Assembly: GCF_000150955.2 (NCBI RefSeq)
Contig: NC_011677.1
Span: 310,001-374,000 of the forward strand
Direction: 5' to 3'
Source: Phaeodactylum tricornutum CCAP 1055/1
Lineage: Eukaryota > Bacillariophyta > Bacillariophyceae > Surirellales > Neidiaceae
DNA length: 64,000 bases
Shown here: piece after piece, positions 1 to 64,000 of the stretch
Layout of the letters: every line of letters begins with the position of its first letter
Position numbering within the stretch: the stretch's first letter is position 1
Made by a program: the position numbers and the translations under genes
The notes under the pieces: model-generated
The model's input: only the letters and a program-made list of their open reading frames with translations
Told to the model about the DNA's origin: nothing
Database searches by the model: none

Positions 1-152
1 ATCGGGTCATTCTGTTTCAAAGCAATGTTTTCTGTTGGTTACGAATTGATTCCACCTTCCGCGCGAAGGAAATTTTTACGGATCCTGGTGGCAACGCAAA
101 AAACTGCACCTCTGCGTTTCGTGGTTCGCCTCGGTTCGCAAAACTTCATACA

Positions 153-2309
153 ATGAATACATTCGCAAGGCAATCTCTAGACAGCATCTCCCTGTCACCG
201 GAAACGAACTCATTCATAACACCTCCTTCGCACAGACGAGACTCTTCTTGGAGGGCAAGAGGTGAAAGTAAAACATCAAAGATGGACTCTTCGACAGATC
301 AAGCTATTTCCGGAGATCAGCCTATGTTCAACATCGAGCGGCCACATCACAACGACGTACTTTCAGGACGAGGTGTCACCACCAATAGGCATGAAGGTAA
401 CTCCAATTTTAGAGGTTTGGTAGCTTTGAACAAGGTAAGAAAGAAAAAGAAAGACCAGAAAATCCTCGGCCGGAATCGTTTTTGCATTGATTTACTAGGT
501 ATTTGATTGTGTGAAGGTATGCGTGGCTAGGCAGGATTCTTGATTCCCAGATTTGTTCCTGCTTTTAGTAGGGGTTAATACGCAGTACCGCTTTCGCAAT
601 AGAATCCGGCACACCGTCCATTTAATTTGTTTCTGTTAAACGGCACGTACTATCAGCCTCGTAAACTAACCCAAATGTGTTTCTTCTGGAGCAGGAATTA
701 TACGTCACAAGCACGAAAAGACAAAAGATGCAGATATCTCGAAGTATTGTCGATGCGGTGCGGAGCTTGAATCCGCCAGGTCGATTTCTTGAAAAGAATC
801 CAGAAACAAGACTTTACAGCGATATCGGCGAGCGGAAGGCAATTGAAAAAACGAGCCAGGCACTTCGCGATGGAGCCTCCAGCCTTCGTAAGCAGCTTTC
901 CGAAGATCTAGGAGATCCAGATTTTCTAACTGCAGTATTTGATGGAGACAGTACATCCAGCTTCATGGACAAAACGAAATCACTGAAGGTATGATTTATT
1001 TGGGGGCTAGTTTTACTTCATTATCAGATCGCTCAATCGAATTTCCCAATTTATTGCTCCCCGACTACAGACTAAAGCTATGAAGAAAGGCCATAGACGT
1101 ACTAAGTCAACGCCTGATGCACCCACGGTATCGAAGCATAAGTCCCCGGTGCGGAAGATGAAGTTATCGGATCATCCATTATCTCCCAATATGCCGCAGC
1201 GACGGTCAATTCCGCTGAAGGCTCCACGGTCACAGCCGGCGTCCCCGATGGACGGGAGACGCCGGGGTCCGTACGCAGAGTCCCCGTCGCCACCTCCCTT
1301 TCCTTCGCACCAGGAATTCCAAGCTTTTCAAAAATCAAATAGGCCTCACGGGTTCGGTGCTTCAAGCATCTATAGATCCCATGGTGGCCAATACGATGCT
1401 TCTTACCATCCAGAACCACCCGCCCAATGGCACCATGGTCCTGCAAGGCACCACGGGTGCTACCTTTCTCCAGTGTACATTGGCTATCCACCACCTCCGT
1501 ACCAACCGCACCCATCGCATCGCCCGACTTCTCCAGACAGTAATTTACATATACGTAGACCTCCCTTGTCTCCTGGCGATCGTTCTTGGTCATCTGGCAC
1601 ATTTATTACGCAAGGACAGTCTCCGCGGCCGATGAAGCGACAGCATTCCCCGCCATCGTTTACAGGATACTCAGGAAGCGAGCTGTCTGTTCCTCCTTTA
1701 GAACGCGGCGGACACAAGGACTATTTTCGCACTCCAATCCAGCCAACGTCGTCGCCTTCAACAGAACTCTCTCCACGTGCAAGGCCAAACGATTTCTACA
1801 GCGACCTGTATGGAACGCATCTCACCAGTACGGTCCAAGATTTCCTTCCACCGCCATCACCAGGTCGAGCAGCGCATACGGCAGGTAGTTTTGGCTCCAG
1901 CACGGGAGGACGCGGATCCTACAATGCAGCGCTCAATGCGGGAAAACCGCGTAACGCACGATCCTTTCAGAACGATGTTTTCAGCACGAAGAGCTACTTA
2001 TCTGAAGATGCTTGCGGGACGAGCCCGACTGTTGTTTCTTCAGATATATTCCAGGGATCACTCTCAGGAAAGTCGATTAGTCAGGAAATTAGCAAGAAAC
2101 TGAAGAGCGAAACGGAAACTGATAGTTTTTTGTGCTATCCGACCGACGAAGACGACATTGAGGGCGTAGAACGGGCTCTTTCGCCTCTCCCGTATGATCG
2201 GAACGATGTTGGTGATTGGATGGATATGTCCGACGATCTTTTGAAACTTCCTATTGCATCATGCGGACCTTATGATGTAAATATGGACGCGAGTGTCCGG
2301 GCAATCTAA
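153..2309 (+). CDS. DUF6824-domain protein, three exons
   Basis: Proposed model: join(153..434, 695..988, 1071..2309), 604 residues. All three junctions keep the frame (donors GTAAGA and GTATGA, acceptors GCAG and ACAG, phase 0). Residues about 64-155 match the DUF6824 domain that is greatly expanded in diatoms: NDVLSGRG, then NRHEGN.NFR, and after the first intron a basic stretch, IVDAVRSLNPPGRFLEK and REKTSQALR-like KTSQALRDGASSLR. The rest (about 190-604) is rich in Pro, Ser and Arg, with many SP pairs, and looks disordered. The domain is basic and often suspected to act in the nucleus or on DNA, but I know of no proven function. The start is the first ATG of the open frame. A decayed copy of its last third lies at 25426-26150. 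Confidence 0.8.
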
Positions 2310-2660
2310 TTTGGTACTGAAAAGTGGATGGTCCGAAAGGGTATGGAAAGGTTGTGCATGTTTAAAAATGTGTTTTTGTGATGTAACAGTCCGTGTTCTG
2401 TGAAAGTAGTTTTCATAATGTGGATATTTCACTATCAATGATCCTTGAAGTAAAGATACAATACTTTGGCAATTTCGCATTAATAGATGATGACACAAAT
2501 AGATAGAATGCAATTGCTGGCCTCCGTCAGAAGGGACCGTAACACCGAAAGTTGTTGTATCCATTGGTTCATCAGGACCAGTACAACCATGCCAGAGTGG
2601 CACTACTCTGCCTTTCAAGAAGCAACATTGTTGCTTGGAATACAGACTATGGCGGACTGC
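1745..2660 (+). repeat. Left copy of duplicated host segment (DUF6824 gene 3' end and downstream flank)
   Basis: This stretch, from within the last exon of the DUF6824 gene to about 350 bp past its stop, is matched in the same orientation by about 25430-26335. Shared landmarks are the blocks coding GTHLTSTV, GSLSGKS..EISKKL and LKLPIAS.GPYD, and downstream the words around 2486-2530 and 2570-2600. Identity is visibly high but with many substitutions and small gaps, so the duplication is older than the retrotransposon activity beside it. The copy then breaks at the solo LTR at 2677 and resumes as the CSN6 fragment at 3178. Confidence 0.8.
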
Positions 2661-2676
2661 TATGAACTACAACCAA

Positions 2677-3176
2677 TGTTTGTACAAAGACGGGAAAACA
2701 CTTTGTCAACAAGTCTGGTAAATGATTGATGGGCGTTATGACAAATGACCTATGATAAACCTAAGCAAGCTCAGGGACTGCAAACTCATCTTGGTTACAA
2801 CACTCCCCCAGACTAGATAGCGGATACAAGGACCTATACTAATGTAGTATTTGGATGAACAACTTTCTAAAACAATGAGGGGAAGACTATTCTATGTCTT
2901 TTAATGGGAATTGGTCTGTTCAGTCCAATGAACAACCCCTTACCAGAAGACTGAAAATCACACTAACTGTAAGTAGTGTCTCTTTTACTGTAAATAGAAA
3001 TCCCACATATAATCCCATGGTTAGTATTCCTAGTCAATCCTGTTGCATTGGGTCTGAACAAACCGATAGTGAGATAATCTCACCGTAATATTTACCTTAC
3101 GTTCCAAACAGGACGTGATGAGACGTAACACAAGATTGAATTACAGATGCTGTGACATACTACATAGGTATATCAC
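2677..3176 (-). mobile_element. Solo LTR, copia (CoDi-like), about 500 bp
   Basis: The reverse strand reads as a divergent member of the LTR family found elsewhere in the window: the block at 2790-2850 (..GGGACTGCAAAC.., ..AGCGGATACAAGGACCTAT..) matches the conserved part of the LTRs at 18238-18915 and 19747-20472. The element begins TGTGATATACC on the minus strand and ends in ACA. The word ACCAA stands at both edges (2672-2676 and 3177-3181, ambiguous by one base), as expected for a 5-bp target duplication. It split the duplicated host segment between the DUF6824 gene flank and the CSN6 fragment. No internal part remains. An old fossil. Confidence 0.6.
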
Positions 3177-3177
3177 A

Positions 3178-3345
3178 CCAAAGTTGGCTTCGGCCAGGAC
3201 TCGGACCTTGTCGGTGAAGGTCCGCACAGGCATGTACCATTTGCGATAAAATGGCCAGCTGCTGCAGTCCCTTTCCCAGAGCAGGATCCTGGGGAGGGCA
3301 AGCTGCCGCCACGGATCCAAGGTGCCACATTAGAATTTGTTCTTT
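3178..3345 (-). pseudogene. CSN6 fragment (C-terminal piece)
   Basis: About 165 bp match the 3' part of the intact CSN6 gene at 26473-26640 in the same orientation. On the minus strand it reads MWHLGSVAAA and GKGLQQLAILSQMVHA, against VWHLGPVAAT and EKGLQQLAILAQTVHA in the intact gene. The upstream part of the gene, including the MPN domain, is absent and the sequence changes abruptly near 3345 to an unrelated gene remnant. The piece cannot encode a functional subunit. Together with the decayed DUF6824 copy on the right of the island it shows that the neighbouring pair was once duplicated. Confidence 0.8.
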
Positions 3346-4650
3346 CCCTAAGTGCAGCGGCGGCCGGCGGTGGCGCCCGGGTAGGAACAAGCATTGCCAA
3401 TCCCAATTGCAATGGTCATGGTGAGACTGACAAATCAGCGGCGCCCCAGCGTCCTGGAGGGCAATGACGGAAGCAAAGCCTTCCTTGATGCCGCTGCTGC
3501 TGAGGTTGACCATGACGTGTTTGGCACTTGGCGTCAAAAAGACAATCATTAACTGTAAGACTAAGTAGAGCGAGTCGTCAGTGTCTTCGGGAGTGTCTCT
3601 CACGGTATATACCCGTCCCGTGTGTCTTTGAGACATTTATCTCAAAACAAGTGTGTCACAAGCAGAAATCAAGTGTATACATGTTTACTGCAAGTTGTGT
3701 ACATGTCAGTGGAATTGGCCTTATTATATGCATTCCTATGTAATTATGGCATAGTGAGAAGATACATGGGCAAAGATTTGCAGTATTCCCTACTTACTTT
3801 GAGAAGGCTCTTGGTTAGTATGGAGACTTCAGTTGCACCAAAACTCCAAGGAATCAATTGGATTCAACGGAAAGAGTCATTTGGATGGAAACACAAGGGA
3901 AACAGATGCAAATTGACAAGACCCAATTTTCATACCATGTGTGTTACAAGAGATACTTACAATTCCTTGATAAGTACGCAAGAACGGATTTTGCATTATA
4001 TGGATACTATGGTGAGCATGGAAGATTCAGGTTTAGTTGGTGAAGTTGCCAGGACTGCAGTCAAGTTTGGATATGATCTGACAAAAGGGCACTAGTTTGT
4101 AGAATCTAATCTTCTATCATTGTTTTTTGAGTTCTTTGATCCGTACTGCCTTTGTTGCATAGGTCCTCGTATCCGCTGCCTAACCCGAGGGGAGCATCGC
4201 CAGCGAGTAGAGTTTTACAGTCCCTAAGCCCGCTTAGGTGTATCGCAGGTCGTTCGTAATAACGCCCACAAGTCTTACCAGACTCTGTTTCTAACAGCGT
4301 TTTGTCCCATGGTGTACAGTGGTGTATATCGTGACAGTGTCCAACGAGTACAGTTTGAGAATGGCGGCCGACAAAACTCCGATAATTGGCATGAGGATCA
4401 TTTTCTCAGCAACAAACCAAAGCATGGTGCACAGGTACAACGTCGCAGGGTTGTGCTTAAGAGTGTCATCTTTGGCTTGAGATGCGCTGAGATTGCGGCC
4501 CAGAATCATCGTGTTGGTGAAGACAGCTGATATTCTGACGTAATAGAGGCCTTTCATAAACCATTTTAAGGAGGTGTTTGCACTCCAATACACATAAGCT
4601 ATAAAATTGCCACACGAAGGTGTACAGGAACAGAAAATCCTGGCCACGAC
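3346..4650 (-). pseudogene. Remnant of a membrane transport protein gene (PIN/PILS-like), split by a solo LTR
   Basis: The minus strand reads hydrophobic segments in the order expected for the C-terminal half of the auxin efflux carrier-like (PIN/PILS) family: TMILGRNLSAS, then MLWFVAEKMILMPIIGVL, then, beyond the LTR, LYLVLQLMIVFLTPSAKHVM, ASVIALQ.AGAPLI and, in another frame, LTMTIAIGIGNAC. The two halves (4650-4337 and 3597-3346) are separated exactly by the solo LTR at 3598-4336 with its GTGTC duplication, so this was one exon before the insertion. A frame change near 3400 and the lack of an N-terminal half show that it is dead. The family name is from motif memory only; another 10-TM carrier is possible. 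Confidence 0.42.
3598..4336 (+). mobile_element. Solo LTR, copia (CoDi-like), 739 bp
   Basis: It begins TCTCACGGTATATACCC and ends GTATATCGTGACA, flanked on both sides by GTGTC (3593-3597 and 4337-4341), a clean 5-bp target duplication. It is nearly identical, in reverse orientation, to the solo LTR at 19747-20472. The conserved 3' block (4160-4300) is shared with the LTRs of the complete element at 10765. Internal sequence is missing, as after recombination between two LTRs. It interrupted the membrane transporter remnant. Open frames inside it are LTR sequence, not genes. Confidence 0.88.
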
Positions 4651-5007
4651 TCCGACAACGGGAGGTTAAAAATCATTGGGTCAAAATGTTTTGAACGGTG
4701 GACCAGACTGATTTGCCCTTTTGTCCTTGTATTACTTGTACTCATTGAGTGCTTCACAGTCCTGTATTTGACTGTCCAGCACGCTGAGTCTTTTTGGGAC
4801 TGCTCTCCCCCTCACCCGGGAAAGGATAGAAGTTGGACCGTGCATCCTTTTCCACCTCCGGGAATGTTCGTCACCACGGTTTGAATGCATGGCATCCACC
4901 GTGTGTCGACTTGGACCGGAATATGGAACCCCCATCCTTCCTCGCTGAACCGGCTGCGTTACGCAGTTGGACTGCCTGGATATGTGTCCTTTGTACGAAA
5001 CTCGGCA
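4651..5007. other. Unassigned stretch between transporter remnant and repeat unit A
   Basis: I see no gene, repeat or element end here. Short open frames exist on both strands but show no recognisable motif and no counterpart near units B or C. Confidence 0.5.
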
Positions 5008-5198
5008 GTTGGCTGGCTTTTGGTTGCAGGTTTCCTTCACAGCTTCGCAGACCGTACGTAAGAGGAATTGTCTACAAGAAAACTAGTACACGTACGTGTC
5101 GCAATTAGTCATTTGCTTTTATTTTCTACTGTGCTTATATAAGGGTGCAAATTTCCTGCGCCAACCGTGCGCCGCCTGGACTAGTGCCAATCGAACAC

Positions 5199-5999
5199 TT
5201 AGTGGAGCTCCTGGGGCTCACTGTACAAGAAGTCGTCCATGACGACAAAGTCCGTACGGCCGCGGCGGCTGGTGTCCTCGATCGCCTTGGTGCCCAGCTC
5301 CACCTCCACCTTGGCAATGGGGAACTTTTCCGATTGGGAGACGAGGCCCACAAACGAGAGGCCGTCTTTGAGGGCCTTGGCATCTTCCTGGGCGATGATG
5401 CAGCCGCTGTCGGCGTAGAACGTCAGCGTGGTCTTGTGGCTAAGGTCAACATCGACCAGCACAGCGCCAAAGCCCGCCACGGTGGCCTCTTTATGGCTTC
5501 CGGGCACGGTGAACTCCGCTACGAATTCGTTGTCGCCGCCCGCCACCGTGAAAAGGCGAAAGGCGGAGAAGGTCTGGAAGTCCTTGGCGGCCCTGGGGCT
5601 GATGGAATCGAACAGGTCGTCCTTGGGGCCGTCTTTGGGGTCGGGGTTGCTGACGCGGAACTCGTCGCGCTTGGAGCGGAGGTTGAGGCCGCGGTCCACA
5701 GTCGTGGCGAAGAAGTCGCCCGGCATGTCGAAGGGCACTATGGGTGCGTCCCAGTTCACCTGGCGGTGACCCTCCGCGGAGGGCGCCGCCCCGTTCCCGT
5801 TGTTTTCCCCGCCCAGCAGGTCGCGGAAGACCTCGAAGCCGTCCTTCAGGCCGTCAGCGTCGGGAGATGTGGCGCTCACCACGGTGACGGGGATGAGGGC
5901 ACCATGCTCCTTGCAGAAGCGGGTGGCATGGACGGAGGTTGCGGTGGCCTGGAGGGCGGCGAGGAGGAAGAGGGCGACGTTCGGGGCAGTAAATTTCAT
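5199..5999 (-). CDS. Secreted protein, copy A, bacterial exported-protein-like
   Basis: 266 residues in one exon. An N-terminal signal peptide (MKFTAPNVALFLLAAL, small residues to about residue 25, likely cut after SVHA) predicts export or entry to the secretory pathway. The mature part has NWDAPI, ANFF-like GDFFATTVDRGLNLRS, FSAFRLFTVAG, a Val/Thr-rich beta region with VAGFGAVLVDVD, LTFYADSG, LSFVGLV and DFVVMDDFLYSEP near the end. This order resembles a bacterial exported beta-sandwich family that I know only as uncharacterised proteins, so no function is assigned. This copy differs from B and C in a short patch near residue 240 (SRRGRTDF instead of SRFRGFADF), which leaves it one residue shorter but open. 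The gene is much richer in G and C than its surroundings. Confidence 0.8.
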   Translation of the reverse strand: MKFTAPNVALFLLAALQATATSVHATRFCKEHGALIPVTVVSATSPDADGLKDGFEVFRDLLGGENNGNGAAPSAEGHRQVNWDAPIVPFDMPGDFFATTVDRGLNLRSKRDEFRVSNPDPKDGPKDDLFDSISPRAAKDFQTFSAFRLFTVAGGDNEFVAEFTVPGSHKEATVAGFGAVLVDVDLSHKTTLTFYADSGCIIAQEDAKALKDGLSFVGLVSQSEKFPIAKVEVELGTKAIEDTSRRGRTDFVVMDDFLYSEPQELH

Positions 6000-6169
6000 G
6001 GTGTGAGGGATTGTGGAAGTATTGGTTGAGTTGGTGGGCAGGTTGCTGTTTGTCGTTGCTTGCTTTTTGGTTTTATGAGAGGTGTTGCATATTCGACGAA
6101 AGGCGGGTCGAGTGGGAGCGGGAGCCAACAAGATTTGAAAGCGGAGCAAGCAAGCTTGCATGAACCATT

Positions 6170-6778
6170 GCAAGTACTACCCTTGCAAACGCGTCTTACA
6201 TGAATTGTAGAACGATTGACAGTGAGCATCTTTTCGCGGAAAGAGAAGCAAGCGGGCGTGCACGCACCAATACAAGTAGTACACGTGCAAACGCTTCGCA
6301 ACACGATTGACATTTTCGCTGTGCTGTCGACCCTTTTGCTTACTTAACGGTATGAGGTTGTTTTGGCTTGTCTTTCATCTCCTGACCGTCAGTTTTGTAT
6401 TCTTCGCTCACGACATGGCACTAGACCGGACATCAAGACCAACAGGATACATACGCGTTTGACTGTGATGCACAAACACGCGATTGCAAAATCGAAACAT
6501 ACATCTTCTTCACTCAAGAGGCAAGCTGAGAAACGAATTATAGTTGACTGTACATATCTGGCATATTTGTATATCCTCTTTTGATTTTTCGACTTGCATA
6601 AGTCCCTATCTTTTGGTTGGTCGGTTACTTTTGTTAAACAAATAGATTACTTACAGTAGACTACACCTAAGCACCATTAAAAGTAGTACACGTGCCAAGG
6701 CCTATTGTATTGACTACACATTTGGTACGGTAGACTACAGGTAAGCACCGGTACAAGTAGTACATTTGCAAACCCTTC
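6170..6778 (-). promoter_or_regulatory. Four dispersed motif copies upstream of secreted-protein gene A
   Basis: Upstream of the gene (to its right) the word (A)CAAGTAGTAC followed by a variable middle and TGCAAACGC recurs at 6170-6194, 6271-6297, 6680-6701 and 6752-6778. The second and third copies carry CACGTG, the core bound by bHLH and many bZIP factors. The two distal copies are each preceded by a GTAGACTAC..GTAAGCACC-like block, so a larger 50-60 bp piece is repeated. Units B (21332-21941) and C (24678-25287) keep all four. A regulatory role is inferred from repetition and position only. Confidence 0.45.
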
Positions 6779-7038
6779 TTGTAATAATTGTCAAAACTGC
6801 TTCCGCACGGCGTTACTTTTAGATTTGTGACGTCATGTTCATGCTTGATTTTCAGTGCCGCACCGAAGCGAGCCCATCAAGCCATTGGTACACGACCCTG
6901 CGGAGCCTTTCTTTTTTTGCTTGTCTTCTCTTCATTGCGTTGCTGGTGTCTAGTTCAATGGCTCAAACCAAGATGGCCAGTGCGAGCTTGCCCCTATTTC
7001 TTCCAAAGCCCGCGGTGAATACAGTACACCTCCACTTT

Positions 7039-7712
7039 TGTCACATATACTTCCAATGTACACGTGTGGACAGAATGCTGTTAGGAACAAAGTCTGGTAA
7101 TCCGGGGAGGGCACTATTACAAACAACCGGCAATACACCTAAGAGACTTAGGGACTGTTAAACTCTACTCATTGGCAATGCTCTCCTTGGGAAAGGCAGT
7201 GGATACAAGAACCTGTGCATAAAAAGCAGTGCAGATCAAAGAACTTATAAACAATGATTGCAGAATTAGTGTAGTAAACTAGTTCTTGCTGCTCCTCCAA
7301 TTTGCGAAGATACAAAAAAAGCTGAGGAACAAACTCAACCATACCCATATATTTTTGTTCCGTCATAGTATCCTTATACCATGACACATGCTCACATATA
7401 CTTCTAGTGGAACCGGAAATACCTTTCATAAGACGCATGGCGTAAAAAATGGAGCATTTATTTACAACTGTCAGCCAGGCAATAAGTATTGTCTGGCCCA
7501 CTCTGTTGCCACCGTCAGAACATGACTGGTTCCATTGCGTTCTCTCCAATGCCCAATACATTGTTGTATCTAGGGGCTCTGTACAATACGACCAAAGTAA
7601 CTTCCATACAACTTACTTCTCTCTTATGAACACTCCAGCTGCCATTTACCATGTTGGTGTCAGATGACCGGACATCCTTAGAAGACATGTTGTATGATAC
7701 CATTTCGTGACA
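7039..7712 (-). repeat. 3' LTR of the old CoDi element
   Basis: About 674 bp reading TGTCACGAAATGG at its minus-strand start (7712) and ending in TGACA at 7039. It is preceded on the minus strand by a purine-rich run beside the end of the RNase H region, the normal place of a 3' LTR. It closely resembles the solo LTR at 18238-18915 over its whole length, including the AGTCTGGTAATCC and TTAGGGACTG blocks. Confidence 0.8.
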
Positions 7713-8405
7713 TTCCCAATTGGTCTGTGCTGTATCAACTAATGCCTTGGTATTGCACTCAGATGTATCTCCTTGCCAAAACAGAATTGTCTTAAGAAGA
7801 AACCAGGCTTGTTGGAAACCCCAATGCTTGCTCAACCTAATGGCAGGATTGTTGGCTTCCAAAATCTTCTGGAAATCTGCATTGCCAGCTGCAATCATTT
7901 TGCGGACTCAATGATAAGACAAAGCATTGTGTTGTTTGTTGATTGGTAATTGCAACTCAGTAAAGCTTGTTATATCCAACTGGGTATCACCAAACACAAT
8001 AGTCTTTCCTTTAACCGCAACTCCTAGGTACCTCATGGAAATGCGCACGTCAATGATTTATTCTACTGCAATATGTGCAGCAACAACTCAGATCCCTAGG
8101 TATCAGTCTCAACAGTAGCCTGTTGTTTTGAAAACCTTTCAAAAGGAGTTTGGTTTATGAGGTGAAGGATACCAGTGACTGAACAATCTATGATCATATC
8201 ATGATATAAGTTTGCGTTGGCATATGTAGTTGAGATAACAGTCTTTCCCAAGGCTGTAGGAGCATCATGGCAATGTTAAAACGTCCCAATGTGATAAGCC
8301 ACTGTAGACTCCCAATCAACAAGTGATACTGCTTGATCCCATCTTTGTTTTGTGCAGGGGTGGAATCCAACTCAGGATGATTGCTGTTATCTAACAGTGA
8401 GGCAT

Positions 8406-9007
8406 ATTGATAAATTATAGCCACACAATGCTACAATTTGATACTATGTTGTAGATAGAATTGCTTAGCCTTAGCATTGTTTGTTGGAACATCTATCTAG
8501 GATTCACTAGCTCTATTTCTTGGCCTCGTTGCCATTTCCTTTTTCCTGGCTCTGTCGTAGGACAGACGCAGTGGCCAGACGGCTGCCCTCGTCGGGTTCA
8601 TTACCCGTTTGTGGCATGCCAGAGGAAAATACAAAGCGTCTCATAGGAAACCAAATATTTGCGTTATGCATCCAAATGTTTGCAACATACACAACTCTGG
8701 TTTCCGTTGCATGACGCATATAAGACGACTCGTCTTATCAAACCTGATACGCTAGGAACGAAATATTCCTGATTACCATATGGTTTCCCTAGATGAAAGT
8801 TGTCAACAGATACTGTTGCACCATCCGAACTCGATGGTTTGGCGATCACATAGGTGATCCAATCATCTCGACAAAGACTATGTCAATGATTCAATAGCCA
8901 GTACATTGGCTCCTAGATAGATGTTCCAACAAACAATGCTAAGGCTAAACAATTCTATCTACAACATAGTATCAAATTGTAGCATTGTGTGGCCATAGTT
9001 TATCAAT
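8406..9007. mobile_element. Non-autonomous DNA element (MITE-like), about 600 bp, long terminal inverted repeats
   Basis: The first and last roughly 96 bases are inverted copies of each other: ATTGATAAATTATAGCC.. at 8406 and ..GGCCATAGTTTATCAAT ending at 9007, each running inward to TCCTAGATAGATG. The inner part contains a perfect 20-base palindrome, ATAAGACGACTCGTCTTAT, around 8720-8740. There is no coding capacity for a transposase. It sits inside the reverse transcriptase region of the old CoDi element, and the bases at the junction suggest a 4-bp ATAT target duplication, though the A/T-rich palindromic ends leave this ambiguous. A related copy lies at 48648-49202. Confidence 0.8.
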
Positions 9008-10603
9008 ATTGCTTGGGTGGATTGCCATACATATGTTTGTACTGCTCCATCATTTGTGCATTGTATTTCTTGGCATGGTACAAAAGGGTTCCATCCTTGT
9101 CTCGTTCAAATGTGCAGCCTTAGTGGTAATCCAGTGGTCCGACGCCCTTGAGCTTGTACTTGTGAACACTTTTGAGTTGTTTGACAATGCTATTGGGGTC
9201 ATGGACTGCAACGGCAATGTCGTCGGCATAGACGGCGATGTATTTGTAGACGCCTTGACTGGGATGCATCCAAACGTCGGAGTCGGCTTTGCTAGGTGTA
9301 AAACCCATGTCACAAAGTGTGTCAGCAAACCTCTTATGCCAACAGAGTCCACTACTACGTACGCAATACAGGGCCTTGTTGATGATGAGTATGTGACCGG
9401 CAAGGTCCCCAACCTCTGGTCCGGCAACAACAAAGACTTTCTTTTGGATTTTGGCTTCAAGGTAAGCATTATTGAGGTCGGCTCTCAGCTCGGCTAGGAA
9501 CACAACAATACAGAGACTTCGAAGGGACACGACTCCAGAGTAGAGGTAAGGTGACCTCCAGCAACCATGCGGGCCTTGTGTCTACCATTGTGCTTAACAT
9601 TGTAGACCGTGTGAATCCTGATATTCCTGTAGCCTTGTGGAGCATTTGATATGTGTTTACCACTTAGAATAGCTTTACCCTTGTTGATGAATGTGTTGTA
9701 CTCATGGAGTTGCGTATGTTCGATATTTTTGGCATCCTGCCCCTTGGTATTACCATTGCGTCTGTCAATGTCAATGGTGTCCAGATGAACTTGAGGGATC
9801 TGGTAACCAAACTTGTAGGAGGGAACACAACGGATAAAATGAAAGCAACTTTGGTTGACAAAGCGTTGGAACTTCTTCTGACGGTTGACAAGTTGTTTGA
9901 ATTGCTTCCATCCCGGTGTATCTAGTAGACCTTGTTGTTTAGCACAGGCAGCACAAGTAATAGGATCATTGGCACATATGACATCTAGGGTTCATAGCTA
10001 GACTCTACAGTTTCCCAGTTTACCAAAACATTAAACTTAGAACCTTTATAGTTGATGTCTGTGGGTAGGAGGGGTCCTTGATGTGCAACAATGTCATTGA
10101 ATTTCCATTGCCGGTCTGTATCAGCTACAGTTTAGTTCCTTTTCTAGATCAGTCTCGACTTTATCTAGAATTTCGTTGTAGGCAATGATTTCATTATGTT
10201 CACTGTTGTTGATCTCAACTAGGAATTGAATATTGTGTGGTTTGTCAGGATCAAGAATTTTCCTGGCAACACATGCACGAAAACTCTCCCCATTATCCTG
10301 AGTGTTGGTTAAAATGTGCGACCAATAAGATTGTCCAGAGTGAAATCAGTTAGTGTGTGGGGGGCATAGGAATTTTCGTCCTCAGTTCTACGCGACTAAT
10401 GAAGTTGATAGGCTTAGGAGAACTCTCCCCTTCATGTGGCTCAAGACACCAATTGGTTTCACTGGTTTTCAGCGCAGATCAAACACTGCATCAAAAAAGT
10501 GTGGGGTGAGAATCTTACAGGTAAGAGCATCACCAACGGAGTCTGCAATTCCAACAAATTGTCCTTTCTTTTGAGCAAATCCAGTGGTTGTGGATCTGGT
10601 GAT

Positions 10604-10700
10604 GTGACGTAGGTAGTATGTCACAGCACCTATAATTTAATCTTGTGTTACGTATCATCACGTCCTGTATGGAATGTACAGTAAATATGGACCTACGTAT
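10604..10700 (+). repeat. LTR-related fragment inside the old CoDi element
   Basis: About 95 bp (TGTGACGTAGGTAGTATGTCACAGC onward, about half of it) match, inverted, the right end of the solo LTR at 2677-3176 (3088-3176). It interrupts the integrase/RT linker region of the old element. Its outer bases ACGTAGGT and ACCTACGT are inverted copies, so a tiny inverted-repeat derivative is also possible. Confidence 0.5.
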
Positions 10701-10764
10701 CCACTTGATTAATTGACTTTTCAGTTCCATCGGAAGGAAAAGTTGGGTCTTGAGTTGGTAATAC

Positions 10765-11378
10765 TGTCACGGTATACACCAAGGCGACATGTCCCTACGA
10801 CAAGTGACACCTAACATGGGTAACGGAAGTGTGAATCAGAGTAAAGAGCATGGTGGAACCGTGGCATTTATGTCGGCCTTATTGCACGACACAATGTATT
10901 CGCGCCGTGATCAAGGATATCCTTTGAGTGAAGATGCAGGAGCAGAATACAAGAATGAGGATTAGGATACAGTCCCACGAATTACAAGGCAAGTTACAGA
11001 CAGGTTTGGATACTCGCTGAGTGATTCTATGTGGGATTTATACTTAGAAGGGATATACTCTATGTGGGAGTAAGATTATCTGGCACATGGTAAGAGGTCT
11101 TCTATCTGATAGAATGGCCAATTCTCATGGACTAGTAGTAGAATAATCTTCCTCTCATTGTTTTAGAAAGTCATTGATCCAAATATTGCATTAGCATAGG
11201 TCCTCGTATCCGCTGTCTAACCCGTGGGGAGCGTCGTAAGCGAGTTGAGTTTTACAGTCCCTAAGTTCACTTAGGTGTATCGCAGGTCGTTCGTAATAAC
11301 GCCCACCTTGCGTTTACCAGGTATTGTCGACACAGCGTTTCCTGTTCTACGTACGTACATTGGTTGTACTACGTAACA
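10765..11378 (+). repeat. 5' LTR of the complete CoDi element
   Basis: 614 bp from TGTCACGG to GTAACA, with no visible difference from the 3' LTR. It should hold the promoter and transcription start. The block at 11195-11310 is the part conserved across all LTRs of this window. Confidence 0.95.
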
Positions 11379-12051
11379 GATTAACAGTCTTGACAGCACG
11401 TCAAACCACTGCTGCTCATCCGCACAGTCGTTACTGGTAAACATTCCTTAAGTCTACTTAAGGTCGTTCTCAAATTTCCACGAGCTCCGTAAATTTTGAG
11501 GACTAAATCGCTTACATCCATTCGTGTTGTATAAGTGCCAGAGGTATCACTTAAGGTGATATTTATCGGCTTGTGTGACACATTGTTTGAAAGCCGCTTC
11601 CCTACTCCCTCGCGCTAACTGGTACCGAGGACCCATTAGTACTGCTTCAGGGTCTTGTCGGTAAGTTACTCGTGGCCTCCCTACTTCCTCGGAGTCGCCG
11701 GTGCCGAACCCCCCTTGGAGTCTTCAGGGTTTGTCGGCAGGGTCGCTTCGTGAATACGGGTTGCTCTGGTCAAGTGAGGTAGAGATACCAATAGGCTTGA
11801 GGACCTCAGCCCTGATTCCGGTTGGAACGGACTTACTACCCGGCGTAAAGTAGTACGGGGGGGGCTAATCAAACCCTCGTCAGTCCCCGAGGACACTGCC
11901 TACGGAGGTAGAAGTGAGTGTACCAGTGCTAGCTTCGTTCACTGGTGTAGGGTCATTTTAACGAAGTCCGCTATAGTATACAGCGAAGGACCTGAACACA
12001 TAAGTAGTAATTTTCAAGAATTCCTATATTGTGTTGGCTTCTCAGGCCACC
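11379..12051 (+). other. Leader between 5' LTR and Gag-Pol frame
   Basis: About 670 bp of the complete element without coding signals. The primer-binding site should begin at or just after 11379 (GATTAACAG), but I could not assign the primer tRNA. The stretch 11590-11900 contains several near-repeated phrases around CCCTACT.CCTCG. Confidence 0.6.
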
Positions 12052-15000
12052 ATGGTTCCCGCCACCCGGCAAATGACGAGTGCAGCCGTCTATGCCCACC
12101 TTTTGGACAACGTACTTCTTCTTCCCCAAGGGCATCCTATCCGCCTCAGTTTTGAGCAACAAGGATATGAATCGGCTGATGATCTTCTGTGTATTTTTGA
12201 GAATGAACTTGAGTCTCTTGGATACACTCCTTCTGTCCTTCCCGACGGCCTGGAAAACCCGCCAACTATACCCCTTCTCATGGCGCACCGACAGATCATA
12301 CGTCATTTCTTGCGCTGGCAGGCATCTTTGGAACGACAAAAGGGGACACCCTTGAAGAACTCCGAACTTGTTGCACTTAACAATGAAGATTTTGTCCTTT
12401 ACCGTCGCTCAGCCCTTGGTCAAGTCTCGACAGCAACTGCACCGGTTAATGCTTCCCCAACTGTCCAGAGCCCCATAGGAAAGACACGTTCGGCTGTCGA
12501 GGACTTCAAGCGTGGGATCAAACGTGACAAAACTCACTATCCCGTGCTTAAAGATGATCGGTACTGGGACAACTTTTATCGGTCGTTTGTTGTTACTGCC
12601 GTAACACATAACGTTGACAAAGTTCTAGATCCGACGTACATCCCTACCGATCCCTTGGAGAAATCCCTTTTTGAAGAGCAGAACAAGTTCGTATATTCTG
12701 CTCTAGAGCATACTCTCCAGACGGACATGGGCAAGAACATTGTACGCGAGCATAGTTTCGACTTCAATGCCCAGGAAGTTTTCCGTAAGGTTGTGAAACA
12801 CTACACAGAGTCCGCTAGCGCGAAGATTAGTTCGTCTACTACCCTGGGATACCTTACAACTGCAAAGTACGGATCGTCATGGACTGGCACAGCAGAAGGT
12901 TTTATTCTTCACTGGAAAAATCACTTGCGCATCTACAATGACACTGTTCCTGCTGGTGAACAGCTTCCTCAGCAACTATGCCTTAGTCTTTTGGAGAATG
13001 CTGTTCATGATGTACCTGAGCTTCGACAGGTAAAAATCACTGCAACTCTTGACTTAGCAAAGGGAGGTAATCCTATTAGCTATGATGGTTATCTCAGTCT
13101 ACTACTCGCATCGGCATCGCTCTACGACAACGGCAATAATCTATCTAATTCTCGTAGTGGCAAGAACAAGCGCAACATCTATGCTAATGAACTAGAGTAC
13201 AATCCGATGGATTTTGAGAGTAAACCGGATGTAGACTATGATATAGATGTGTCGCCTACCGCAATCTACGAAGCCAATGCTCATGCCCGTAACAGCAGTT
13301 CCCGGAATCGTAGTCCGGCAGCTAATCGCGAGCGACCTTACATCCCTCGTGAAATGTGGAACCTGCTCTCCGACGATGCCAAAGCCATCCTCCAAGGCTT
13401 AATAGCCCCCGGGAAGCAGGCCCCGTTGAATAATACGCCACACCAATCGTTGCAGGCCAATACGCACGATACCATTGGCGCGGAACGAATCACAACGGAC
13501 ACCTTCCATGATTGCGCACCCGAAACTGAATTGCTTGCCCACCTGACTGAGCGTGTTAGTCACATGAGCGACGGCGACATACGTAAGGTACTTGCCGCAT
13601 CTCGTGATGGTCCCGCCTATGATGAGCCCACACCACTGCAATCTAACGTACTTCAATATCAAGTGTCTCGTCACAACGTCATTGAAACTACGGCAGCCCT
13701 CGTCGACCGTGGAGCCAATGGAGGTCTTGCCGGCAGTGATGTCATGGTCTTGCATAAAACAGGTCGTTCTGCAACCATCACAGGTATCAATGATCATACC
13801 TTGTCCGATTTGGACATTGTCACCGCTGCTGGCTACACTGAATCCCAAAATGGCCCCATCATTCTCATTATGAACCAATACGCCCATTTGGGACAGGGTA
13901 AAACTATCCACTCCAGTGCACAGCTTGAACACTATCGCAACCATGTCGAAGACCGTTCCCGTACTGTAGGAGGTAACCAGCGAATTGTAACATTGGATGA
14001 CTACATCATCCCATTGCACATTCGACAAGGACTCGCGTACATGGATATGCGGCGTCCTACCGACAAGGAACTTGCGTCCCTTCCACACGTTGTCCTAACC
14101 TCCGACGTAGACTGGGATCCCTCCGTACTTGACCACGAAATTGATCTCGCGACCTCTTGGTATGATGACATATATGATTTGCCTCAATCACCTTACGTTG
14201 AACCACGTTTTGACCATACAGGCAAATACCTCCATCGTCACATTTCCCTTTGCAACCATCGCGATGACGTTGTTGACCGCGTATTATATTGCCAACGGCA
14301 CCTCGTCACGAAAAATGTGCAAGATTATGAGGCCCTTCGTCCGTGTTTTGGATGGGTCTCTGCTGAAACCGTTCGCAAGACCATCATGGCGACCACGCAG
14401 CATGCACGCGAAGTATATAACGCTCCGTTACGCAAACATTTTAAGTCTCGCTTTCCCGCTCTAAATGTACACCGTCGTAATGACCCAGTTGCTACCGATA
14501 CCATTTGGTCCGACACCCCTGCTGTCGATAATGGTGCTAAATTTGCACAACTTTTCGTTGGTCGACGCTCCCTTGTCACCGACGCTTACCCCATGAAAAC
14601 TGACAAAGAATTCGTCAATACCCTTGAGGACCATATCCGTTACCGGGGTGCCATGGACAAATTGATTAGCGATCGTGCCCAGGTTGAAATCAGCAAAAAG
14701 GTCACCGATATTACACGCGCATATAATATCGACCAGTGGCAAAGTGAACCAAACCATCAACACCAAAACTTTGCCGAACGTCGTATTGCCACTATCGAGG
14801 CTAATACCAACAACATTCTCAATCTTTCCGGTGCCCCTGATTCCGCCTGGTTACTTTGCGTGACATATGTTTGTTATGTTTTCAACCATTTGGCACATGA
14901 ATCCCTAGATAACCGCACTCCCCTTGAAGTCCTCACCGGCTCCACGCCTGATATCAGTGTTCTCCTTCAGTTTCATTTTTGGGAACCGGTCTATTATAAG

Positions 15001-17745
15001 CTCGAAAATGCGACATTTCCTTCTGGTGGTACCGAACAACAAGGACGTTTTGTTGGCATAGCCGACTCCGTCGGCGACGCTCTCACTTATAAGATACTTA
15101 CCCACACCACCAACCGCATTCTTCATCGCTCTAGTGTCCGTTCTGCGACCATTCCCGGACAAACCAACCTACGCCTTACGCCACAGGATGGGGAGAGTGG
15201 TCCTAAACCCATCAACTTTATCAAGTCGCGTAGAACCGAAAACAAAAATTCCTATGCCATTAAGGAGTTGCCTGGTTTCACACCTGATGACCTTATAGGT
15301 CGTACGTTCCTCACCGACACTCGGGATGATGGGGAGCGTTTGAAGGCACGAATCACGCGGAAAATATTGGACCCAGACAAGCCCTCGGATGTAAAGTTCC
15401 TTGTCGAAATCAATGATGGTGAATATGACGAGATTCTAGCATACAACGAAATTCTAGATAAAATCGAGACGAATCTAGATAAGGAACTCCATGACACGGA
15501 ACGACAGTGGAGTTTTAAGGACATCGTCGCGCACGAAGGACCTCTTTTACCACGCGATAAGAACTACAAGGGGTCCAGATTCAACGTACTTGTCAATTGG
15601 GAGACTGCGGAGTCTACCTATGAGCCGCTAGACGTTATCGGTGTCGATGACCCAATTACATGCGCTGTCTATGCTAAGAGTCAAGGACTATTAGACACTC
15701 CAGGATGGAAGAAATTCAAGCGCCTCGTAACTAGGGATAAGCAGGTCCAGCGACTCGTCAACCAAACTCGTCAGCAGACTAGTCGAGTCGAGCCCACTCA
15801 CAAGTTTGGCTACCAAATTCCTCGCGACCATAAGGATGCCATTGCTATTGATACGCTCAATGGTAATCGTAATTGGCAAGATGCAGAGAGTATTGAGAGA
15901 GCCCAGCTCCACGAATATGAGACTTTCGTTGACATCGGTAAGGCTACCACACTCGGTAAACATGTTACGAATGCACCCAAAGGCTACAAGAAGATTCGTG
16001 TCCATACCGTATACGACGTCAAGCATGACGGTAGGCACAAGGCCAGAATGGTTGCTGGAGGGCATCTAACTCCTGTCCCAACCGAAAGCGTGTACTCTGG
16101 TGTGGTCTCTCTACGCAGTCTTCGTATTGTTGTCTTCCTTGCTGAATTAAATGGACTTAAGCTATGGGGAGCTGACATAGGCAATGCGTATCTGGAAGCA
16201 AAAACAAAAGAGAAGGTGTTCATTGTTGCAGGCCCAGAATTCGCTGAACTCGAGGGACACATACTTGTTATCAACAAGGCTCTCTACGGACTTCGAAGCA
16301 GTGGCCTACGTTGGCACGAACGGTTCGCAGATACCCTTCGCGATCTAGGTTTCACCGCTAGCAAGGCAGATTCTGATGTTTGGATGAGAGAGAATAGTGG
16401 TGTCTATGAGTACATTGCAGTTTACGTCGATGATATAGCCGTTGCTGCCCAGGACCCCGAAGGAATCATCCGTCAACTCAAGGAAAAGTACAAGTACAAG
16501 CTAAAGGGTGTAGGCCCATTGCAATACCATCTGGGGTGTACTTTCGAACGCGATAAGGATGGTACGCTGTCGTATCACCCAAAGAAGTACATATCGAGAA
16601 TGATGGAACAATATGAGCGAATCTTCCAGGAACAACCAAGGATGTACGTATCGCCGCTGGAGAAGGGCGATCACCCAGAGCTGGATTCGACTCCTGAACT
16701 TGATGAAAACGGTATCAAACAGTACCAGTCTCTTATTGGTAGTTTGCAATGGTTGATTACGCTTGGCCGCTTTGATATAGCGACAGCAGTCATGAGCATG
16801 TCTAGATACCGGGTGGCACCTCGTGAGGGGCATCTTGACAGACTAAAAAGGATGTACGGATACATCAAGAAAATGAAGAATGGTGCAATCAGGGTCCGAA
16901 CCGATGAACCAGAATATACAGACCTCCCCGACAAACCACGTGATTGGACGACTTCGGTGTATGGGGATGTTAAAGAACTGCTTCCCCATAATGCCCCGAC
17001 GGCTCTTGGAAAGTACGTGATGCTGACCAGTTACGTTGACGCAAATCTATACCATGACATGGTAACGGGTCGCTCCGTAACGGGTGTTTTACACCTTGTC
17101 AACCAAACCCCATTTGAATGGTATTCCAAAAGACAAGCAACCGTCGAGACAGCCACGTACGGTTCAGAATTTGTTGCCGCACGTATTGCAGTCGAGCAGA
17201 TTATAGACATACGAACCACCTTACGATTCCTTGGAGTTCCCATACGGGGCAAGTCGGTACTTTTCGGAGACAATCAATCGGTCATTATTAGTTCGACGGA
17301 ACCGCAGTCTCCAATCAACAAGCGACACAACGCATTGTCCTACCACAGGGTGCGTGAGGCAATTGCCGCTGGGATTGTTGATTTTCGGAAGATCTTGGGT
17401 GCTGAGAATGTTGCCGACGTCCTCAGTAAGCATTGGGGTTTCCAACAAGCGTGGCCTGTTCTAAAACCACTTTTGTTTTGGCAAGGAGACACATCAAAAT
17501 GTGAGGTAAAGGATTCCAAGCCATCAAGTCAGGCCGATGGGGAGTGTCACGGTATACACCAAGGCGACATGTCCCTACGACAAGTGACACCTAACATGGG
17601 TAACGGAAGTGTGAATCAGAGTAAAGAGCATGGTGGAACCGTGGCATTTATGTCGGCCTTATTGCACGACACAATGTATTCGCGCCGTGATCAAGGATAT
17701 CCTTTGAGTGAAGATGCAGGAGCAGAATACAAGAATGAGGATTAG
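12052..17745 (+). CDS. Gag-Pol polyprotein of the complete CoDi element
   Basis: One open frame of 1897 residues from the ATG at 12052, which stands in a strong GCCACCATGG context. In order: Gag-like region (to about residue 420); protease region (about 540-600); integrase with a His/Cys-type N-terminal segment and an acidic core (about 720-1000, around DTPAVDNGAKF and KLISDRAQ); a linker; reverse transcriptase (about 1300-1580) with ADIGNAYLEAK and the YVDD box at about 16425; RNase H (about 1650-1810) with FGDNQSVI and KHWGFQQAW. The last 200 bp run into the 3' LTR. Copia elements usually make Gag and Pol from one frame, as here. The element looks whole. Confidence 0.95.
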   Translation: MVPATRQMTSAAVYAHLLDNVLLLPQGHPIRLSFEQQGYESADDLLCIFENELESLGYTPSVLPDGLENPPTIPLLMAHRQIIRHFLRWQASLERQKGTPLKNSELVALNNEDFVLYRRSALGQVSTATAPVNASPTVQSPIGKTRSAVEDFKRGIKRDKTHYPVLKDDRYWDNFYRSFVVTAVTHNVDKVLDPTYIPTDPLEKSLFEEQNKFVYSALEHTLQTDMGKNIVREHSFDFNAQEVFRKVVKHYTESASAKISSSTTLGYLTTAKYGSSWTGTAEGFILHWKNHLRIYNDTVPAGEQLPQQLCLSLLENAVHDVPELRQVKITATLDLAKGGNPISYDGYLSLLLASASLYDNGNNLSNSRSGKNKRNIYANELEYNPMDFESKPDVDYDIDVSPTAIYEANAHARNSSSRNRSPAANRERPYIPREMWNLLSDDAKAILQGLIAPGKQAPLNNTPHQSLQANTHDTIGAERITTDTFHDCAPETELLAHLTERVSHMSDGDIRKVLAASRDGPAYDEPTPLQSNVLQYQVSRHNVIETTAALVDRGANGGLAGSDVMVLHKTGRSATITGINDHTLSDLDIVTAAGYTESQNGPIILIMNQYAHLGQGKTIHSSAQLEHYRNHVEDRSRTVGGNQRIVTLDDYIIPLHIRQGLAYMDMRRPTDKELASLPHVVLTSDVDWDPSVLDHEIDLATSWYDDIYDLPQSPYVEPRFDHTGKYLHRHISLCNHRDDVVDRVLYCQRHLVTKNVQDYEALRPCFGWVSAETVRKTIMATTQHAREVYNAPLRKHFKSRFPALNVHRRNDPVATDTIWSDTPAVDNGAKFAQLFVGRRSLVTDAYPMKTDKEFVNTLEDHIRYRGAMDKLISDRAQVEISKKVTDITRAYNIDQWQSEPNHQHQNFAERRIATIEANTNNILNLSGAPDSAWLLCVTYVCYVFNHLAHESLDNRTPLEVLTGSTPDISVLLQFHFWEPVYYKLENATFPSGGTEQQGRFVGIADSVGDALTYKILTHTTNRILHRSSVRSATIPGQTNLRLTPQDGESGPKPINFIKSRRTENKNSYAIKELPGFTPDDLIGRTFLTDTRDDGERLKARITRKILDPDKPSDVKFLVEINDGEYDEILAYNEILDKIETNLDKELHDTERQWSFKDIVAHEGPLLPRDKNYKGSRFNVLVNWETAESTYEPLDVIGVDDPITCAVYAKSQGLLDTPGWKKFKRLVTRDKQVQRLVNQTRQQTSRVEPTHKFGYQIPRDHKDAIAIDTLNGNRNWQDAESIERAQLHEYETFVDIGKATTLGKHVTNAPKGYKKIRVHTVYDVKHDGRHKARMVAGGHLTPVPTESVYSGVVSLRSLRIVVFLAELNGLKLWGADIGNAYLEAKTKEKVFIVAGPEFAELEGHILVINKALYGLRSSGLRWHERFADTLRDLGFTASKADSDVWMRENSGVYEYIAVYVDDIAVAAQDPEGIIRQLKEKYKYKLKGVGPLQYHLGCTFERDKDGTLSYHPKKYISRMMEQYERIFQEQPRMYVSPLEKGDHPELDSTPELDENGIKQYQSLIGSLQWLITLGRFDIATAVMSMSRYRVAPREGHLDRLKRMYGYIKKMKNGAIRVRTDEPEYTDLPDKPRDWTTSVYGDVKELLPHNAPTALGKYVMLTSYVDANLYHDMVTGRSVTGVLHLVNQTPFEWYSKRQATVETATYGSEFVAARIAVEQIIDIRTTLRFLGVPIRGKSVLFGDNQSVIISSTEPQSPINKRHNALSYHRVREAIAAGIVDFRKILGAENVADVLSKHWGFQQAWPVLKPLLFWQGDTSKCEVKDSKPSSQADGECHGIHQGDMSLRQVTPNMGNGSVNQSKEHGGTVAFMSALLHDTMYSRRDQGYPLSEDAGAEYKNED

Positions 17746-18158
17746 GATACAGTCCCACGAATTACAAGGCAAGTTACAGACAGGTTTGGATACTCGCTGA
17801 GTGATTCTATGTGGGATTTATACTTAGAAGGGATATACTCTATGTGGGAGTAAGATTATCTGGCACATGGTAAGAGGTCTTCTATCTGATAGAATGGCCA
17901 ATTCTCATGGACTAGTAGTAGAATAATCTTCCTCTCATTGTTTTAGAAAGTCATTGATCCAAATATTGCATTAGCATAGGTCCTCGTATCCGCTGTCTAA
18001 CCCGTGGGGAGCGTCGTAAGCGAGTTGAGTTTTACAGTCCCTAAGTTCACTTAGGTGTATCGCAGGTCGTTCGTAATAACGCCCACCTTGCGTTTACCAG
18101 GTATTGTCGACACAGCGTTTCCTGTTCTACGTACGTACATTGGTTGTACTACGTAACA
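17545..18158 (+). repeat. 3' LTR of the complete CoDi element
   Basis: 614 bp, TGTCACGG to GTAACA, preceded by the purine tract GATGGGGAG and followed by the target duplication AATAC. The tail of the Gag-Pol frame (17545-17745) lies inside it, so the same sequence occurs in the 5' LTR without a frame leading into it. Confidence 0.95.
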
Positions 18159-18237
18159 AATACATTGGTTCCCAGAAATGAAATTGAAGGTGTACACTAA
18201 TATTGGGAGTACTGCCGGAAAGAATTTCGAGAGGGGT

Positions 18238-18915
18238 TATCACAATATACTACCAAAGTACACCGTGTGGACAGAAAGCTGTTAGGAACAGAGTCTGGTA
18301 ATCCAGGGAGGGCACTATTACAAACAACCGGCAATACACCTAAGAGACTTAGGGACTGTAAAACTCTATTTGTTGATGACGCTCCCCACAGGTTAGACAG
18401 TGGATACAAGGACCTATGCAATAAAGGCAGTACGGATCAAAGAACTTATGAAACAATGATTGAAGAATTAGTGCTATAAAATAGTTCTTGTTGTTCCTCC
18501 AATTTGCCAAGATACAACAAAACCTGAGGAACAAACTCAAACAAAACAAAATATCTTTCCTTTGCCATAGTATCCTTATACCATGGCGCACACTCACATA
18601 TACTATAGTGGAACCGGAAATACCTTTCAAAACACACATGACACGGAAAATGGAGCGCATACATTTACATCCGCTAGTCAGGTGATAAGGATTGGCTGTC
18701 CCACTCTGTTGCCACTGTCAGAACACAACTGACTTTGTCACGTTCTCTCCAATGCCTGATACATTGTTATACTTAGGAATTCCATACAAGAAGACCAAAT
18801 TAAGTTCTATGCAACTCACTTCATGCTTGTAAACACTCCAACTGCCATCCATCATGTCAACACCTAACAAATGGACATTCTTGGTGGACATGTCGCATGG
18901 TACTAAACCGTGACA
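18238..18915 (-). mobile_element. Solo LTR, CoDi type, 678 bp, inside the old element
   Basis: Minus strand starts TGTCACGGTTTAG at 18915 and ends near GTATATTGTGATA at 18238. GGGGT flanks both sides (18233-18237 and 18916-18920), a 5-bp target duplication. It lies in the integrase region of the old CoDi copy, between ESLHNW and the following pol segment. Close to the LTR at 7039-7712, hence probably the same subfamily. Confidence 0.88.
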
Positions 18916-19746
18916 GGGGTCCAATTGTGTAAAGACTCATGTGCCAAATGATTAAATCAATATCAAATGTAGGAAACACACAATAACCATGTAAAATTGG
19001 GAACACCAGTTTTGTTTAAAATATTATTTGCGTTTGCTTCAACAGATGTAATTTGAAGTTCAGCATAATTTTGGTGCTGATGATTGGGCTCACCCTGCCA
19101 TTGATCAATGTGATAAGCACAAGTAAGGTCAGACACTTTCTTGCTGATTTTGGCCTTGGCATGGTTGCTGATAAGTTTATCCATGGCGCCTCAATGACAA
19201 ATATTGTCCTCAAGAGCATTAGCAGATTCTTTGTCAGTTTTCATAGGATAAAAGTCGGTAACAAGCAGTTGTTGGCCAACAAATAGTTGCACAGATTTAG
19301 CTCCGTTATCAACAGTGGGTGTATTCAACCAAATGGTATTGGTAACCACAGCCTCATTGCGGCAATGAACATTGAGTGCTGGAAAACAGTACTTGGAATG
19401 ATTACGCTTAGGTGCATTATAGACTTTGCAAGCAAAGTGCGTGGTGGCCAAAATGGTTTTCTTGACTGTGTTGGAGGAGACCCAACCAAGGCAAGGACGC
19501 AAGGCTTTGTCATTATGTGTGTTGCAAAACATGTTGTGCTTATTTAACAAAAGTATATTGTCAATAGCTGTGGAATGAGCAACACTGCCAGGTGACAAAA
19601 ACATATCAAAATTTGCAACATGTTGGTGTTGATATTCACCAGTCAAATTTGAAATGGGGCTCAATGTACGGATCATATGGGAGATCCTGGATAGCATTAA
19701 TAAATCAGTGGCAAGTTCAGTTTCATTGTCAGTAAGGGATGGATCC

Positions 19747-20472
19747 TGTCACAATATACACCACTGTACACCGTGGGACAAAACGCTGTTAGAAACAGAA
19801 TCTGGTAAGACTTGTGGGCATTATTACAAATGACCTGCAATACACCTAGGCCGGCTTAGGGACTGTAAAACTCTACTTGTTGGCAATGCTTTCCTTGGGT
19901 TAGGCAGCGGATACAAGGACCTATGCAAAGGCAGTACGGATCAAAGAACTCATAAAACAATGATAGAAGATTAAGTTCTACAAACTAGTGCCTTTTGTCA
20001 GATCATATCCAAACTTGACTGCAGTCCTGGCAGCTTCACCAATTAAACCTGAATCTTCCATGCTCACCATAGTATCCATATAATGCAAAGTCCGTTCTTG
20101 CATACTTATCAAGGAATTGTAAGTATCTGTTGTAACACACATGGTATAAAAATTGGGTCCTGTCAATTTGCATCCGTTTCCCTTGTGTTTCCATCCAAAT
20201 ATTTCTTTCCGTTGAACCAATTACTTCCTTGTTGCAACTGAAGTCTCCATACTAATCAAGAGCCTTCTCAAAGTAAGTAGGGAATACTGCAAATCCGTGC
20301 CCATGTATCTTCTCACTATGCCATAATTAAATAGGAATGCATATAATAAGGCCAATTCCACTGACATGTACACAACTTTCAGTAAACATGTATACACTTG
20401 ATTTCTGCTTGTGACACACTTGTTTTGAGATAAATGTCTCAAAGACACACGGGACGGGTACATACCGTGAGA
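19747..20472 (-). mobile_element. Solo LTR, CoDi type, 726 bp, inside the old element
   Basis: Minus strand starts TCTCACGGTATGTACCC at 20472 and ends GTATATTGTGACA at 19747, with GATCC on both sides (19742-19746 and 20473-20477). Near-identical, inverted, to the solo LTR at 3598-4336. It split the pol region of the old element within the segment that reads VNWD on one side and DPSLTDNE on the other. Confidence 0.9.
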
Positions 20473-21331
20473 GATCCCAATTGACACCGGAAGTAAACAC
20501 AATGTGGGGCAATGTGTCAAATTCCGCATCGGAAGGAGGTTGCATGTGCATATAAGCAAGTCCATGAAAAAACATGTAGAGGAGTAACATAGTTGTCTAG
20601 AGTAACAATGCCTTGTTTACCCCCCAGGATACAAGAATGGTCTTCAACACTATTCTTGTGGTACTCAAGTTGCGCACTAGAATGAATCGTTTTCCCTTTT
20701 CCATGGTGTGCATACTGGTGAAGTATGACAATGATGGGTCCATTTTGAGATTCAAGGAGGCGGGCGGCGGTGACAATATCCCAATTGTTGTCTTAACATT
20801 AGTATTGCACAACTTACCAGGGTGTTTACGACAATCTAACGTTCTAGTGCATTCAATTGCTAGATTGTAAATGAATTGCGTGAATAATCTATACTGTTTC
20901 CTGCTCGTTGGAAACCATACTAAATCCATGGGACTTGAAAGTGAATGTGGTGGGATCCACTGTTAGAATTGGAGTTCTTCCCAATCTCAAGTAATTCTGT
21001 GTAGAGAGATTCTTGTTGTCCCGCTTTGAAATTTAAATGCTGCTTTCGTGAACCCTTCTTGATTAAGGCTCCCTTGATATATTGACCTTGATTAGTGTAC
21101 CGCGACTCCTGGGTTTCTTGGTTAGGTTCATCCATGGCTGGAGTCATAAGGAAGAGTTATTCGCGTATGACGAAACATGACTTCATATACATATGATAAG
21201 TCTCTCCATACATATGTTACAAAGTAACATTGATGAGCTCGCTTCGGTGCGGCACTGAAAATCAAGCATGAACATGACGTCACAAATCTAAAAGTAACGC
21301 CGTGCGGAAGCAGTTTTGACAATTATTACAA

Positions 21332-21941
21332 GAAGGGTTTGCAAATGTACTACTTGTACCGGTGCTTACCTGTAGTCTACCGTACCAAATGTGTAGTCAA
21401 TACAATAGGCCTTGGCACGTGTACTACTTTTAATGGTGCTTAGGTGTAGTCTACTGTAAGTAATCTATTTGTTTAACAAAAGTAACCGACCAACCAAAAG
21501 ATAGGGACTTATGCAAGTCGAAAAATCAAAAGAGGATATACAAATATGCCAGATATGTACAGTCAACTATAATTCGTTTCTCAGCTTGCCTCTTGAGTGA
21601 AGAAGATGTATGTTTCGATTTTGCAATCGCGTGTTTGTGCATCACAGTCAAACGCGTATGTATCCTGTTGGTCTTGATGTCCGGTCTAGTGCCATGTCGT
21701 GAGCGAAGAATACAAAACTGACGGTCAGGAGATGAAAGACAAGCCAAAACAACCTCATACCGTTAAGTAAGCAAAAGGGTCGACAGCACAGCGAAAATGT
21801 CAATCGTGTTGCGAAGCGTTTGCACGTGTACTACTTGTATTGGTGCGTGCACGCCCGCTTGCTTCTCTTTCCGCGAAAAGATGCTCACTGTCAATCGTTC
21901 TACAATTCATGTAAGACGCGTTTGCAAGTGTAGTACTTGCA
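21332..21941 (+). promoter_or_regulatory. Four dispersed motif copies upstream of secreted-protein gene B
   Basis: Same four AGTAGTAC/TGCAAAC motif copies as in unit A, here at about 21332-21360, 21413-21430, 21816-21840 and 21914-21941, the middle two with CACGTG. Distance from the nearest copy to the start codon is about 170 bp, as in the other units. Confidence 0.45.
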
Positions 21942-22110
21942 ATGGTTCATGCAAGCTTGCTTGCTCCGCTTTCAAATCTTGTTGGCTCCCGCTCCCACTC
22001 GACCCGCCTTTCGTCGAATATGCAACACCTCTCATAAAACCAAAAAGCAAGCAACGACAAACAGCAACCTGCCCACCAACTCAACCAATACTTCCACAAT
22101 CCCTCACACC

Positions 22111-22914
22111 ATGAAATTTACTGCCCCGAACGTCGCCCTCTTCCTCCTCGCCGCCCTCCAGGCCACCGCAACCTCCGTCCATGCCACCCGCTTCTGCAAG
22201 GAGCATGGTGCCCTCATCCCCGTCACCGTGGTGAGCGCCACATCTCCCGACGCTGACGGCCTGAAGGACGGCTTCGAGGTCTTCCGCGACCTGCTGGGCG
22301 GGGAAAACAACGGGAACGGGGCGGCGCCCTCCGCGGAGGGTCACCGCCAGGTGAACTGGGACGCACCCATAGTGCCCTTCGACATGCCGGGCGACTTCTT
22401 CGCCACGACTGTGGACCGCGGCCTCAACCTCCGCTCCAAGCGCGACGAGTTCCGCGTCAGCAACCCCGACCCCAAAGACGGCCCCAAGGACGACCTGTTC
22501 GATTCCATCAGCCCCAGGGCCGCCAAGGACTTCCAGACCTTCTCCGCCTTTCGCCTTTTCACGGTGGCGGGCGGCGACAACGAATTCGTAGCGGAGTTCA
22601 CCGTGCCCGGAAGCCATAAAGAGGCCACCGTGGCGGGCTTTGGCGCTGTGCTGGTCGATGTTGACCTTAGCCACAAGACCACGCTGACGTTCTACGCCGA
22701 CAGCGGCTGCATCATCGCCCAGGAAGATGCCAAGGCCCTCAAAGACGGCCTCTCGTTTGTGGGCCTCGTCTCCCAATCGGAAAAGTTCCCCATTGCCAAG
22801 GTGGAGGTGGAGCTGGGCACCAAGGCGATCGACGACACCAGCCGCTTTCGCGGCTTTGCGGACTTCGTCGTCATGGACGACTTCTTGTACAGTGAGCCCC
22901 AGGAGCTCCACTAA
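22111..22914 (+). CDS. Secreted protein, copy B, bacterial exported-protein-like
   Basis: 267 residues, one exon, same signal peptide and domain order as copy A. Residues about 26-60 form a polar N-terminal piece after the signal; NWDAPIVPFDMPGDFF begins near residue 83; the Val/Phe-rich strands and the terminal VVMDDFLYSEP box follow. It keeps SRFRGFADF where copy A differs. Two cysteines (near residues 29 and 203) could form one disulphide. No membrane anchor, GPI signal or ER retention signal is visible at the C-terminus (QELH). Codons end mostly in C or G. The function is unknown. Confidence 0.85.
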   Translation: MKFTAPNVALFLLAALQATATSVHATRFCKEHGALIPVTVVSATSPDADGLKDGFEVFRDLLGGENNGNGAAPSAEGHRQVNWDAPIVPFDMPGDFFATTVDRGLNLRSKRDEFRVSNPDPKDGPKDDLFDSISPRAAKDFQTFSAFRLFTVAGGDNEFVAEFTVPGSHKEATVAGFGAVLVDVDLSHKTTLTFYADSGCIIAQEDAKALKDGLSFVGLVSQSEKFPIAKVEVELGTKAIDDTSRFRGFADFVVMDDFLYSEPQELH

Positions 22915-23117
22915 GTGTTCGATTGGCACTAGTCCAGGCGGCGCACGGTTGGCGCAGGGAAGTGAGCAGGAAATTTGCGCACTTATATATGCACAGTAGA
23001 AAATAAAAGCAAATGACTAATTGCGACACGTACGTGTACTAGTTTTCTTGTAGACAATTCCTCTTACGTACGGTCTGCGAAGCTGTGAAGGAAACCTGCA
23101 ACCAAAAGCCAGCCAAC

Positions 23118-23598
23118 AGGCGAAAATAAAAGTGAATGACTTATTGCGACATGCACAAACAATTGACCAAACTTGAGCATTGTCAGTTGCATAAGACTCT
23201 TCTTCATAAGGACAGTGCGCAATCGTCTCTTCAAATGCATCCATGTAATGAATTATGACATGAAAATTGTATTTGTTGCATGTTTATTGATAGTGAATGG
23301 TTCTGGAATGGCATACGGCATTTGTTATCAACATCACTTACAGTTATTTTTTTTACAAGATATCTGTGCACCTTATCTTGCTTGTGTATATTGTTTGTAA
23401 CCCTACGCGCACTTCTTAAAAAAATTTGGAACAACAGGATCTCCAATAGCTCACCTTATCCAAGAAGAAGAATAACCTGAAGGGCATGATAACAATTAAA
23501 CGGATACATTTGAAGAGGTGATTGCGCACTGTCCTCATGAAGAAGAGTCTTATGCAACTGACAATGCTCAAGTTTGGTTGATTGTTTGTGCATGTCGC
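23118..23598. repeat. Centre of the B/C palindrome with a short inverted pair
   Basis: Two arms of about 105-125 bp (about 23120-23245 and 23500-23610) are inverted copies with about 250 bp of A/T-rich unpaired DNA between. Read outward from the centre, both arms keep one frame that includes FEE.IAHCP and EEESYATDNAQVW and differ by a few substitutions. The peptide looks like a scrap of a mobile-element or host protein I cannot name. The unpaired centre shows nothing recognisable. Confidence 0.6.
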
Positions 23599-23704
23599 AA
23601 TTAGGCATTAGCTTTTATTTTCTACTGTGCTTTTAAGTGTGCAAATTTCCTGCTCACTTCCCTGCGCCAACCGTGCGCCGCCTGGACTAGTGCCAATTGA
23701 ACAC

Positions 23705-24508
23705 TTAGTGGAGCTCCTGGGGCTCACTGTACAAGAAGTCGTCCATGACGACAAAGTCCGCAAAGCCGCGAAAGCGGCTGGTGTCGTCAATGGCCTTATT
23801 GCCCAGCTCCACCTCCACCTTGGCAATGGGGAACTTTTCCGACTGGGAGACGAGGCCCACAAACGAGAGGCCGTCTTTGAGGGCCTTGGCATCTTCCTGG
23901 GCAATGATGCAGCCGCTGTCGGCGTAGAAGGTCAGCGTGGTCTTGTGGCTAAGGTCAACATCGACCAGCACAGCGCCAAAGCCCGCCACGGTGGCCTCTT
24001 TATGGCTTCCGGGCACGGTGAACTCCGCTACAAATTCGTTGTCGCCGCCCGCCACCGTGAAAAGGCGAAAGGCGGAGAAGGTCTGGAAGTCCTTGGCGGC
24101 CCTGGGGCTGATGGAATCAAACAGGTCGTCCTTGGGGCCGTCTTTGGGGTCGGGGTTGCTGACGCGGAACTCGTCGCGCTTGGAGCGGAGGTTGAGGCCG
24201 CGGTCCACAGTCGTGGCGAAGAAGTCGCCCGGCATGTCGAAGGGCACTATGGGTGCGTCCCAGTTCACCTGGCGGTGACCCTCCGCGGAGGGCGCCGCCC
24301 CGTTCCCGTTGTTTTCTCCGCCCAGCAGGTCGCGGAAGACCTCGAAGCCGTCCTTCAGGCCGTCAGCGTCGGGAGATGTGGCGCTCACCACGGTGACGGG
24401 GATGAGGGCACCATGCTCCTTGCAGAAGCGGGTGGCATGGACGGAGGTTGCGGTGGCCTGGAGGGCGGCGAGGAGGAAGAGGGCGACGTTCGGGGCAGTA
24501 AATTTCAT
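23705..24508 (-). CDS. Secreted protein, copy C, bacterial exported-protein-like
   Basis: 267 residues, one exon. It differs from copy B visibly only near residue 234 (GNKAIDDTS instead of GTKAIDDTS). The signal peptide, the NWDAPI box and the VVMDDFLYSEP box are intact, so all three copies look able to make protein. The gene faces away from copy B's direction: B and C are tail to tail, about 790 bp apart. Confidence 0.85.
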   Translation of the reverse strand: MKFTAPNVALFLLAALQATATSVHATRFCKEHGALIPVTVVSATSPDADGLKDGFEVFRDLLGGENNGNGAAPSAEGHRQVNWDAPIVPFDMPGDFFATTVDRGLNLRSKRDEFRVSNPDPKDGPKDDLFDSISPRAAKDFQTFSAFRLFTVAGGDNEFVAEFTVPGSHKEATVAGFGAVLVDVDLSHKTTLTFYADSGCIIAQEDAKALKDGLSFVGLVSQSEKFPIAKVEVELGNKAIDDTSRFRGFADFVVMDDFLYSEPQELH

Positions 24509-24677
24509 GATGTGAGGGATTGTGGTAGTATTGGTTGAGTTGGTTGGCAGGTTGCTGTTTGTTGTTGCTTGCTTTTTGGTTTTATGAGAGGTGTTGCATA
24601 TTCAACGAAAGGCGGGTCGAGCGGGAGCGGGAGCCAACAAGATTTGAAAGCGGAGCAAGCAAGCTTGCATGAACCAT

Positions 24678-25287
24678 TGCAAGTACTACACTTGCAAACG
24701 CGTCTTACATGAATTGTAGAACGATTGACAGTGAGCATCTTTTCGCGGAAAGAGAAGCAAGCGGGCGTGCACGCACCAATACAAGTAGTACACGTGCAAA
24801 CGCTTCGCAAAACGATTGACATTTTCGCTGTGCTGTCGAGCCTTTTGCTAAATTAACGGTATGAGGTTGTTTTGGCTTGTCTTTCATCTCCTGACCGTCA
24901 GTTTTGTATTCTTCGCTCACGACATGGCACTAGACCGGACATCAAGACCAACAGGATACATACGCGTTTGACTGTGATGCACAAACACGCGATTGCAAAA
25001 TCGAAACATACATCTTCTTCACTCAAGAGGCAAGCTGAGAAACGAATTATAGTTGACTGTACATATCTGGCATATTTGTATATCCTCTTTTGATTTTTCG
25101 ACTTGCATAAGTCCCTATCTTTTGGTTGGTCGGTTGCTTTTGTTAAACAAATAGATTACTTACAGTAGACTACACCTAAGCACCATTAAAAGTAGTACAC
25201 GTGCCAAGGCCTATTGTATTGACTACACATTTGGTACGGTAGACTACAGGTAAGCACCGGTACAAGTAGTACATTTGCAAACCCTTC
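24678..25287 (-). promoter_or_regulatory. Four dispersed motif copies upstream of secreted-protein gene C
   Basis: Motif copies at about 24678-24703, 24780-24806, 25190-25211 and 25261-25287; the second and third contain CACGTG. The first copy reads AAGTACTACACTTGCAAACG as in unit B, whereas unit A has one substitution there. Confidence 0.45.
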
Positions 25288-25425
25288 TTGTAATAATTGT
25301 CAAAACTGCTTCCGCACGGCGTTACTTTTAGATTTGTGACGTCATGTTCATGCTTGATTTTCAGTGCCGCACCGAAGCGAGCCCATCAAGCCATTGGTAC
25401 ACGACCCTGCGGAGCCTTTCTTTTC

Positions 25426-26150
25426 GCTCACCCTCCGACTCCGCCAAAGTCGTCGCCGTCAAAAGAACTTTCTCCGCGTACAAGGCCAAACGATATCTAC
25501 AGCGACCTGTATGGAACGCATTTCACCAGTACGGTCCATGGTTTCCTTCCTCCACCGTGACCAGGTCGAGCTAGACCTACGGTAGACAGTTTTGTGTTCA
25601 GCTTGAGGGGATGTGTATCCTGCGATACATCGCCCAGTGCAAGAAAATACGGAACGCATAATCCTTTGGGAACAATGCTTCCAGCCCGAAGAGCAACTTA
25701 TTTGAGGATGTATCCGTGACGAGTCCGACTGTTGATATTTCGGATATGCTCCATGGATCTCTGTCAGGAAAGGCGGTTGGTCCGGAAATTAGCAAGAAAT
25801 TGACAAGTGAAAGGGAAACTTATCCTTCCGACGAAGACGGCATTGAGGGGAAGGAACAAGCTCTTTCGCCTCTCGCGTATGATGTGATTGGATGCATACC
25901 CAACACTGTTTTGAAACTTCCAATTGCATCAGGCGGACCTTACGATGCAAATGTGGAGGCGCGTGTCGGGTCTATCAAATTTGGGGCTGACGGCTGGATG
26001 GTCTGGAAGGATTTGGAGATGTTATTTATGTTTAGGAGAATGTGTTTTTGTTTAGTTACATAGTCCGTATTCCGGGAAAGTAGGTTTAATAATGTGAATC
26101 ACTCGACGTTCAAGTACAAATATTATTTTTTGGCAGCTTTTGCGTTAATA
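25426..26150 (+). pseudogene. Decayed 3' part of the DUF6824 gene
   Basis: Matches the last exon of the gene at 153-2309. It opens with SPSKELSPRTRPNDIYSDLYG-like sequence against STELSPRARPNDFYSDLYG in the intact gene, ends early at a stop at 25558-25560, and picks up again in a shifted frame from about 25716 (TSPTVDISDMLHGSLSGK, LKLPIASGGPYDANVEA). The DUF6824 domain and first two exons are absent. The 3' flank (26152-26335) also matches that of the intact gene. Unit C cuts into its 5' side. Confidence 0.85.
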
Positions 26151-26335
26151 GATGATAAGACAAATAGATGGAATGCGTTTACCGGCCTGCATCAAAAGGG
26201 ATCGTAAGACGAAGAGTAGCTGGAGTATTCATTGGTCCATCAGGGCTAGTGCAACCATGCTTACTTAGCATCCCTCTACCTAACAGGCTTTGAGCAGCAA
26301 CCGTGTTGTTTGGAATACGCACTGCGGGAGACGAG

Positions 26336-26422
26336 GTCTCTACATTCGGCGTGTCAGCTATATTCACAGTCAGCCTTGGCAAGCAGCCAGACTAATGTTG
26401 TCAAACGTCCTCATGCTGTCTC
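26336..26422. other. Short spacer before the CSN6 3' end
   Basis: No feature recognised between the end of the matched DUF6824 flank and the CSN6 stop codon. In the left copy of this segment the solo LTR at 2677-3176 occupies the equivalent place. Confidence 0.4.
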
Positions 26423-27484
26423 TTACGCTGCGAAGCGACGGGCGGAATGGGATCCGATGGGACGACCACCGGGTACCCCAGAGTTGGCTTCGGCCAGGAC
26501 TCGGACCTTGTCGGTAAAGATCTGCACGGCGTGTACCGTTTGCGCCAAAATGGCCAGCTGCTGCAGTCCCTTCTCCAGAGCCAACCCCCGGGGAGGACGA
26601 GTTGCCGCCACGGGTCCAAGGTGCCACACTAGACTTTGCACTTTCCGTAACAAAGCCGGATTGTGCGGGAGCGTGCCATTAACGGTATCTTCCAAGAACT
26701 GAACGAGAACGTCGACGCGATGCTGAATATTCTCCACAGACTGTTGCGTTTGTTTGGTCTGCTGTACATATCGACTATCCGTAGGATGTTTCGTCTTTTC
26801 ACGAACGACGCGTTCGACGGCAATCTTTTCGGCGTCCGAGGTTGTGAGTGTCCAGGCGGGAATGGCTACCAGCGCCGAACCACCGTGAACCTGATACAAA
26901 GTCAAGGGCAGCTCGTCCTGGTCGACTTCATCGTTCGCGTTTGCCGCAGTAATCGCGTCCGAGCGAGGCACTTGCAAAAGACCAAAGACAAAATTCCGCC
27001 TTTGGTAGTGTTCCGCGAGCTGCTTCGTCAAGACGAGATCGCGTTCGAGTGGTTCAGAATCGTCCGACGTCACGCGGTACCAACCCAGCACTCGATGTTG
27101 CGGAAAGACGGCTTGATGCAAACCAATGAGAGTGGTGGCGGATTCCGAAGCGTCGACCGGAACGTCGTCGGCGTCTTTGATCTGCCAGTGATGGTCATGG
27201 TCCGTTCCGAAGAGCAAACCAACGACGGGGGAATCCGGAGTGAGCGGAGACCCACCACAGGTAATACGTGTATACTGATCCGACATGTTCACAATCGCCA
27301 ACTAATAGTACAATATGCACAAAGAACATTGTATGTGAGAAAGCGTGTGATTGCTGCATCGTATCGAGTTCACGGGCGATAACAAGACACACACACGCGC
27401 AAACACGCACATACACACACGTACCGGGTGCACGGAAGTCCGACGTTCTTCCTCGTGCGGAGAATCTACATCCATCGGAGCCAT
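26423..27484 (-). CDS. CSN6: COP9 signalosome subunit 6 (CSN6), two exons
   Basis: Model complement(join(26423..27301, 27425..27484)), 312 residues, close to the roughly 320 usual for the family. The short first exon encodes MAPMDVDSPHEEERRTSVHP, an acidic leader; donor GTACGTG and acceptor ATTAG keep phase 0. Residues about 35-165 are an MPN domain (VVGLLFGTD, VLGWYRV). CSN6 lacks the metal-binding residues of CSN5 and serves as its structural partner in the complex that removes NEDD8 from cullins. The helical C-terminus (EKIAVERVVREK.., HRVDVLVQFLED, GLQQLAILAQTVHA) fits CSN6 better than the related Rpn8 or eIF3f. If the intron is not used, translation could start at the ATG at 27286. A 3' fragment is duplicated at 3178-3345. 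Confidence 0.8.
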
Positions 27485-28188
27485 ACTGGAACTCCAAGCG
27501 CCACACGAATAGGGACACTTTCACCGTTCGCTATCGAAGTGGAATGCCGGTGTTCATCGAACCCTCCCGAAGAAGCATCATCGGCTTGCACTGCGAGTCC
27601 CCGAGTCTTCCCCACAGTACCGGAACTAACCCTATACGGTTTGGCGATTGTTGGGGTCAATTGTGGTAGGTGTCTGAAGAATAGGGGTTTGGGATACAAT
27701 TAGGATTTGTGACACGAATCGACAGTAAGGCAGCTTCATGATTGGGGCATTCGTATCGGCGCACGCGCTTCGCTGTCTCGAAACGAACATAATCGTAAGC
27801 TAGTTCGCAGCCACTGTGCCAGCGATCGCGACGAACACCTGCCGTCACCCCTCTCAACCGGGACGCCCCTCATCGAATACCTAACAAATAGTTAGCAGAC
27901 ACGCACCCTTGCACACGCGCACACTAACGCATTCGCCAACGTAGTTTCATTCAGTCTTCCTACTCTCAGTCAGCGCACCCCTGATTCCCCACCGTTGCGG
28001 AACCAAAGTCGGTGGTGTGGAGGCAAGGTGTTCGCATGTTTCGGAAAGGTTAAACCCGTAGCCTAGTCTAGCTAGCACCATTGCAGAGACCAAAGAGTCC
28101 TTCCCGTTTCGCGAAACCGGTGAATCAGTGCCGGTCGTGTTGAACCCCCGTCCTCATCAGTCGTAGAAGTCCTGACGCGCATTCCATC
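27485..28188. promoter_or_regulatory. Divergent intergenic region between CSN6 and the DHHC gene
   Basis: About 700 bp between two divergent start codons. It should hold both promoters. I see no clear box; a CA-rich run (ACACGCGCACAC around 27905-27930) stands out. Short open frames on both strands have no recognisable content. Confidence 0.4.
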
Positions 28189-29643
28189 ATGGCGGGACGC
28201 AACGACGTGTGCGGCTTAGTGGGGACTTCGTTCACCGCCAAACGGTGGCTCTCTTTGGACATTTGCGGCTTCTTAGGCATCACACTTAGTTGGGGTGTGC
28301 ACGCTTACGCCTTGTACGTTCTGGGAGCGTACACGATCGAAAACTCGCTGGCTTCGACCGTGGTCTTCTTTTCCCTCTATATTCCCATTGCTCTACTGGC
28401 CTTGAGTAGTTTGTACATGGCCTGGACGACAGATCCCGGCGCCGTTCCTCTGGGAGCACGGCCCTTGACCATTGTACGGAGGGCCAACAGTGGAGCCCTC
28501 TCCACGGCACGGAGCCAGGCCCGCGGCACCCGACGCTGTCCCAAGTGTCACGATAACTACAAACCCCCACGTGCACACCACGACAGTGTCACGGGACGCT
28601 GTGTCGTCAAGTTTGATCATTTTTGTCCCTGGGTACGTATGCGTGTGTGGCAGCGTTCCGTGTCGATGCTTATGCGTGCAGGCATGCGTATGTGTGTAGG
28701 GACACACGTAGATAAGGTTGATTTTCCACCTTCGTCTCACAAAATTCGTTCCGCTACTTACCACTCTTGCAAATTTCTATAGGTCGGCAACGCGGTAGGT
28801 GCCATGAATCACAAATACTTCTGTCTTTTTCTACTCTACACTTGCTTGGCCTGCTTGACCTCCCTGCTCCTGCTGCTACTACGCGTCATACACTGTGGTT
28901 ACGTCAGGGTCATTGAAGAGCACGAAGGCGGTGGCGCCAGCAGCAGCACCGGCCAAACCTCCTCACACGAGGAGGCACTCCCAGCGGAACCCGAAAAATT
29001 CTTTCGACCACTGCACCGATTTTTGGACGAAGACAACGACACGGAATTCCTCTTTGCCGAATGCAACGACTTTTACTCCAGTCACTGGGTGTTAGGCCTC
29101 GTCATTGTGTCGCTCGTCTTTCTAGTCTTTACCTGCAGTATGGGCTGCGAACAGATGGAAGCTATCGAAACGGGACAGAGCAAGATTGCCCGCATGAAAA
29201 TGCGCGTTGGTCAAACGGGCACGGAATTTTCCCGCGTCACGGAAGGCTTCAACGAAATGTTCGGGGGTTCGTCGCCCAGAGTGGCGTGGCACTGGTTCAA
29301 TCCGTGGCAAGGCGTGCGCTATCCCCGCGGCATGGAGAAGGTCGTCCTCGGGTATGACTGGGATGTCACCTTCACCGCAACGCCCTACCAAGAGGACGCG
29401 GTCGCTAGCGTGGAGTTGCAGGGCATGGAAGGGGGCCGAGAAGTACAAGCCGAGGCTGCGCACGTAACCCCTCCCGACACGGCCCCGCCCATTCCTTCTA
29501 CGGTGGTCACGCAAGACGTGGAAATGGTACGACATACTTCCGATATTTCGGTCCAAAGTAATGACGAGAACAACAGCGGCCGGGAACGAATTAGTCGACG
29601 AAAACCTAGTCCAGTTGCCTACGACAAACATACCATTGTATGA
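28189..29643 (+). CDS. DHHC-type protein S-acyltransferase, two exons
   Basis: Model join(28189..28632, 28783..29643), 434 residues; donor GTACGT follows DHFCPW and the next exon continues VGNAVGAMNHKYF, the usual sequence after the active site. The enzyme transfers palmitate to protein cysteines at Golgi, vacuole or plasma membranes. Membrane segments lie at about 28-50, 58-80, 158-180 and 245-270. The cysteine-rich domain keeps CPKC and the catalytic Cys, but the signature reads DHFC instead of DHHC, and HHDSVTGRC replaces the usual HHCSxCxRC, losing two zinc ligands. DHFC and DHYC variants with activity are known. The C-terminal 150 residues are polar and probably cytosolic. Confidence 0.85.
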
Positions 29644-29845
29644 TGCAAGCAATTTTGACGCGTCCGATTAGTGGTCGGCGTCGCCCTTACATATTTGTCT
29701 GTAATACGTTGTGCAAAAAGTTTTAGGAACAAATTAATATCTGATGCATTAGGTGTCGCTTACTGTTACTTCTGCGCTCTAGACAACGCCACCTAGCTAG
29801 CGCAGGACTTGGGAATTTCGCATGCACTTGCTACCGACTGTATTC

Positions 29846-31950
29846 TTACGCGGAATCCTCCGCCAGTACAGCTTCCGTAATGCTACTGTTCGGGCTCAAA
29901 GGACCCAATTCGTTGACCACATCTTCCTCGTCGTGGTTTTCTTCCTCCTTCGCTTCAGCCACCCCGTCGACAAGTTTGGCCGATCGATTCTGGCTTGCGT
30001 TGCGGCTCCCCGACATGTCCTTGGAATCTCGATGGGGATAAGCCAGGGCGTAGAGCAAGTCCAAATGCTTGGAACTGTGCTGCGACAATTGTCCCGGAGG
30101 AGGCAGCGACCGTATGACGCTTTCGCGCGTGCGACGCTGGGCGGTCCGCGTGACTACACCAGTGGTGCCGTCCGTAATACGCACGTCGCCGTCGCTGCTA
30201 CCAATCGAACGGTCGTCGATGGCGCCGTCTTCTTCCAAATTATTGCTGCTGCCGTTGCCGGAACGGCGGACGGCCCGCAGCAAACGGCGATTCCACTTAT
30301 TGACCACCTTCATGGAGATCATCGAACGCCCCAGACGAAACTGTACGGCCTGGGATGGGGACAGTTCCAAGGGCTTCCGTAAATAAAGATAGGAGCCGTT
30401 GGACGAGCCGCCATCCGTAAAGATGAATTCCCCATTCTTAAAGCGAATAGAGGCGTGGCGAGCAGAGACCGTGCGATAATCCAAGACCATGTCGGATCCA
30501 GAAGAGCGCCCCAAAAGTAGCGGGCGTGTAGCGTTTTTGCCATCGGGCTTCATCAGGGTGCTAAAGGATAGCTGGAATCGCGTGTTGAAAAGCCGCTGGG
30601 CCATTTCGTGCTTGGTGGCCACCAGCAGCGAAACGTATGGAGGCTCCAAGGAGGACTTGAATAGCTTAAGGTGACGTCCATCCTTGAGCTTAAAATCGGA
30701 CTTGAAGGTACTTTTGCAGACGGAACAGGTGGCGTCGACAGACGAGAGGAAGCAGATCTGGTTGTCGGCTTCCGCCGTATGCCACTTGCGGAGACAATCC
30801 ACATGGACGTACTTGGTATCTCCGCTACATTTACAGGGAGTGATCATTGGGTTTTCTTCGGAATCTTCTTCATCGAAGCACATGTAGCAGACGGGGCTGT
30901 CGCCGGCAATTTCCTGCGGGTGCGCACGGGGCTTGGTAATGATACCGGGCTCCCGTTCGCCGTCAATGGAGTCATCGGAATTTTCTGCCGCAAAAATAAA
31001 CAGCAACGCACAGTACAAGTGAGCGGACCATTGCGCATTGTACCAAACCACATAGTATACACATTTGACACCAACAATAACGTACCACCATCGGTTTCGG
31101 CCAAATCCAAGAATCCGCCGTTGGAGTTGGTGGTATCCTTCATAATCTTCTGAATCCTCTCTTCGGACAATACCTTGTTTTCCACCCCGTCGTGAGTTTC
31201 AATAACGACGACACCGACACTGCCAACACGGAGAAAGTCTCCGACCTGCAGCACGTGCGAGGCGGCGGGATGCTTGCGATCTCCGAGCAAGCGGCAGGTT
31301 CCGGAATGCCGGGAAAATGCCTCGGGTGCGGGCACCACCCAAAAGTTCTTGCCGTGCGTGGTAACGAGCAACTGACAAGCGCGAGAGTCACTCAGTTCGT
31401 ACCGCGAGAGTTTCCGTCCAATCTGCGCGGCGTAGGCGTGTCCCAAGTCCACGCCCGACCTCGTCTTGTTGTTGCCTTGAATAATGACTCCTTCCGGTTT
31501 GACGTTAAAGGTGGTGAACTTTTTCTTTCCCAACTGCGAGTTGTTGCAGGGATAGACGCGGACTTCGACCTGCGTATCGAGACGAGCGTTGACGTCCGCC
31601 GCGGGGTTGATACACCGCACCGGGAGCGGAGGTTCCGCGCTATCCCGCACCGGAGCTCGTCCCCGGGGTGTCGTTGTGCCCGACGACGAGACCGCCCGCG
31701 AGTTCGACAAGGCTTCGGTCGCGTTTATCAACTGCGTACGCGAATTTGTCGTTGGCAAGGATGCCGTCGAACGAGGGGTGGAAGCGGCGAGCGGTGAAGT
31801 CGCTCGGCGACTCGGGGGAGCGGCAAGGTTCGCTAGAGTTTCCAAATCGGGATTGCTTATGGAACTACCGGCGCGATCGACCGCCGCTTCGTCCGTTGCG
31901 ACCGGTGCAGTGGACAACGGTTCCGTGTTCGTAGGCTTTCCCCTGATCAT
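29846..31950 (-). CDS. RINGv (RING-CH) plus FHA domain protein, two exons
   Basis: Model complement(join(29846..30984, 31086..31950)), 667 residues; the 101-nt intron splits a Glu codon. A disordered Ser/Thr/Pro-rich start is followed by a possible degenerate FHA-like region (about 130-270, ending LQVGDFLRVGSVGVVVIE). A RING-CH zinc finger lies at about 320-385: CYMC, CKCSG, HVDCLRKW and CSVC. A C-terminal FHA domain spans about 435-510 with LLLGRSSGSD, SARHASI and DGGSSNGS. RING-CH domains are E3 ubiquitin ligase modules and FHA binds phosphothreonine, so a ligase reading phosphorylated targets is inferred. Unlike MARCH ligases it has no membrane segment. Start chosen at the first ATG in frame. 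Its end lies 203 bp from the DHHC gene, convergent. Confidence 0.82.
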
Positions 31951-33091
31951 GTTGACTCTAGATAAGGTATTGATTGGTATTAAGTTGTATTGCTGGTCCA
32001 ATAATTACGCCACCAAATTCACGAGTGGTTCGACCAACCGTGTTGTGTGTGTGTGTGCGTGTATTGACGTAGGGTGCGTAACGGCGATGTCTCCTGTAAC
32101 ATAACAAGCAGTCGGGAACGAATCAGTTTGGGTACGACTATGGCTAAATATATCGCAACGCACAAGGGACCCCGTAAAGTCCGAGGAATCGCGGTGCCGG
32201 CGGTTATCTTCCTCGACGACCTTCGAGTACCGCTACACCAATAGAATTCACTGTCGTTCCAACGCTTGGACTGCTGACTTCGAACGATACCAACAGGACA
32301 GAAAATGAAAGGGTTTCGTTACAATAGAAGATAAAGATACTCACACACTGTTCACCACGGACAAGGAAACGAACCGAGGGCCCAACACCCCGCGAACCCA
32401 ACGAATGGGGATGGGGGGGGATCGTGAGAGTTGGGAACCCCGTGGTGGAAACGAGCGAGGCCTGTGCGCGGGGGAGAGAGACTCGACGTGTTGGTTCCGC
32501 GTGTGGGTTTGGTTACAAGAGATAGTGCCGTGCCGTGCCGTGCTCGCCTTTCCTGCTTCCGTTCAATCCCGTGCGGCTTGAGTCACGGAGTCCACACGCC
32601 AGTGACCGCAAATTCGGGTTCGCACGAACGGAATTACCAGTACCTACCTACCTTTTCAGTGAGTGATCGTTTGGCGGTAACAGCGGTAGAAACAATTAGA
32701 TAAGTGAGAAAATGTCGTAGGTAGGCAAAGCCCTATTATTAGCTAATTTGCTAAAGAAGCTGAATGGATGCAAATCTAACCCCATCCTTATTCAACACTC
32801 ACCAAAACGACAAAGCATGTACGTCATTGTCACCGTCTGTTGCCCTCCCCCTCCCTCAGCCCGTCTCCCCTGCCCCATAACACATTCACTTCTAACTACT
32901 GCTTTCACAAACAAACATACACACATCCACATTTTCTTTGGCCCATCACACCGATCCTTCTTCCGTCGCTGCGCTCCAAGGCCAGGAGTACGCGCGTACC
33001 GGACGTTCCCTTTCGTCCAAGCCGAAAAAAAATCGTTGGCAAGGAGTGCATTCAGGTCGCCCCTAACGCCCCATACTCCCCTCTCCGAATC
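31951..33091. promoter_or_regulatory. Divergent intergenic region between RINGv-FHA and ArgRS genes
   Basis: About 1.1 kb with both promoters presumably inside. Visible simple sequence: a GT run near 32040-32060, a G run at 32407-32420 and a short GTGCC tandem at 32525-32545. I see no further gene. Confidence 0.4.
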
Positions 33092-35281
33092 ATGTTCCGT
33101 TCCTCGGCAACCGTCACGGCCACTACGTTGTACTGTTTCCTTTGGTGCCGAGTGGGGCGTCGCGTGCCCACGACGACGGCCTGGACCCATCTACGTCCAC
33201 ACCTTCGACCCATCCACAGCAGCCACTCGATCGCGCATCGTGTCCAGAGACGCACCACCATAGCCACACGACATCTCTCCACCTCCCGGGAAGCACCCGC
33301 GGCGCCGGCGTCCCTCCAAGGCATTGATTGGCTACAGGACGCCGTCGTCCAAGTCTTGAACGAACTATACGATCCCCAACAAGTCGCTAAAGGAAACGTA
33401 CTCGCCAAATTAGACAAGAAAAAAAAGAAGAAAAAGAAACCCAACGGCGTGGACGACACCAACGATGTTCCGGACGACCCCAAACTGTCCGACGCCGACC
33501 GACAAACCTTGATCGACCAAGCCGTAGCGGCAGCCCGACCCTTTGCAAAACAGGATGCCATGGTGACACCCGCCACCAAGACGGAATTCGGAGACTACCA
33601 AGTCAATGCCGCCATGGGCTTGGCCAAAGCACTCAACCTCAGTCCCCGCGAATGCGCCGCACAAATCGTCAAAGCCCTGCAACCCAAAATTCAATCGTTC
33701 ATGGAAGAGCCGGAAATTGCCGGCCCGGGATTCGTCAATTTGCGCTTTCGAACATCGTACTTGACGCAGGCCGTCTCGAGCATGGCTGGGGACGCTCAAG
33801 GGCGTTTGGCGGTTCCCCGCACGGCGCAAACACAAAAAATTGTCGTCGACTTTTCGTCCCCCAACATTGCCAAAGAAATGCACGTGGGCCATTTGCGATC
33901 CACCATTATTGGTGATACCCTGTGCAACGTCCTTGAGTTCGCTGGACACGAAGTGACCAGACTTAATCACGTCGGCGATTGGGGAACACAGTTTGGTATG
34001 CTGGTTGAGCATTTGCGGGACGAGTATCCGGCAGCGCTGCGATCAGACACCGCCGACGATGTGGATCTGGGAGACTTGGTGCAACTTTACAAGGCAGCCA
34101 AGAAACGTTTCGACGAAGACGATGAATTCAAGACGCGAGCACGCGAAGGGGTCGTGAAGCTGCAAGCGGGAAACGAAGAGGAGCTGGCCGCCTGGGAGTC
34201 CTTGTGCGCAGCGAGTCGCAAGGAATATCAAAAGATTTACGATCGCCTACAAATTGAAGGCCTGGTTGAGCGAGGCGAGTCGTTTTACAATCCGTTTCTG
34301 AAGGACGTCGTCGACGAACTTGTCGAAAAGGGTTTGGCCGTCGAGAGTGACGGAGCCTTAGTGGTATATCTGGAAGGATACACCAATCGTGACGGTTCTC
34401 CGTTGCCCATGATTGTGCGCAAATCCGATGGTGGCTTTAATTACGCAACCACCGATCTGGCGGCCATGCGACACCGTACGTTGATGCCCCGAGCAGAGTC
34501 GGGAGAAAGAGCAGACCGGGTCCTCTACGTCACGGATGCGGGACAGGCACAACATTTCGAAATGGTGTTTGAAGCCGGAAAAGTTGCCGGATTCTGTAGG
34601 GAGGGTGCTTCCCTGGAACATGTACCCTTTGGCCTAGTCCAAGGGGAAGATGGCAAGAAATTTGCCACCAGGTCCGGTGAGACTGTCAAGCTAAAGGATC
34701 TTCTGGACGAAGCTGTCCGGATTTCTGGTGCGGATTTGAAGAAGCGCAACGAAAACGTCGATCAGGAATTCCTGGACCGTGTGGACAATGTCGCGCGTAT
34801 TGTAGGTATCGGTGCTGTGAAATATGCCGATCTTTCCATGAATCGCGAGTCGAATTACCGCTTCAGCTACGATCGCATGCTGAGTCTGAACGGGAACACT
34901 GCCCCATACATGCTCTACGCCTACGCCCGTGTATGTGGTATCATCCGCAAGGCCAGTGGGCAAGAAGGAACCGGGGCCATTGATTGGCCAAAGGCTTCCG
35001 AAATAATGATCACGCACGAGTCTGAGTTGGAGTTAATACGGAATCTAGTCAAGTTACCCGACGTGTTGAACGAAGTTGAACGAGAACTGTATCCAAACAG
35101 AATGTGTGACTATCTTTTCGAGACGTCACAAAAGTTTAATCAATTTTACGAGAGTTGCTCGGTCAACAAAGCGGAAAGCGAAGAGATCAAAGCAAGTCGT
35201 CTTTCCCTGTGTACAGCAACTGCGGGCACTATTCGCTTACTTTTGACTTTGCTCGGCATCGAAACATTGGAAAAAATGTAG
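33092..35281 (+). CDS. Arginyl-tRNA synthetase, organelle- or dual-targeted
   Basis: 729 residues, one exon. It charges tRNA-Arg with arginine. A basic, Ser/Thr-rich leader of about 65 residues (MFRSSATVTATTLYCF..) looks like a mitochondrial presequence; no clear signal peptide with A/F motif is seen, so plastid import is less likely. The Arg-tRNA-synt-N domain starts near residue 75 and is interrupted by a run of nine or so lysines (about 110). Class I signatures follow: HVGHLRS (HIGH box) near 264 and KKFATRSGE in the place of the KMSKS loop near 522, which is usual for ArgRS. The C-terminal anticodon-binding DALR region closes with a terminal Met. No other ArgRS lies in the window, so whether it also serves the cytosol is unknown. 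Confidence 0.93.
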   Translation: MFRSSATVTATTLYCFLWCRVGRRVPTTTAWTHLRPHLRPIHSSHSIAHRVQRRTTIATRHLSTSREAPAAPASLQGIDWLQDAVVQVLNELYDPQQVAKGNVLAKLDKKKKKKKKPNGVDDTNDVPDDPKLSDADRQTLIDQAVAAARPFAKQDAMVTPATKTEFGDYQVNAAMGLAKALNLSPRECAAQIVKALQPKIQSFMEEPEIAGPGFVNLRFRTSYLTQAVSSMAGDAQGRLAVPRTAQTQKIVVDFSSPNIAKEMHVGHLRSTIIGDTLCNVLEFAGHEVTRLNHVGDWGTQFGMLVEHLRDEYPAALRSDTADDVDLGDLVQLYKAAKKRFDEDDEFKTRAREGVVKLQAGNEEELAAWESLCAASRKEYQKIYDRLQIEGLVERGESFYNPFLKDVVDELVEKGLAVESDGALVVYLEGYTNRDGSPLPMIVRKSDGGFNYATTDLAAMRHRTLMPRAESGERADRVLYVTDAGQAQHFEMVFEAGKVAGFCREGASLEHVPFGLVQGEDGKKFATRSGETVKLKDLLDEAVRISGADLKKRNENVDQEFLDRVDNVARIVGIGAVKYADLSMNRESNYRFSYDRMLSLNGNTAPYMLYAYARVCGIIRKASGQEGTGAIDWPKASEIMITHESELELIRNLVKLPDVLNEVERELYPNRMCDYLFETSQKFNQFYESCSVNKAESEEIKASRLSLCTATAGTIRLLLTLLGIETLEKM

Positions 35282-35316
35282 AAATACACTTAAGAGTGGG
35301 AACTCTGTCTTAGTCG

Positions 35317-36186
35317 CTATGCTTCAGTCTCTGTCTTTGTCTTCTTTTTCTTCATCCACTGCTCCAGAGAATAGTCGCTACGACCAGAGTTCAAAAGTGT
35401 GGCTGACAACCAGTCTATGGTATCCTCATCGACAATCTCGTCAAAGCGCTGAGTGGGATTTACTACGATCATGCCAGATCCTTGCAAACCTTCTTTGTCT
35501 ACAGTGAGCCACGCTTGGTAAATGCCAAGTTTAGCCTTTTTCTTGGCCATGTCCTTGATGGACTTGGCGTAGCCATAGCGCCATCGCGATTTTTGTATCA
35601 TCGGATACCACAGCAAAATAGTGCAGTAAGGATCTCGGTCAAGAATACGCTCCGTCAAGACCTTGGCTCGGTAGAAGTCTTCTTGATCGAGATACGGTGG
35701 ATCGATCAAAATGACTTTATGACGATCGTCATCGTTGGGAACAAGAAATTCAACGGCATCGGCTTCAAATACGTCAGCCTGCCAAAACAGAGCTCCATCC
35801 TTCAAGCCCTCCACATCTTCGACATACAAGTCCACTAAACGGTGTTCGTCTTGCTCCCTCAAAAGCTTGGCCCCTAGCATAGGGGAACCAGGATAGAACT
35901 GCATGTACTCGTCCGCCTCTTGAATAGCGTTGACGTAATCATGGACGGCTGGCGGGGCCGTCTGGTCCAGATTTTGAACGACCCTCGCCACGCCTCTTTC
36001 AAAATCCCCGCTGGTTTGCTTACTCAAGTCGTACAGGCCCTCACCGGCGTGACAATCTACCAAAATGATGCCGTTCTCGTGGACATTCAGCTGCTCTTGT
36101 ACACACGCCCGGAATACAACATGTTTGAGAACATCGCAGTGGTTACCTGCGTGCTTGAGGTGCTGATATTCTTCGGGTTTGGACAT
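35317..36186 (-). CDS. RlmJ-like rRNA adenine-N6 methyltransferase
   Basis: 289 residues, one exon, near the 280 of Escherichia coli RlmJ, which methylates N6 of A2030 in 23S rRNA. Matching landmarks in order: HAGNHCDVLKHVV (RlmJ has HAGNHADVLKH), DCHAGEGLYDL in the AdoMet-binding loop, FYPGSPM, LREQDEHRLVDLY, the catalytic box DPPYLDQEDF (DPPY), LLWYPM and GSGMIVVNP. The family is mainly bacterial, so an origin by transfer or from an organelle ancestor is likely. There is no obvious targeting peptide in the model; the ATG at 36186 is the first in frame. Ends 36 bp from the ArgRS stop, convergent. Confidence 0.88.
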   Translation of the reverse strand: MSKPEEYQHLKHAGNHCDVLKHVVFRACVQEQLNVHENGIILVDCHAGEGLYDLSKQTSGDFERGVARVVQNLDQTAPPAVHDYVNAIQEADEYMQFYPGSPMLGAKLLREQDEHRLVDLYVEDVEGLKDGALFWQADVFEADAVEFLVPNDDDRHKVILIDPPYLDQEDFYRAKVLTERILDRDPYCTILLWYPMIQKSRWRYGYAKSIKDMAKKKAKLGIYQAWLTVDKEGLQGSGMIVVNPTQRFDEIVDEDTIDWLSATLLNSGRSDYSLEQWMKKKKTKTETEA

Positions 36187-36800
36187 GCTGTTTTTTTGCC
36201 GCTTCAGTACGCAGTTTTTTGATTAACCGTAAATTCGTATCCGGCGTTGCTCTGAATATGTTGGATGTTTGCAATAACCAGCGCTTCACAATCCAGCAAC
36301 TGCAATCTATACTGTGAACACCAAAGGAAATGGAACGAAACGATGAAAAAGTGCCCCTGGAGACTTTCTTGACACGGGTCATTCGAGACACATTTCTCGT
36401 GCCAATCGATCAAAAGGAGTTACAGTTTCATTAACTGTGATATAACGGCGGCGACATGCTTGTTCTTGGGGAACGGGGATCCCGTTCGGTCCGCAGTCGT
36501 CCCTCGCTTTTTCGTTCGGGATAGGGTTAGCTTGATTCAGGATTCATATTTTACCGGGACTCCGTCGCGCACCGTTCGACGACGCAGTTTGCCTTCGAAC
36601 TCTTTTCTGTCTGTCAGCAGCAGCCCTCGACGAGAGACGACGACGCCCGTCGGGTGCCGTCAGACATTGGGCACCGCACCACGGTTGCGCTCGTTCGGAA
36701 GGCCGTGCGATCCAAACTCCTCAAATATCGTTCGCAGAAACAAACGTGGGAACAAGTCCATCCTTTTCCATTGCCATCTCTCCGCACCCCGAAATAAAGC
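36187..36800. promoter_or_regulatory. Divergent intergenic region between RlmJ-like and REEP genes
   Basis: About 610 bp; presumed promoters of both genes. ACAGTT/AACTGT words at 36421-36440 form a small inverted pair. No gene recognised. Confidence 0.35.
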
Positions 36801-37664
36801 ATGCACGCTCATTTCGAACAAGTAATCCAGAAGGTGGACGCCTTAATGGCAAAATACCCCACCATTACGCAAGCAGGTAGGTCTACTTTCGTTTGGTCAT
36901 TTTCTCAAAGATGGTTGAATTCTGGCACGTAGAAAACCTACTCGTTCCTACGTGAGCAACGGCTATCATCACGATTTCGTAGGAGTGGTTTGTATGCATC
37001 TGTTTTCGATTACCTCTTCAGGATGGCTGTTTGCTGCAAAGATATTTCATAACCCAGGAAATACAGTCAGAGCCGAGACGATGCCATGCAAGGTTACAAT
37101 CGCCCCCCGTACATTTTAGCGTCGACAAGTCGCCGACCTCCACTCCGAATCCTTTTTTCCCAGGTCCAGAACTACCTTTCTCGGCACGAAAGAGCTGTAA
37201 CCGTTCAAGGCGGTGTGACTCACCTCTTCCTTCGAATTATTGCAGATCGACTCCAGCAGCTCGAAACACAAACGGGATATCCTAAGGCCTTGTTTTTTGT
37301 CGTTCTTTCCACGATTCTCACTGGGGTGTTGACCCTGATTGGGGGTGCCAAGCTCTTGGTCGATCTCGTCGGATTCCTGTACCCAGCGTACATGAGTTTC
37401 AAGTCCATGGATGGCGGATCCATTGACGACACTCAGTGGCTCACGTACTGGGTTGTCTTTTCGTTTCTCAATATTTTCGAATCTCTCTTTGCGTTTGTCG
37501 TTAATTTGATTCCTTTCTATTTCTGGATTAAGATTGCTATGGTGATTTGGATGTGGCATCCCAACACACACGGGGCGCAGACAATTTACCAACAAGGACT
37601 GCGACCCTTACTTGTGCCGTATATGGACGCGGTTGGCGGAAAGAGTAACAAAAAATCGGAATAG
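36801..37664 (+). CDS. REEP/DP1/HVA22 (TB2) family protein, three exons
   Basis: Proposed join(36801..36876, 37022..37092, 37164..37664), 215 residues. The last exon is certain: two paired hydrophobic stretches (ALFFVVLSTILTGVLTLIGG and LNIFESLFAFVVNLIPFYFW), YPAYMSFKSMDG, QWLTYWVVFSFLNIFE and LPHTHGAQ-like HPNTHGAQTIYQQGLRP, the family signature. These hairpin proteins bend tubular endoplasmic reticulum and act in trafficking. The first two exons are inferred from splice signals (donors GTAGGT and GTTACA, acceptors TTCAG and CCCAG) that keep the frame; the second donor is weak. An alternative starts at the ATG at 37086 and reads through, which would add an unrelated leader. Confidence 0.78.
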
Positions 37665-38256
37665 TCGCGAAGCAGGAACTCAAAATGGAAAATACCGAGT
37701 CTCTTTTCTATAGATCTTTACTTGAGATTATCTGTTATTCCGCAAGATCAGTTCTTTTGGTATTTACAGTGAAGAGTGTAATTCTTGTCTGTATCGAAGT
37801 TTTTCGCTCTTCATCCCACTCTGCAGGTCACATAGACATGGGCGTTGATCGCACATCGCTCATCGTTGAAACATAGAAATGTGAACAAGTAGTACGTCTT
37901 ACATCGATAATCTGATTCATGATATGGTACCTGCCAAGAGAGAAACTTGCTCGCGATATTATGACTTTTTAAAGACAAGCAATTGAATACCCAGTGCGAC
38001 TCTAGCCCGCACAACCTGTAAACTGTAAATCCCATTCTCCATACTCGATAAGCGTCTGGACATCTGCAGGTGCCTGCACGTCGCCAACCAACCACCCAAC
38101 CCTAACTCGAAAATTCATTTCTACCTGACTGTGACTGTGAACAAGTCGAAGCAGAAACCGGAACTTGCCAGTCGGTACTCAAAGCCGGAAACCATTCAGC
38201 ACCGTCCTCACAATTTCCTCGACGGTCGTCTGGGAGCACGGACTGGGGGCGGAAGT
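37665..38256. promoter_or_regulatory. Intergenic region upstream of the DNAJC21-like gene
   Basis: About 590 bp between two plus-strand genes, presumably terminator of one and promoter of the next. TTTACAGTGAAG (37766) and AAACTGTAAATCC (38024) resemble the TTTACAGTTAG word seen in other gaps. The open frame continues upstream of the chosen start without an ATG. Confidence 0.35.
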
Positions 38257-39624
38257 ATGGCGAGTGGCAGTAAAAGTAGCATTGTGTGTCACTACGAGGT
38301 GCTCGGGATTGATCAAAATGCCGACTTTGAAACGATCAAAAAATCTCACCGAAAACTCGCTCTCAAGCTGCACCCCGACAAGAATCTGAACGATGAAACG
38401 ACTGCCGAAAAGTTTCGGATCGTTCAGCAAGCTTACGAGTGTTTGTCCGATCCGGCAGAGCGCAAATGGTACGACAAGCATCGTGACGCTATTTTAAAGG
38501 GGTGGTCTGCCGCATCGGGATCCGATGACGTGCATATCGTATTCGATGTTGTGCCGTTCATGTACGCAGGATGCTACAAGGGTTATTCCGATAAGGATGG
38601 CGATTTTTTCGATGTATATGGAACGGCGTTCCAACAAATACTCGATGGAGAACTCGCCGCCGTAGCTGAAGCTGAAAATGATCATGTATTCGTCTCGTCT
38701 CTCCCGCGAGACTTTGGAACGTTGAGGAGCTCCTGGGGTGACGTGAGCGCTTTCTATCAGAGCTGGGAATCCTTTACGAGCTCGTTGAGCTTTGCTTGGG
38801 CGGATCCCTACGGGCCCTTCGACGTTAAGGAAGCGCCAAGTCGATGGGTTCGTCGTAAAATGGAAGAAGGAAACAAGAAAGCCCGCAAAGCGGCAAAGAG
38901 GGAAAGGAATGAAGACATTTTAGCTCTCGTGAGTTTCGTCAAGAAGCGAGACCCCCGGGTGAAAGCCAGAAAGGAGCAAATCGAAAGAGAAAAGGCTGCT
39001 AAAGAAAACCAGAAAAAGGAAGAAGCCTCCCGAAAGAAAGAAGAAGCCCGGGAACTGCGAGACCAGTGGCGACAAGAAGCCGAGGATGCCATGGCCGAGG
39101 CCGAGCAAATGGATCGGTTAGCTGGACGAGTAAGATTGGCTGATTTAGAAGACGACTACGACTACGGCGGCAGCAAGAAAGGAAAAAAGAAGAAAGGGAA
39201 GCAAAAGGGCGGGAAAGAAAAAGAAGGCTCATATAATGAGAAATGCGGCAAAAAGCGGGACACAGACGACGAAGTCGAGAACTTGGGCTCAAATTTAGAG
39301 ACCACGTTGAAAGTTGATGGGGAAATAGACAATCACGCTCCCCTCGACGAAGATCAAGGAATTGACAGTGAATGCGAAGGCATAGAACATTTCATAAAAG
39401 AAGATGACCTTGACAAACTTAGAGGTGAAAGTGAGAGCGACATTGATAGCGAGAGCGAAAGTGAGGACGAACCAGACTTTTGGCGGTGCGAGTGCTGCAG
39501 AAAGGATTTTCAGAGCGAAGCCCAGATGCAAAATCATATGAGAAGCAAAAAGCATAAAGAAGCTTACAAGAAGTATGAAATGAGACTAGCCAAGCTGGGT
39601 CAAGAGCTCTTTGATGAATTGTAA
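38257..39624 (+). CDS. DNAJC21/Jjj1-like co-chaperone
   Basis: 455 residues, one exon. A J-domain covers residues about 11-78, with HPD at 39-41 to stimulate Hsp70. Then come a conserved middle region typical of Jjj1 (YSDKDGDFFDVYG, FYQSWESF, ...WAD), a long charged Lys/Glu coiled-coil stretch (about 225-330), an acidic Ser/Glu region and, near residue 408-432, a C2H2 finger of the U1 type (CECCRKDF...H..SKKH). Yeast Jjj1 works with Ssa in cytosolic 60S ribosome maturation; the same is likely here. Animal and yeast proteins have one or two fingers; I see one. The frame upstream of 38257 is open but lacks an ATG. Confidence 0.88.
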   Translation: MASGSKSSIVCHYEVLGIDQNADFETIKKSHRKLALKLHPDKNLNDETTAEKFRIVQQAYECLSDPAERKWYDKHRDAILKGWSAASGSDDVHIVFDVVPFMYAGCYKGYSDKDGDFFDVYGTAFQQILDGELAAVAEAENDHVFVSSLPRDFGTLRSSWGDVSAFYQSWESFTSSLSFAWADPYGPFDVKEAPSRWVRRKMEEGNKKARKAAKRERNEDILALVSFVKKRDPRVKARKEQIEREKAAKENQKKEEASRKKEEARELRDQWRQEAEDAMAEAEQMDRLAGRVRLADLEDDYDYGGSKKGKKKKGKQKGGKEKEGSYNEKCGKKRDTDDEVENLGSNLETTLKVDGEIDNHAPLDEDQGIDSECEGIEHFIKEDDLDKLRGESESDIDSESESEDEPDFWRCECCRKDFQSEAQMQNHMRSKKHKEAYKKYEMRLAKLGQELFDEL

Positions 39625-39643
39625 AATGGAAACACATGCTAAT

Positions 39644-42001
39644 TTATTGCTCTCGCTGGTCTCCGCTTGTCCCACAGCAAGCCTTGGAAAGTTTGCTCGC
39701 CTGGTTCGTTTCTGCAGGAAGATCAATTGCTGGATTGCCATCGAAGAAATTTTCAGGTTTAAGGCTAAACCCGGTTATTTCGCACGGCATCACCTAAGAA
39801 AGAGAAAATGTAAGTCGACAAAGTCTTGTCAGCACCCTGAAACATTGATTCCATTATACACGTACCGGAAAGTCTTCCACTCGCGGAAGGTGGCAAACAC
39901 CGAAAGCATGCCATAGTACGATATCTTCTTCAGCCACGTTGCGGTTGCCGGCCGTCCAATCTGGAAGTCCAACCGATCCGTCTCCTTGCGGTGTGTACTC
40001 GCCAGACGGGTAGCGTTCGTCATCCGCATGGGGCGTTACCCAAAGATGCGCCTGTGCAAAGGCGCCTTTCTTTGCCACAGCCGATGACGGGTCTACTAGC
40101 ATTATTGGGTGCGCTGGTCCGCGAGTAAAAGGAACCAATTTGTAGGCCGTAGGTTTTCCAGTGATACGATTTGTGACTCCAGAAGAATTCGAAACTTTCC
40201 AAACTCTTGCTTTATTGGAATCCGCAGTTCGTACAGCGGCCTTTTCTGTCTCCAGTTTGTTCTCTACTGCCATAAACGCATTACCATATGGATTTTTCTT
40301 CGGATGAAGAGGCTGTGCCACTACGTCGATTTCGGAGACCGAGTTCTTTTGCCCGTCGACTGCCATGTCCAGCCGGGCGCAAAACATGTGCTGATGCACT
40401 TGAGAATTCACACCAGGAGATACCATCACTCCGTGTGTCGGCAAGCCGTCTTCTTCCATGGATGGTAGATTGGTTGATAACTCGCCTGATAGCTTAATTT
40501 CGAAATCGATCATACCATCCTGTTTGAACCTCCAATAGAACAAATACTCGTAATTGACTACCGTTGCAATCGAGCTAATGACCAATTCACGAGACCGACG
40601 CGATTCACTATGTCCATTCCGATACTCGACATGCTTCCACAATATACCTTGGTCTTCCTCATGCATGCAAATCGCCTTTTTCTTCACATAGGGCGTTCCA
40701 GACGAATCTGGCAGCACGGCGTCAAAGTAATGAATGTGTCCAAGACAATCACACCCCAATTCGAGAGAGTTCGCACAATATCCTAATCCGTAGTCACCAA
40801 CATCAAAAGCACACTTTCGGTGATGAGGCGGATAAGGATCACCGTACGGAACGGCCATTTCGACGAGTGACGCGCGATGCAAAATCGGACGTCCTGCGTA
40901 GCGAACGTCATGCAGAACCAAGCCTTCGCGGTAGTTGAATCCCACTCGAAAAGACCACTTCTGCCAGGTTACCAAATTTCCCGTTACTTCAAATGATGGA
41001 CCATCCGGTTGGACGACGTCAAGTGCCTTCAACAGGTCTAGACGCCAAGTCGTCTCCAAGTATGAGTTTGTCCGCAGCAAATCACGATGATAGTTCACCG
41101 ACTCTGTAGGAATTTTAGGTGGCGGACGATCCATACCACCAATATGCACCACCTGCCGGGCATTTAAATCAACAACAGGTAGAATGTCGATAGGATGAGC
41201 GTAATGATTGTCTTCTAGAGCTTGACCATATTGACGATGGTACAAAAAGGTTTGCACAAGCCGTGCAGGAACTTCGCTCCCCTTGTTCCACTTCGTCAAA
41301 GCCCAGTCTTCCTCTGAAGCCATATTCACGCTCCATGGATCGCATGCCACACGGGTAATATCGTCAATATTGTACCGCTCCTTCAAGACAGCAGCGACTT
41401 CTGGAGAATTCTGCACGATTGATTCCGCCAGCTCGCAATCGTCTGGTGTGAACATGGGCTGCGTGCCATTGGGCAATATTTTAGCATCGGCTATCTTGGG
41501 CTCATTCTCATTGGAAAGGTCGACAATGAACTCCGTGGCGCGGCCGGTTACCGGATTCAACGTCACCACCTCCGCTTGGCGCGGAAATAGTGAGGCACCA
41601 GACTCCAATCTTTGCAAAAGCTGCTTCTTCGGGGGCTCTTTTAAAGAGACGGCAACGAAACGAAGCTTCTCCGATTTGACATCGTCATTTGCAGCAACTC
41701 CGACGTATGCACGAACAGCCCCAGACGCAGTAGTGATTTCGGTAGCAGTCAGTGGATCTAAGGGATGCAGTTGGGTTACAGATGTGGTGGACCCAAACCA
41801 TCGTTGGCCTTTTTTTCGGGAGACGAGGGGGATACTCCCAAGCGAGACGGGTATGCTACGGCGCGAGACGTACAAATCAAGGGTTTTCTCATTTCGTTTT
41901 TGCGAAGCAAGGCTTTGTATGAGAAGACCCGTTCGCTTCCCAACCGAGGGTCTTCGGGACTCTCTGGCAAAGAATCGGCCTATTGCCACTTCCAAAGTCA
42001 T
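39644..42001 (-). CDS. Copper amine oxidase, two exons
   Basis: Model complement(join(39644..39793, 39866..42001)), 761 residues. It oxidises primary amines to aldehydes with release of ammonia and hydrogen peroxide, using copper and a topaquinone made from its own tyrosine. The topaquinone box is NYEY at about residue 483; the base Asp is in FDVGDYGLGYC at about 400; copper His come from HQHMFCARLDM and HAFGVCHLPRVEDFP. The 72-nt intron follows EDFP, and the last exon restores the expected tail VMPCEITGFSLKPENFFDGNPAIDLP. The N-terminal 70 residues are basic and without a clear signal peptide; no terminal SKL is seen, so location is open. Its stop lies 20 bp from the DNAJC21-like stop. Confidence 0.93.
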
Positions 42002-42717
42002 GGTCCGACAGCCAGTACAGCGAATGCTCTCTTCTTTATTTCAGGATGGCTTTTCTTTGCCGGTGCAAGCACTGCCCCATAGAAAAGAGCACAGAATGTG
42101 CTTTCCAAAGCTTACATTAGATATTGCTGTTCTTGGTATCTCTGTCCGTATCATATCCTCTCTGTATTCATCTTCCCAAAGAACCGAAGGAAGTAGTATA
42201 GGTAGTAGATGTTGATGTGATACAGCATTTATAGTCAAAAGAACAAAGCTATTCAAATGTACAGTTTAAATTCAAATTACCTGTCCCGCTCATTCTATGC
42301 TATTGATCATTTGTTTTGTCGCTCTCTATAATTCGGACGAACTTTTCATTGACTCTTTCGTGTCCATCTAAGAAACGAAAGCGGTGCAGCTGGCATCGTT
42401 CTTTGTAGGTTAGAATTCCTAAGCATTTTCCTGTGCATTGTTGACGTGAGACAATTTCCGTTTGGCGCGAGGGAACCATGAATGAAATTCTAAGTTTCAT
42501 ATGCTAATTTTTTCTATGGTCTCAACTAGAGGTCCTTCTCCGTCTCCTCCACGACTGTCAACCACTCATCTCGAGATAACATACCCCTTTTTTTGCCCTT
42601 CCAACGGCAACCGGAAATAACAGGCCGAAACCAGTATTGACCCGAGCCGCTTCCAGAAGCAAATATTTCGATACAGAAACGAGGCATCAGACACGACGTC
42701 GATTCGACCAAAACGTG
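42002..42717. promoter_or_regulatory. Divergent intergenic region between amine oxidase and 2H protein genes
   Basis: About 715 bp, presumed promoters of both genes. No gene recognised; ATGTACAGTTTAAATTC at 42257 is the only hint of the recurrent ACAGTT word. Confidence 0.35.
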
Positions 42718-43599
42718 ATGCTGGTGTCAACCTTGCTGTCAAGCCTCATCGTCACATCTTCCTACTCGCTCCTTCCTAGTCAATTTATGATAGAATACAA
42801 CGCTGCCAACATGAAACTACCGTCGCTAGCAAGCAAGCCCGAACATGCGGTTGTCGTCGCCGATCCAACATTCTGGGGCCCATTTGTGCCTCGAGATACC
42901 TTCACTACATCATCGTCCTTTTCAGAGGAATCGCCGTCCGTCGCTGAGTCTGACGTATCGTCAATCGGTGAATTTGACTCCGAGGACGTTGTCCAAGGAG
43001 CCGTTTCTCCCAGGATACCCCTCCAGTGGGTTTTCAAAGGGCTCACATTGTGGTTGGAATACGAACAGTACGACAACGACCTGACCAAGGCTATCGAGCA
43101 CGCTGTTCGAGTCTACGGTACAGAGCGTATTCCAGTTGCACACTCAACAGCTATTTACGGCATGACTCATTTATCTGAGCAAGAAGCCATCGGAAAGCTC
43201 GCCAAGGTCTCAGAGGTAATAAAACGCTGGCCAGATATGGACAGACCTCAGGGCGTTACACAGGACATCGCGCAAGAGGGACGACCAGGGCAGGTTTGCA
43301 GTATTGCGTGGGCTGAGCTTACACTTTCAACCAATAATGATCACGAGCGCGCTTTGGACGAGCTCTACAAGCTCTTCGACGTTCCTGCCAAGCGGGAAGG
43401 AAGTTGGACACCACACATTAGTTTGGCCTATGACAATCCCGAAAACACTATCCTCAACCTACCGGATACGTTTTCCTATGTGATGCAGCATCCATCTCTT
43501 ATGAAGGGGCGACGCGTCAAGGCTATTTCGCTCTGGAATACTGCAGGAAAGATGGCAAACTGGCAGTGTTTGGATCGCGTATTTTTCACCAATCCTTAG
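42718..43599 (+). CDS. Secretory 2H phosphoesterase-like protein
   Basis: 293 residues, one exon. The ATG at 42718 opens a signal-peptide-like segment (MLVSTLLSSLIVTSSYSLL). After an acidic Ser-rich linker, residues about 115-290 hold two H-x-[ST]-h motifs about 90 residues apart: HSTAIYG near 141 and HISLAYD near 232. Two such motifs define the 2H superfamily (cyclic phosphodiesterases, RNA ligase-like LigT, plant CPDase), which act on 2',3'-cyclic or related phosphodiesters. The substrate cannot be told from sequence. Entry into the secretory pathway or plastid is inferred from the leader. Confidence 0.75.
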   Translation: MLVSTLLSSLIVTSSYSLLPSQFMIEYNAANMKLPSLASKPEHAVVVADPTFWGPFVPRDTFTTSSSFSEESPSVAESDVSSIGEFDSEDVVQGAVSPRIPLQWVFKGLTLWLEYEQYDNDLTKAIEHAVRVYGTERIPVAHSTAIYGMTHLSEQEAIGKLAKVSEVIKRWPDMDRPQGVTQDIAQEGRPGQVCSIAWAELTLSTNNDHERALDELYKLFDVPAKREGSWTPHISLAYDNPENTILNLPDTFSYVMQHPSLMKGRRVKAISLWNTAGKMANWQCLDRVFFTNP

Positions 43600-44041
43600 A
43601 CAAAATCGACGACTTTTTCCGTTCCGAATAGAGATTTTGGAAGCTCTCTCTATAGTCTACCGGAGACTTGGTAGATGGTAAAGAGGGATTAGATTAGATT
43701 CACCCTAACATTAATACATATTTTAGACCACACATTTTGGAAGGTGTAATTCTTCGTTTTTGTTATGGAAACGCCAATAGATCAAATCGTGTATGACCAA
43801 GTGGTCGAAAATGGACAGGGCCGTCCGTACCTGCCGGCCGTCAGCTTATCTGAGCGACAAGAAAAGAACGAGTACCGGACGGGTTGTCCATACAGCTACC
43901 ACTAATTTACTGGTAGGTCCCCTTTTCATCAGATTTTTTCATCAATTGCTTTCCCATCAGAAACTCCATCCAGAGACCATGGGCAATATATTATAGCCGA
44001 CAACACCAATCGACAGTGATAAAGGCACCGAAAATATCACA
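43600..44041. other. Intergenic region before the MYND gene
   Basis: About 440 bp between two plus-strand genes; no feature recognised. Confidence 0.35.
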
Positions 44042-44758
44042 ATGGAAAAAGCTCCACCTTCAATTTGCAAATGGATACAAACGCTGGAGCTGGGATATTC
44101 GGATGTGGACAAGCCTCCCGATGGAGGAATTTGCTTCCATTGCGCAGGACGTCATGCCAAGCTTCTCAAGTGTGCTCGATGTAAAGTAGCCACGTACTGC
44201 CAGCGGGATTGTCAGGTAGAAGATTGGAAAATCGGAAAACACAAGCTTGCCTGTCAATCTTATGCAAGGGTAGGGCCTTCGATGCAAATTGACGACGAAA
44301 ACGACAAGCAGCAAGCCTGCAATGAGTTGTTTGGCCGAATACGATTTTACGTGTGCCCGTACGCTGTCCACAAGGCGACGACACTTGGAAGAGGATTTCT
44401 CTTTATTCAAAGCGACCGCACACTCGCAACCATGTCCTTAACTTTGCCAAAGGATAGCTACGGTCGTCCAACCGACAATCGAGCTCTGTTGATATATTAC
44501 CTCACTCTCGGTGAGTTTGATGCGGAAGTTTGTCGAGAAGACTTTGAAATGGCTACAGTTCGCACAAAACTTCAAGAAGCAGTTGAAAACTACGATGAAG
44601 AGGACGAAATTGTCATTTTGATGCGCTTCAGGTGTGGCCATGTCTCCCTGGGCACGTCTGCGTTGGTTCCAGACCATCGGGTATGTAAAAAGCTCGGAAT
44701 TGACTACTACTCCGAAAGCACTGCAGCGGCCCTTCAGCTAAACATAGACGATAGTTAA
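44042..44758 (+). CDS. MYND zinc-finger protein
   Basis: 238 residues, one exon. Residues about 31-71 form a MYND finger: CFHC, CARC, YCQRDCQ, W...HKLAC, with all zinc ligands present. The remaining 160 residues (ELFGRIRFYVCPY, RGFLFIQSD, RALLIYYLTLGEFD) form a domain I have no name for; similar MYND proteins are numerous in diatoms. MYND fingers bind short proline-containing peptides, so a role as adaptor is possible. No SET domain is present, so it is not a SMYD methyltransferase. Confidence 0.82.
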   Translation: MEKAPPSICKWIQTLELGYSDVDKPPDGGICFHCAGRHAKLLKCARCKVATYCQRDCQVEDWKIGKHKLACQSYARVGPSMQIDDENDKQQACNELFGRIRFYVCPYAVHKATTLGRGFLFIQSDRTLATMSLTLPKDSYGRPTDNRALLIYYLTLGEFDAEVCREDFEMATVRTKLQEAVENYDEEDEIVILMRFRCGHVSLGTSALVPDHRVCKKLGIDYYSESTAAALQLNIDDS

Positions 44759-45231
44759 TCATATCTGACGGTCGGTGTTTCGGTTACGTAAATCAACGAT
44801 GACAAGCCGTTGATGTTCCCCAAGCATAGATTGTAAACGTCGTTTGCTATATACTCCTTCTGTACCTTCTTCATTCCTAGAATGAATGTTTTTCGCAAAT
44901 ACAATAGTGACTGCGGGATATAGATTACATTTACAGTTAGTTTTTGTTTACAGTTAGTGATAAAGTGACTTCATTTATTTTAACCGTGGCCGAACCTCAC
45001 CTGTACAGGTTATGTTGGTCGTTTACTGTTAACAGATTTTGCGGACGTACCTATCTCTCCTTGGCTACTCTAGCTAGGGATCGTTTTTCGCGCGCAGGCT
45101 GGTAGTGGAAACCTAGAAAAGGTCGCCGAATTCTGTATATTACACCACGTCCATACCACAAAATTATTGGTCATATTCTGTCTAGTATCAACGTCTCGTA
45201 TGTTCCAGTTGCGCGTCTTTTGCAGTCAGGA
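44759..45231. other. Intergenic region with two TTTACAGTTAG words
   Basis: About 470 bp. TTTACAGTTAG occurs twice in tandem at 44931-44941 and 44947-44957, and an inverted relative, TTTACTGTTAAC, at 45027. Their meaning is unknown; see the finding on this word. Confidence 0.45.
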
Positions 45232-46824
45232 ATGATCCAAAAAATCCTCCGCGGAATACTGGAGGAAGCACTGTGCAGCATAATATCTCTCTTAACAATA
45301 ACAATCACCATGACGATGACATTCCTCCTTCAGTTACTGGCATTCCTGGGTTTGTCCCGCCATATTTTGGCAGAAACCAATAGCTCCACGAGTAAGGTGT
45401 ATGTGCATATTCCGTTCCACCTGCACAACCCTAGCGGATTCGCTCACGTGCAGGCGGAGTTTGGTTTTCAACACACATCTGGTTCGATTGCGGAGTACGT
45501 TTATTATCTCGACGACCATCTGTGCAGTCCACTCGCTTTTAATAAAACAGAAGGATACCCGTCGCACAATCAAGGTTTGAATCCGCCATTTATTCTCCTT
45601 GCAAACGCGGGTACATGTTCGGCGGTCACCAAGGCTCGGCACGCTCAACAAGTAGGGGCTTCCGCGCTGATCATCGCGGACCTGCACTGTAATTGCGACG
45701 ACAAGGACTGTACAAAAGCCTTTCCGAAAAGTGAATGTCAAGAGAAGGATCCCAAGCTAGTCAACGATGGCTCCGGAAATGACATTTCTATCCCTTCATT
45801 CCTCATGTTTAAAGGGATCACCTCCCAAGTCAAGGAAAAGCTTGTTCAGAATCAGCCTGTTCTGATGGAACTTGTGTGGGGTCTCCCCAAAGACGCTACT
45901 AAAGACGCCAGTCTTGCCCTCTGGTACCATCTTTGGACTACCGCGTACGATCCGTTAGTTGATGTATTGACCTACCATAACGTGCGCGCTGTCTCCAAGG
46001 CATTAAAGGGTCATGCCAAATTCACGCCGAGGTACTCCATCATTGACGGTACCCGTTTCAAGTGCGTCAACGGACCCCAGGAAAATGGACCTTGCGACCA
46101 CTTGTGCACTAACAAAGGGCGCTACTGTACCACGCATGCGACCAATTTGAGTGGACATGCCATTGTGAAGGAAACCTTGCGCCGGCTTTGTATTTGGGAG
46201 CATTTTGCCAAGGAAAACGAAGATCCCTGGTGGGAATATGTTCTCTACCACAAAGAACATTGCAGCGAGCCTCATTATTTTGCCAACGAAACTTGTCTTA
46301 CAAAAGCGCTCGTACATGCAAACGTGGACTCGCATACGGTCGAGGAGTGCATGAAGGATGCTGGGGACACGGAAGCGGATGTAGCAAACACTCTTTTAGA
46401 CGAAATGATCCAAAAGCAGAAGCAATCGAGCGTCGTTGCACTCCCCGCAATTACTGTCAACCAGGATGTTTTAGATCACATGTCTTCGTGGTCACTCTTT
46501 GAGAGCATTTGTCGGAGATACTGGGACTCGAAGGTTTCCACTCCTGAAATATGTGTCAAGTGCGGTGCCTGTCCCAATATTATAGGTTGCATCGAGGAGG
46601 GTCACTGCGTTGGTTTCCACGATAAAAGTGACAACGAGAACAATGCGCCCACCGACAAGAAGGAAAACAAAAGGAAAAAGGCCTATCATGGGTGGAGGTT
46701 CTTTTGGTTCATTGTGATAAGCTGTCTTTGCGGTTTGGGCTATTACCAGTACAAGCAACAACATGGATACGGCGACCGGTCAGGTCCGTTTCAAGGATAT
46801 CTGCAGCTCAGCAGCGATCCTTAG
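45232..46824 (+). CDS. Vacuolar sorting receptor (VSR)-like type I membrane protein
   Basis: 530 residues, one exon. A signal peptide ends near residue 50 (an inner ATG at 45310 would give a more usual length). A protease-associated domain (about 85-205) contains CSPL, FILLANAGTCS, KARHAQQVGASALIIAD and ISIPSFLM. The VSR central region follows: GRYCTTHATNLSGHAIVKET, LRRLCIWEHF, PWWEYV, DAGDTEAD and VALPAITVNQ, with many paired cysteines. One membrane segment lies near 488-508 (FFWFIVISCLCGLGYY) with a short cytosolic tail. Plant VSRs carry cargo from Golgi to lytic vacuole; their tail YxxPhi motif is replaced here by GYLQL-like residues. EGF repeats are reduced to one Cys-rich piece. Confidence 0.82.
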   Translation: MIQKILRGILEEALCSIISLLTITITMTMTFLLQLLAFLGLSRHILAETNSSTSKVYVHIPFHLHNPSGFAHVQAEFGFQHTSGSIAEYVYYLDDHLCSPLAFNKTEGYPSHNQGLNPPFILLANAGTCSAVTKARHAQQVGASALIIADLHCNCDDKDCTKAFPKSECQEKDPKLVNDGSGNDISIPSFLMFKGITSQVKEKLVQNQPVLMELVWGLPKDATKDASLALWYHLWTTAYDPLVDVLTYHNVRAVSKALKGHAKFTPRYSIIDGTRFKCVNGPQENGPCDHLCTNKGRYCTTHATNLSGHAIVKETLRRLCIWEHFAKENEDPWWEYVLYHKEHCSEPHYFANETCLTKALVHANVDSHTVEECMKDAGDTEADVANTLLDEMIQKQKQSSVVALPAITVNQDVLDHMSSWSLFESICRRYWDSKVSTPEICVKCGACPNIIGCIEEGHCVGFHDKSDNENNAPTDKKENKRKKAYHGWRFFWFIVISCLCGLGYYQYKQQHGYGDRSGPFQGYLQLSSDP

Positions 46825-46939
46825 AAATTGCATTGCTTCAGTGGGTGTTTCTCTACAGACAAAGTTCTTGCACATCATATTCATTGAGAACTACATGTTA
46901 TTTAGTGTGTGGCACGGGGCTCACTATGAAAAATGTCTT

Positions 46940-47638
46940 TCAAGCAGCGGCCGCCAAAAAGGGTTCCTGGAGAAGAGTAGCATTAAGTAAAAAGTTGATT
47001 TTCGCCTGGAACAGCATTGAGGAGGTGTGATCGTCGTCGTAAATGTAAGTTGCAACTGAATCGAGAAAACGCATAAGACAGACAAAGTAGCGCTGGCATT
47101 CTGAGAAATCGGACAGCTCAAAACAAACTTCAGCCAAGTTGTTGAATACGGACATGCACACCATGTCGACCACAGCATTGCCTGTGGCCGTTTTGAGCAC
47201 ACCCACAGCGACCAAGAGCATGTAACTTTTTTGGTATAATGACATAGCCTTAAAGAATTGTATTCGAGATTGACTCCCACTGCATTCAAATCCCTTCAGA
47301 TGATAGACAATTGCCAAGTTAAAGATGACTATGCTAGAAAACACAGTGTCATTCACCGACGATTCGAGGGAGTAAGCTGTGATAGAAGAAAGAAGGTTAA
47401 TGCCTGAAGAATACATGAACGGTGTAGATGACGAATTGTTGGTTACGGAGTAAATGGCAGCTGGAGCAGATGAAGCTGGTTGAGTCTGTGACCATCGGAA
47501 ACTTTCTTGGGGGCAATTTACATCTCCTGATACGTTCATCAGTGCCGTTCGGAAGAGGTCAAAAGCCTCAACGAGTTTACCCTCTTTCAGGCAGAGGACA
47601 CCCTTGTTGTTAAGATTCACGGCAATTTGTCGGCTCAT
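46940..47638 (-). CDS. Helical-repeat (TPR-like) protein, paralogue 1
   Basis: 232 residues, one exon, starting at the first ATG in frame. Repeated helix pairs resemble TPR: AVNLNNKGVLCLKEGKLVEAF, then IFNLAIVYHLKG, and VFNNLAEVCFELSDFSECQRYF. The paralogue at 49825-50577 has the same plan and the same end (FLLNA followed by AAA). Such small TPR-like proteins with NNLA..CFEL..Y motifs are frequent in diatoms and have no assigned role. Its 3' end lies 115 bp from the VSR-like stop, convergent. Confidence 0.7.
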   Translation of the reverse strand: MSRQIAVNLNNKGVLCLKEGKLVEAFDLFRTALMNVSGDVNCPQESFRWSQTQPASSAPAAIYSVTNNSSSTPFMYSSGINLLSSITAYSLESSVNDTVFSSIVIFNLAIVYHLKGFECSGSQSRIQFFKAMSLYQKSYMLLVAVGVLKTATGNAVVDMVCMSVFNNLAEVCFELSDFSECQRYFVCLMRFLDSVATYIYDDDHTSSMLFQAKINFLLNATLLQEPFLAAAA

Positions 47639-48647
47639 GGAAACACCGAGATTTAAGGCAGCCAAGAATTAATCGACCCTTTGGTACATTTACAGTCGAT
47701 CATCCACCTGTTTGTTTTGTGCGGCGCGATGGTAAAAGCTCAGAGACTGCTAGTATAATCTCCAGGTTGTGCGCCAAACAAAAAGTTCTCCCAACGATCA
47801 AATCATGGCACTACTGTTCTCCAGTACCGGGAATCAAGTTTTCCTACTTTCATTTTGTTTTCTGGAAGGCCCCTGAAATGAATAATAAAGTTTTGCAAAA
47901 AATCCTTCAGGCGAACTTTATGTGCTTGCTTTAATATAATAACAGTATTCGAAAATGGATCGAAAAATCTGTGGAGTCGCAGTCGACTTAGAAAATGTAC
48001 TTACCAGTTTATATTCACTGTCAAATGTGACTGTGACAGTATCTTATTCTGAGATCACACTCCAGCTAATCTTTTGTAAGCAATCTATTTGATCATAATA
48101 TTCGACTTTGATTGGGTTGCAGATAGACTACGCTTTGATAATATTGGTATCATGTCGGGTTTTGGTCCGCCTCTCCCCATAAGTACACCCTTATCCCGCC
48201 AAACGACGGGATCAGTCATCTTGAACGGAGTAGAAATTTAATTTTTGTTCCCGAGAACTGCCAGGGCAAAATATGTAGAAAGGTAGGACAATTTGTCGCC
48301 AGTGCAGGCGCCCGCAAACACTGAAGCTTGCGTAGATATCCGAGGCAAGTACAAAGCAAATTGGATTAAGCAGGTCAATTTGTGTCAACGAACCACCTTT
48401 TGAAGCTTGCTATCAAGATCCGTTGCCTATTTCTGCTGCTCTCCATCTGGAAATGATGATAAGTTCTACCTGCTTACGAGTGTATTTGTAGAATACGACG
48501 AAAGAGTAGAAGTTTGGGGGAAAGCCTTGTAGAGGCTCCGATTGTTTTAATTGGTAGGTTTTTAGATTGAGATTGTGAGACTAAAATATAGATTCCAAAA
48601 TGAAACCTTTTGTGTTGGAAACAGAATGTACAAACGTAGAAACCCCG
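47639..48647. other. Intergenic stretch before the DNA element
   Basis: About 1 kb of A/T-rich DNA without a recognisable gene; TTTACAGTCG at 47691 near the start of the paralogue gene is the only recurrent word. Confidence 0.4.
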
Positions 48648-49202
48648 TAGCCAATGTACTGGCTATCGAACCATTGACATAGTTTTTGTCAAGATGATTG
48701 GATCACCTATGTGATCGCCAAACCATCGAGTTCGGATGGTGCCAACAGTATCTGTTGACAACTTTCATCTAGGGAAACCGTATGGTAATCAGGAATATCT
48801 GTTGACAACTTTCATCTAGGGAAACCGTATGGTAATCAGGAATATTTTTTTCCTAGCATATCAGGTTTGATAAGACGAGTCGTCTTATACGCCTGATGCA
48901 ACGGAACCAGAGTTGTGTATGTTGCAAACATTTGGGTGCATAACGCAAATATTTGGTTTCCTATGAGACGCTTCGTATTTTCCTCCGGCATGCCACACAC
49001 GGGTAATGAACCCGACGAGGACAGTCGTCTGGCCACTGCGTCTGTCCTACGACAGAGCCAGGAAAAAGGAAATGGCAACGTGGCCAAGATCTAGAGCTAG
49101 TGAATCCTAGGTAGATGTTCCAACAAACAATGCTAAGACTAAGCAATTCTATCTACAACGTAGTATCAAATTGTAGCATTTGCGTGGCTATAATTTATCA
49201 AT
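48648..49202. mobile_element. Second copy of the MITE-like DNA element, one terminal repeat missing
   Basis: Inverted relative of the element at 8406-9007. The right end (GCTATAATTTATCAAT, to 49202) and the inner 100-base repeat match, as do the central palindrome (about 48870-48890) and the block with CATCGAGTTCGGATGG. On the left the match begins at GTAGCCAATGTACTGGC, so the left terminal repeat is absent. A 47-bp stretch is duplicated in tandem at 48749-48795 and 48796-48842, which is single in the other copy. Confidence 0.8.
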
Positions 49203-49824
49203 GAGCCATTCTCTATGGAAGAGCGTCAAGAATAATTTTATACGTTTAGGATCTACGCACGCAAAACAATAATTTTCCTAGGATTGTTGGTCTCGATACC
49301 ATTCTATCGCTAAGCACCTTTCTTGAGGAATACTTTACCTATTTTAGCGAAATTCTCCGCCACAGTCATCCGAAGGCGGCACGGACGCTTTCCAAATTTC
49401 GTCACAACAGAAACTACGGAGATTGCTAACAACCGAAGACAATCTGTTTACAGTTAGAAAGACAGGGGCTTCAGCCATGGTCCGCTACTTGTGGTAAAGG
49501 TAGGGCCGGTGAATGGAAATGACTTTGCGATATCATAGGGTTAGTTCCGGTCTGTTCCTTCCCGTCTTTTATTTTGTAGCGACTAGCCACAAACCCTGCT
49601 TTTTGTGGCTTTTCTACTCAGCAGAGCCGGCTGCTTTCCAACCTCCAAAAGCAATAGACAGGTGCAATGCACCAGCTGACAGGAGTCTTAAATACGTGTA
49701 GCCCCTAGCTCCCTAAAATCAAGCTAGCTCCGTTTTCGAGAGCTGTAACAGACCAACATACATTCGAGGCAATGATATCATCGACTATGGCTATAAAACC
49801 AGAGGTTATGTTACTCTTTCCTTT
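49203..49824. other. Intergenic stretch between DNA element and paralogue 2
   Basis: About 620 bp with one TTTACAGTTAG word at 49446. A short open frame at 49513-49701 shows no motif and is not called. Confidence 0.4.
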
Positions 49825-50577
49825 TTACGCAGCGTTCGCAAAATTCGGGGTTTTCAGAATGATTGCATTTAGTAGAAAGTTGCGCTTGTGCTGTTCTATA
49901 GCGTCGCGAGCTGCGGGGTCATCGTAGAAAATCGGGGATATTGCGTACGCAAACCGATACAAGCTATCGAAATAGCGCTCGGACTCTTCGTAATTGACGA
50001 GCTCGAAACAAACATGCGCCAAATTATTAAACAGCGCCATGAACAGGAGATCCACCATTGCATTACCAGTCGGCATGGGGGGGATGCCGACATCCAGCAA
50101 TAAAACATACGCTTTCTGATACATTGACAGTGATTTTGTTAATTGGGATCCAGAATAAGTCTCAAGACCATTCACATGGTAGGCGACACCGAGATTGAAA
50201 ATTATAATGCTGGATACTGCGATTTCATTGACTAGATTGTCACAGGAAAAGGCGATACCGGAAGGGAGCAAGCGAATCCCATCAGAATAGACAAAAGTTA
50301 TTGAAGCACAAGAACAGCCAGTTCTTTTCTCTTCGGTATCTTGAAATGCGGAATCTTTCACTGCCAATGATTGGTACAGTATAGGCCCAGACTTCGTGGT
50401 TCGGTCGGCCACCAACGCATCGACAGTCTCGCTACAGTGGGGGTCAACAACACATATGGTCTGAAACAAAGCCTCCCGAAGCAACTCAAAAGCCTTGTTA
50501 AGATTCTGGAATGTAAGGAAACTCACTGCCATATTATTGAGATGCACTGCCAATTGCTGGTTCCCGGTAGATGCCAT
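49825..50577 (-). CDS. Helical-repeat (TPR-like) protein, paralogue 2
   Basis: 250 residues, one exon; start at the ATG of MASTGNQQLAVHLNNMAV. Aligned features shared with the gene at 46940-47638: LNNMAVSFLTFQNLNKAFELLREAL, IIFNLGVAYHVNGLE (partly), MYQKAYVLLLDVG, ALFNNLAHVCFELVNYEESERYF and the end FLLNAIILKTP.FANAA. Divergence is large (roughly half the residues), so the duplication is old; both copies remain open. Same strand, 2.2 kb apart. Function unknown; protein binding is likely if the repeats fold as TPR. Confidence 0.72.
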   Translation of the reverse strand: MASTGNQQLAVHLNNMAVSFLTFQNLNKAFELLREALFQTICVVDPHCSETVDALVADRTTKSGPILYQSLAVKDSAFQDTEEKRTGCSCASITFVYSDGIRLLPSGIAFSCDNLVNEIAVSSIIIFNLGVAYHVNGLETYSGSQLTKSLSMYQKAYVLLLDVGIPPMPTGNAMVDLLFMALFNNLAHVCFELVNYEESERYFDSLYRFAYAISPIFYDDPAARDAIEQHKRNFLLNAIILKTPNFANAA

Positions 50578-51325
50578 AGTCAAAAGACTTCAGTACCGTG
50601 CGGGTTTTGAAAAAAAAACGAATGTGGGCTGCTTTCGCTGAAGTAAAAAAGGCAACGGAGAAATGTGTTTTACGCGGTGGAGCTAAAATCTACTACGGAC
50701 AACAATTATTGCGGTATACGCCTTCGGTCAAACTGTATCTCTAGATCTTAGACTGTGAATGGATGCGGACGTGTTGGAAGGACGCTTGCTTGCGCCATTG
50801 ACACGCTTCCGCGGGAGTCAATTAGTTTCAGAACCAATATAAATGTATTTGGAGCAGGGGAAAATGCAATTGCCTAATTATCTGACTTCCGCTGACGGCG
50901 ACATAAGTAAAAATATGTGAAATTACATACCGAACTCTCAGCTAGATCGAAAAAAGGTATCAATTCCCGCACTCTCAAAATCCTTTTCAACAATATAACA
51001 AAAACGTTTCTGATCATATTCAATGTGAAGCTTAAACGTTTAATTCGATGGTCCTGCTAAATAATTCTATTTTACTATATTTCATCTTCTTATTGACTCA
51101 GAATCTGATTTATCGGATGCTGTTTAATGTTGATACTCTGATTTTGACAGATTTATCATGGAATAATGGACCACATGATAAATAGTCGAATGAGAAGTAG
51201 TAGCAGGGAGAGAAATACATCCCAACGTTACTAGACGTAGAGAAACGCTTTGACAAAATCATGCTCGTCGGCTTCAAGCAAATACAAAGCTTCGTGGTTA
51301 CTGCTGAAATCTCTTTACAGTTAGC
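50578..51325. other. Intergenic A/T-rich stretch
   Basis: About 750 bp between two minus-strand genes; strongly A/T-rich at 50920-51180. TTTACAGTTAG occurs at 51314, just past the transportin stop codon. No gene recognised. Confidence 0.4.
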
Positions 51326-54300
51326 CTACATGTTATAAAACTCGCGGAGGAGACGTCGAATATTCACCGGCAGTCCTTGCTGAACTGCTCTCCATGTCGT
51401 CTCATCGACGGATGTCTTTAGGTCTGAGATGAGTTTAAAAAGGGCTTCGCCAAGTTCCGGCTCGTTAGCGGGGAACGGACGGAATTTGTAGTCTCCATTT
51501 AGAAGGACAACTGATTGCTCTGGTATTTCCGCTGGCATATGCCAAGTCACGATAGCAAAAATGATGGATGCGATCGCATCAGAAACGGTTGCGGAAGATG
51601 TCTGAAATGCCTGGGGATTGGCGTAGATAGCAGCAACAAATCCTTGGAATGCGTCACGCCTCTCTTTGGGGTCCACAATTTTTGCCATCCCGTCACACCA
51701 TCCGAGCAAAAATCGAGGGAGGTCAGGCGCAAGAAACTGGGGGTTAACCTTGGCGAGTCGCCCGGCACATGCTGCTGCATTTTCAGCGATGCCGGGAATA
51801 TCCGATCCCCTGCCGTTCCGCTCAATACCATTGCCCATCAACAATGCAATGAGATTCTGAACAAGATCAGGCACAACAGCTTCCAGAGGCGAGGAATTTC
51901 GTTCGCATCGAACGCAAATTTCGCCCAGTGCCCAGACTGCATTTGTACTCACAGACGGTTGTACCGGATCCATATTTGCAACGAGTTCTTTCAGAAGCTC
52001 TGGCAATGCCTGTTCCAGTAAAGCCGGGGAGCTGCGAGCCAGGTCGCCGACCAAAGCGATAGCGCTCATTCGCACGCCGGGAATATCATGTTTGCAAAGT
52101 GCCAGAAGTACCGGAAGAAAATGCTGCCCGTATCGTCGGCTACTTGAAACCAGCGATGGAAAACTCTCTCCGAGACCTTCGACCAATCCGTCCAAGAGAT
52201 CCGTTGCGCAAACAATGGGGTCCGCCTCTTCTTCGTGTTCCAGTTTTTCGCCAGAAGCAGTAAGAATTAGCTGAACTGCTTCGATGATACCCATCGCGTT
52301 GTCAAATGACTCGAGCGAGTAGGGCTGATAGTTCATTCCCGAAGTCATGGCTACACTTGCCAGGCTCTCCATGAGTGGTAGCAACGTCCGGTCGGTGGGG
52401 TCGTTCTTGGCTAAACCGCTCCACATCTGCAACAATGGGGGGACGTAGATCGATGGCAGATCCCCTTCAGCGATTGATGGGCCACAGCAGTCAGCAATTA
52501 TTCCAACCACATCGAAGATCATTAAGAGACTCCGGCCCTGGTAGCGTGACAAGGCTGAGACAAGGCCGTAGTAAATGTGCGACAAATATGGCGTCATCAG
52601 ATCCCCTGCTGATTCGATAATGACGCCGAATGCAGAGCAGCAAGAAATTTGGACCCTCCGGTTCCTATCGCTCAAGCGAGTCAGAAATACCTCTGTCATG
52701 TGCGCCAGTAGATGACCTTGGGCTCCGGTTTGAACTTGCTCTACGGCCCATGAAGCAAACCGTCCTATCGTCCACGCGGCAATACATTTTACTTGAGGTA
52801 AAGTACTGGGAGATTCAGGAGCCGCAAGATGATTTACTAGATACAGGTGCATTTGAGACATGTGTACATTCAAAGCATCCCGACAACCTTCTGCGACTGC
52901 CCCAAGTGCCAGGATAGACGCCTCCTGTACCCACGGACATGAGCTGGAGAGTCCATTTTGCAAAGCGGGTAGTAAGCTTGGGAGGATAGAATCGGCACCA
53001 AACAGACTGGACAGAGAGTCAAGACTTGCTGCGGCGCACTTACGTAACGTCCATTCATTATTGTCGTCGTCAAACTCGCCATCATCCTCATCGTCTTGAT
53101 CATAGCCATCATCGTCGTCGCTACTTTCATCGGGACCGCCCACATGTTTTGCCCGGCTGCGATGAAATACGGGCTTGATTGTACTCATCCCGTTGTATCC
53201 TTCCTGTTGGTCAATCTCGTTTCTTGCCTGGAGCTCAATCTGTTGCTCGGGAAGGTATACCATGTTCTCCAAAAGAATGGGAATCAGTTTAGGTAGAACT
53301 CCTCCAATTGTTTCGACCATCGCTGGTGTGCACACATCTTCGTCCAAGGTTGCAAACGTGAACCAAAACTCGCAAGCTTCTAATGCCACTGCATCGTGAT
53401 GACGATCTGCCGTACTCGTGAGCATAAATTGGCTGACGGCCTGGAGGTGGGGTTGAATATATTCGGTTCGGAGTTGTAACAGCGTGACAATCGAACGGCA
53501 CACCCACTTTCGAATCGAGGCGCTAGGATCCGTAGAAAGGGCGCTTAGTCCGCCGAGATAGTCGTTGAAGTACAGGACCAAAGCGCTCGGCATAACGTTG
53601 TCGGAGAGACAGGCTGTGAGCGATTGCAGAGCAGCAACTTTACAGAATTCACTGTTGCATGAAAGGAATCGAATCAGCACAGGAATCAAACTATCCAATT
53701 CTTCCTGCGTCAACTCGGTCGGTCCATCTTCCATCATTTTTCGAATTGTAGCAAGCGACCCTTCCATTAAGGCAGCGTTCTCTGTCTTCTGTAAGTTTGC
53801 AATCAAAGCAGGTATCAGCTGAGGCCACGCGCGAACACATAGCCCCGGTTGGACACTATCTGCCGAAACCGCAGAAGTGGCTATCACAGAACTTGCAACC
53901 GCTCGGAGCTCAGAGTGCTGACATCCGAGGGCTTGTAACAGCGCTTCTTTAAGAAGATCCGAGCTTGGTGGTTGGATGGAAAGCGACTGACGTCCTTGCA
54001 AAATTGGTGGCCTCAAGAGAGCATTCTTGAGCACTAGACCTGCCATTTGTCCGAATGGAATCCACATGGACATATCTTGCTGTAGCCTCAGCACCGTGGA
54101 AGGATCGGCTTGTCTCCATGAATCTAGCTCGGATGGATTTATGTGCGCTGTCATCTCAGCCGCATTATCACTGCCTACGAGCACGAGAGCCAACTGATAG
54201 CAAAGATTTCCGTAAGATTCAGCCGAGGCCGAGAGCGCCTCGTCTCGGGCGCGGATTGATTGGACATGAACATTGTGATTTTCTGGATTGGAAAGGGCCG

Positions 54301-54349
54301 AGACGAGCTGCAGTACTTGCCCACTAGGTGGGGGCGATACGGTCGCCAT
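51326..54349 (-). CDS. Transportin (karyopherin beta-2), nuclear import receptor
   Basis: 1007 residues, one exon, somewhat longer than the roughly 890 of human TNPO1. It is built of HEAT repeats throughout. The long acidic loop typical of karyopherin beta-2 (about residues 400-435, DESSDDDDGYDQDDEDDG) is followed by NEWTLRKCAAASLDSLS, which matches transportin better than importin beta-1 or IPO4. Further landmarks are ILALGAVAEGC, CIAAWTIGRFASW, DVVGIIADCCG and NAVWALGEIC. Transportin carries PY-NLS cargo such as hnRNPs and ribosomal proteins through the pore and releases it with Ran-GTP; the acidic loop couples Ran binding to cargo release. Confidence 0.92.
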   Translation of the reverse strand: MATVSPPPSGQVLQLVSALSNPENHNVHVQSIRARDEALSASAESYGNLCYQLALVLVGSDNAAEMTAHINPSELDSWRQADPSTVLRLQQDMSMWIPFGQMAGLVLKNALLRPPILQGRQSLSIQPPSSDLLKEALLQALGCQHSELRAVASSVIATSAVSADSVQPGLCVRAWPQLIPALIANLQKTENAALMEGSLATIRKMMEDGPTELTQEELDSLIPVLIRFLSCNSEFCKVAALQSLTACLSDNVMPSALVLYFNDYLGGLSALSTDPSASIRKWVCRSIVTLLQLRTEYIQPHLQAVSQFMLTSTADRHHDAVALEACEFWFTFATLDEDVCTPAMVETIGGVLPKLIPILLENMVYLPEQQIELQARNEIDQQEGYNGMSTIKPVFHRSRAKHVGGPDESSDDDDGYDQDDEDDGEFDDDNNEWTLRKCAAASLDSLSSLFGADSILPSLLPALQNGLSSSCPWVQEASILALGAVAEGCRDALNVHMSQMHLYLVNHLAAPESPSTLPQVKCIAAWTIGRFASWAVEQVQTGAQGHLLAHMTEVFLTRLSDRNRRVQISCCSAFGVIIESAGDLMTPYLSHIYYGLVSALSRYQGRSLLMIFDVVGIIADCCGPSIAEGDLPSIYVPPLLQMWSGLAKNDPTDRTLLPLMESLASVAMTSGMNYQPYSLESFDNAMGIIEAVQLILTASGEKLEHEEEADPIVCATDLLDGLVEGLGESFPSLVSSSRRYGQHFLPVLLALCKHDIPGVRMSAIALVGDLARSSPALLEQALPELLKELVANMDPVQPSVSTNAVWALGEICVRCERNSSPLEAVVPDLVQNLIALLMGNGIERNGRGSDIPGIAENAAACAGRLAKVNPQFLAPDLPRFLLGWCDGMAKIVDPKERRDAFQGFVAAIYANPQAFQTSSATVSDAIASIIFAIVTWHMPAEIPEQSVVLLNGDYKFRPFPANEPELGEALFKLISDLKTSVDETTWRAVQQGLPVNIRRLLREFYNM

Positions 54350-54688
54350 GGCGCTTCCCTACTGCCCTTCGTTTATCGTTTCCGCCGTTCCTTCTATATT
54401 CCTCCTCCAAGGCATCACGTCCATGCGAAAACGTGAAACCGAAAATTCATTTGCTTGGACGATGAGAAATACTCGAAATTCAGATGTTTGCCGAAGCTTC
54501 AGTGGATTCCTTATTCCATAAAATGTTTCCTACTTACCGACATTGAAGGATTCCATTTTTCAGATTGCATGATTTTACTGTCAATGTTTTGTAAGTAGCG
54601 ACAAGCAGACGACAGCGCAAAAACGTTGCAGCAACTTTTCGCCTCGTGCGGAACGAATACTTGCTGTTCAAAACTCATCGTTGGCACC
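54350..54688. promoter_or_regulatory. Divergent promoter region, transportin and QCR7
   Basis: About 340 bp between divergent start codons; presumed shared promoter. No box stands out. Confidence 0.4.
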
Positions 54689-55297
54689 ATGGCGCTCGAA
54701 CTGTTCTCCAAGAAGTTTATGGATGCCGCTTCCAGGTGGTATCAAAAATCTGTCGGCCATGAACTCAACAAAATGGGTAAGGTTTTCTGTGAAGAAAGAG
54801 TTGATCGCAAAAAAAATCACCAGAGTGGAAATCTGCGTTTCGATGACGGATGGTGTAGAAGGTTTGCTGCTATTTACAATATTCTGCTTTTTTGGAATTG
54901 TCGATTCATGACATGAGTTATTATTTTTCAAATTGTGATCCATGTGCTCTGGCCAAAAAAATGCAATATGCTGCAAGTGCCATGTTTTCACAATTGAAAC
55001 CAATCCGCTCACTATTCCATGCCGTTGTGATTACTTACAGGCCTGAGATACGAGGATCTATTGATCAGCGACCGACCGGATGTTTCGGAGGCCATGCAAT
55101 TGGCAGACCCCGACGTTATCAAAGGACGCATGCGTCGTTTGAAGCGTGCGTCCGATTTATCCTTCAAGGCGAAGGAATTAACTGATTACCAACCCGATAT
55201 GAAATACGAACCGTTCAAGTTAGAAATGTGGGATGATATTAAGAAGATCCAGAAGCGAAATGAAGAAGCCTTGTTGCTTGACATGCACAAGAAATAA
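54689..55297 (+). CDS. QCR7: Cytochrome bc1 complex subunit 7 (QCR7/UQCRB), two exons
   Basis: Model join(54689..54776, 55041..55297), 114 residues, the normal size. Donor GTAAGG and acceptor TTACAG join MG to LRYEDLLI, restoring the family signature GLRYEDLL. Next come EAMQLADPDVIKGRMRRLKRA and DLSFK, then LTDYQPDMKYEPFKLEMWD, close to plant and fungal proteins. The subunit sits on the matrix side of complex III and helps assemble cytochrome b. As in other species there is no cleaved presequence. The 264-nt intron is the longest in this half of the window. Confidence 0.92.
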
Positions 55298-55637
55298 ACG
55301 AAGGACCGTCGCACTGACTTTAAAAACCATAGCCACAACTTTTATTTCTCGTATTTTGTACACTACATCATCTCTGTCACAGAAAGGCTCAGGTCGTGGC
55401 TACCTGCGTCCATTAGAATATGCTTGCCTTCATAAAAATAAAAGGCAAGCAGCCTGGACAATATACCTACGGGTGGTGCCTTCAGATAAGCAGCAGAAAC
55501 CATATGGATGCATAGCTTTTTTCCACCTTGAGAACAAACTGCACTTCATTGATGGCGAAAAGACTGTCATTTAGCCCACGAGAGTCGTTTAATTTTAATA
55601 TAGCAAAATCTAGGCGATCTATACGACGTCTTGCGAG
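55298..55637. other. Convergent 3' region, QCR7 and GNAT genes
   Basis: About 340 bp between two stop codons. Open frames crossing it on the plus strand show no recognisable motif. Confidence 0.35.
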
Positions 55638-56606
55638 TCAACCTTCTATCTGTAAAGGAGCACTGGTTTCCTCCCATGAGCGCATCATGTACCACATTTC
55701 TCCGAGTCGATCTCCCCCTTCACATGGCTTTTTCGGTTCGAATCCTCTCGATCTATACAAGGCCAGAGCTCCTTTGTTTTCTTTTTCCACGTAGAGACCA
55801 ATAGAGTTTGCTTGCCACTTTCTGCGTACAACGCGTTCTGCCGTGCGGAGCAATCGAGTGGCCACACCTTGTCGACGAAAGTCTGGATCGGTCGCCAAGT
55901 TTGTGATAGCTGGAGAGTATCCAAACACACATTCCCCATCGTCGTTCTCCAGAATTGCAACTGGGTTACTCAGCATGGCCACTTCACAAAAGCCAATTAC
56001 TTGACCCGTGCTAACGTCTTCTGCCGTCATTTGTACGTGGTTCATCCACGACGAATCGTCGGGGGTCAGCGCAAAATTGTGAGACTGCCAGACGTTGGAT
56101 TCGCCGGTTTGCCGTGATGCGGTAGCAATTCGATTGCGCAAGCGCTCGTTGGACCACAGTAGTCGTAGCCGATCCTGCTCTTCCAAGTCCGGGATGCTTT
56201 GTAAATGGTGCAGGCGTTTTCGTCCTTCGTGGAGTGCTTCGAGACGAACCCGTAGCAAGGCTTCAATGTCCGCTTTTGCCCAGAGTGCGTCCATCTTTTG
56301 TCGCCAATTGAATGCATGAGCCCCAAGGCCCTTGGGACTACCAACAGAGGCTGTCGAAAGCAGAGCAGCGACTGTACTTAAATCAGAAGCGGAAGTGGAA
56401 CGTATCCGAATGCTGAGAGGCTCTGCGGCTACAGTCGCTTCCGAATAAAAGTTTTTGGATGGATCTCTATTCTCGTTGGCGAGAGGAGGGCCAATACGAG
56501 GGAACAGATTACCTAGCAAAGCGTTTGCCGGCTTTGTTCCCCGTAGCAGCACTAGCACGATCTGGATCAATAGCGGTTGATAAAACTTCTTCACGATGGC
56601 TCCCAT
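55638..56606 (-). CDS. GNAT-family N-acetyltransferase, possibly organelle-targeted
   Basis: 322 residues, one exon, from the first ATG in frame. A hydrophobic leader (QPLLIQIVLVLLRGTKPANA, residues 10-29) looks like a signal peptide or anchor; the residues after it do not form a clean A/F plastid motif. The GNAT fold lies at about 70-315, with motif A as ITNLATDPDFRRQGVATRLL (R/QxxGxA acetyl-CoA loop), then RLYVE-like IGLYVEKENKGALALYRSRGF. The long Arg/Glu-rich helix insert (about 105-165) is unusual for plain GNATs and resembles plastid GNAT proteins of algae. Substrate unknown: amino-terminal or lysine acetylation are both possible. Confidence 0.8.
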   Translation of the reverse strand: MGAIVKKFYQPLLIQIVLVLLRGTKPANALLGNLFPRIGPPLANENRDPSKNFYSEATVAAEPLSIRIRSTSASDLSTVAALLSTASVGSPKGLGAHAFNWRQKMDALWAKADIEALLRVRLEALHEGRKRLHHLQSIPDLEEQDRLRLLWSNERLRNRIATASRQTGESNVWQSHNFALTPDDSSWMNHVQMTAEDVSTGQVIGFCEVAMLSNPVAILENDDGECVFGYSPAITNLATDPDFRRQGVATRLLRTAERVVRRKWQANSIGLYVEKENKGALALYRSRGFEPKKPCEGGDRLGEMWYMMRSWEETSAPLQIEG

Positions 56607-57102
56607 ACATCTCTTTTCATTCACATTGTTCCCGAGAACACTTTATATGCTTCAGTTTTGAAAGTTGACGAGACTCCATTGCAATGTCACAGTGTATGAA
56701 AGCGACCATGGTTATTCTGTAGCGTAGCAATTCTTTACTGTTAGTGACCCAGGGGAAAGAGTGTTTTGAACCAATGTAACTGTAAACTACTTCGCCATCG
56801 TCACTCACGGTCAGGTTGATAAAAACGCAACGGAGAAAACCGGATTTCTCGCTTTGCGCTTTGCTTATGTGAATGACGTGTCCGTCTTCATCGACATCCG
56901 AGTCCAATGAAAATACTGCATAGTTAGCGAAAAGATGACATACGGACAATATGACTCACCACGATCGCGTTTGAACAAAAGGCAACGGAACCAATTTGAT
57001 TCAAACTTCGATTCGACTGTTTCCGAAAGTAGACAGTCAGTTACGGTCCCGACAATGGGTTTGTATCGTCGGCATACTTCCTCTTTTGGGAAAAGCTGTA
57101 AA
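56607..57102. promoter_or_regulatory. Divergent intergenic region, GNAT and CREST-like genes
   Basis: About 500 bp. TTTACTGTTAGTGACC at 56737 and AACTGTAAACTAC at 56780 are inverted relatives of the TTTACAGTTAG word, about 40 bp apart. Upstream ATGs of the next gene at 56935 and 57055 fall within it. Confidence 0.4.
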
Positions 57103-58068
57103 ATGCTGAAGATTGCGTACTTGGTGGGTGTTTTACTAGTTGCAAGATGTGCTGTCGCGTTTCGGTCGCCCTCGGCCATATCCAAAGGGCTTGGCAGATC
57201 AGAACTTATCATAAAAGACGATTCTCTTCGAAGACACTCTGATTTGAACGAAGCCATATGCCCAGTAAGGACGTCCCGTATCGAGGCGTCACTTTATCTA
57301 TCCGAGCGCATCAACCAATACACACAGAGTGTTGAGAACCGGGCACGGCGTACACTGAGATCAGCCGCGGCCCAGACCCGGACAGTAACAACAAATTTAC
57401 CGTACTTTGCTACCACCTCTGTCTCACAGGCAAAAGCCGTCGCCAAGACATATTGGTGGACCTCTCCACTCGTTCTATGTTTGATTCCATTATACGCTGA
57501 GATTGCATTGCAAACCAAAGCGCATTTTCCGGTATGGTGGAAAATGGTGGACATGACTTACATTTTTGAATCTTCGAACGCGCATTCTGTTGTGCTGTGC
57601 TTTTTGGCTTCGAACGTGTCTTATTTGTTCAGTGGCTTGTATTTGCTACGACGATTTCCGCCTCGCAAATTTCCCGCAGCACGGATGGCCTCGGTATTTT
57701 CATGGACCACATCGCGGTACACCTGGTTGAGTTTTTGGGTTCTTGCTGCGGGTTTCATTTCTACAATCTTTCATTCCGTACAAGCTCTGGGGGATTACCA
57801 CGTTGCGGAGGCCCTGTGTTTTCTTGATCATGGCATAGCTATTGCCGCTGTTGGATACTTTTGGAACGTTTGTGGACGGCCTAGTCGTGCGGTGTGGCTT
57901 TTAGGCGGTACAGGTATGCTTTGCTTAAGCTGTCCGATCCGTCCGGGCTATGCTTGGTTACACTCCGCCTGGCATATTCTGAGTGCCGCAGCAGCAGTAG
58001 CTTGGGGCCGGCAATCTAAGACTGCGCCACACCGAGCGCAAGTGGAACGTACAATGGTGCACCGCTAA
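57103..58068 (+). CDS. Plastid-targeted seven-helix membrane protein, CREST superfamily-like
   Basis: 321 residues from the ATG at 57103, chosen because it gives a classic signal peptide (MLKIAYLVGVLLVARCAVA) cut before FRSPSA, the diatom A/F plastid-import motif; in-frame ATGs at 57055 and 56935 would add up to 56 residues. After a Ser/Arg-rich transit region come about seven membrane helices. Polar residues within them, SNAHS, FHSVQ, LDHGIAI and HSAWHI, are placed like the Ser/His/Asp/His-x-x-x-His set of the CREST superfamily (alkaline ceramidase, PAQR, Per1, TMEM8), membrane hydrolases of lipid amides or esters. The superfamily call rests on motif spacing only. Confidence 0.55.
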   Translation: MLKIAYLVGVLLVARCAVAFRSPSAISKGLGRSELIIKDDSLRRHSDLNEAICPVRTSRIEASLYLSERINQYTQSVENRARRTLRSAAAQTRTVTTNLPYFATTSVSQAKAVAKTYWWTSPLVLCLIPLYAEIALQTKAHFPVWWKMVDMTYIFESSNAHSVVLCFLASNVSYLFSGLYLLRRFPPRKFPAARMASVFSWTTSRYTWLSFWVLAAGFISTIFHSVQALGDYHVAEALCFLDHGIAIAAVGYFWNVCGRPSRAVWLLGGTGMLCLSCPIRPGYAWLHSAWHILSAAAAVAWGRQSKTAPHRAQVERTMVHR

Positions 58069-58654
58069 CGGCTTTTGAAACCACTCGAAAGAGATCAATC
58101 CAAAAGGTAGACTTTCCGTCGTGAATGTGGCAAAGGAATGAGAAAGGAGATGTAAAACGAAAACGAAAAAAGCCCGATTTAGGCCTTTGTAGCACTCTCG
58201 ATTACTTTGATGTGGGACTTACGCATAATTTTGATAGTATTGGTAGTGAGTCTATTTGTACTGGAGAAAAGGGGAGCTGTGGTTGGTATTTGTGTTTATC
58301 CATCTTTGTTGTCGAGCTACTGACAGTGAAGGGATTTTGTTGAGAATTCGGCTTCATCCCATGCTGGCGATGGATATTTCTTTTTCGTCATTGGCGGATT
58401 CGTTCTCTGTAAATGTAGGTCCCATTCTGGCCAATACTTCCGTTGTGCGGCTGTCCTCGGAACTTCTACCATCGCATGCATTCTTCAACGCATGATTTTG
58501 ACCGGGATACTCATCAGCATTATTGCACTTAATAGAACTCCTACAAGGAAACGATCTACAAACGTGCAAAAAGACTAGTTTCAGAAGCAACTATTGAGTA
58601 AGGGCAACGAATCGCTGTTTACCAAGAAAGCCAGTGAAATTACCCAAAATTGCT
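58069..58654. other. Convergent intergenic region
   Basis: About 590 bp between two stop codons, with short open frames only and no recognisable gene. Confidence 0.4.
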
Positions 58655-60289
58655 TCAAAAGTCTAAGATACTCCCTACCATGCGTCCCCCGAGCTCTTGT
58701 AGATCGGCTGCGATTTGTTCGTCATCCTCGTCCGCGAATGGGTTTTCCTTGACCGAGCCATAGACGGGGCCGGGATGAGGCGTACCAAACAACGGACTCG
58801 GCGACATGATCATGCAACCCCGAGGCGCAACCGGTACTGAAGGCAAAGACAAATTTTTGTAGTGACTGCTTGAAAGCGACGCGGTAGCAGCGGCTTCAGA
58901 CGGCAACAATGTCTGCTCCATCGTTCCGTGGCGAACCACGGATCCCAAACCGGGTGGAGCGCGTAGAATGGTCGGTGGTGATAGAACGGGGCCCGTCCAA
59001 GACGGACTTTGAGGGTTCAACGTTGAAAAGTAAGCAGCCTGCTCTCCGTACACCGATCGAGTCGACGTAGGTGGCGATGAAGACTTCACAAAGCCTCCGT
59101 TGTTCGAAAAGCGAACAGGAGTTTGTACAGCAGGTCCCACTGATCTCGAGAAAAGTGAAGGCGTTCTTAAGTCATTTTCCGTCGTGACCGTGAGCAACGG
59201 AGGTGGCGAAAAGGATGGAATTTCCGTCGAGAACAACGAGTCCGAGCCGTGTGGGCTCAGAGAAGGAGTTGCTTGTGCTGGGGACAAAGGATTCGACTGG
59301 ATTCCTGGGATGGCAATACTTGTTTCGCTTCCCGAAGCCGCTCTCCGGGTCAAACGAGGACTTGCCGTAAGGCGTTTCTTTCTGGTGGCGCGTCGACGGT
59401 TGGTATTTCTTTCCTTGCTAGACGGCGAAACAATGCTACGTTGATACGATGTTGCGGAACCCCCTTTCGCGCCCGATTGAGTCTGAGGTGGCCCGCATGT
59501 CGCAACTGCGGAAGAGCCAATCTTGTGCCCACGTCGGCTCGGACGTTTCGGTATGGATTCCGGTTCATTCATAGCCACATTCTTCCCCTTGCACAATGTA
59601 CTTTCCATAGGTACTACCGTGGGGTGTTCGGTCGGTGGCATGGCCGTCGGTAGCGTTCGTGTGGTTGAGCCAGATCCGTAAGACATATCGTCCGATAGTA
59701 TCGCTGTATCTACCGTCGACCCGGAAGCCGCCCGGTTTCGTGAGCTATCTTCCGTCACAAGAGTTTCAGGATCCGGTATAGTGGGGGAAAGCGTATTAGG
59801 GGACATGAATGGGGATGGATCCAGTGGCTTGTCTTCCGAAAGCGCCGGCAGCAAGGTGGAACGAATTTCCGGGCGGTCATACTCCGATTGCCTCTCGGTC
59901 ACGGATGGTTCCTTTTGCTCCTCGAGCCGGTGAGATTCCTCCGAGGCACATACTTCGATGGTACCGGCGTCGTTCGGTACAGATTCGGTGGTGGTAGGAT
60001 TATGCTTGGGGTTCGTCGTCGTCGTCGTCGTCACTATCGCCGTGGCGTTTGGTATGCGGCCTCCTCGGTAATTATTTCCTTTGGGATGCATCGGTGGTTT
60101 TCGTTTCTTCTTTTTCTTGTCCGTTGCGTGTTCGGGTTTCGGTCGAGGTGCGAGTGTGCGTCGTATCACCCAGGCGAGCAAAAACAGTGCGACAAAGGTA
60201 GCAAGGGCGAGGACGCTGGAGAACAACGCGCCGCAATCGTAAAAAATCCATGCCCCCCAGGCAGATGAAGTGGACAGTAGCGTATACAT
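58655..60289 (-). CDS. Single-pass membrane protein with long disordered tail
   Basis: 544 residues, one exon, from the ATG at 60289. One membrane segment near residues 17-42 (GALFSSVLALATFVALFLLAWV) is followed by RR and a Lys-rich patch, then about 480 residues rich in Ser, Pro and Thr with many SP and TP pairs, including a Thr run near residue 90 encoded by a GTC/GTA-type microsatellite at 60000-60030. The very end (ENPFADEDDEQIAADLQELGGRM) is acidic and may be folded. NPF is an endocytosis motif bound by EH domains. No family recognised. The frame stays open upstream past 60380 and could be joined to the gene at 60495-60976 by splicing. Confidence 0.65.
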   Translation of the reverse strand: MYTLLSTSSAWGAWIFYDCGALFSSVLALATFVALFLLAWVIRRTLAPRPKPEHATDKKKKKRKPPMHPKGNNYRGGRIPNATAIVTTTTTTNPKHNPTTTESVPNDAGTIEVCASEESHRLEEQKEPSVTERQSEYDRPEIRSTLLPALSEDKPLDPSPFMSPNTLSPTIPDPETLVTEDSSRNRAASGSTVDTAILSDDMSYGSGSTTRTLPTAMPPTEHPTVVPMESTLCKGKNVAMNEPESIPKRPSRRGHKIGSSAVATCGPPQTQSGAKGGSATSYQRSIVSPSSKERNTNRRRATRKKRLTASPRLTRRAASGSETSIAIPGIQSNPLSPAQATPSLSPHGSDSLFSTEIPSFSPPPLLTVTTENDLRTPSLFSRSVGPAVQTPVRFSNNGGFVKSSSPPTSTRSVYGEQAAYFSTLNPQSPSWTGPVLSPPTILRAPPGLGSVVRHGTMEQTLLPSEAAATASLSSSHYKNLSLPSVPVAPRGCMIMSPSPLFGTPHPGPVYGSVKENPFADEDDEQIAADLQELGGRMVGSILDF

Positions 60290-60494
60290 GCCGTCTCTGT
60301 GTAAGGTGCGGTGCGTACGGATATTCACAAAAAAAAAAGAATGATTCCCACAAGTGAGCAATGGGTGTGGGACGAGAGTAGACGGTAGACTGGTTTGGGG
60401 GCGAACACTCGTCTTCCACTACACGATCGGAACCACGACTCGTGACGCCGCGAACACATTCCATCACGTTCGCTGGACCTTTTTTGGTACGTAC

Positions 60495-60976
60495 CTCAGT
60501 TTCCGTAGAAAGACCCAAGTAGCCCCGTCGGGATGCGCGACCAGGGCGACGATGGTTAAGAGTGCCAAACACACCAAAGTGGGCGGAGGCCAGCTAGGTA
60601 GATGTCCCTTGTGCCTCTCCAGCCATCGCCACGATAGGGCGTGTCGCCCGAGTGTCGTGTCCCCTAGCCAATGTTGCAAAGTAATCGTGCGCGTGACCAT
60701 CCAACACACCAACGGGCTCGTAATGACCAGGCGCACCATCCAAAGCATGGTCGCCATAGAATGCAAGAAAAGAGTCGCGCTAAGGAAAAGGAAGTTGTCC
60801 CACAACGTCGTGACGGAGTCGTCCAAACGCGCAGAGTCCGGACTATACGGGTGCATAAAGTTGGCAAAATTGCGTTGCGCTTCTTCCATTGTTGGAGTGA
60901 TCAGACCCTTACTCAATGGAGGGATCGTGGTACTGGCGGATGTCGAACCCCCAGTCTCCGGGATGGTAACCACCAT
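60495..60976 (-). CDS. Putative multi-pass membrane protein, first exon
   Basis: The ATG at 60976 opens a frame of about 160 codons to a strong donor (GAG then GTACGTACC at 60494). Hydrophobic stretches lie near residues 66-100 (FLFLSATLFLHSMATMLWMV onward) and 128-147 (TLVCLALLTIVALVAHPDG). If the donor is used with the acceptor CCAG at about 60383, the frame runs into the next gene (58655-60289) and would give one protein of about 730 residues; otherwise the frame simply ends at 60464. I do not recognise a family. Exon status is inferred. Confidence 0.5.
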
Positions 60977-61638
60977 GCCAGCGACGGGTTGCGTGAGCGT
61001 CGTCGTGGTTTCTTTGCTTCGTTGCTTTATTTTACACTTACGTTAGTGCGGTCACCGGCTTCAACCTACAGAAATCACTTCACTGTCAGTACACCACCGC
61101 TTTGAACGAAAAACAGCACTGGTGAAGTGATACGACTGTGGGACGGAGTTGGTGATAATGGTGAGAAGTTGTCGAAAAGTTCGCCGCTGTTCGAATCCGG
61201 GAATGTTCGTAAGCGAGGGGGTGGGGGCTGTTTGTTTCTACAGGTGTGGCAGCAGTCACGTTGGGTTTTGGGACGCGGGTGGCATTAGACCAAGCGCACC
61301 GATACCCGGTGGGTAGTCTACGAACTATACCTGAAACGTCGAATTACGGATGGAAGGGTAGACCAATAATTATAGTACAACAACCCAAATATGCAACCAA
61401 CAAAAAAGAACCCTTCCCCTACTTTTCTACGCGGGCTTGCTTACCCAGAAGTATTCGAAGCTCCATTTCGTTCCAAGATGCCCTTGTGACATTGTAATTT
61501 GTACAACGGCGTGACGAATTTCGAATCATCACAACCTACGGCTTCGTTCCTGCCACAGTGAATGATTCATTGATTCGTTGATTACACTTAGTTGATTGAT
61601 TGATAGATTGCTTATACCGATACCGCATTCACGAGTTC
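60977..61638. promoter_or_regulatory. Divergent intergenic region before the ADP-ribosylglycohydrolase gene
   Basis: About 660 bp; presumed promoters for both directions. A TTGATTGATTGAT-type run lies at 61567-61605. No gene recognised. Confidence 0.35.
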
Positions 61639-63084
61639 ATGACTGACAACACCTTGGATCGCTCGCGGGTTGCCGGTAGTTTGTACGGCCTTCTGGTGGG
61701 CGACGCCTTGGCCATGCCTTCCCACTGGTTCTACTCGCCTGAAAAGCTCCGGGCGGACTACGGCGACATTTCTGGAATGGTCGCTCCCCGTCCCACTCAC
61801 GCCGAATCCATGGTCCAGGGAATGTCCTACACGGGCACTTGGGATATTCTACACGACAAGGCACGCTACTACACCGGCCATCAAAGCAACACTGGCGAGG
61901 GTCTTTCGCAGGCCGAGAAGGACGCGCGTCGGGACGACCACGGCAACTACGTAGGGCACACGCCCGACGATCGTGTCCATTACCACGCGACTCTCAAGGC
62001 CGGACAGAATACCGCCAACGGTTGTTTGACGCGACTAGCGATGCGCTACCTTGCCGAAGCAAATGAAGACGGCGACGGCTACGATCCCGACGAGCATTTG
62101 CGACGCCTGCAAGACTATATGCTGGCCCCACCCGAACCAGACAACGATCAGCAACTGATTAATCACAATGATGTCTACTTGGACGTTTATCTACGTGGAT
62201 TCTTTACCAATGCCTCTCAAGGCAAGTCGTTGCGGGATTGTGCCTTGACCCAACGCGATTCGTGGAGTATCGGTTCATTGGATGGAGTCGTCCTGGCCAT
62301 GTACGTATACAAACTCCCCATTCTGTACTGTTTTTTATTCTGATGATGCTAACCTTCGCTCATCTCGTTTGCGGTTTCGTTGGAGAACAGTCCCACTATC
62401 GCCGCGTACGCCCACGAAGCCGATTGGTACGTCGTGGGTCGTGCGGTCGAACACCACATGTTGACGCATCGATCCGTCACCGTGACCGCTTCCCTGGCGG
62501 TGCTGGTACCTTTGTTGCTTTCACTCTATCGTGGCACCGACTTGCGAACAACATTGGACGAGTACATGTCCAAAATGCGGCCACCCAAGATTACTGGGCG
62601 AGCCCTGGCCGATTCCTACGTGAACCACCACGGGCCAGGCAACATACCCCCCAACGAAAAGTGGCGGCAGCATATGGAACTCGACGACAGTGAAACGACG
62701 CGCGATTTGGTGCATCGCATGCTTGATTGGGACGATCAGGACGTGGCGGGCTTCCGCGACCGCGAATGCTCGCGGTTATCCACGGCGTGTTACTGCGAAC
62801 ACGCTCTGACAACGGTACTGTATCTTGCCTACAAGTACGCGGAGGATCCCGAAATGGCCTTGTTACAGAACGTCCGGATCGGAGGACATTCGACGGCCCG
62901 TGGTGCCGTGCTGGGTGCCATTCTAGGCGCCGCCCACGGCGTCAACGCGGTACCCTTTGTCGGGGAGCTGTGTGCCAAAGAGAGCATCGATCAAGAAATT
63001 GCTGCGCTCATTTCTACTATCCCCTCTAGAGTCCTCATACGCGCGAAGAATTCGGGTCGAGCGACATTTGCGGAATCGTCCTAA
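61639..63084 (+). CDS. ADP-ribosylglycohydrolase-family protein, two exons
   Basis: Model join(61639..62300, 62391..63084), 451 residues; donor GTACGT and acceptor ACAG rebuild an Ile codon. Family landmarks are RVAGSLYGLLVGDALAMPSHW at the start, then GQNTANG, DSWSIGSLDGVVLA, PTIAAYAHEADW and a late GGHSTARGAVLGAILGAAHG. Members hydrolyse ADP-ribose from proteins or dinitrogenase reductase using two Mg ions. The late box normally reads GGDTDT, whose Asp residues bind metal; here they are His and Ser. The early DT/DD pair is also not evident. The protein may act on another substrate or not at all. Length exceeds the usual 300-350 through inserts at about 60-110. Confidence 0.8.
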
Positions 63085-63378
63085 TCAGAGATGGGCCTTT
63101 GATTGGCACCGACCAATGAAGTCCTCTAGTTCACAGTCAGGAGCCGGACCTATATTAACAGCAACAGGTGCGAAGTAGTGTAACTGTAAATTCACGAATT
63201 GTACCTCAACCCTAATTTACCAAGACGACGCGACAATAATTTGTGTTTTTGAACCAACATGCTGCACTTACGGAAATAGAGAAAATCCAATTTGCGGCCC
63301 TATAAACGGGATCACCACCACAACACAGCAACTTATGTATCTGGCGGTTGTGGCGCGCAAAAGACCGATCTAGGAAGG
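63085..63378. other. Intergenic region
   Basis: About 290 bp; AACTGTAAATTCACG at 63183 is an inverted relative of the TTTACAGTTAG word. Nothing else recognised. Confidence 0.35.
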
Positions 63379-64000
63379 ATGGATCCGATTCTGATAACGG
63401 TACTCCGAGATGTTTTAGGTGTGGAAATTTCTCCGTTGACCAACAATGTTGCGGCCGCACTGTCGATGGTACTGTATTTCAAAATAGCCATCGAGGCCGT
63501 GACGTGGTTTCGACTGCGCTATTCTACCAGTCTTTATTCCAAACAGCTCTTGCATATAACGTTGGCTTCGTCCATCATTTTTTGGTCGTTGTTTGACGAC
63601 TCGCACTGGAGTTGGCGTCTGAATACGCTTTTGCCGTCAGTAATGATGGCTCGATATATCTACAAGGTACGGGACTGCAAACCTAAGACATACACGTGCA
63701 TATCGACTTGCAGGTACTAGAATATAATATACGTCTCTATTCTTGTGTCGGCAGGGTGCGATACTGAAAGATCCCGAAGATTTGGAGGTACTGACGCTAT
63801 CGAGGACTTCATCTCCTTCAGATCTGCTGTTTGGCTCGCTGCAATTTGCGGCAGTTTTGGTATGGCTAGGTCTGTACCAGTTTCGCACGGCTGAAGCTGC
63901 TATTATAATAGCCGCATTAGGCGTTGGGGACGGGATCGCCCCCATGGTCGGCCACTGGTACGGCCGCCACGACTACCAAATGCCGCTAGCGAGCCAAAAG
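63379..64000 (+). CDS. Dolichol/phytol kinase-like membrane protein (partial, two exons seen)
   Basis: Model join(63379..63666, 63755..>64000), 178 residues so far, cut by the window end. Donor GTACGG and acceptor GGCAG keep phase 0. Hydrophobic helices (VAAALSMVLYFKIAIEAVTWF, LLHITLASSIIFWSLF, LLFGSLQFAAVLVWLGLY and others) precede GVGDGIAPMVGHWYGRH, the GDG.A..VG..YG box of CTP-dependent polyprenol kinases such as SEC59 and plant VTE5/FOLK. It probably phosphorylates a long-chain alcohol such as dolichol, phytol or farnesol. No plastid-type leader is visible. Which alcohol it uses cannot be told. Confidence 0.7.

Follow-up and report, generated by a model that had tools for sequence, protein, structure and literature searches.

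How a diatom comes to carry several nearly identical copies of a gene whose product looks bacterial is a question about both the source of the gene and the route by which it multiplied. It is raised by a 64,000-nucleotide stretch of the Phaeodactylum tricornutum CCAP 1055/1 genome (NC_011677.1, positions 310,001 to 374,000; hereafter the window), in which a first-pass annotation had marked three intact, intronless and almost identical genes of 266-267 residues, together with two sequence differences that would tell the copies apart. Both observations hold: the three open reading frames contain no introns, the units in which they lie are 97.4-98.7% alike, far above chance, and a comparison of the copies confines the SRRGRTDF patch to A and GN, in place of GT, to C. 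The genes and the repeated units around them, as delimited by unit alignment, are:

5199-5999, minus strand: gene copy A, 266 residues, intact, with the SRRGRTDF patch
22111-22914, plus strand: gene copy B, 267 residues, intact
23705-24508, minus strand: gene copy C, 267 residues, intact, with GN replacing GT
5008-6915, minus strand: repeated unit A, gene and flanks
21230-23117, plus strand: repeated unit B
23593-25425, minus strand: repeated unit C
23250-23494, no strand: 245-nt spacer at the centre of a palindrome, between inner arms 23122-23249 and 23495-23622, which are 91% alike

The coding sequences stand out from their surroundings and are under constraint. Their G+C content is 0.63-0.64 and their GC3 0.83-0.85, against a GC3 of 0.47-0.65 in nine other measured frames of the window, in line with the G/C richness remarked on at first pass; in copy A the third positions are biased toward C (98 C, 40 G, 12 T and 5 A). 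Long antisense frames overlie the copies; we take them to be mirror frames such as a GC-rich gene would produce. Between B and C, ten synonymous changes and one nonsynonymous change separate the coding sequences (dS 0.053, dN 0.0016, Fisher p 4e-6), and 12 of 881 upstream sites differ. The resulting omega of 0.03 places the protein under clear purifying selection. At the N-terminus, a hydrophobic core followed by VHA/T can be recognised by eye as the signal peptide that had been proposed, and the frame ends in EPQELH directly behind the domain, where neither a sorting nor an RTX tail follows.

Where such a protein has relatives was addressed by a scan of genome contigs, which gave 382 pattern matches, 272 of them encoding a relative; this figure is a lower bound, since the search patterns were narrow. 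The best 80 of the 272 were kept, representing 79 loci that fall into 11 named phyla, with identity of up to 46% over most of the mature protein and tblastn E values down to 4e-44 (relative to the candidates). The first-pass annotation had suspected a likeness to exported bacterial proteins and had made its reading depend on bacterial hits with the same domain order. Such hits exist: the order NWD, DFF, FGAV, VVMDDF is common to the bacterial relatives and the window copies, and the window copy has the conserved state at 42 of the 51 columns that are conserved at 85% or more among the bacterial rows. By full-length similarity and conserved positions, the window protein thus fits this bacterial domain family. 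Among the papers listed by literature searches, none could be recognised from its title and the start of its abstract as dealing with the protein family.

The relatives also bear on where the protein acts. Of seven full bacterial proteins scanned, two reached the PEP-CTERM cut-off (L003 and L014), two had a match below it, and three carried RTX repeats (L002, L004 and L012), which points to export or a place at the cell surface. These uncharacterised secreted proteins have the whole domain and motif order of the window protein, and many relatives begin with a signal-like N-terminus (31-47% identity across the 71 loci of alignment A3, described below). The window protein differs from them in having neither a sorting nor an RTX tail (copy C had no Pfam match up to E 1, hence no detected PEP-CTERM tail) and in lying on a eukaryotic chromosome. 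It is probably secreted as well. An abundant secreted P. tricornutum protein, HASP1, was considered and dropped, being a protein of 793 residues with a phytase-like domain (PMC6617621).

Within bacteria the domain is spread patchily: the family to which one Nitrospirales relative belongs has it in 4 of 48 genomes, and the order that includes one Acaryochloris has it in 4 of 29. Nine genomes of relatives were checked, of which eight had one match and one had two, and no shared operon was seen by eye among the neighbouring genes at nine loci. Among 72,556 plasmid records, the sole match at E 0.1 was a Gemmatirosa plasmid protein (35% identity over 81% of the query). Phages and viruses were rejected as a source, as phage records gave no match at E up to 1 and 63 pattern matches in viral contigs included no relative.

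Trees were built from 83 rows (79 loci, L001 and the three window copies) and 244 columns. Three further alignments were used: A2, with 74 rows; A3, with 73 rows (71 of the 79 loci plus window copies C and A), from which L001 was excluded by a rule, L045 because of a stop, and L041, L049, L053, L060, L067, L070 and L075 by choice; and A4, with 69 rows (68 loci plus window copy C), which also omits L059, L071 and L079. In the careful tree, the window copies join ten bacterial rows with support of 98/80, the ten rows cohere at 98/85, and bacterial rows lie on both sides of the window copies. The ten come from Acaryochloris, Nitrospirales, Alteromonadaceae, Phycisphaeraceae, Minwuiaceae and Pelagibius, at 37-46% identity, and a genome from the Acaryochloris order reaches 48%; most of these bacteria are marine, judging in part by their names. 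At 21 positions where the ten rows depart from the general state, the window has 11 of their states and two general ones. This agreement supports the placement rather than testing it, because the ten rows were already the best hits, and as the "marine" group was named after the hit list and a first tree had been seen, the agreement counts are not independent of that grouping. The branch leading to the window copies is long, at 1.67 changes per column, and their letter composition is odd; an alternative placement of the window copies with Gemmatimonadota and Bacteroidota rows costs 32.6 log units and is not rejected (p-AU 0.115).

Diatoms in general are known to have taken up genes from bacteria. 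With relatives in many bacterial phyla and the placement just described, gain by transfer, as the first-pass annotation had thought plausible, is the best reading, subject to the long branch and the alternative placement. In a tree sampled from bacterial rows and the window copies, bacterial ancestry of the gene is likely; passage from bacterium to eukaryote is likewise likely and not proven, because the collections searched were bacterial, plasmid, phage and viral. The transfer would not have been recent. It could be argued instead that the gene is an old eukaryotic one and that the bacterial rows are its cousins or recipients, an idea to which the length of the window branch and the non-eukaryotic collections lend some weight. 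We consider it unlikely, given that the window copies sit within bacterial diversity, with bacterial rows on either side, and that the family extends, patchily, over many phyla. A bacterial contaminant is argued against by the neighbouring genes of the window, which are eukaryotic and encode a MitMem_reg domain protein (CSN6-like, in our naming), a DHHC palmitoyltransferase domain, a vacuolar sorting receptor domain and a HEAT-repeat importin-like protein. No RNA family was found in the window at the gathering threshold.

If the gene came from a bacterium, how did one copy become three? In the first-pass annotation the copies lay inside a transposon island. A nest of Copia elements does adjoin them, separating A from B, with polyprotein similarity spanning 7638-20780; the copies flank this nest, however, rather than lying within one element. 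Its parts are:

7638-10585, minus strand: older Copia remnant, right half of the polyprotein (positions 998-1860 of the young element's polyprotein)
10765-18158, plus strand: young Copia-type LTR retrotransposon with LTRs, RVT_2 and a target duplication
18160-20780, minus strand: older Copia remnant, left part of the polyprotein (positions 595-988 of the young element's polyprotein)

The young element has identical LTRs of 614 bp each (10765-11378 and 17545-18158), a 1904-residue open frame with RVT_2 and AATAC on both sides, features by which it is assigned to the Copia LTR retrotransposons, and its insertion split the old minus-strand Copia in two. Retroelement fragments at 3596-4343 and 20474-19740, 93% alike, likewise form inverted repeats.

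The units themselves have a simple geometry. B and C are convergent and form a palindrome with arms at 21230-23249 and 23495-25389, whose identity is 98.3% in the outer 1.8 kb and 90.6% in the innermost 128 nt. Some 14 kb separate unit A from unit B, and A is inverted relative to B. Pairwise, A and B align at 98.7% over 1888 columns (5008-6880 with 23117-21230), A and C at 97.4% over 1834 columns (5097-6915 with 23593-25424), and B and C at 98.3% over 1799 columns (21230-23028 with 25389-23593). Indels aside, A and B differ at 3 of 1608 nt and then at 7 of 176 nt (p 8e-6, with the break point picked by eye once the alignment had been seen), against 22 of 1608 and 7 of 186 between B and C over the matching tracts. 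This pattern resembles the outcome of recent copying, or of gene conversion, involving A and B, with the 3' end of A standing apart. Likeness of 97-99% in a repeat-rich region, with a palindrome that is hard to assemble, might also arise if alleles or repeats had been misplaced side by side, in which case each chromosome would hold fewer than three copies; against this, A, B and C have unlike flanks and show differences private to single copies, and such an artefact appears distinctly improbable.

The strongest claim of the first-pass annotation, that the gene is cargo of an undescribed mobile or amplifiable unit with its own regulatory repeats, fared less well. A transposing or self-amplifying cassette of 1.8-1.9 kb would explain three near-identical units, the outer end common to A and C (6915 and 25425) and the repeats upstream of every copy. 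Yet B stops elsewhere, a search for terminal inverted repeats at the unit ends gave scores no better than those of shuffled sequences (reached by 208, 41 and 47 of 300 shuffles for A, B and C, respectively), and no target duplication common to the flanks was seen by eye. Moreover, the units hold only the coding gene and its promoter, and the repeats sit in the promoter, where they fit regulation. Lacking terminal inverted repeats and having ends that differ between copies, the cargo-unit reading is unsupported, and a cassette is of all the explanations weighed here the one we believe least. A palindrome, a distant inverted copy, a near-identical tract in A and B and nested Copia elements together fit ordinary recombination, and the three copies seem to have arisen by ordinary rearrangement next to retrotransposons and not through a new mobile system.

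A precedent may exist in the same species. In one study, a five-copy "unknown gene family" is described beside CoDi retrotransposons on P. tricornutum chromosomes 11 and 31 and related to TE-linked recombination (PMC2806351). As described there, that family has a copy pair with an intergenic region and more copies beside Copia, one of them recombinant, and so shows the pair-plus-single pattern seen here. It differs in that two CoDi2.3 elements have no target duplication, whereas the window element has AATAC; the two families are compared by description only. Its text numbers the chromosome-31 genes in two ways, 50588/50589 and 50888/50889, and a literature search on these gene numbers gave nothing related by title for the bare numbers and nothing under Phatr3 or PHATRDRAFT names.

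What the protein does was approached through its domain and fold. None of the 73 members matched any Pfam family at 0.01, carbohydrate-binding modules included; NCBIfam gave nothing convincing (one weak match, 0.0082, to one member), and PDB chains gave no match to the 73-row profile up to E 1. Weak matches to fibronectin and monobody PDB sequences (best E 0.067) were dropped as a reading because that profile search was empty. AlphaFold2 models of copy C and of the Nitrospirales domain of L003 (mean pLDDT 85.6 and 94.0) are beta-sandwiches, weakly nearest to carbohydrate-binding modules. In Foldseek, the copy C model had only two matches at 0.001 or below, both to GH31 entries with probabilities of 0.10 and 0.09, and its next match was CBM4-2 (E 0.0042, probability 0.95, TM 0.29 and 0.41). 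The L003 model had no PDB match at E 0.001 or better; a peptidoglycan O-acetylesterase headed its list (E 0.0020). Of its 50 listed PDB matches, 23 were, by our own count of titles, carbohydrate-, fucose- or chitosan-binding or lectin modules, with TM at most 0.52 by target and 0.37 by query. Four matches at E 0.001 or better in a viral fold library (phage tail, collagen-like and unnamed proteins) were uninformative.

Like the jelly-roll carbohydrate-binding modules (CBM4, CBM6, CBM29 and others), the models are beta-sandwiches, with Foldseek probabilities of up to 0.99; they differ from these modules in that the family has no Pfam sequence match and its TM-scores are weak. A jelly-roll of the sugar-binding type is our best guess and no more, and the protein as modelled probably binds an extracellular or surface carbohydrate. 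Some other function has slightly less than an even chance: the product might be an enzyme, or a structural or adhesive protein of the wall that binds calcium. Acidic positions are strongly conserved (D84, D183, D256, D257 and E262), and the esterase heads the matches of the bacterial model; on the other hand, carbohydrate-binding modules are the commonest kind among the listed matches, and no enzyme family was matched.

The regions upstream of the genes, in which the first-pass annotation had noticed repeats, are:

6000-6915, minus strand: upstream region A, with four imperfect repeats, ACACGTGC and TGACGTCA
21230-22110, plus strand: upstream region B, repeats as in A
24509-25425, minus strand: upstream region C, repeats as in A

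These repeats are real. In each promoter they stand at about -763, -689, -282 and -180, and two of the four contain ACACGTGC, in reverse orientation at -696 and -289. Upstream of C, the core TASTACTT occurs four times where 0.022 occurrences are expected (at most one in any of 2000 simulations), and ACACGTGC twice against 0.067 (1 of 2000 simulations reaches 2). Of the seven ACACGTGC sites in the window, six belong to the three promoters, which, being duplicates, provide two independent sites and not six. All 11 window matches to the GTRTACTACTTNNA pattern with at most one mismatch lie within the promoters (0.36 expected). TGACGTCA occurs three times in the window, once per promoter (at -836 upstream of A), and presumably resembles diatom CO2/cAMP elements. 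This arrangement suggests a promoter that is probably inducible. As to the signal, Lommer and co-workers reported ACACGTGC around -200 in promoters of ISIP1, FLDA and FBA3 from three diatoms, and by their account most genome-wide matches lie in genes without significant regulation (PMC3491386), for which reason the motif is a lead only. It stands near -200 in those low-iron promoters and at -289 and -696 here, and low iron is possibly the inducing condition.

Taken together, these results suggest the following history. A gene for a secreted beta-sandwich protein, from an unnamed and so far bacterial family, would have passed from a bacterium to a diatom, not recently, and would then have gained C-rich codons and a host promoter. 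Retrotransposon-linked recombination would later have yielded the B/C palindrome and, at a distance, copy A in inverted orientation; A and B would be the pair most recently copied or homogenised. The product would probably be exported and probably bind extracellular or surface carbohydrate, under a four-repeat promoter that is probably inducible, possibly by low iron. The data establish the copies with their layout, the bacterial family, the constraint between B and C, the promoter repeats and the nested Copia elements; the direction and age of the transfer, the export and sugar binding of the product, the inducibility with its iron link and the order in which the copies arose are inferred. 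Since several links of this chain are of the second kind, we give the whole, from bacterial transfer through retrotransposon-linked copying to a secreted sugar-binding protein with an inducible promoter, slightly less than an even chance. A bolder version, in which the diatom domesticated a bacterial lectin-like domain to serve as a secreted protein under nutrient control, perhaps by low iron, its dosage raised by palindromic amplification and its copies kept alike by gene conversion, is speculative and rather unlikely to be right in full.

If that bolder version is true, a transferred gene would have been caught during amplification under selection. The domain spans many bacterial phyla and was covered by no Pfam model in the 73 members scanned. 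One compact locus brings together constrained copies and simple promoter repeats, at which export, ligand, nutrient control and copy number can each be tested.

The island that carries the three near-identical gene copies A, B and C is flanked by a direct duplication, in which window positions 1732-2592 match 25433-26260 at 76% and a second stretch pairs 3175-3351 with 26475-26650 at 85%. Left of the island the frame 1080-2309 is intact, and its right-hand partner is interrupted by stops in each of the three forward frames. For the neighbouring gene with a MitMem_reg domain, which we call CSN6-like, the right-hand copy is the intact one and the left-hand copy is a fragment. The flanking duplication may be either an old tandem duplication that decayed reciprocally or an integration scar.

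Within the old Copia remnant between A and B, a sequence with inverted ends (8404-9009; arms 97% identical) has a relative outside the island at 48649-49202 (95-96%), and the two likely represent a small foldback-type element.

Long antisense open frames, which probably mirror the coding frame of a GC-rich gene, overlie all three gene copies:

5145-6029, strand opposite A, long open frame opposite copy A
22081-22929, strand opposite B, long open frame opposite copy B
23627-24538, strand opposite C, long open frame opposite copy C

A stretch of about 90 nt lies 3' of A (5008-5097) and of B (23029-23117); after it, in B, the AT-rich motif next to it occurs a second time. Its absence from C, together with the motif repeated in B, suggests that C lost the stretch or A and B gained it through recombination between short direct repeats.

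Among bacterial loci encoding relatives of the A/B/C protein domain, two or three members are adjacent in 3 of 80 (L053, L054 and L056), and thus the domain has been duplicated locally in bacteria too.
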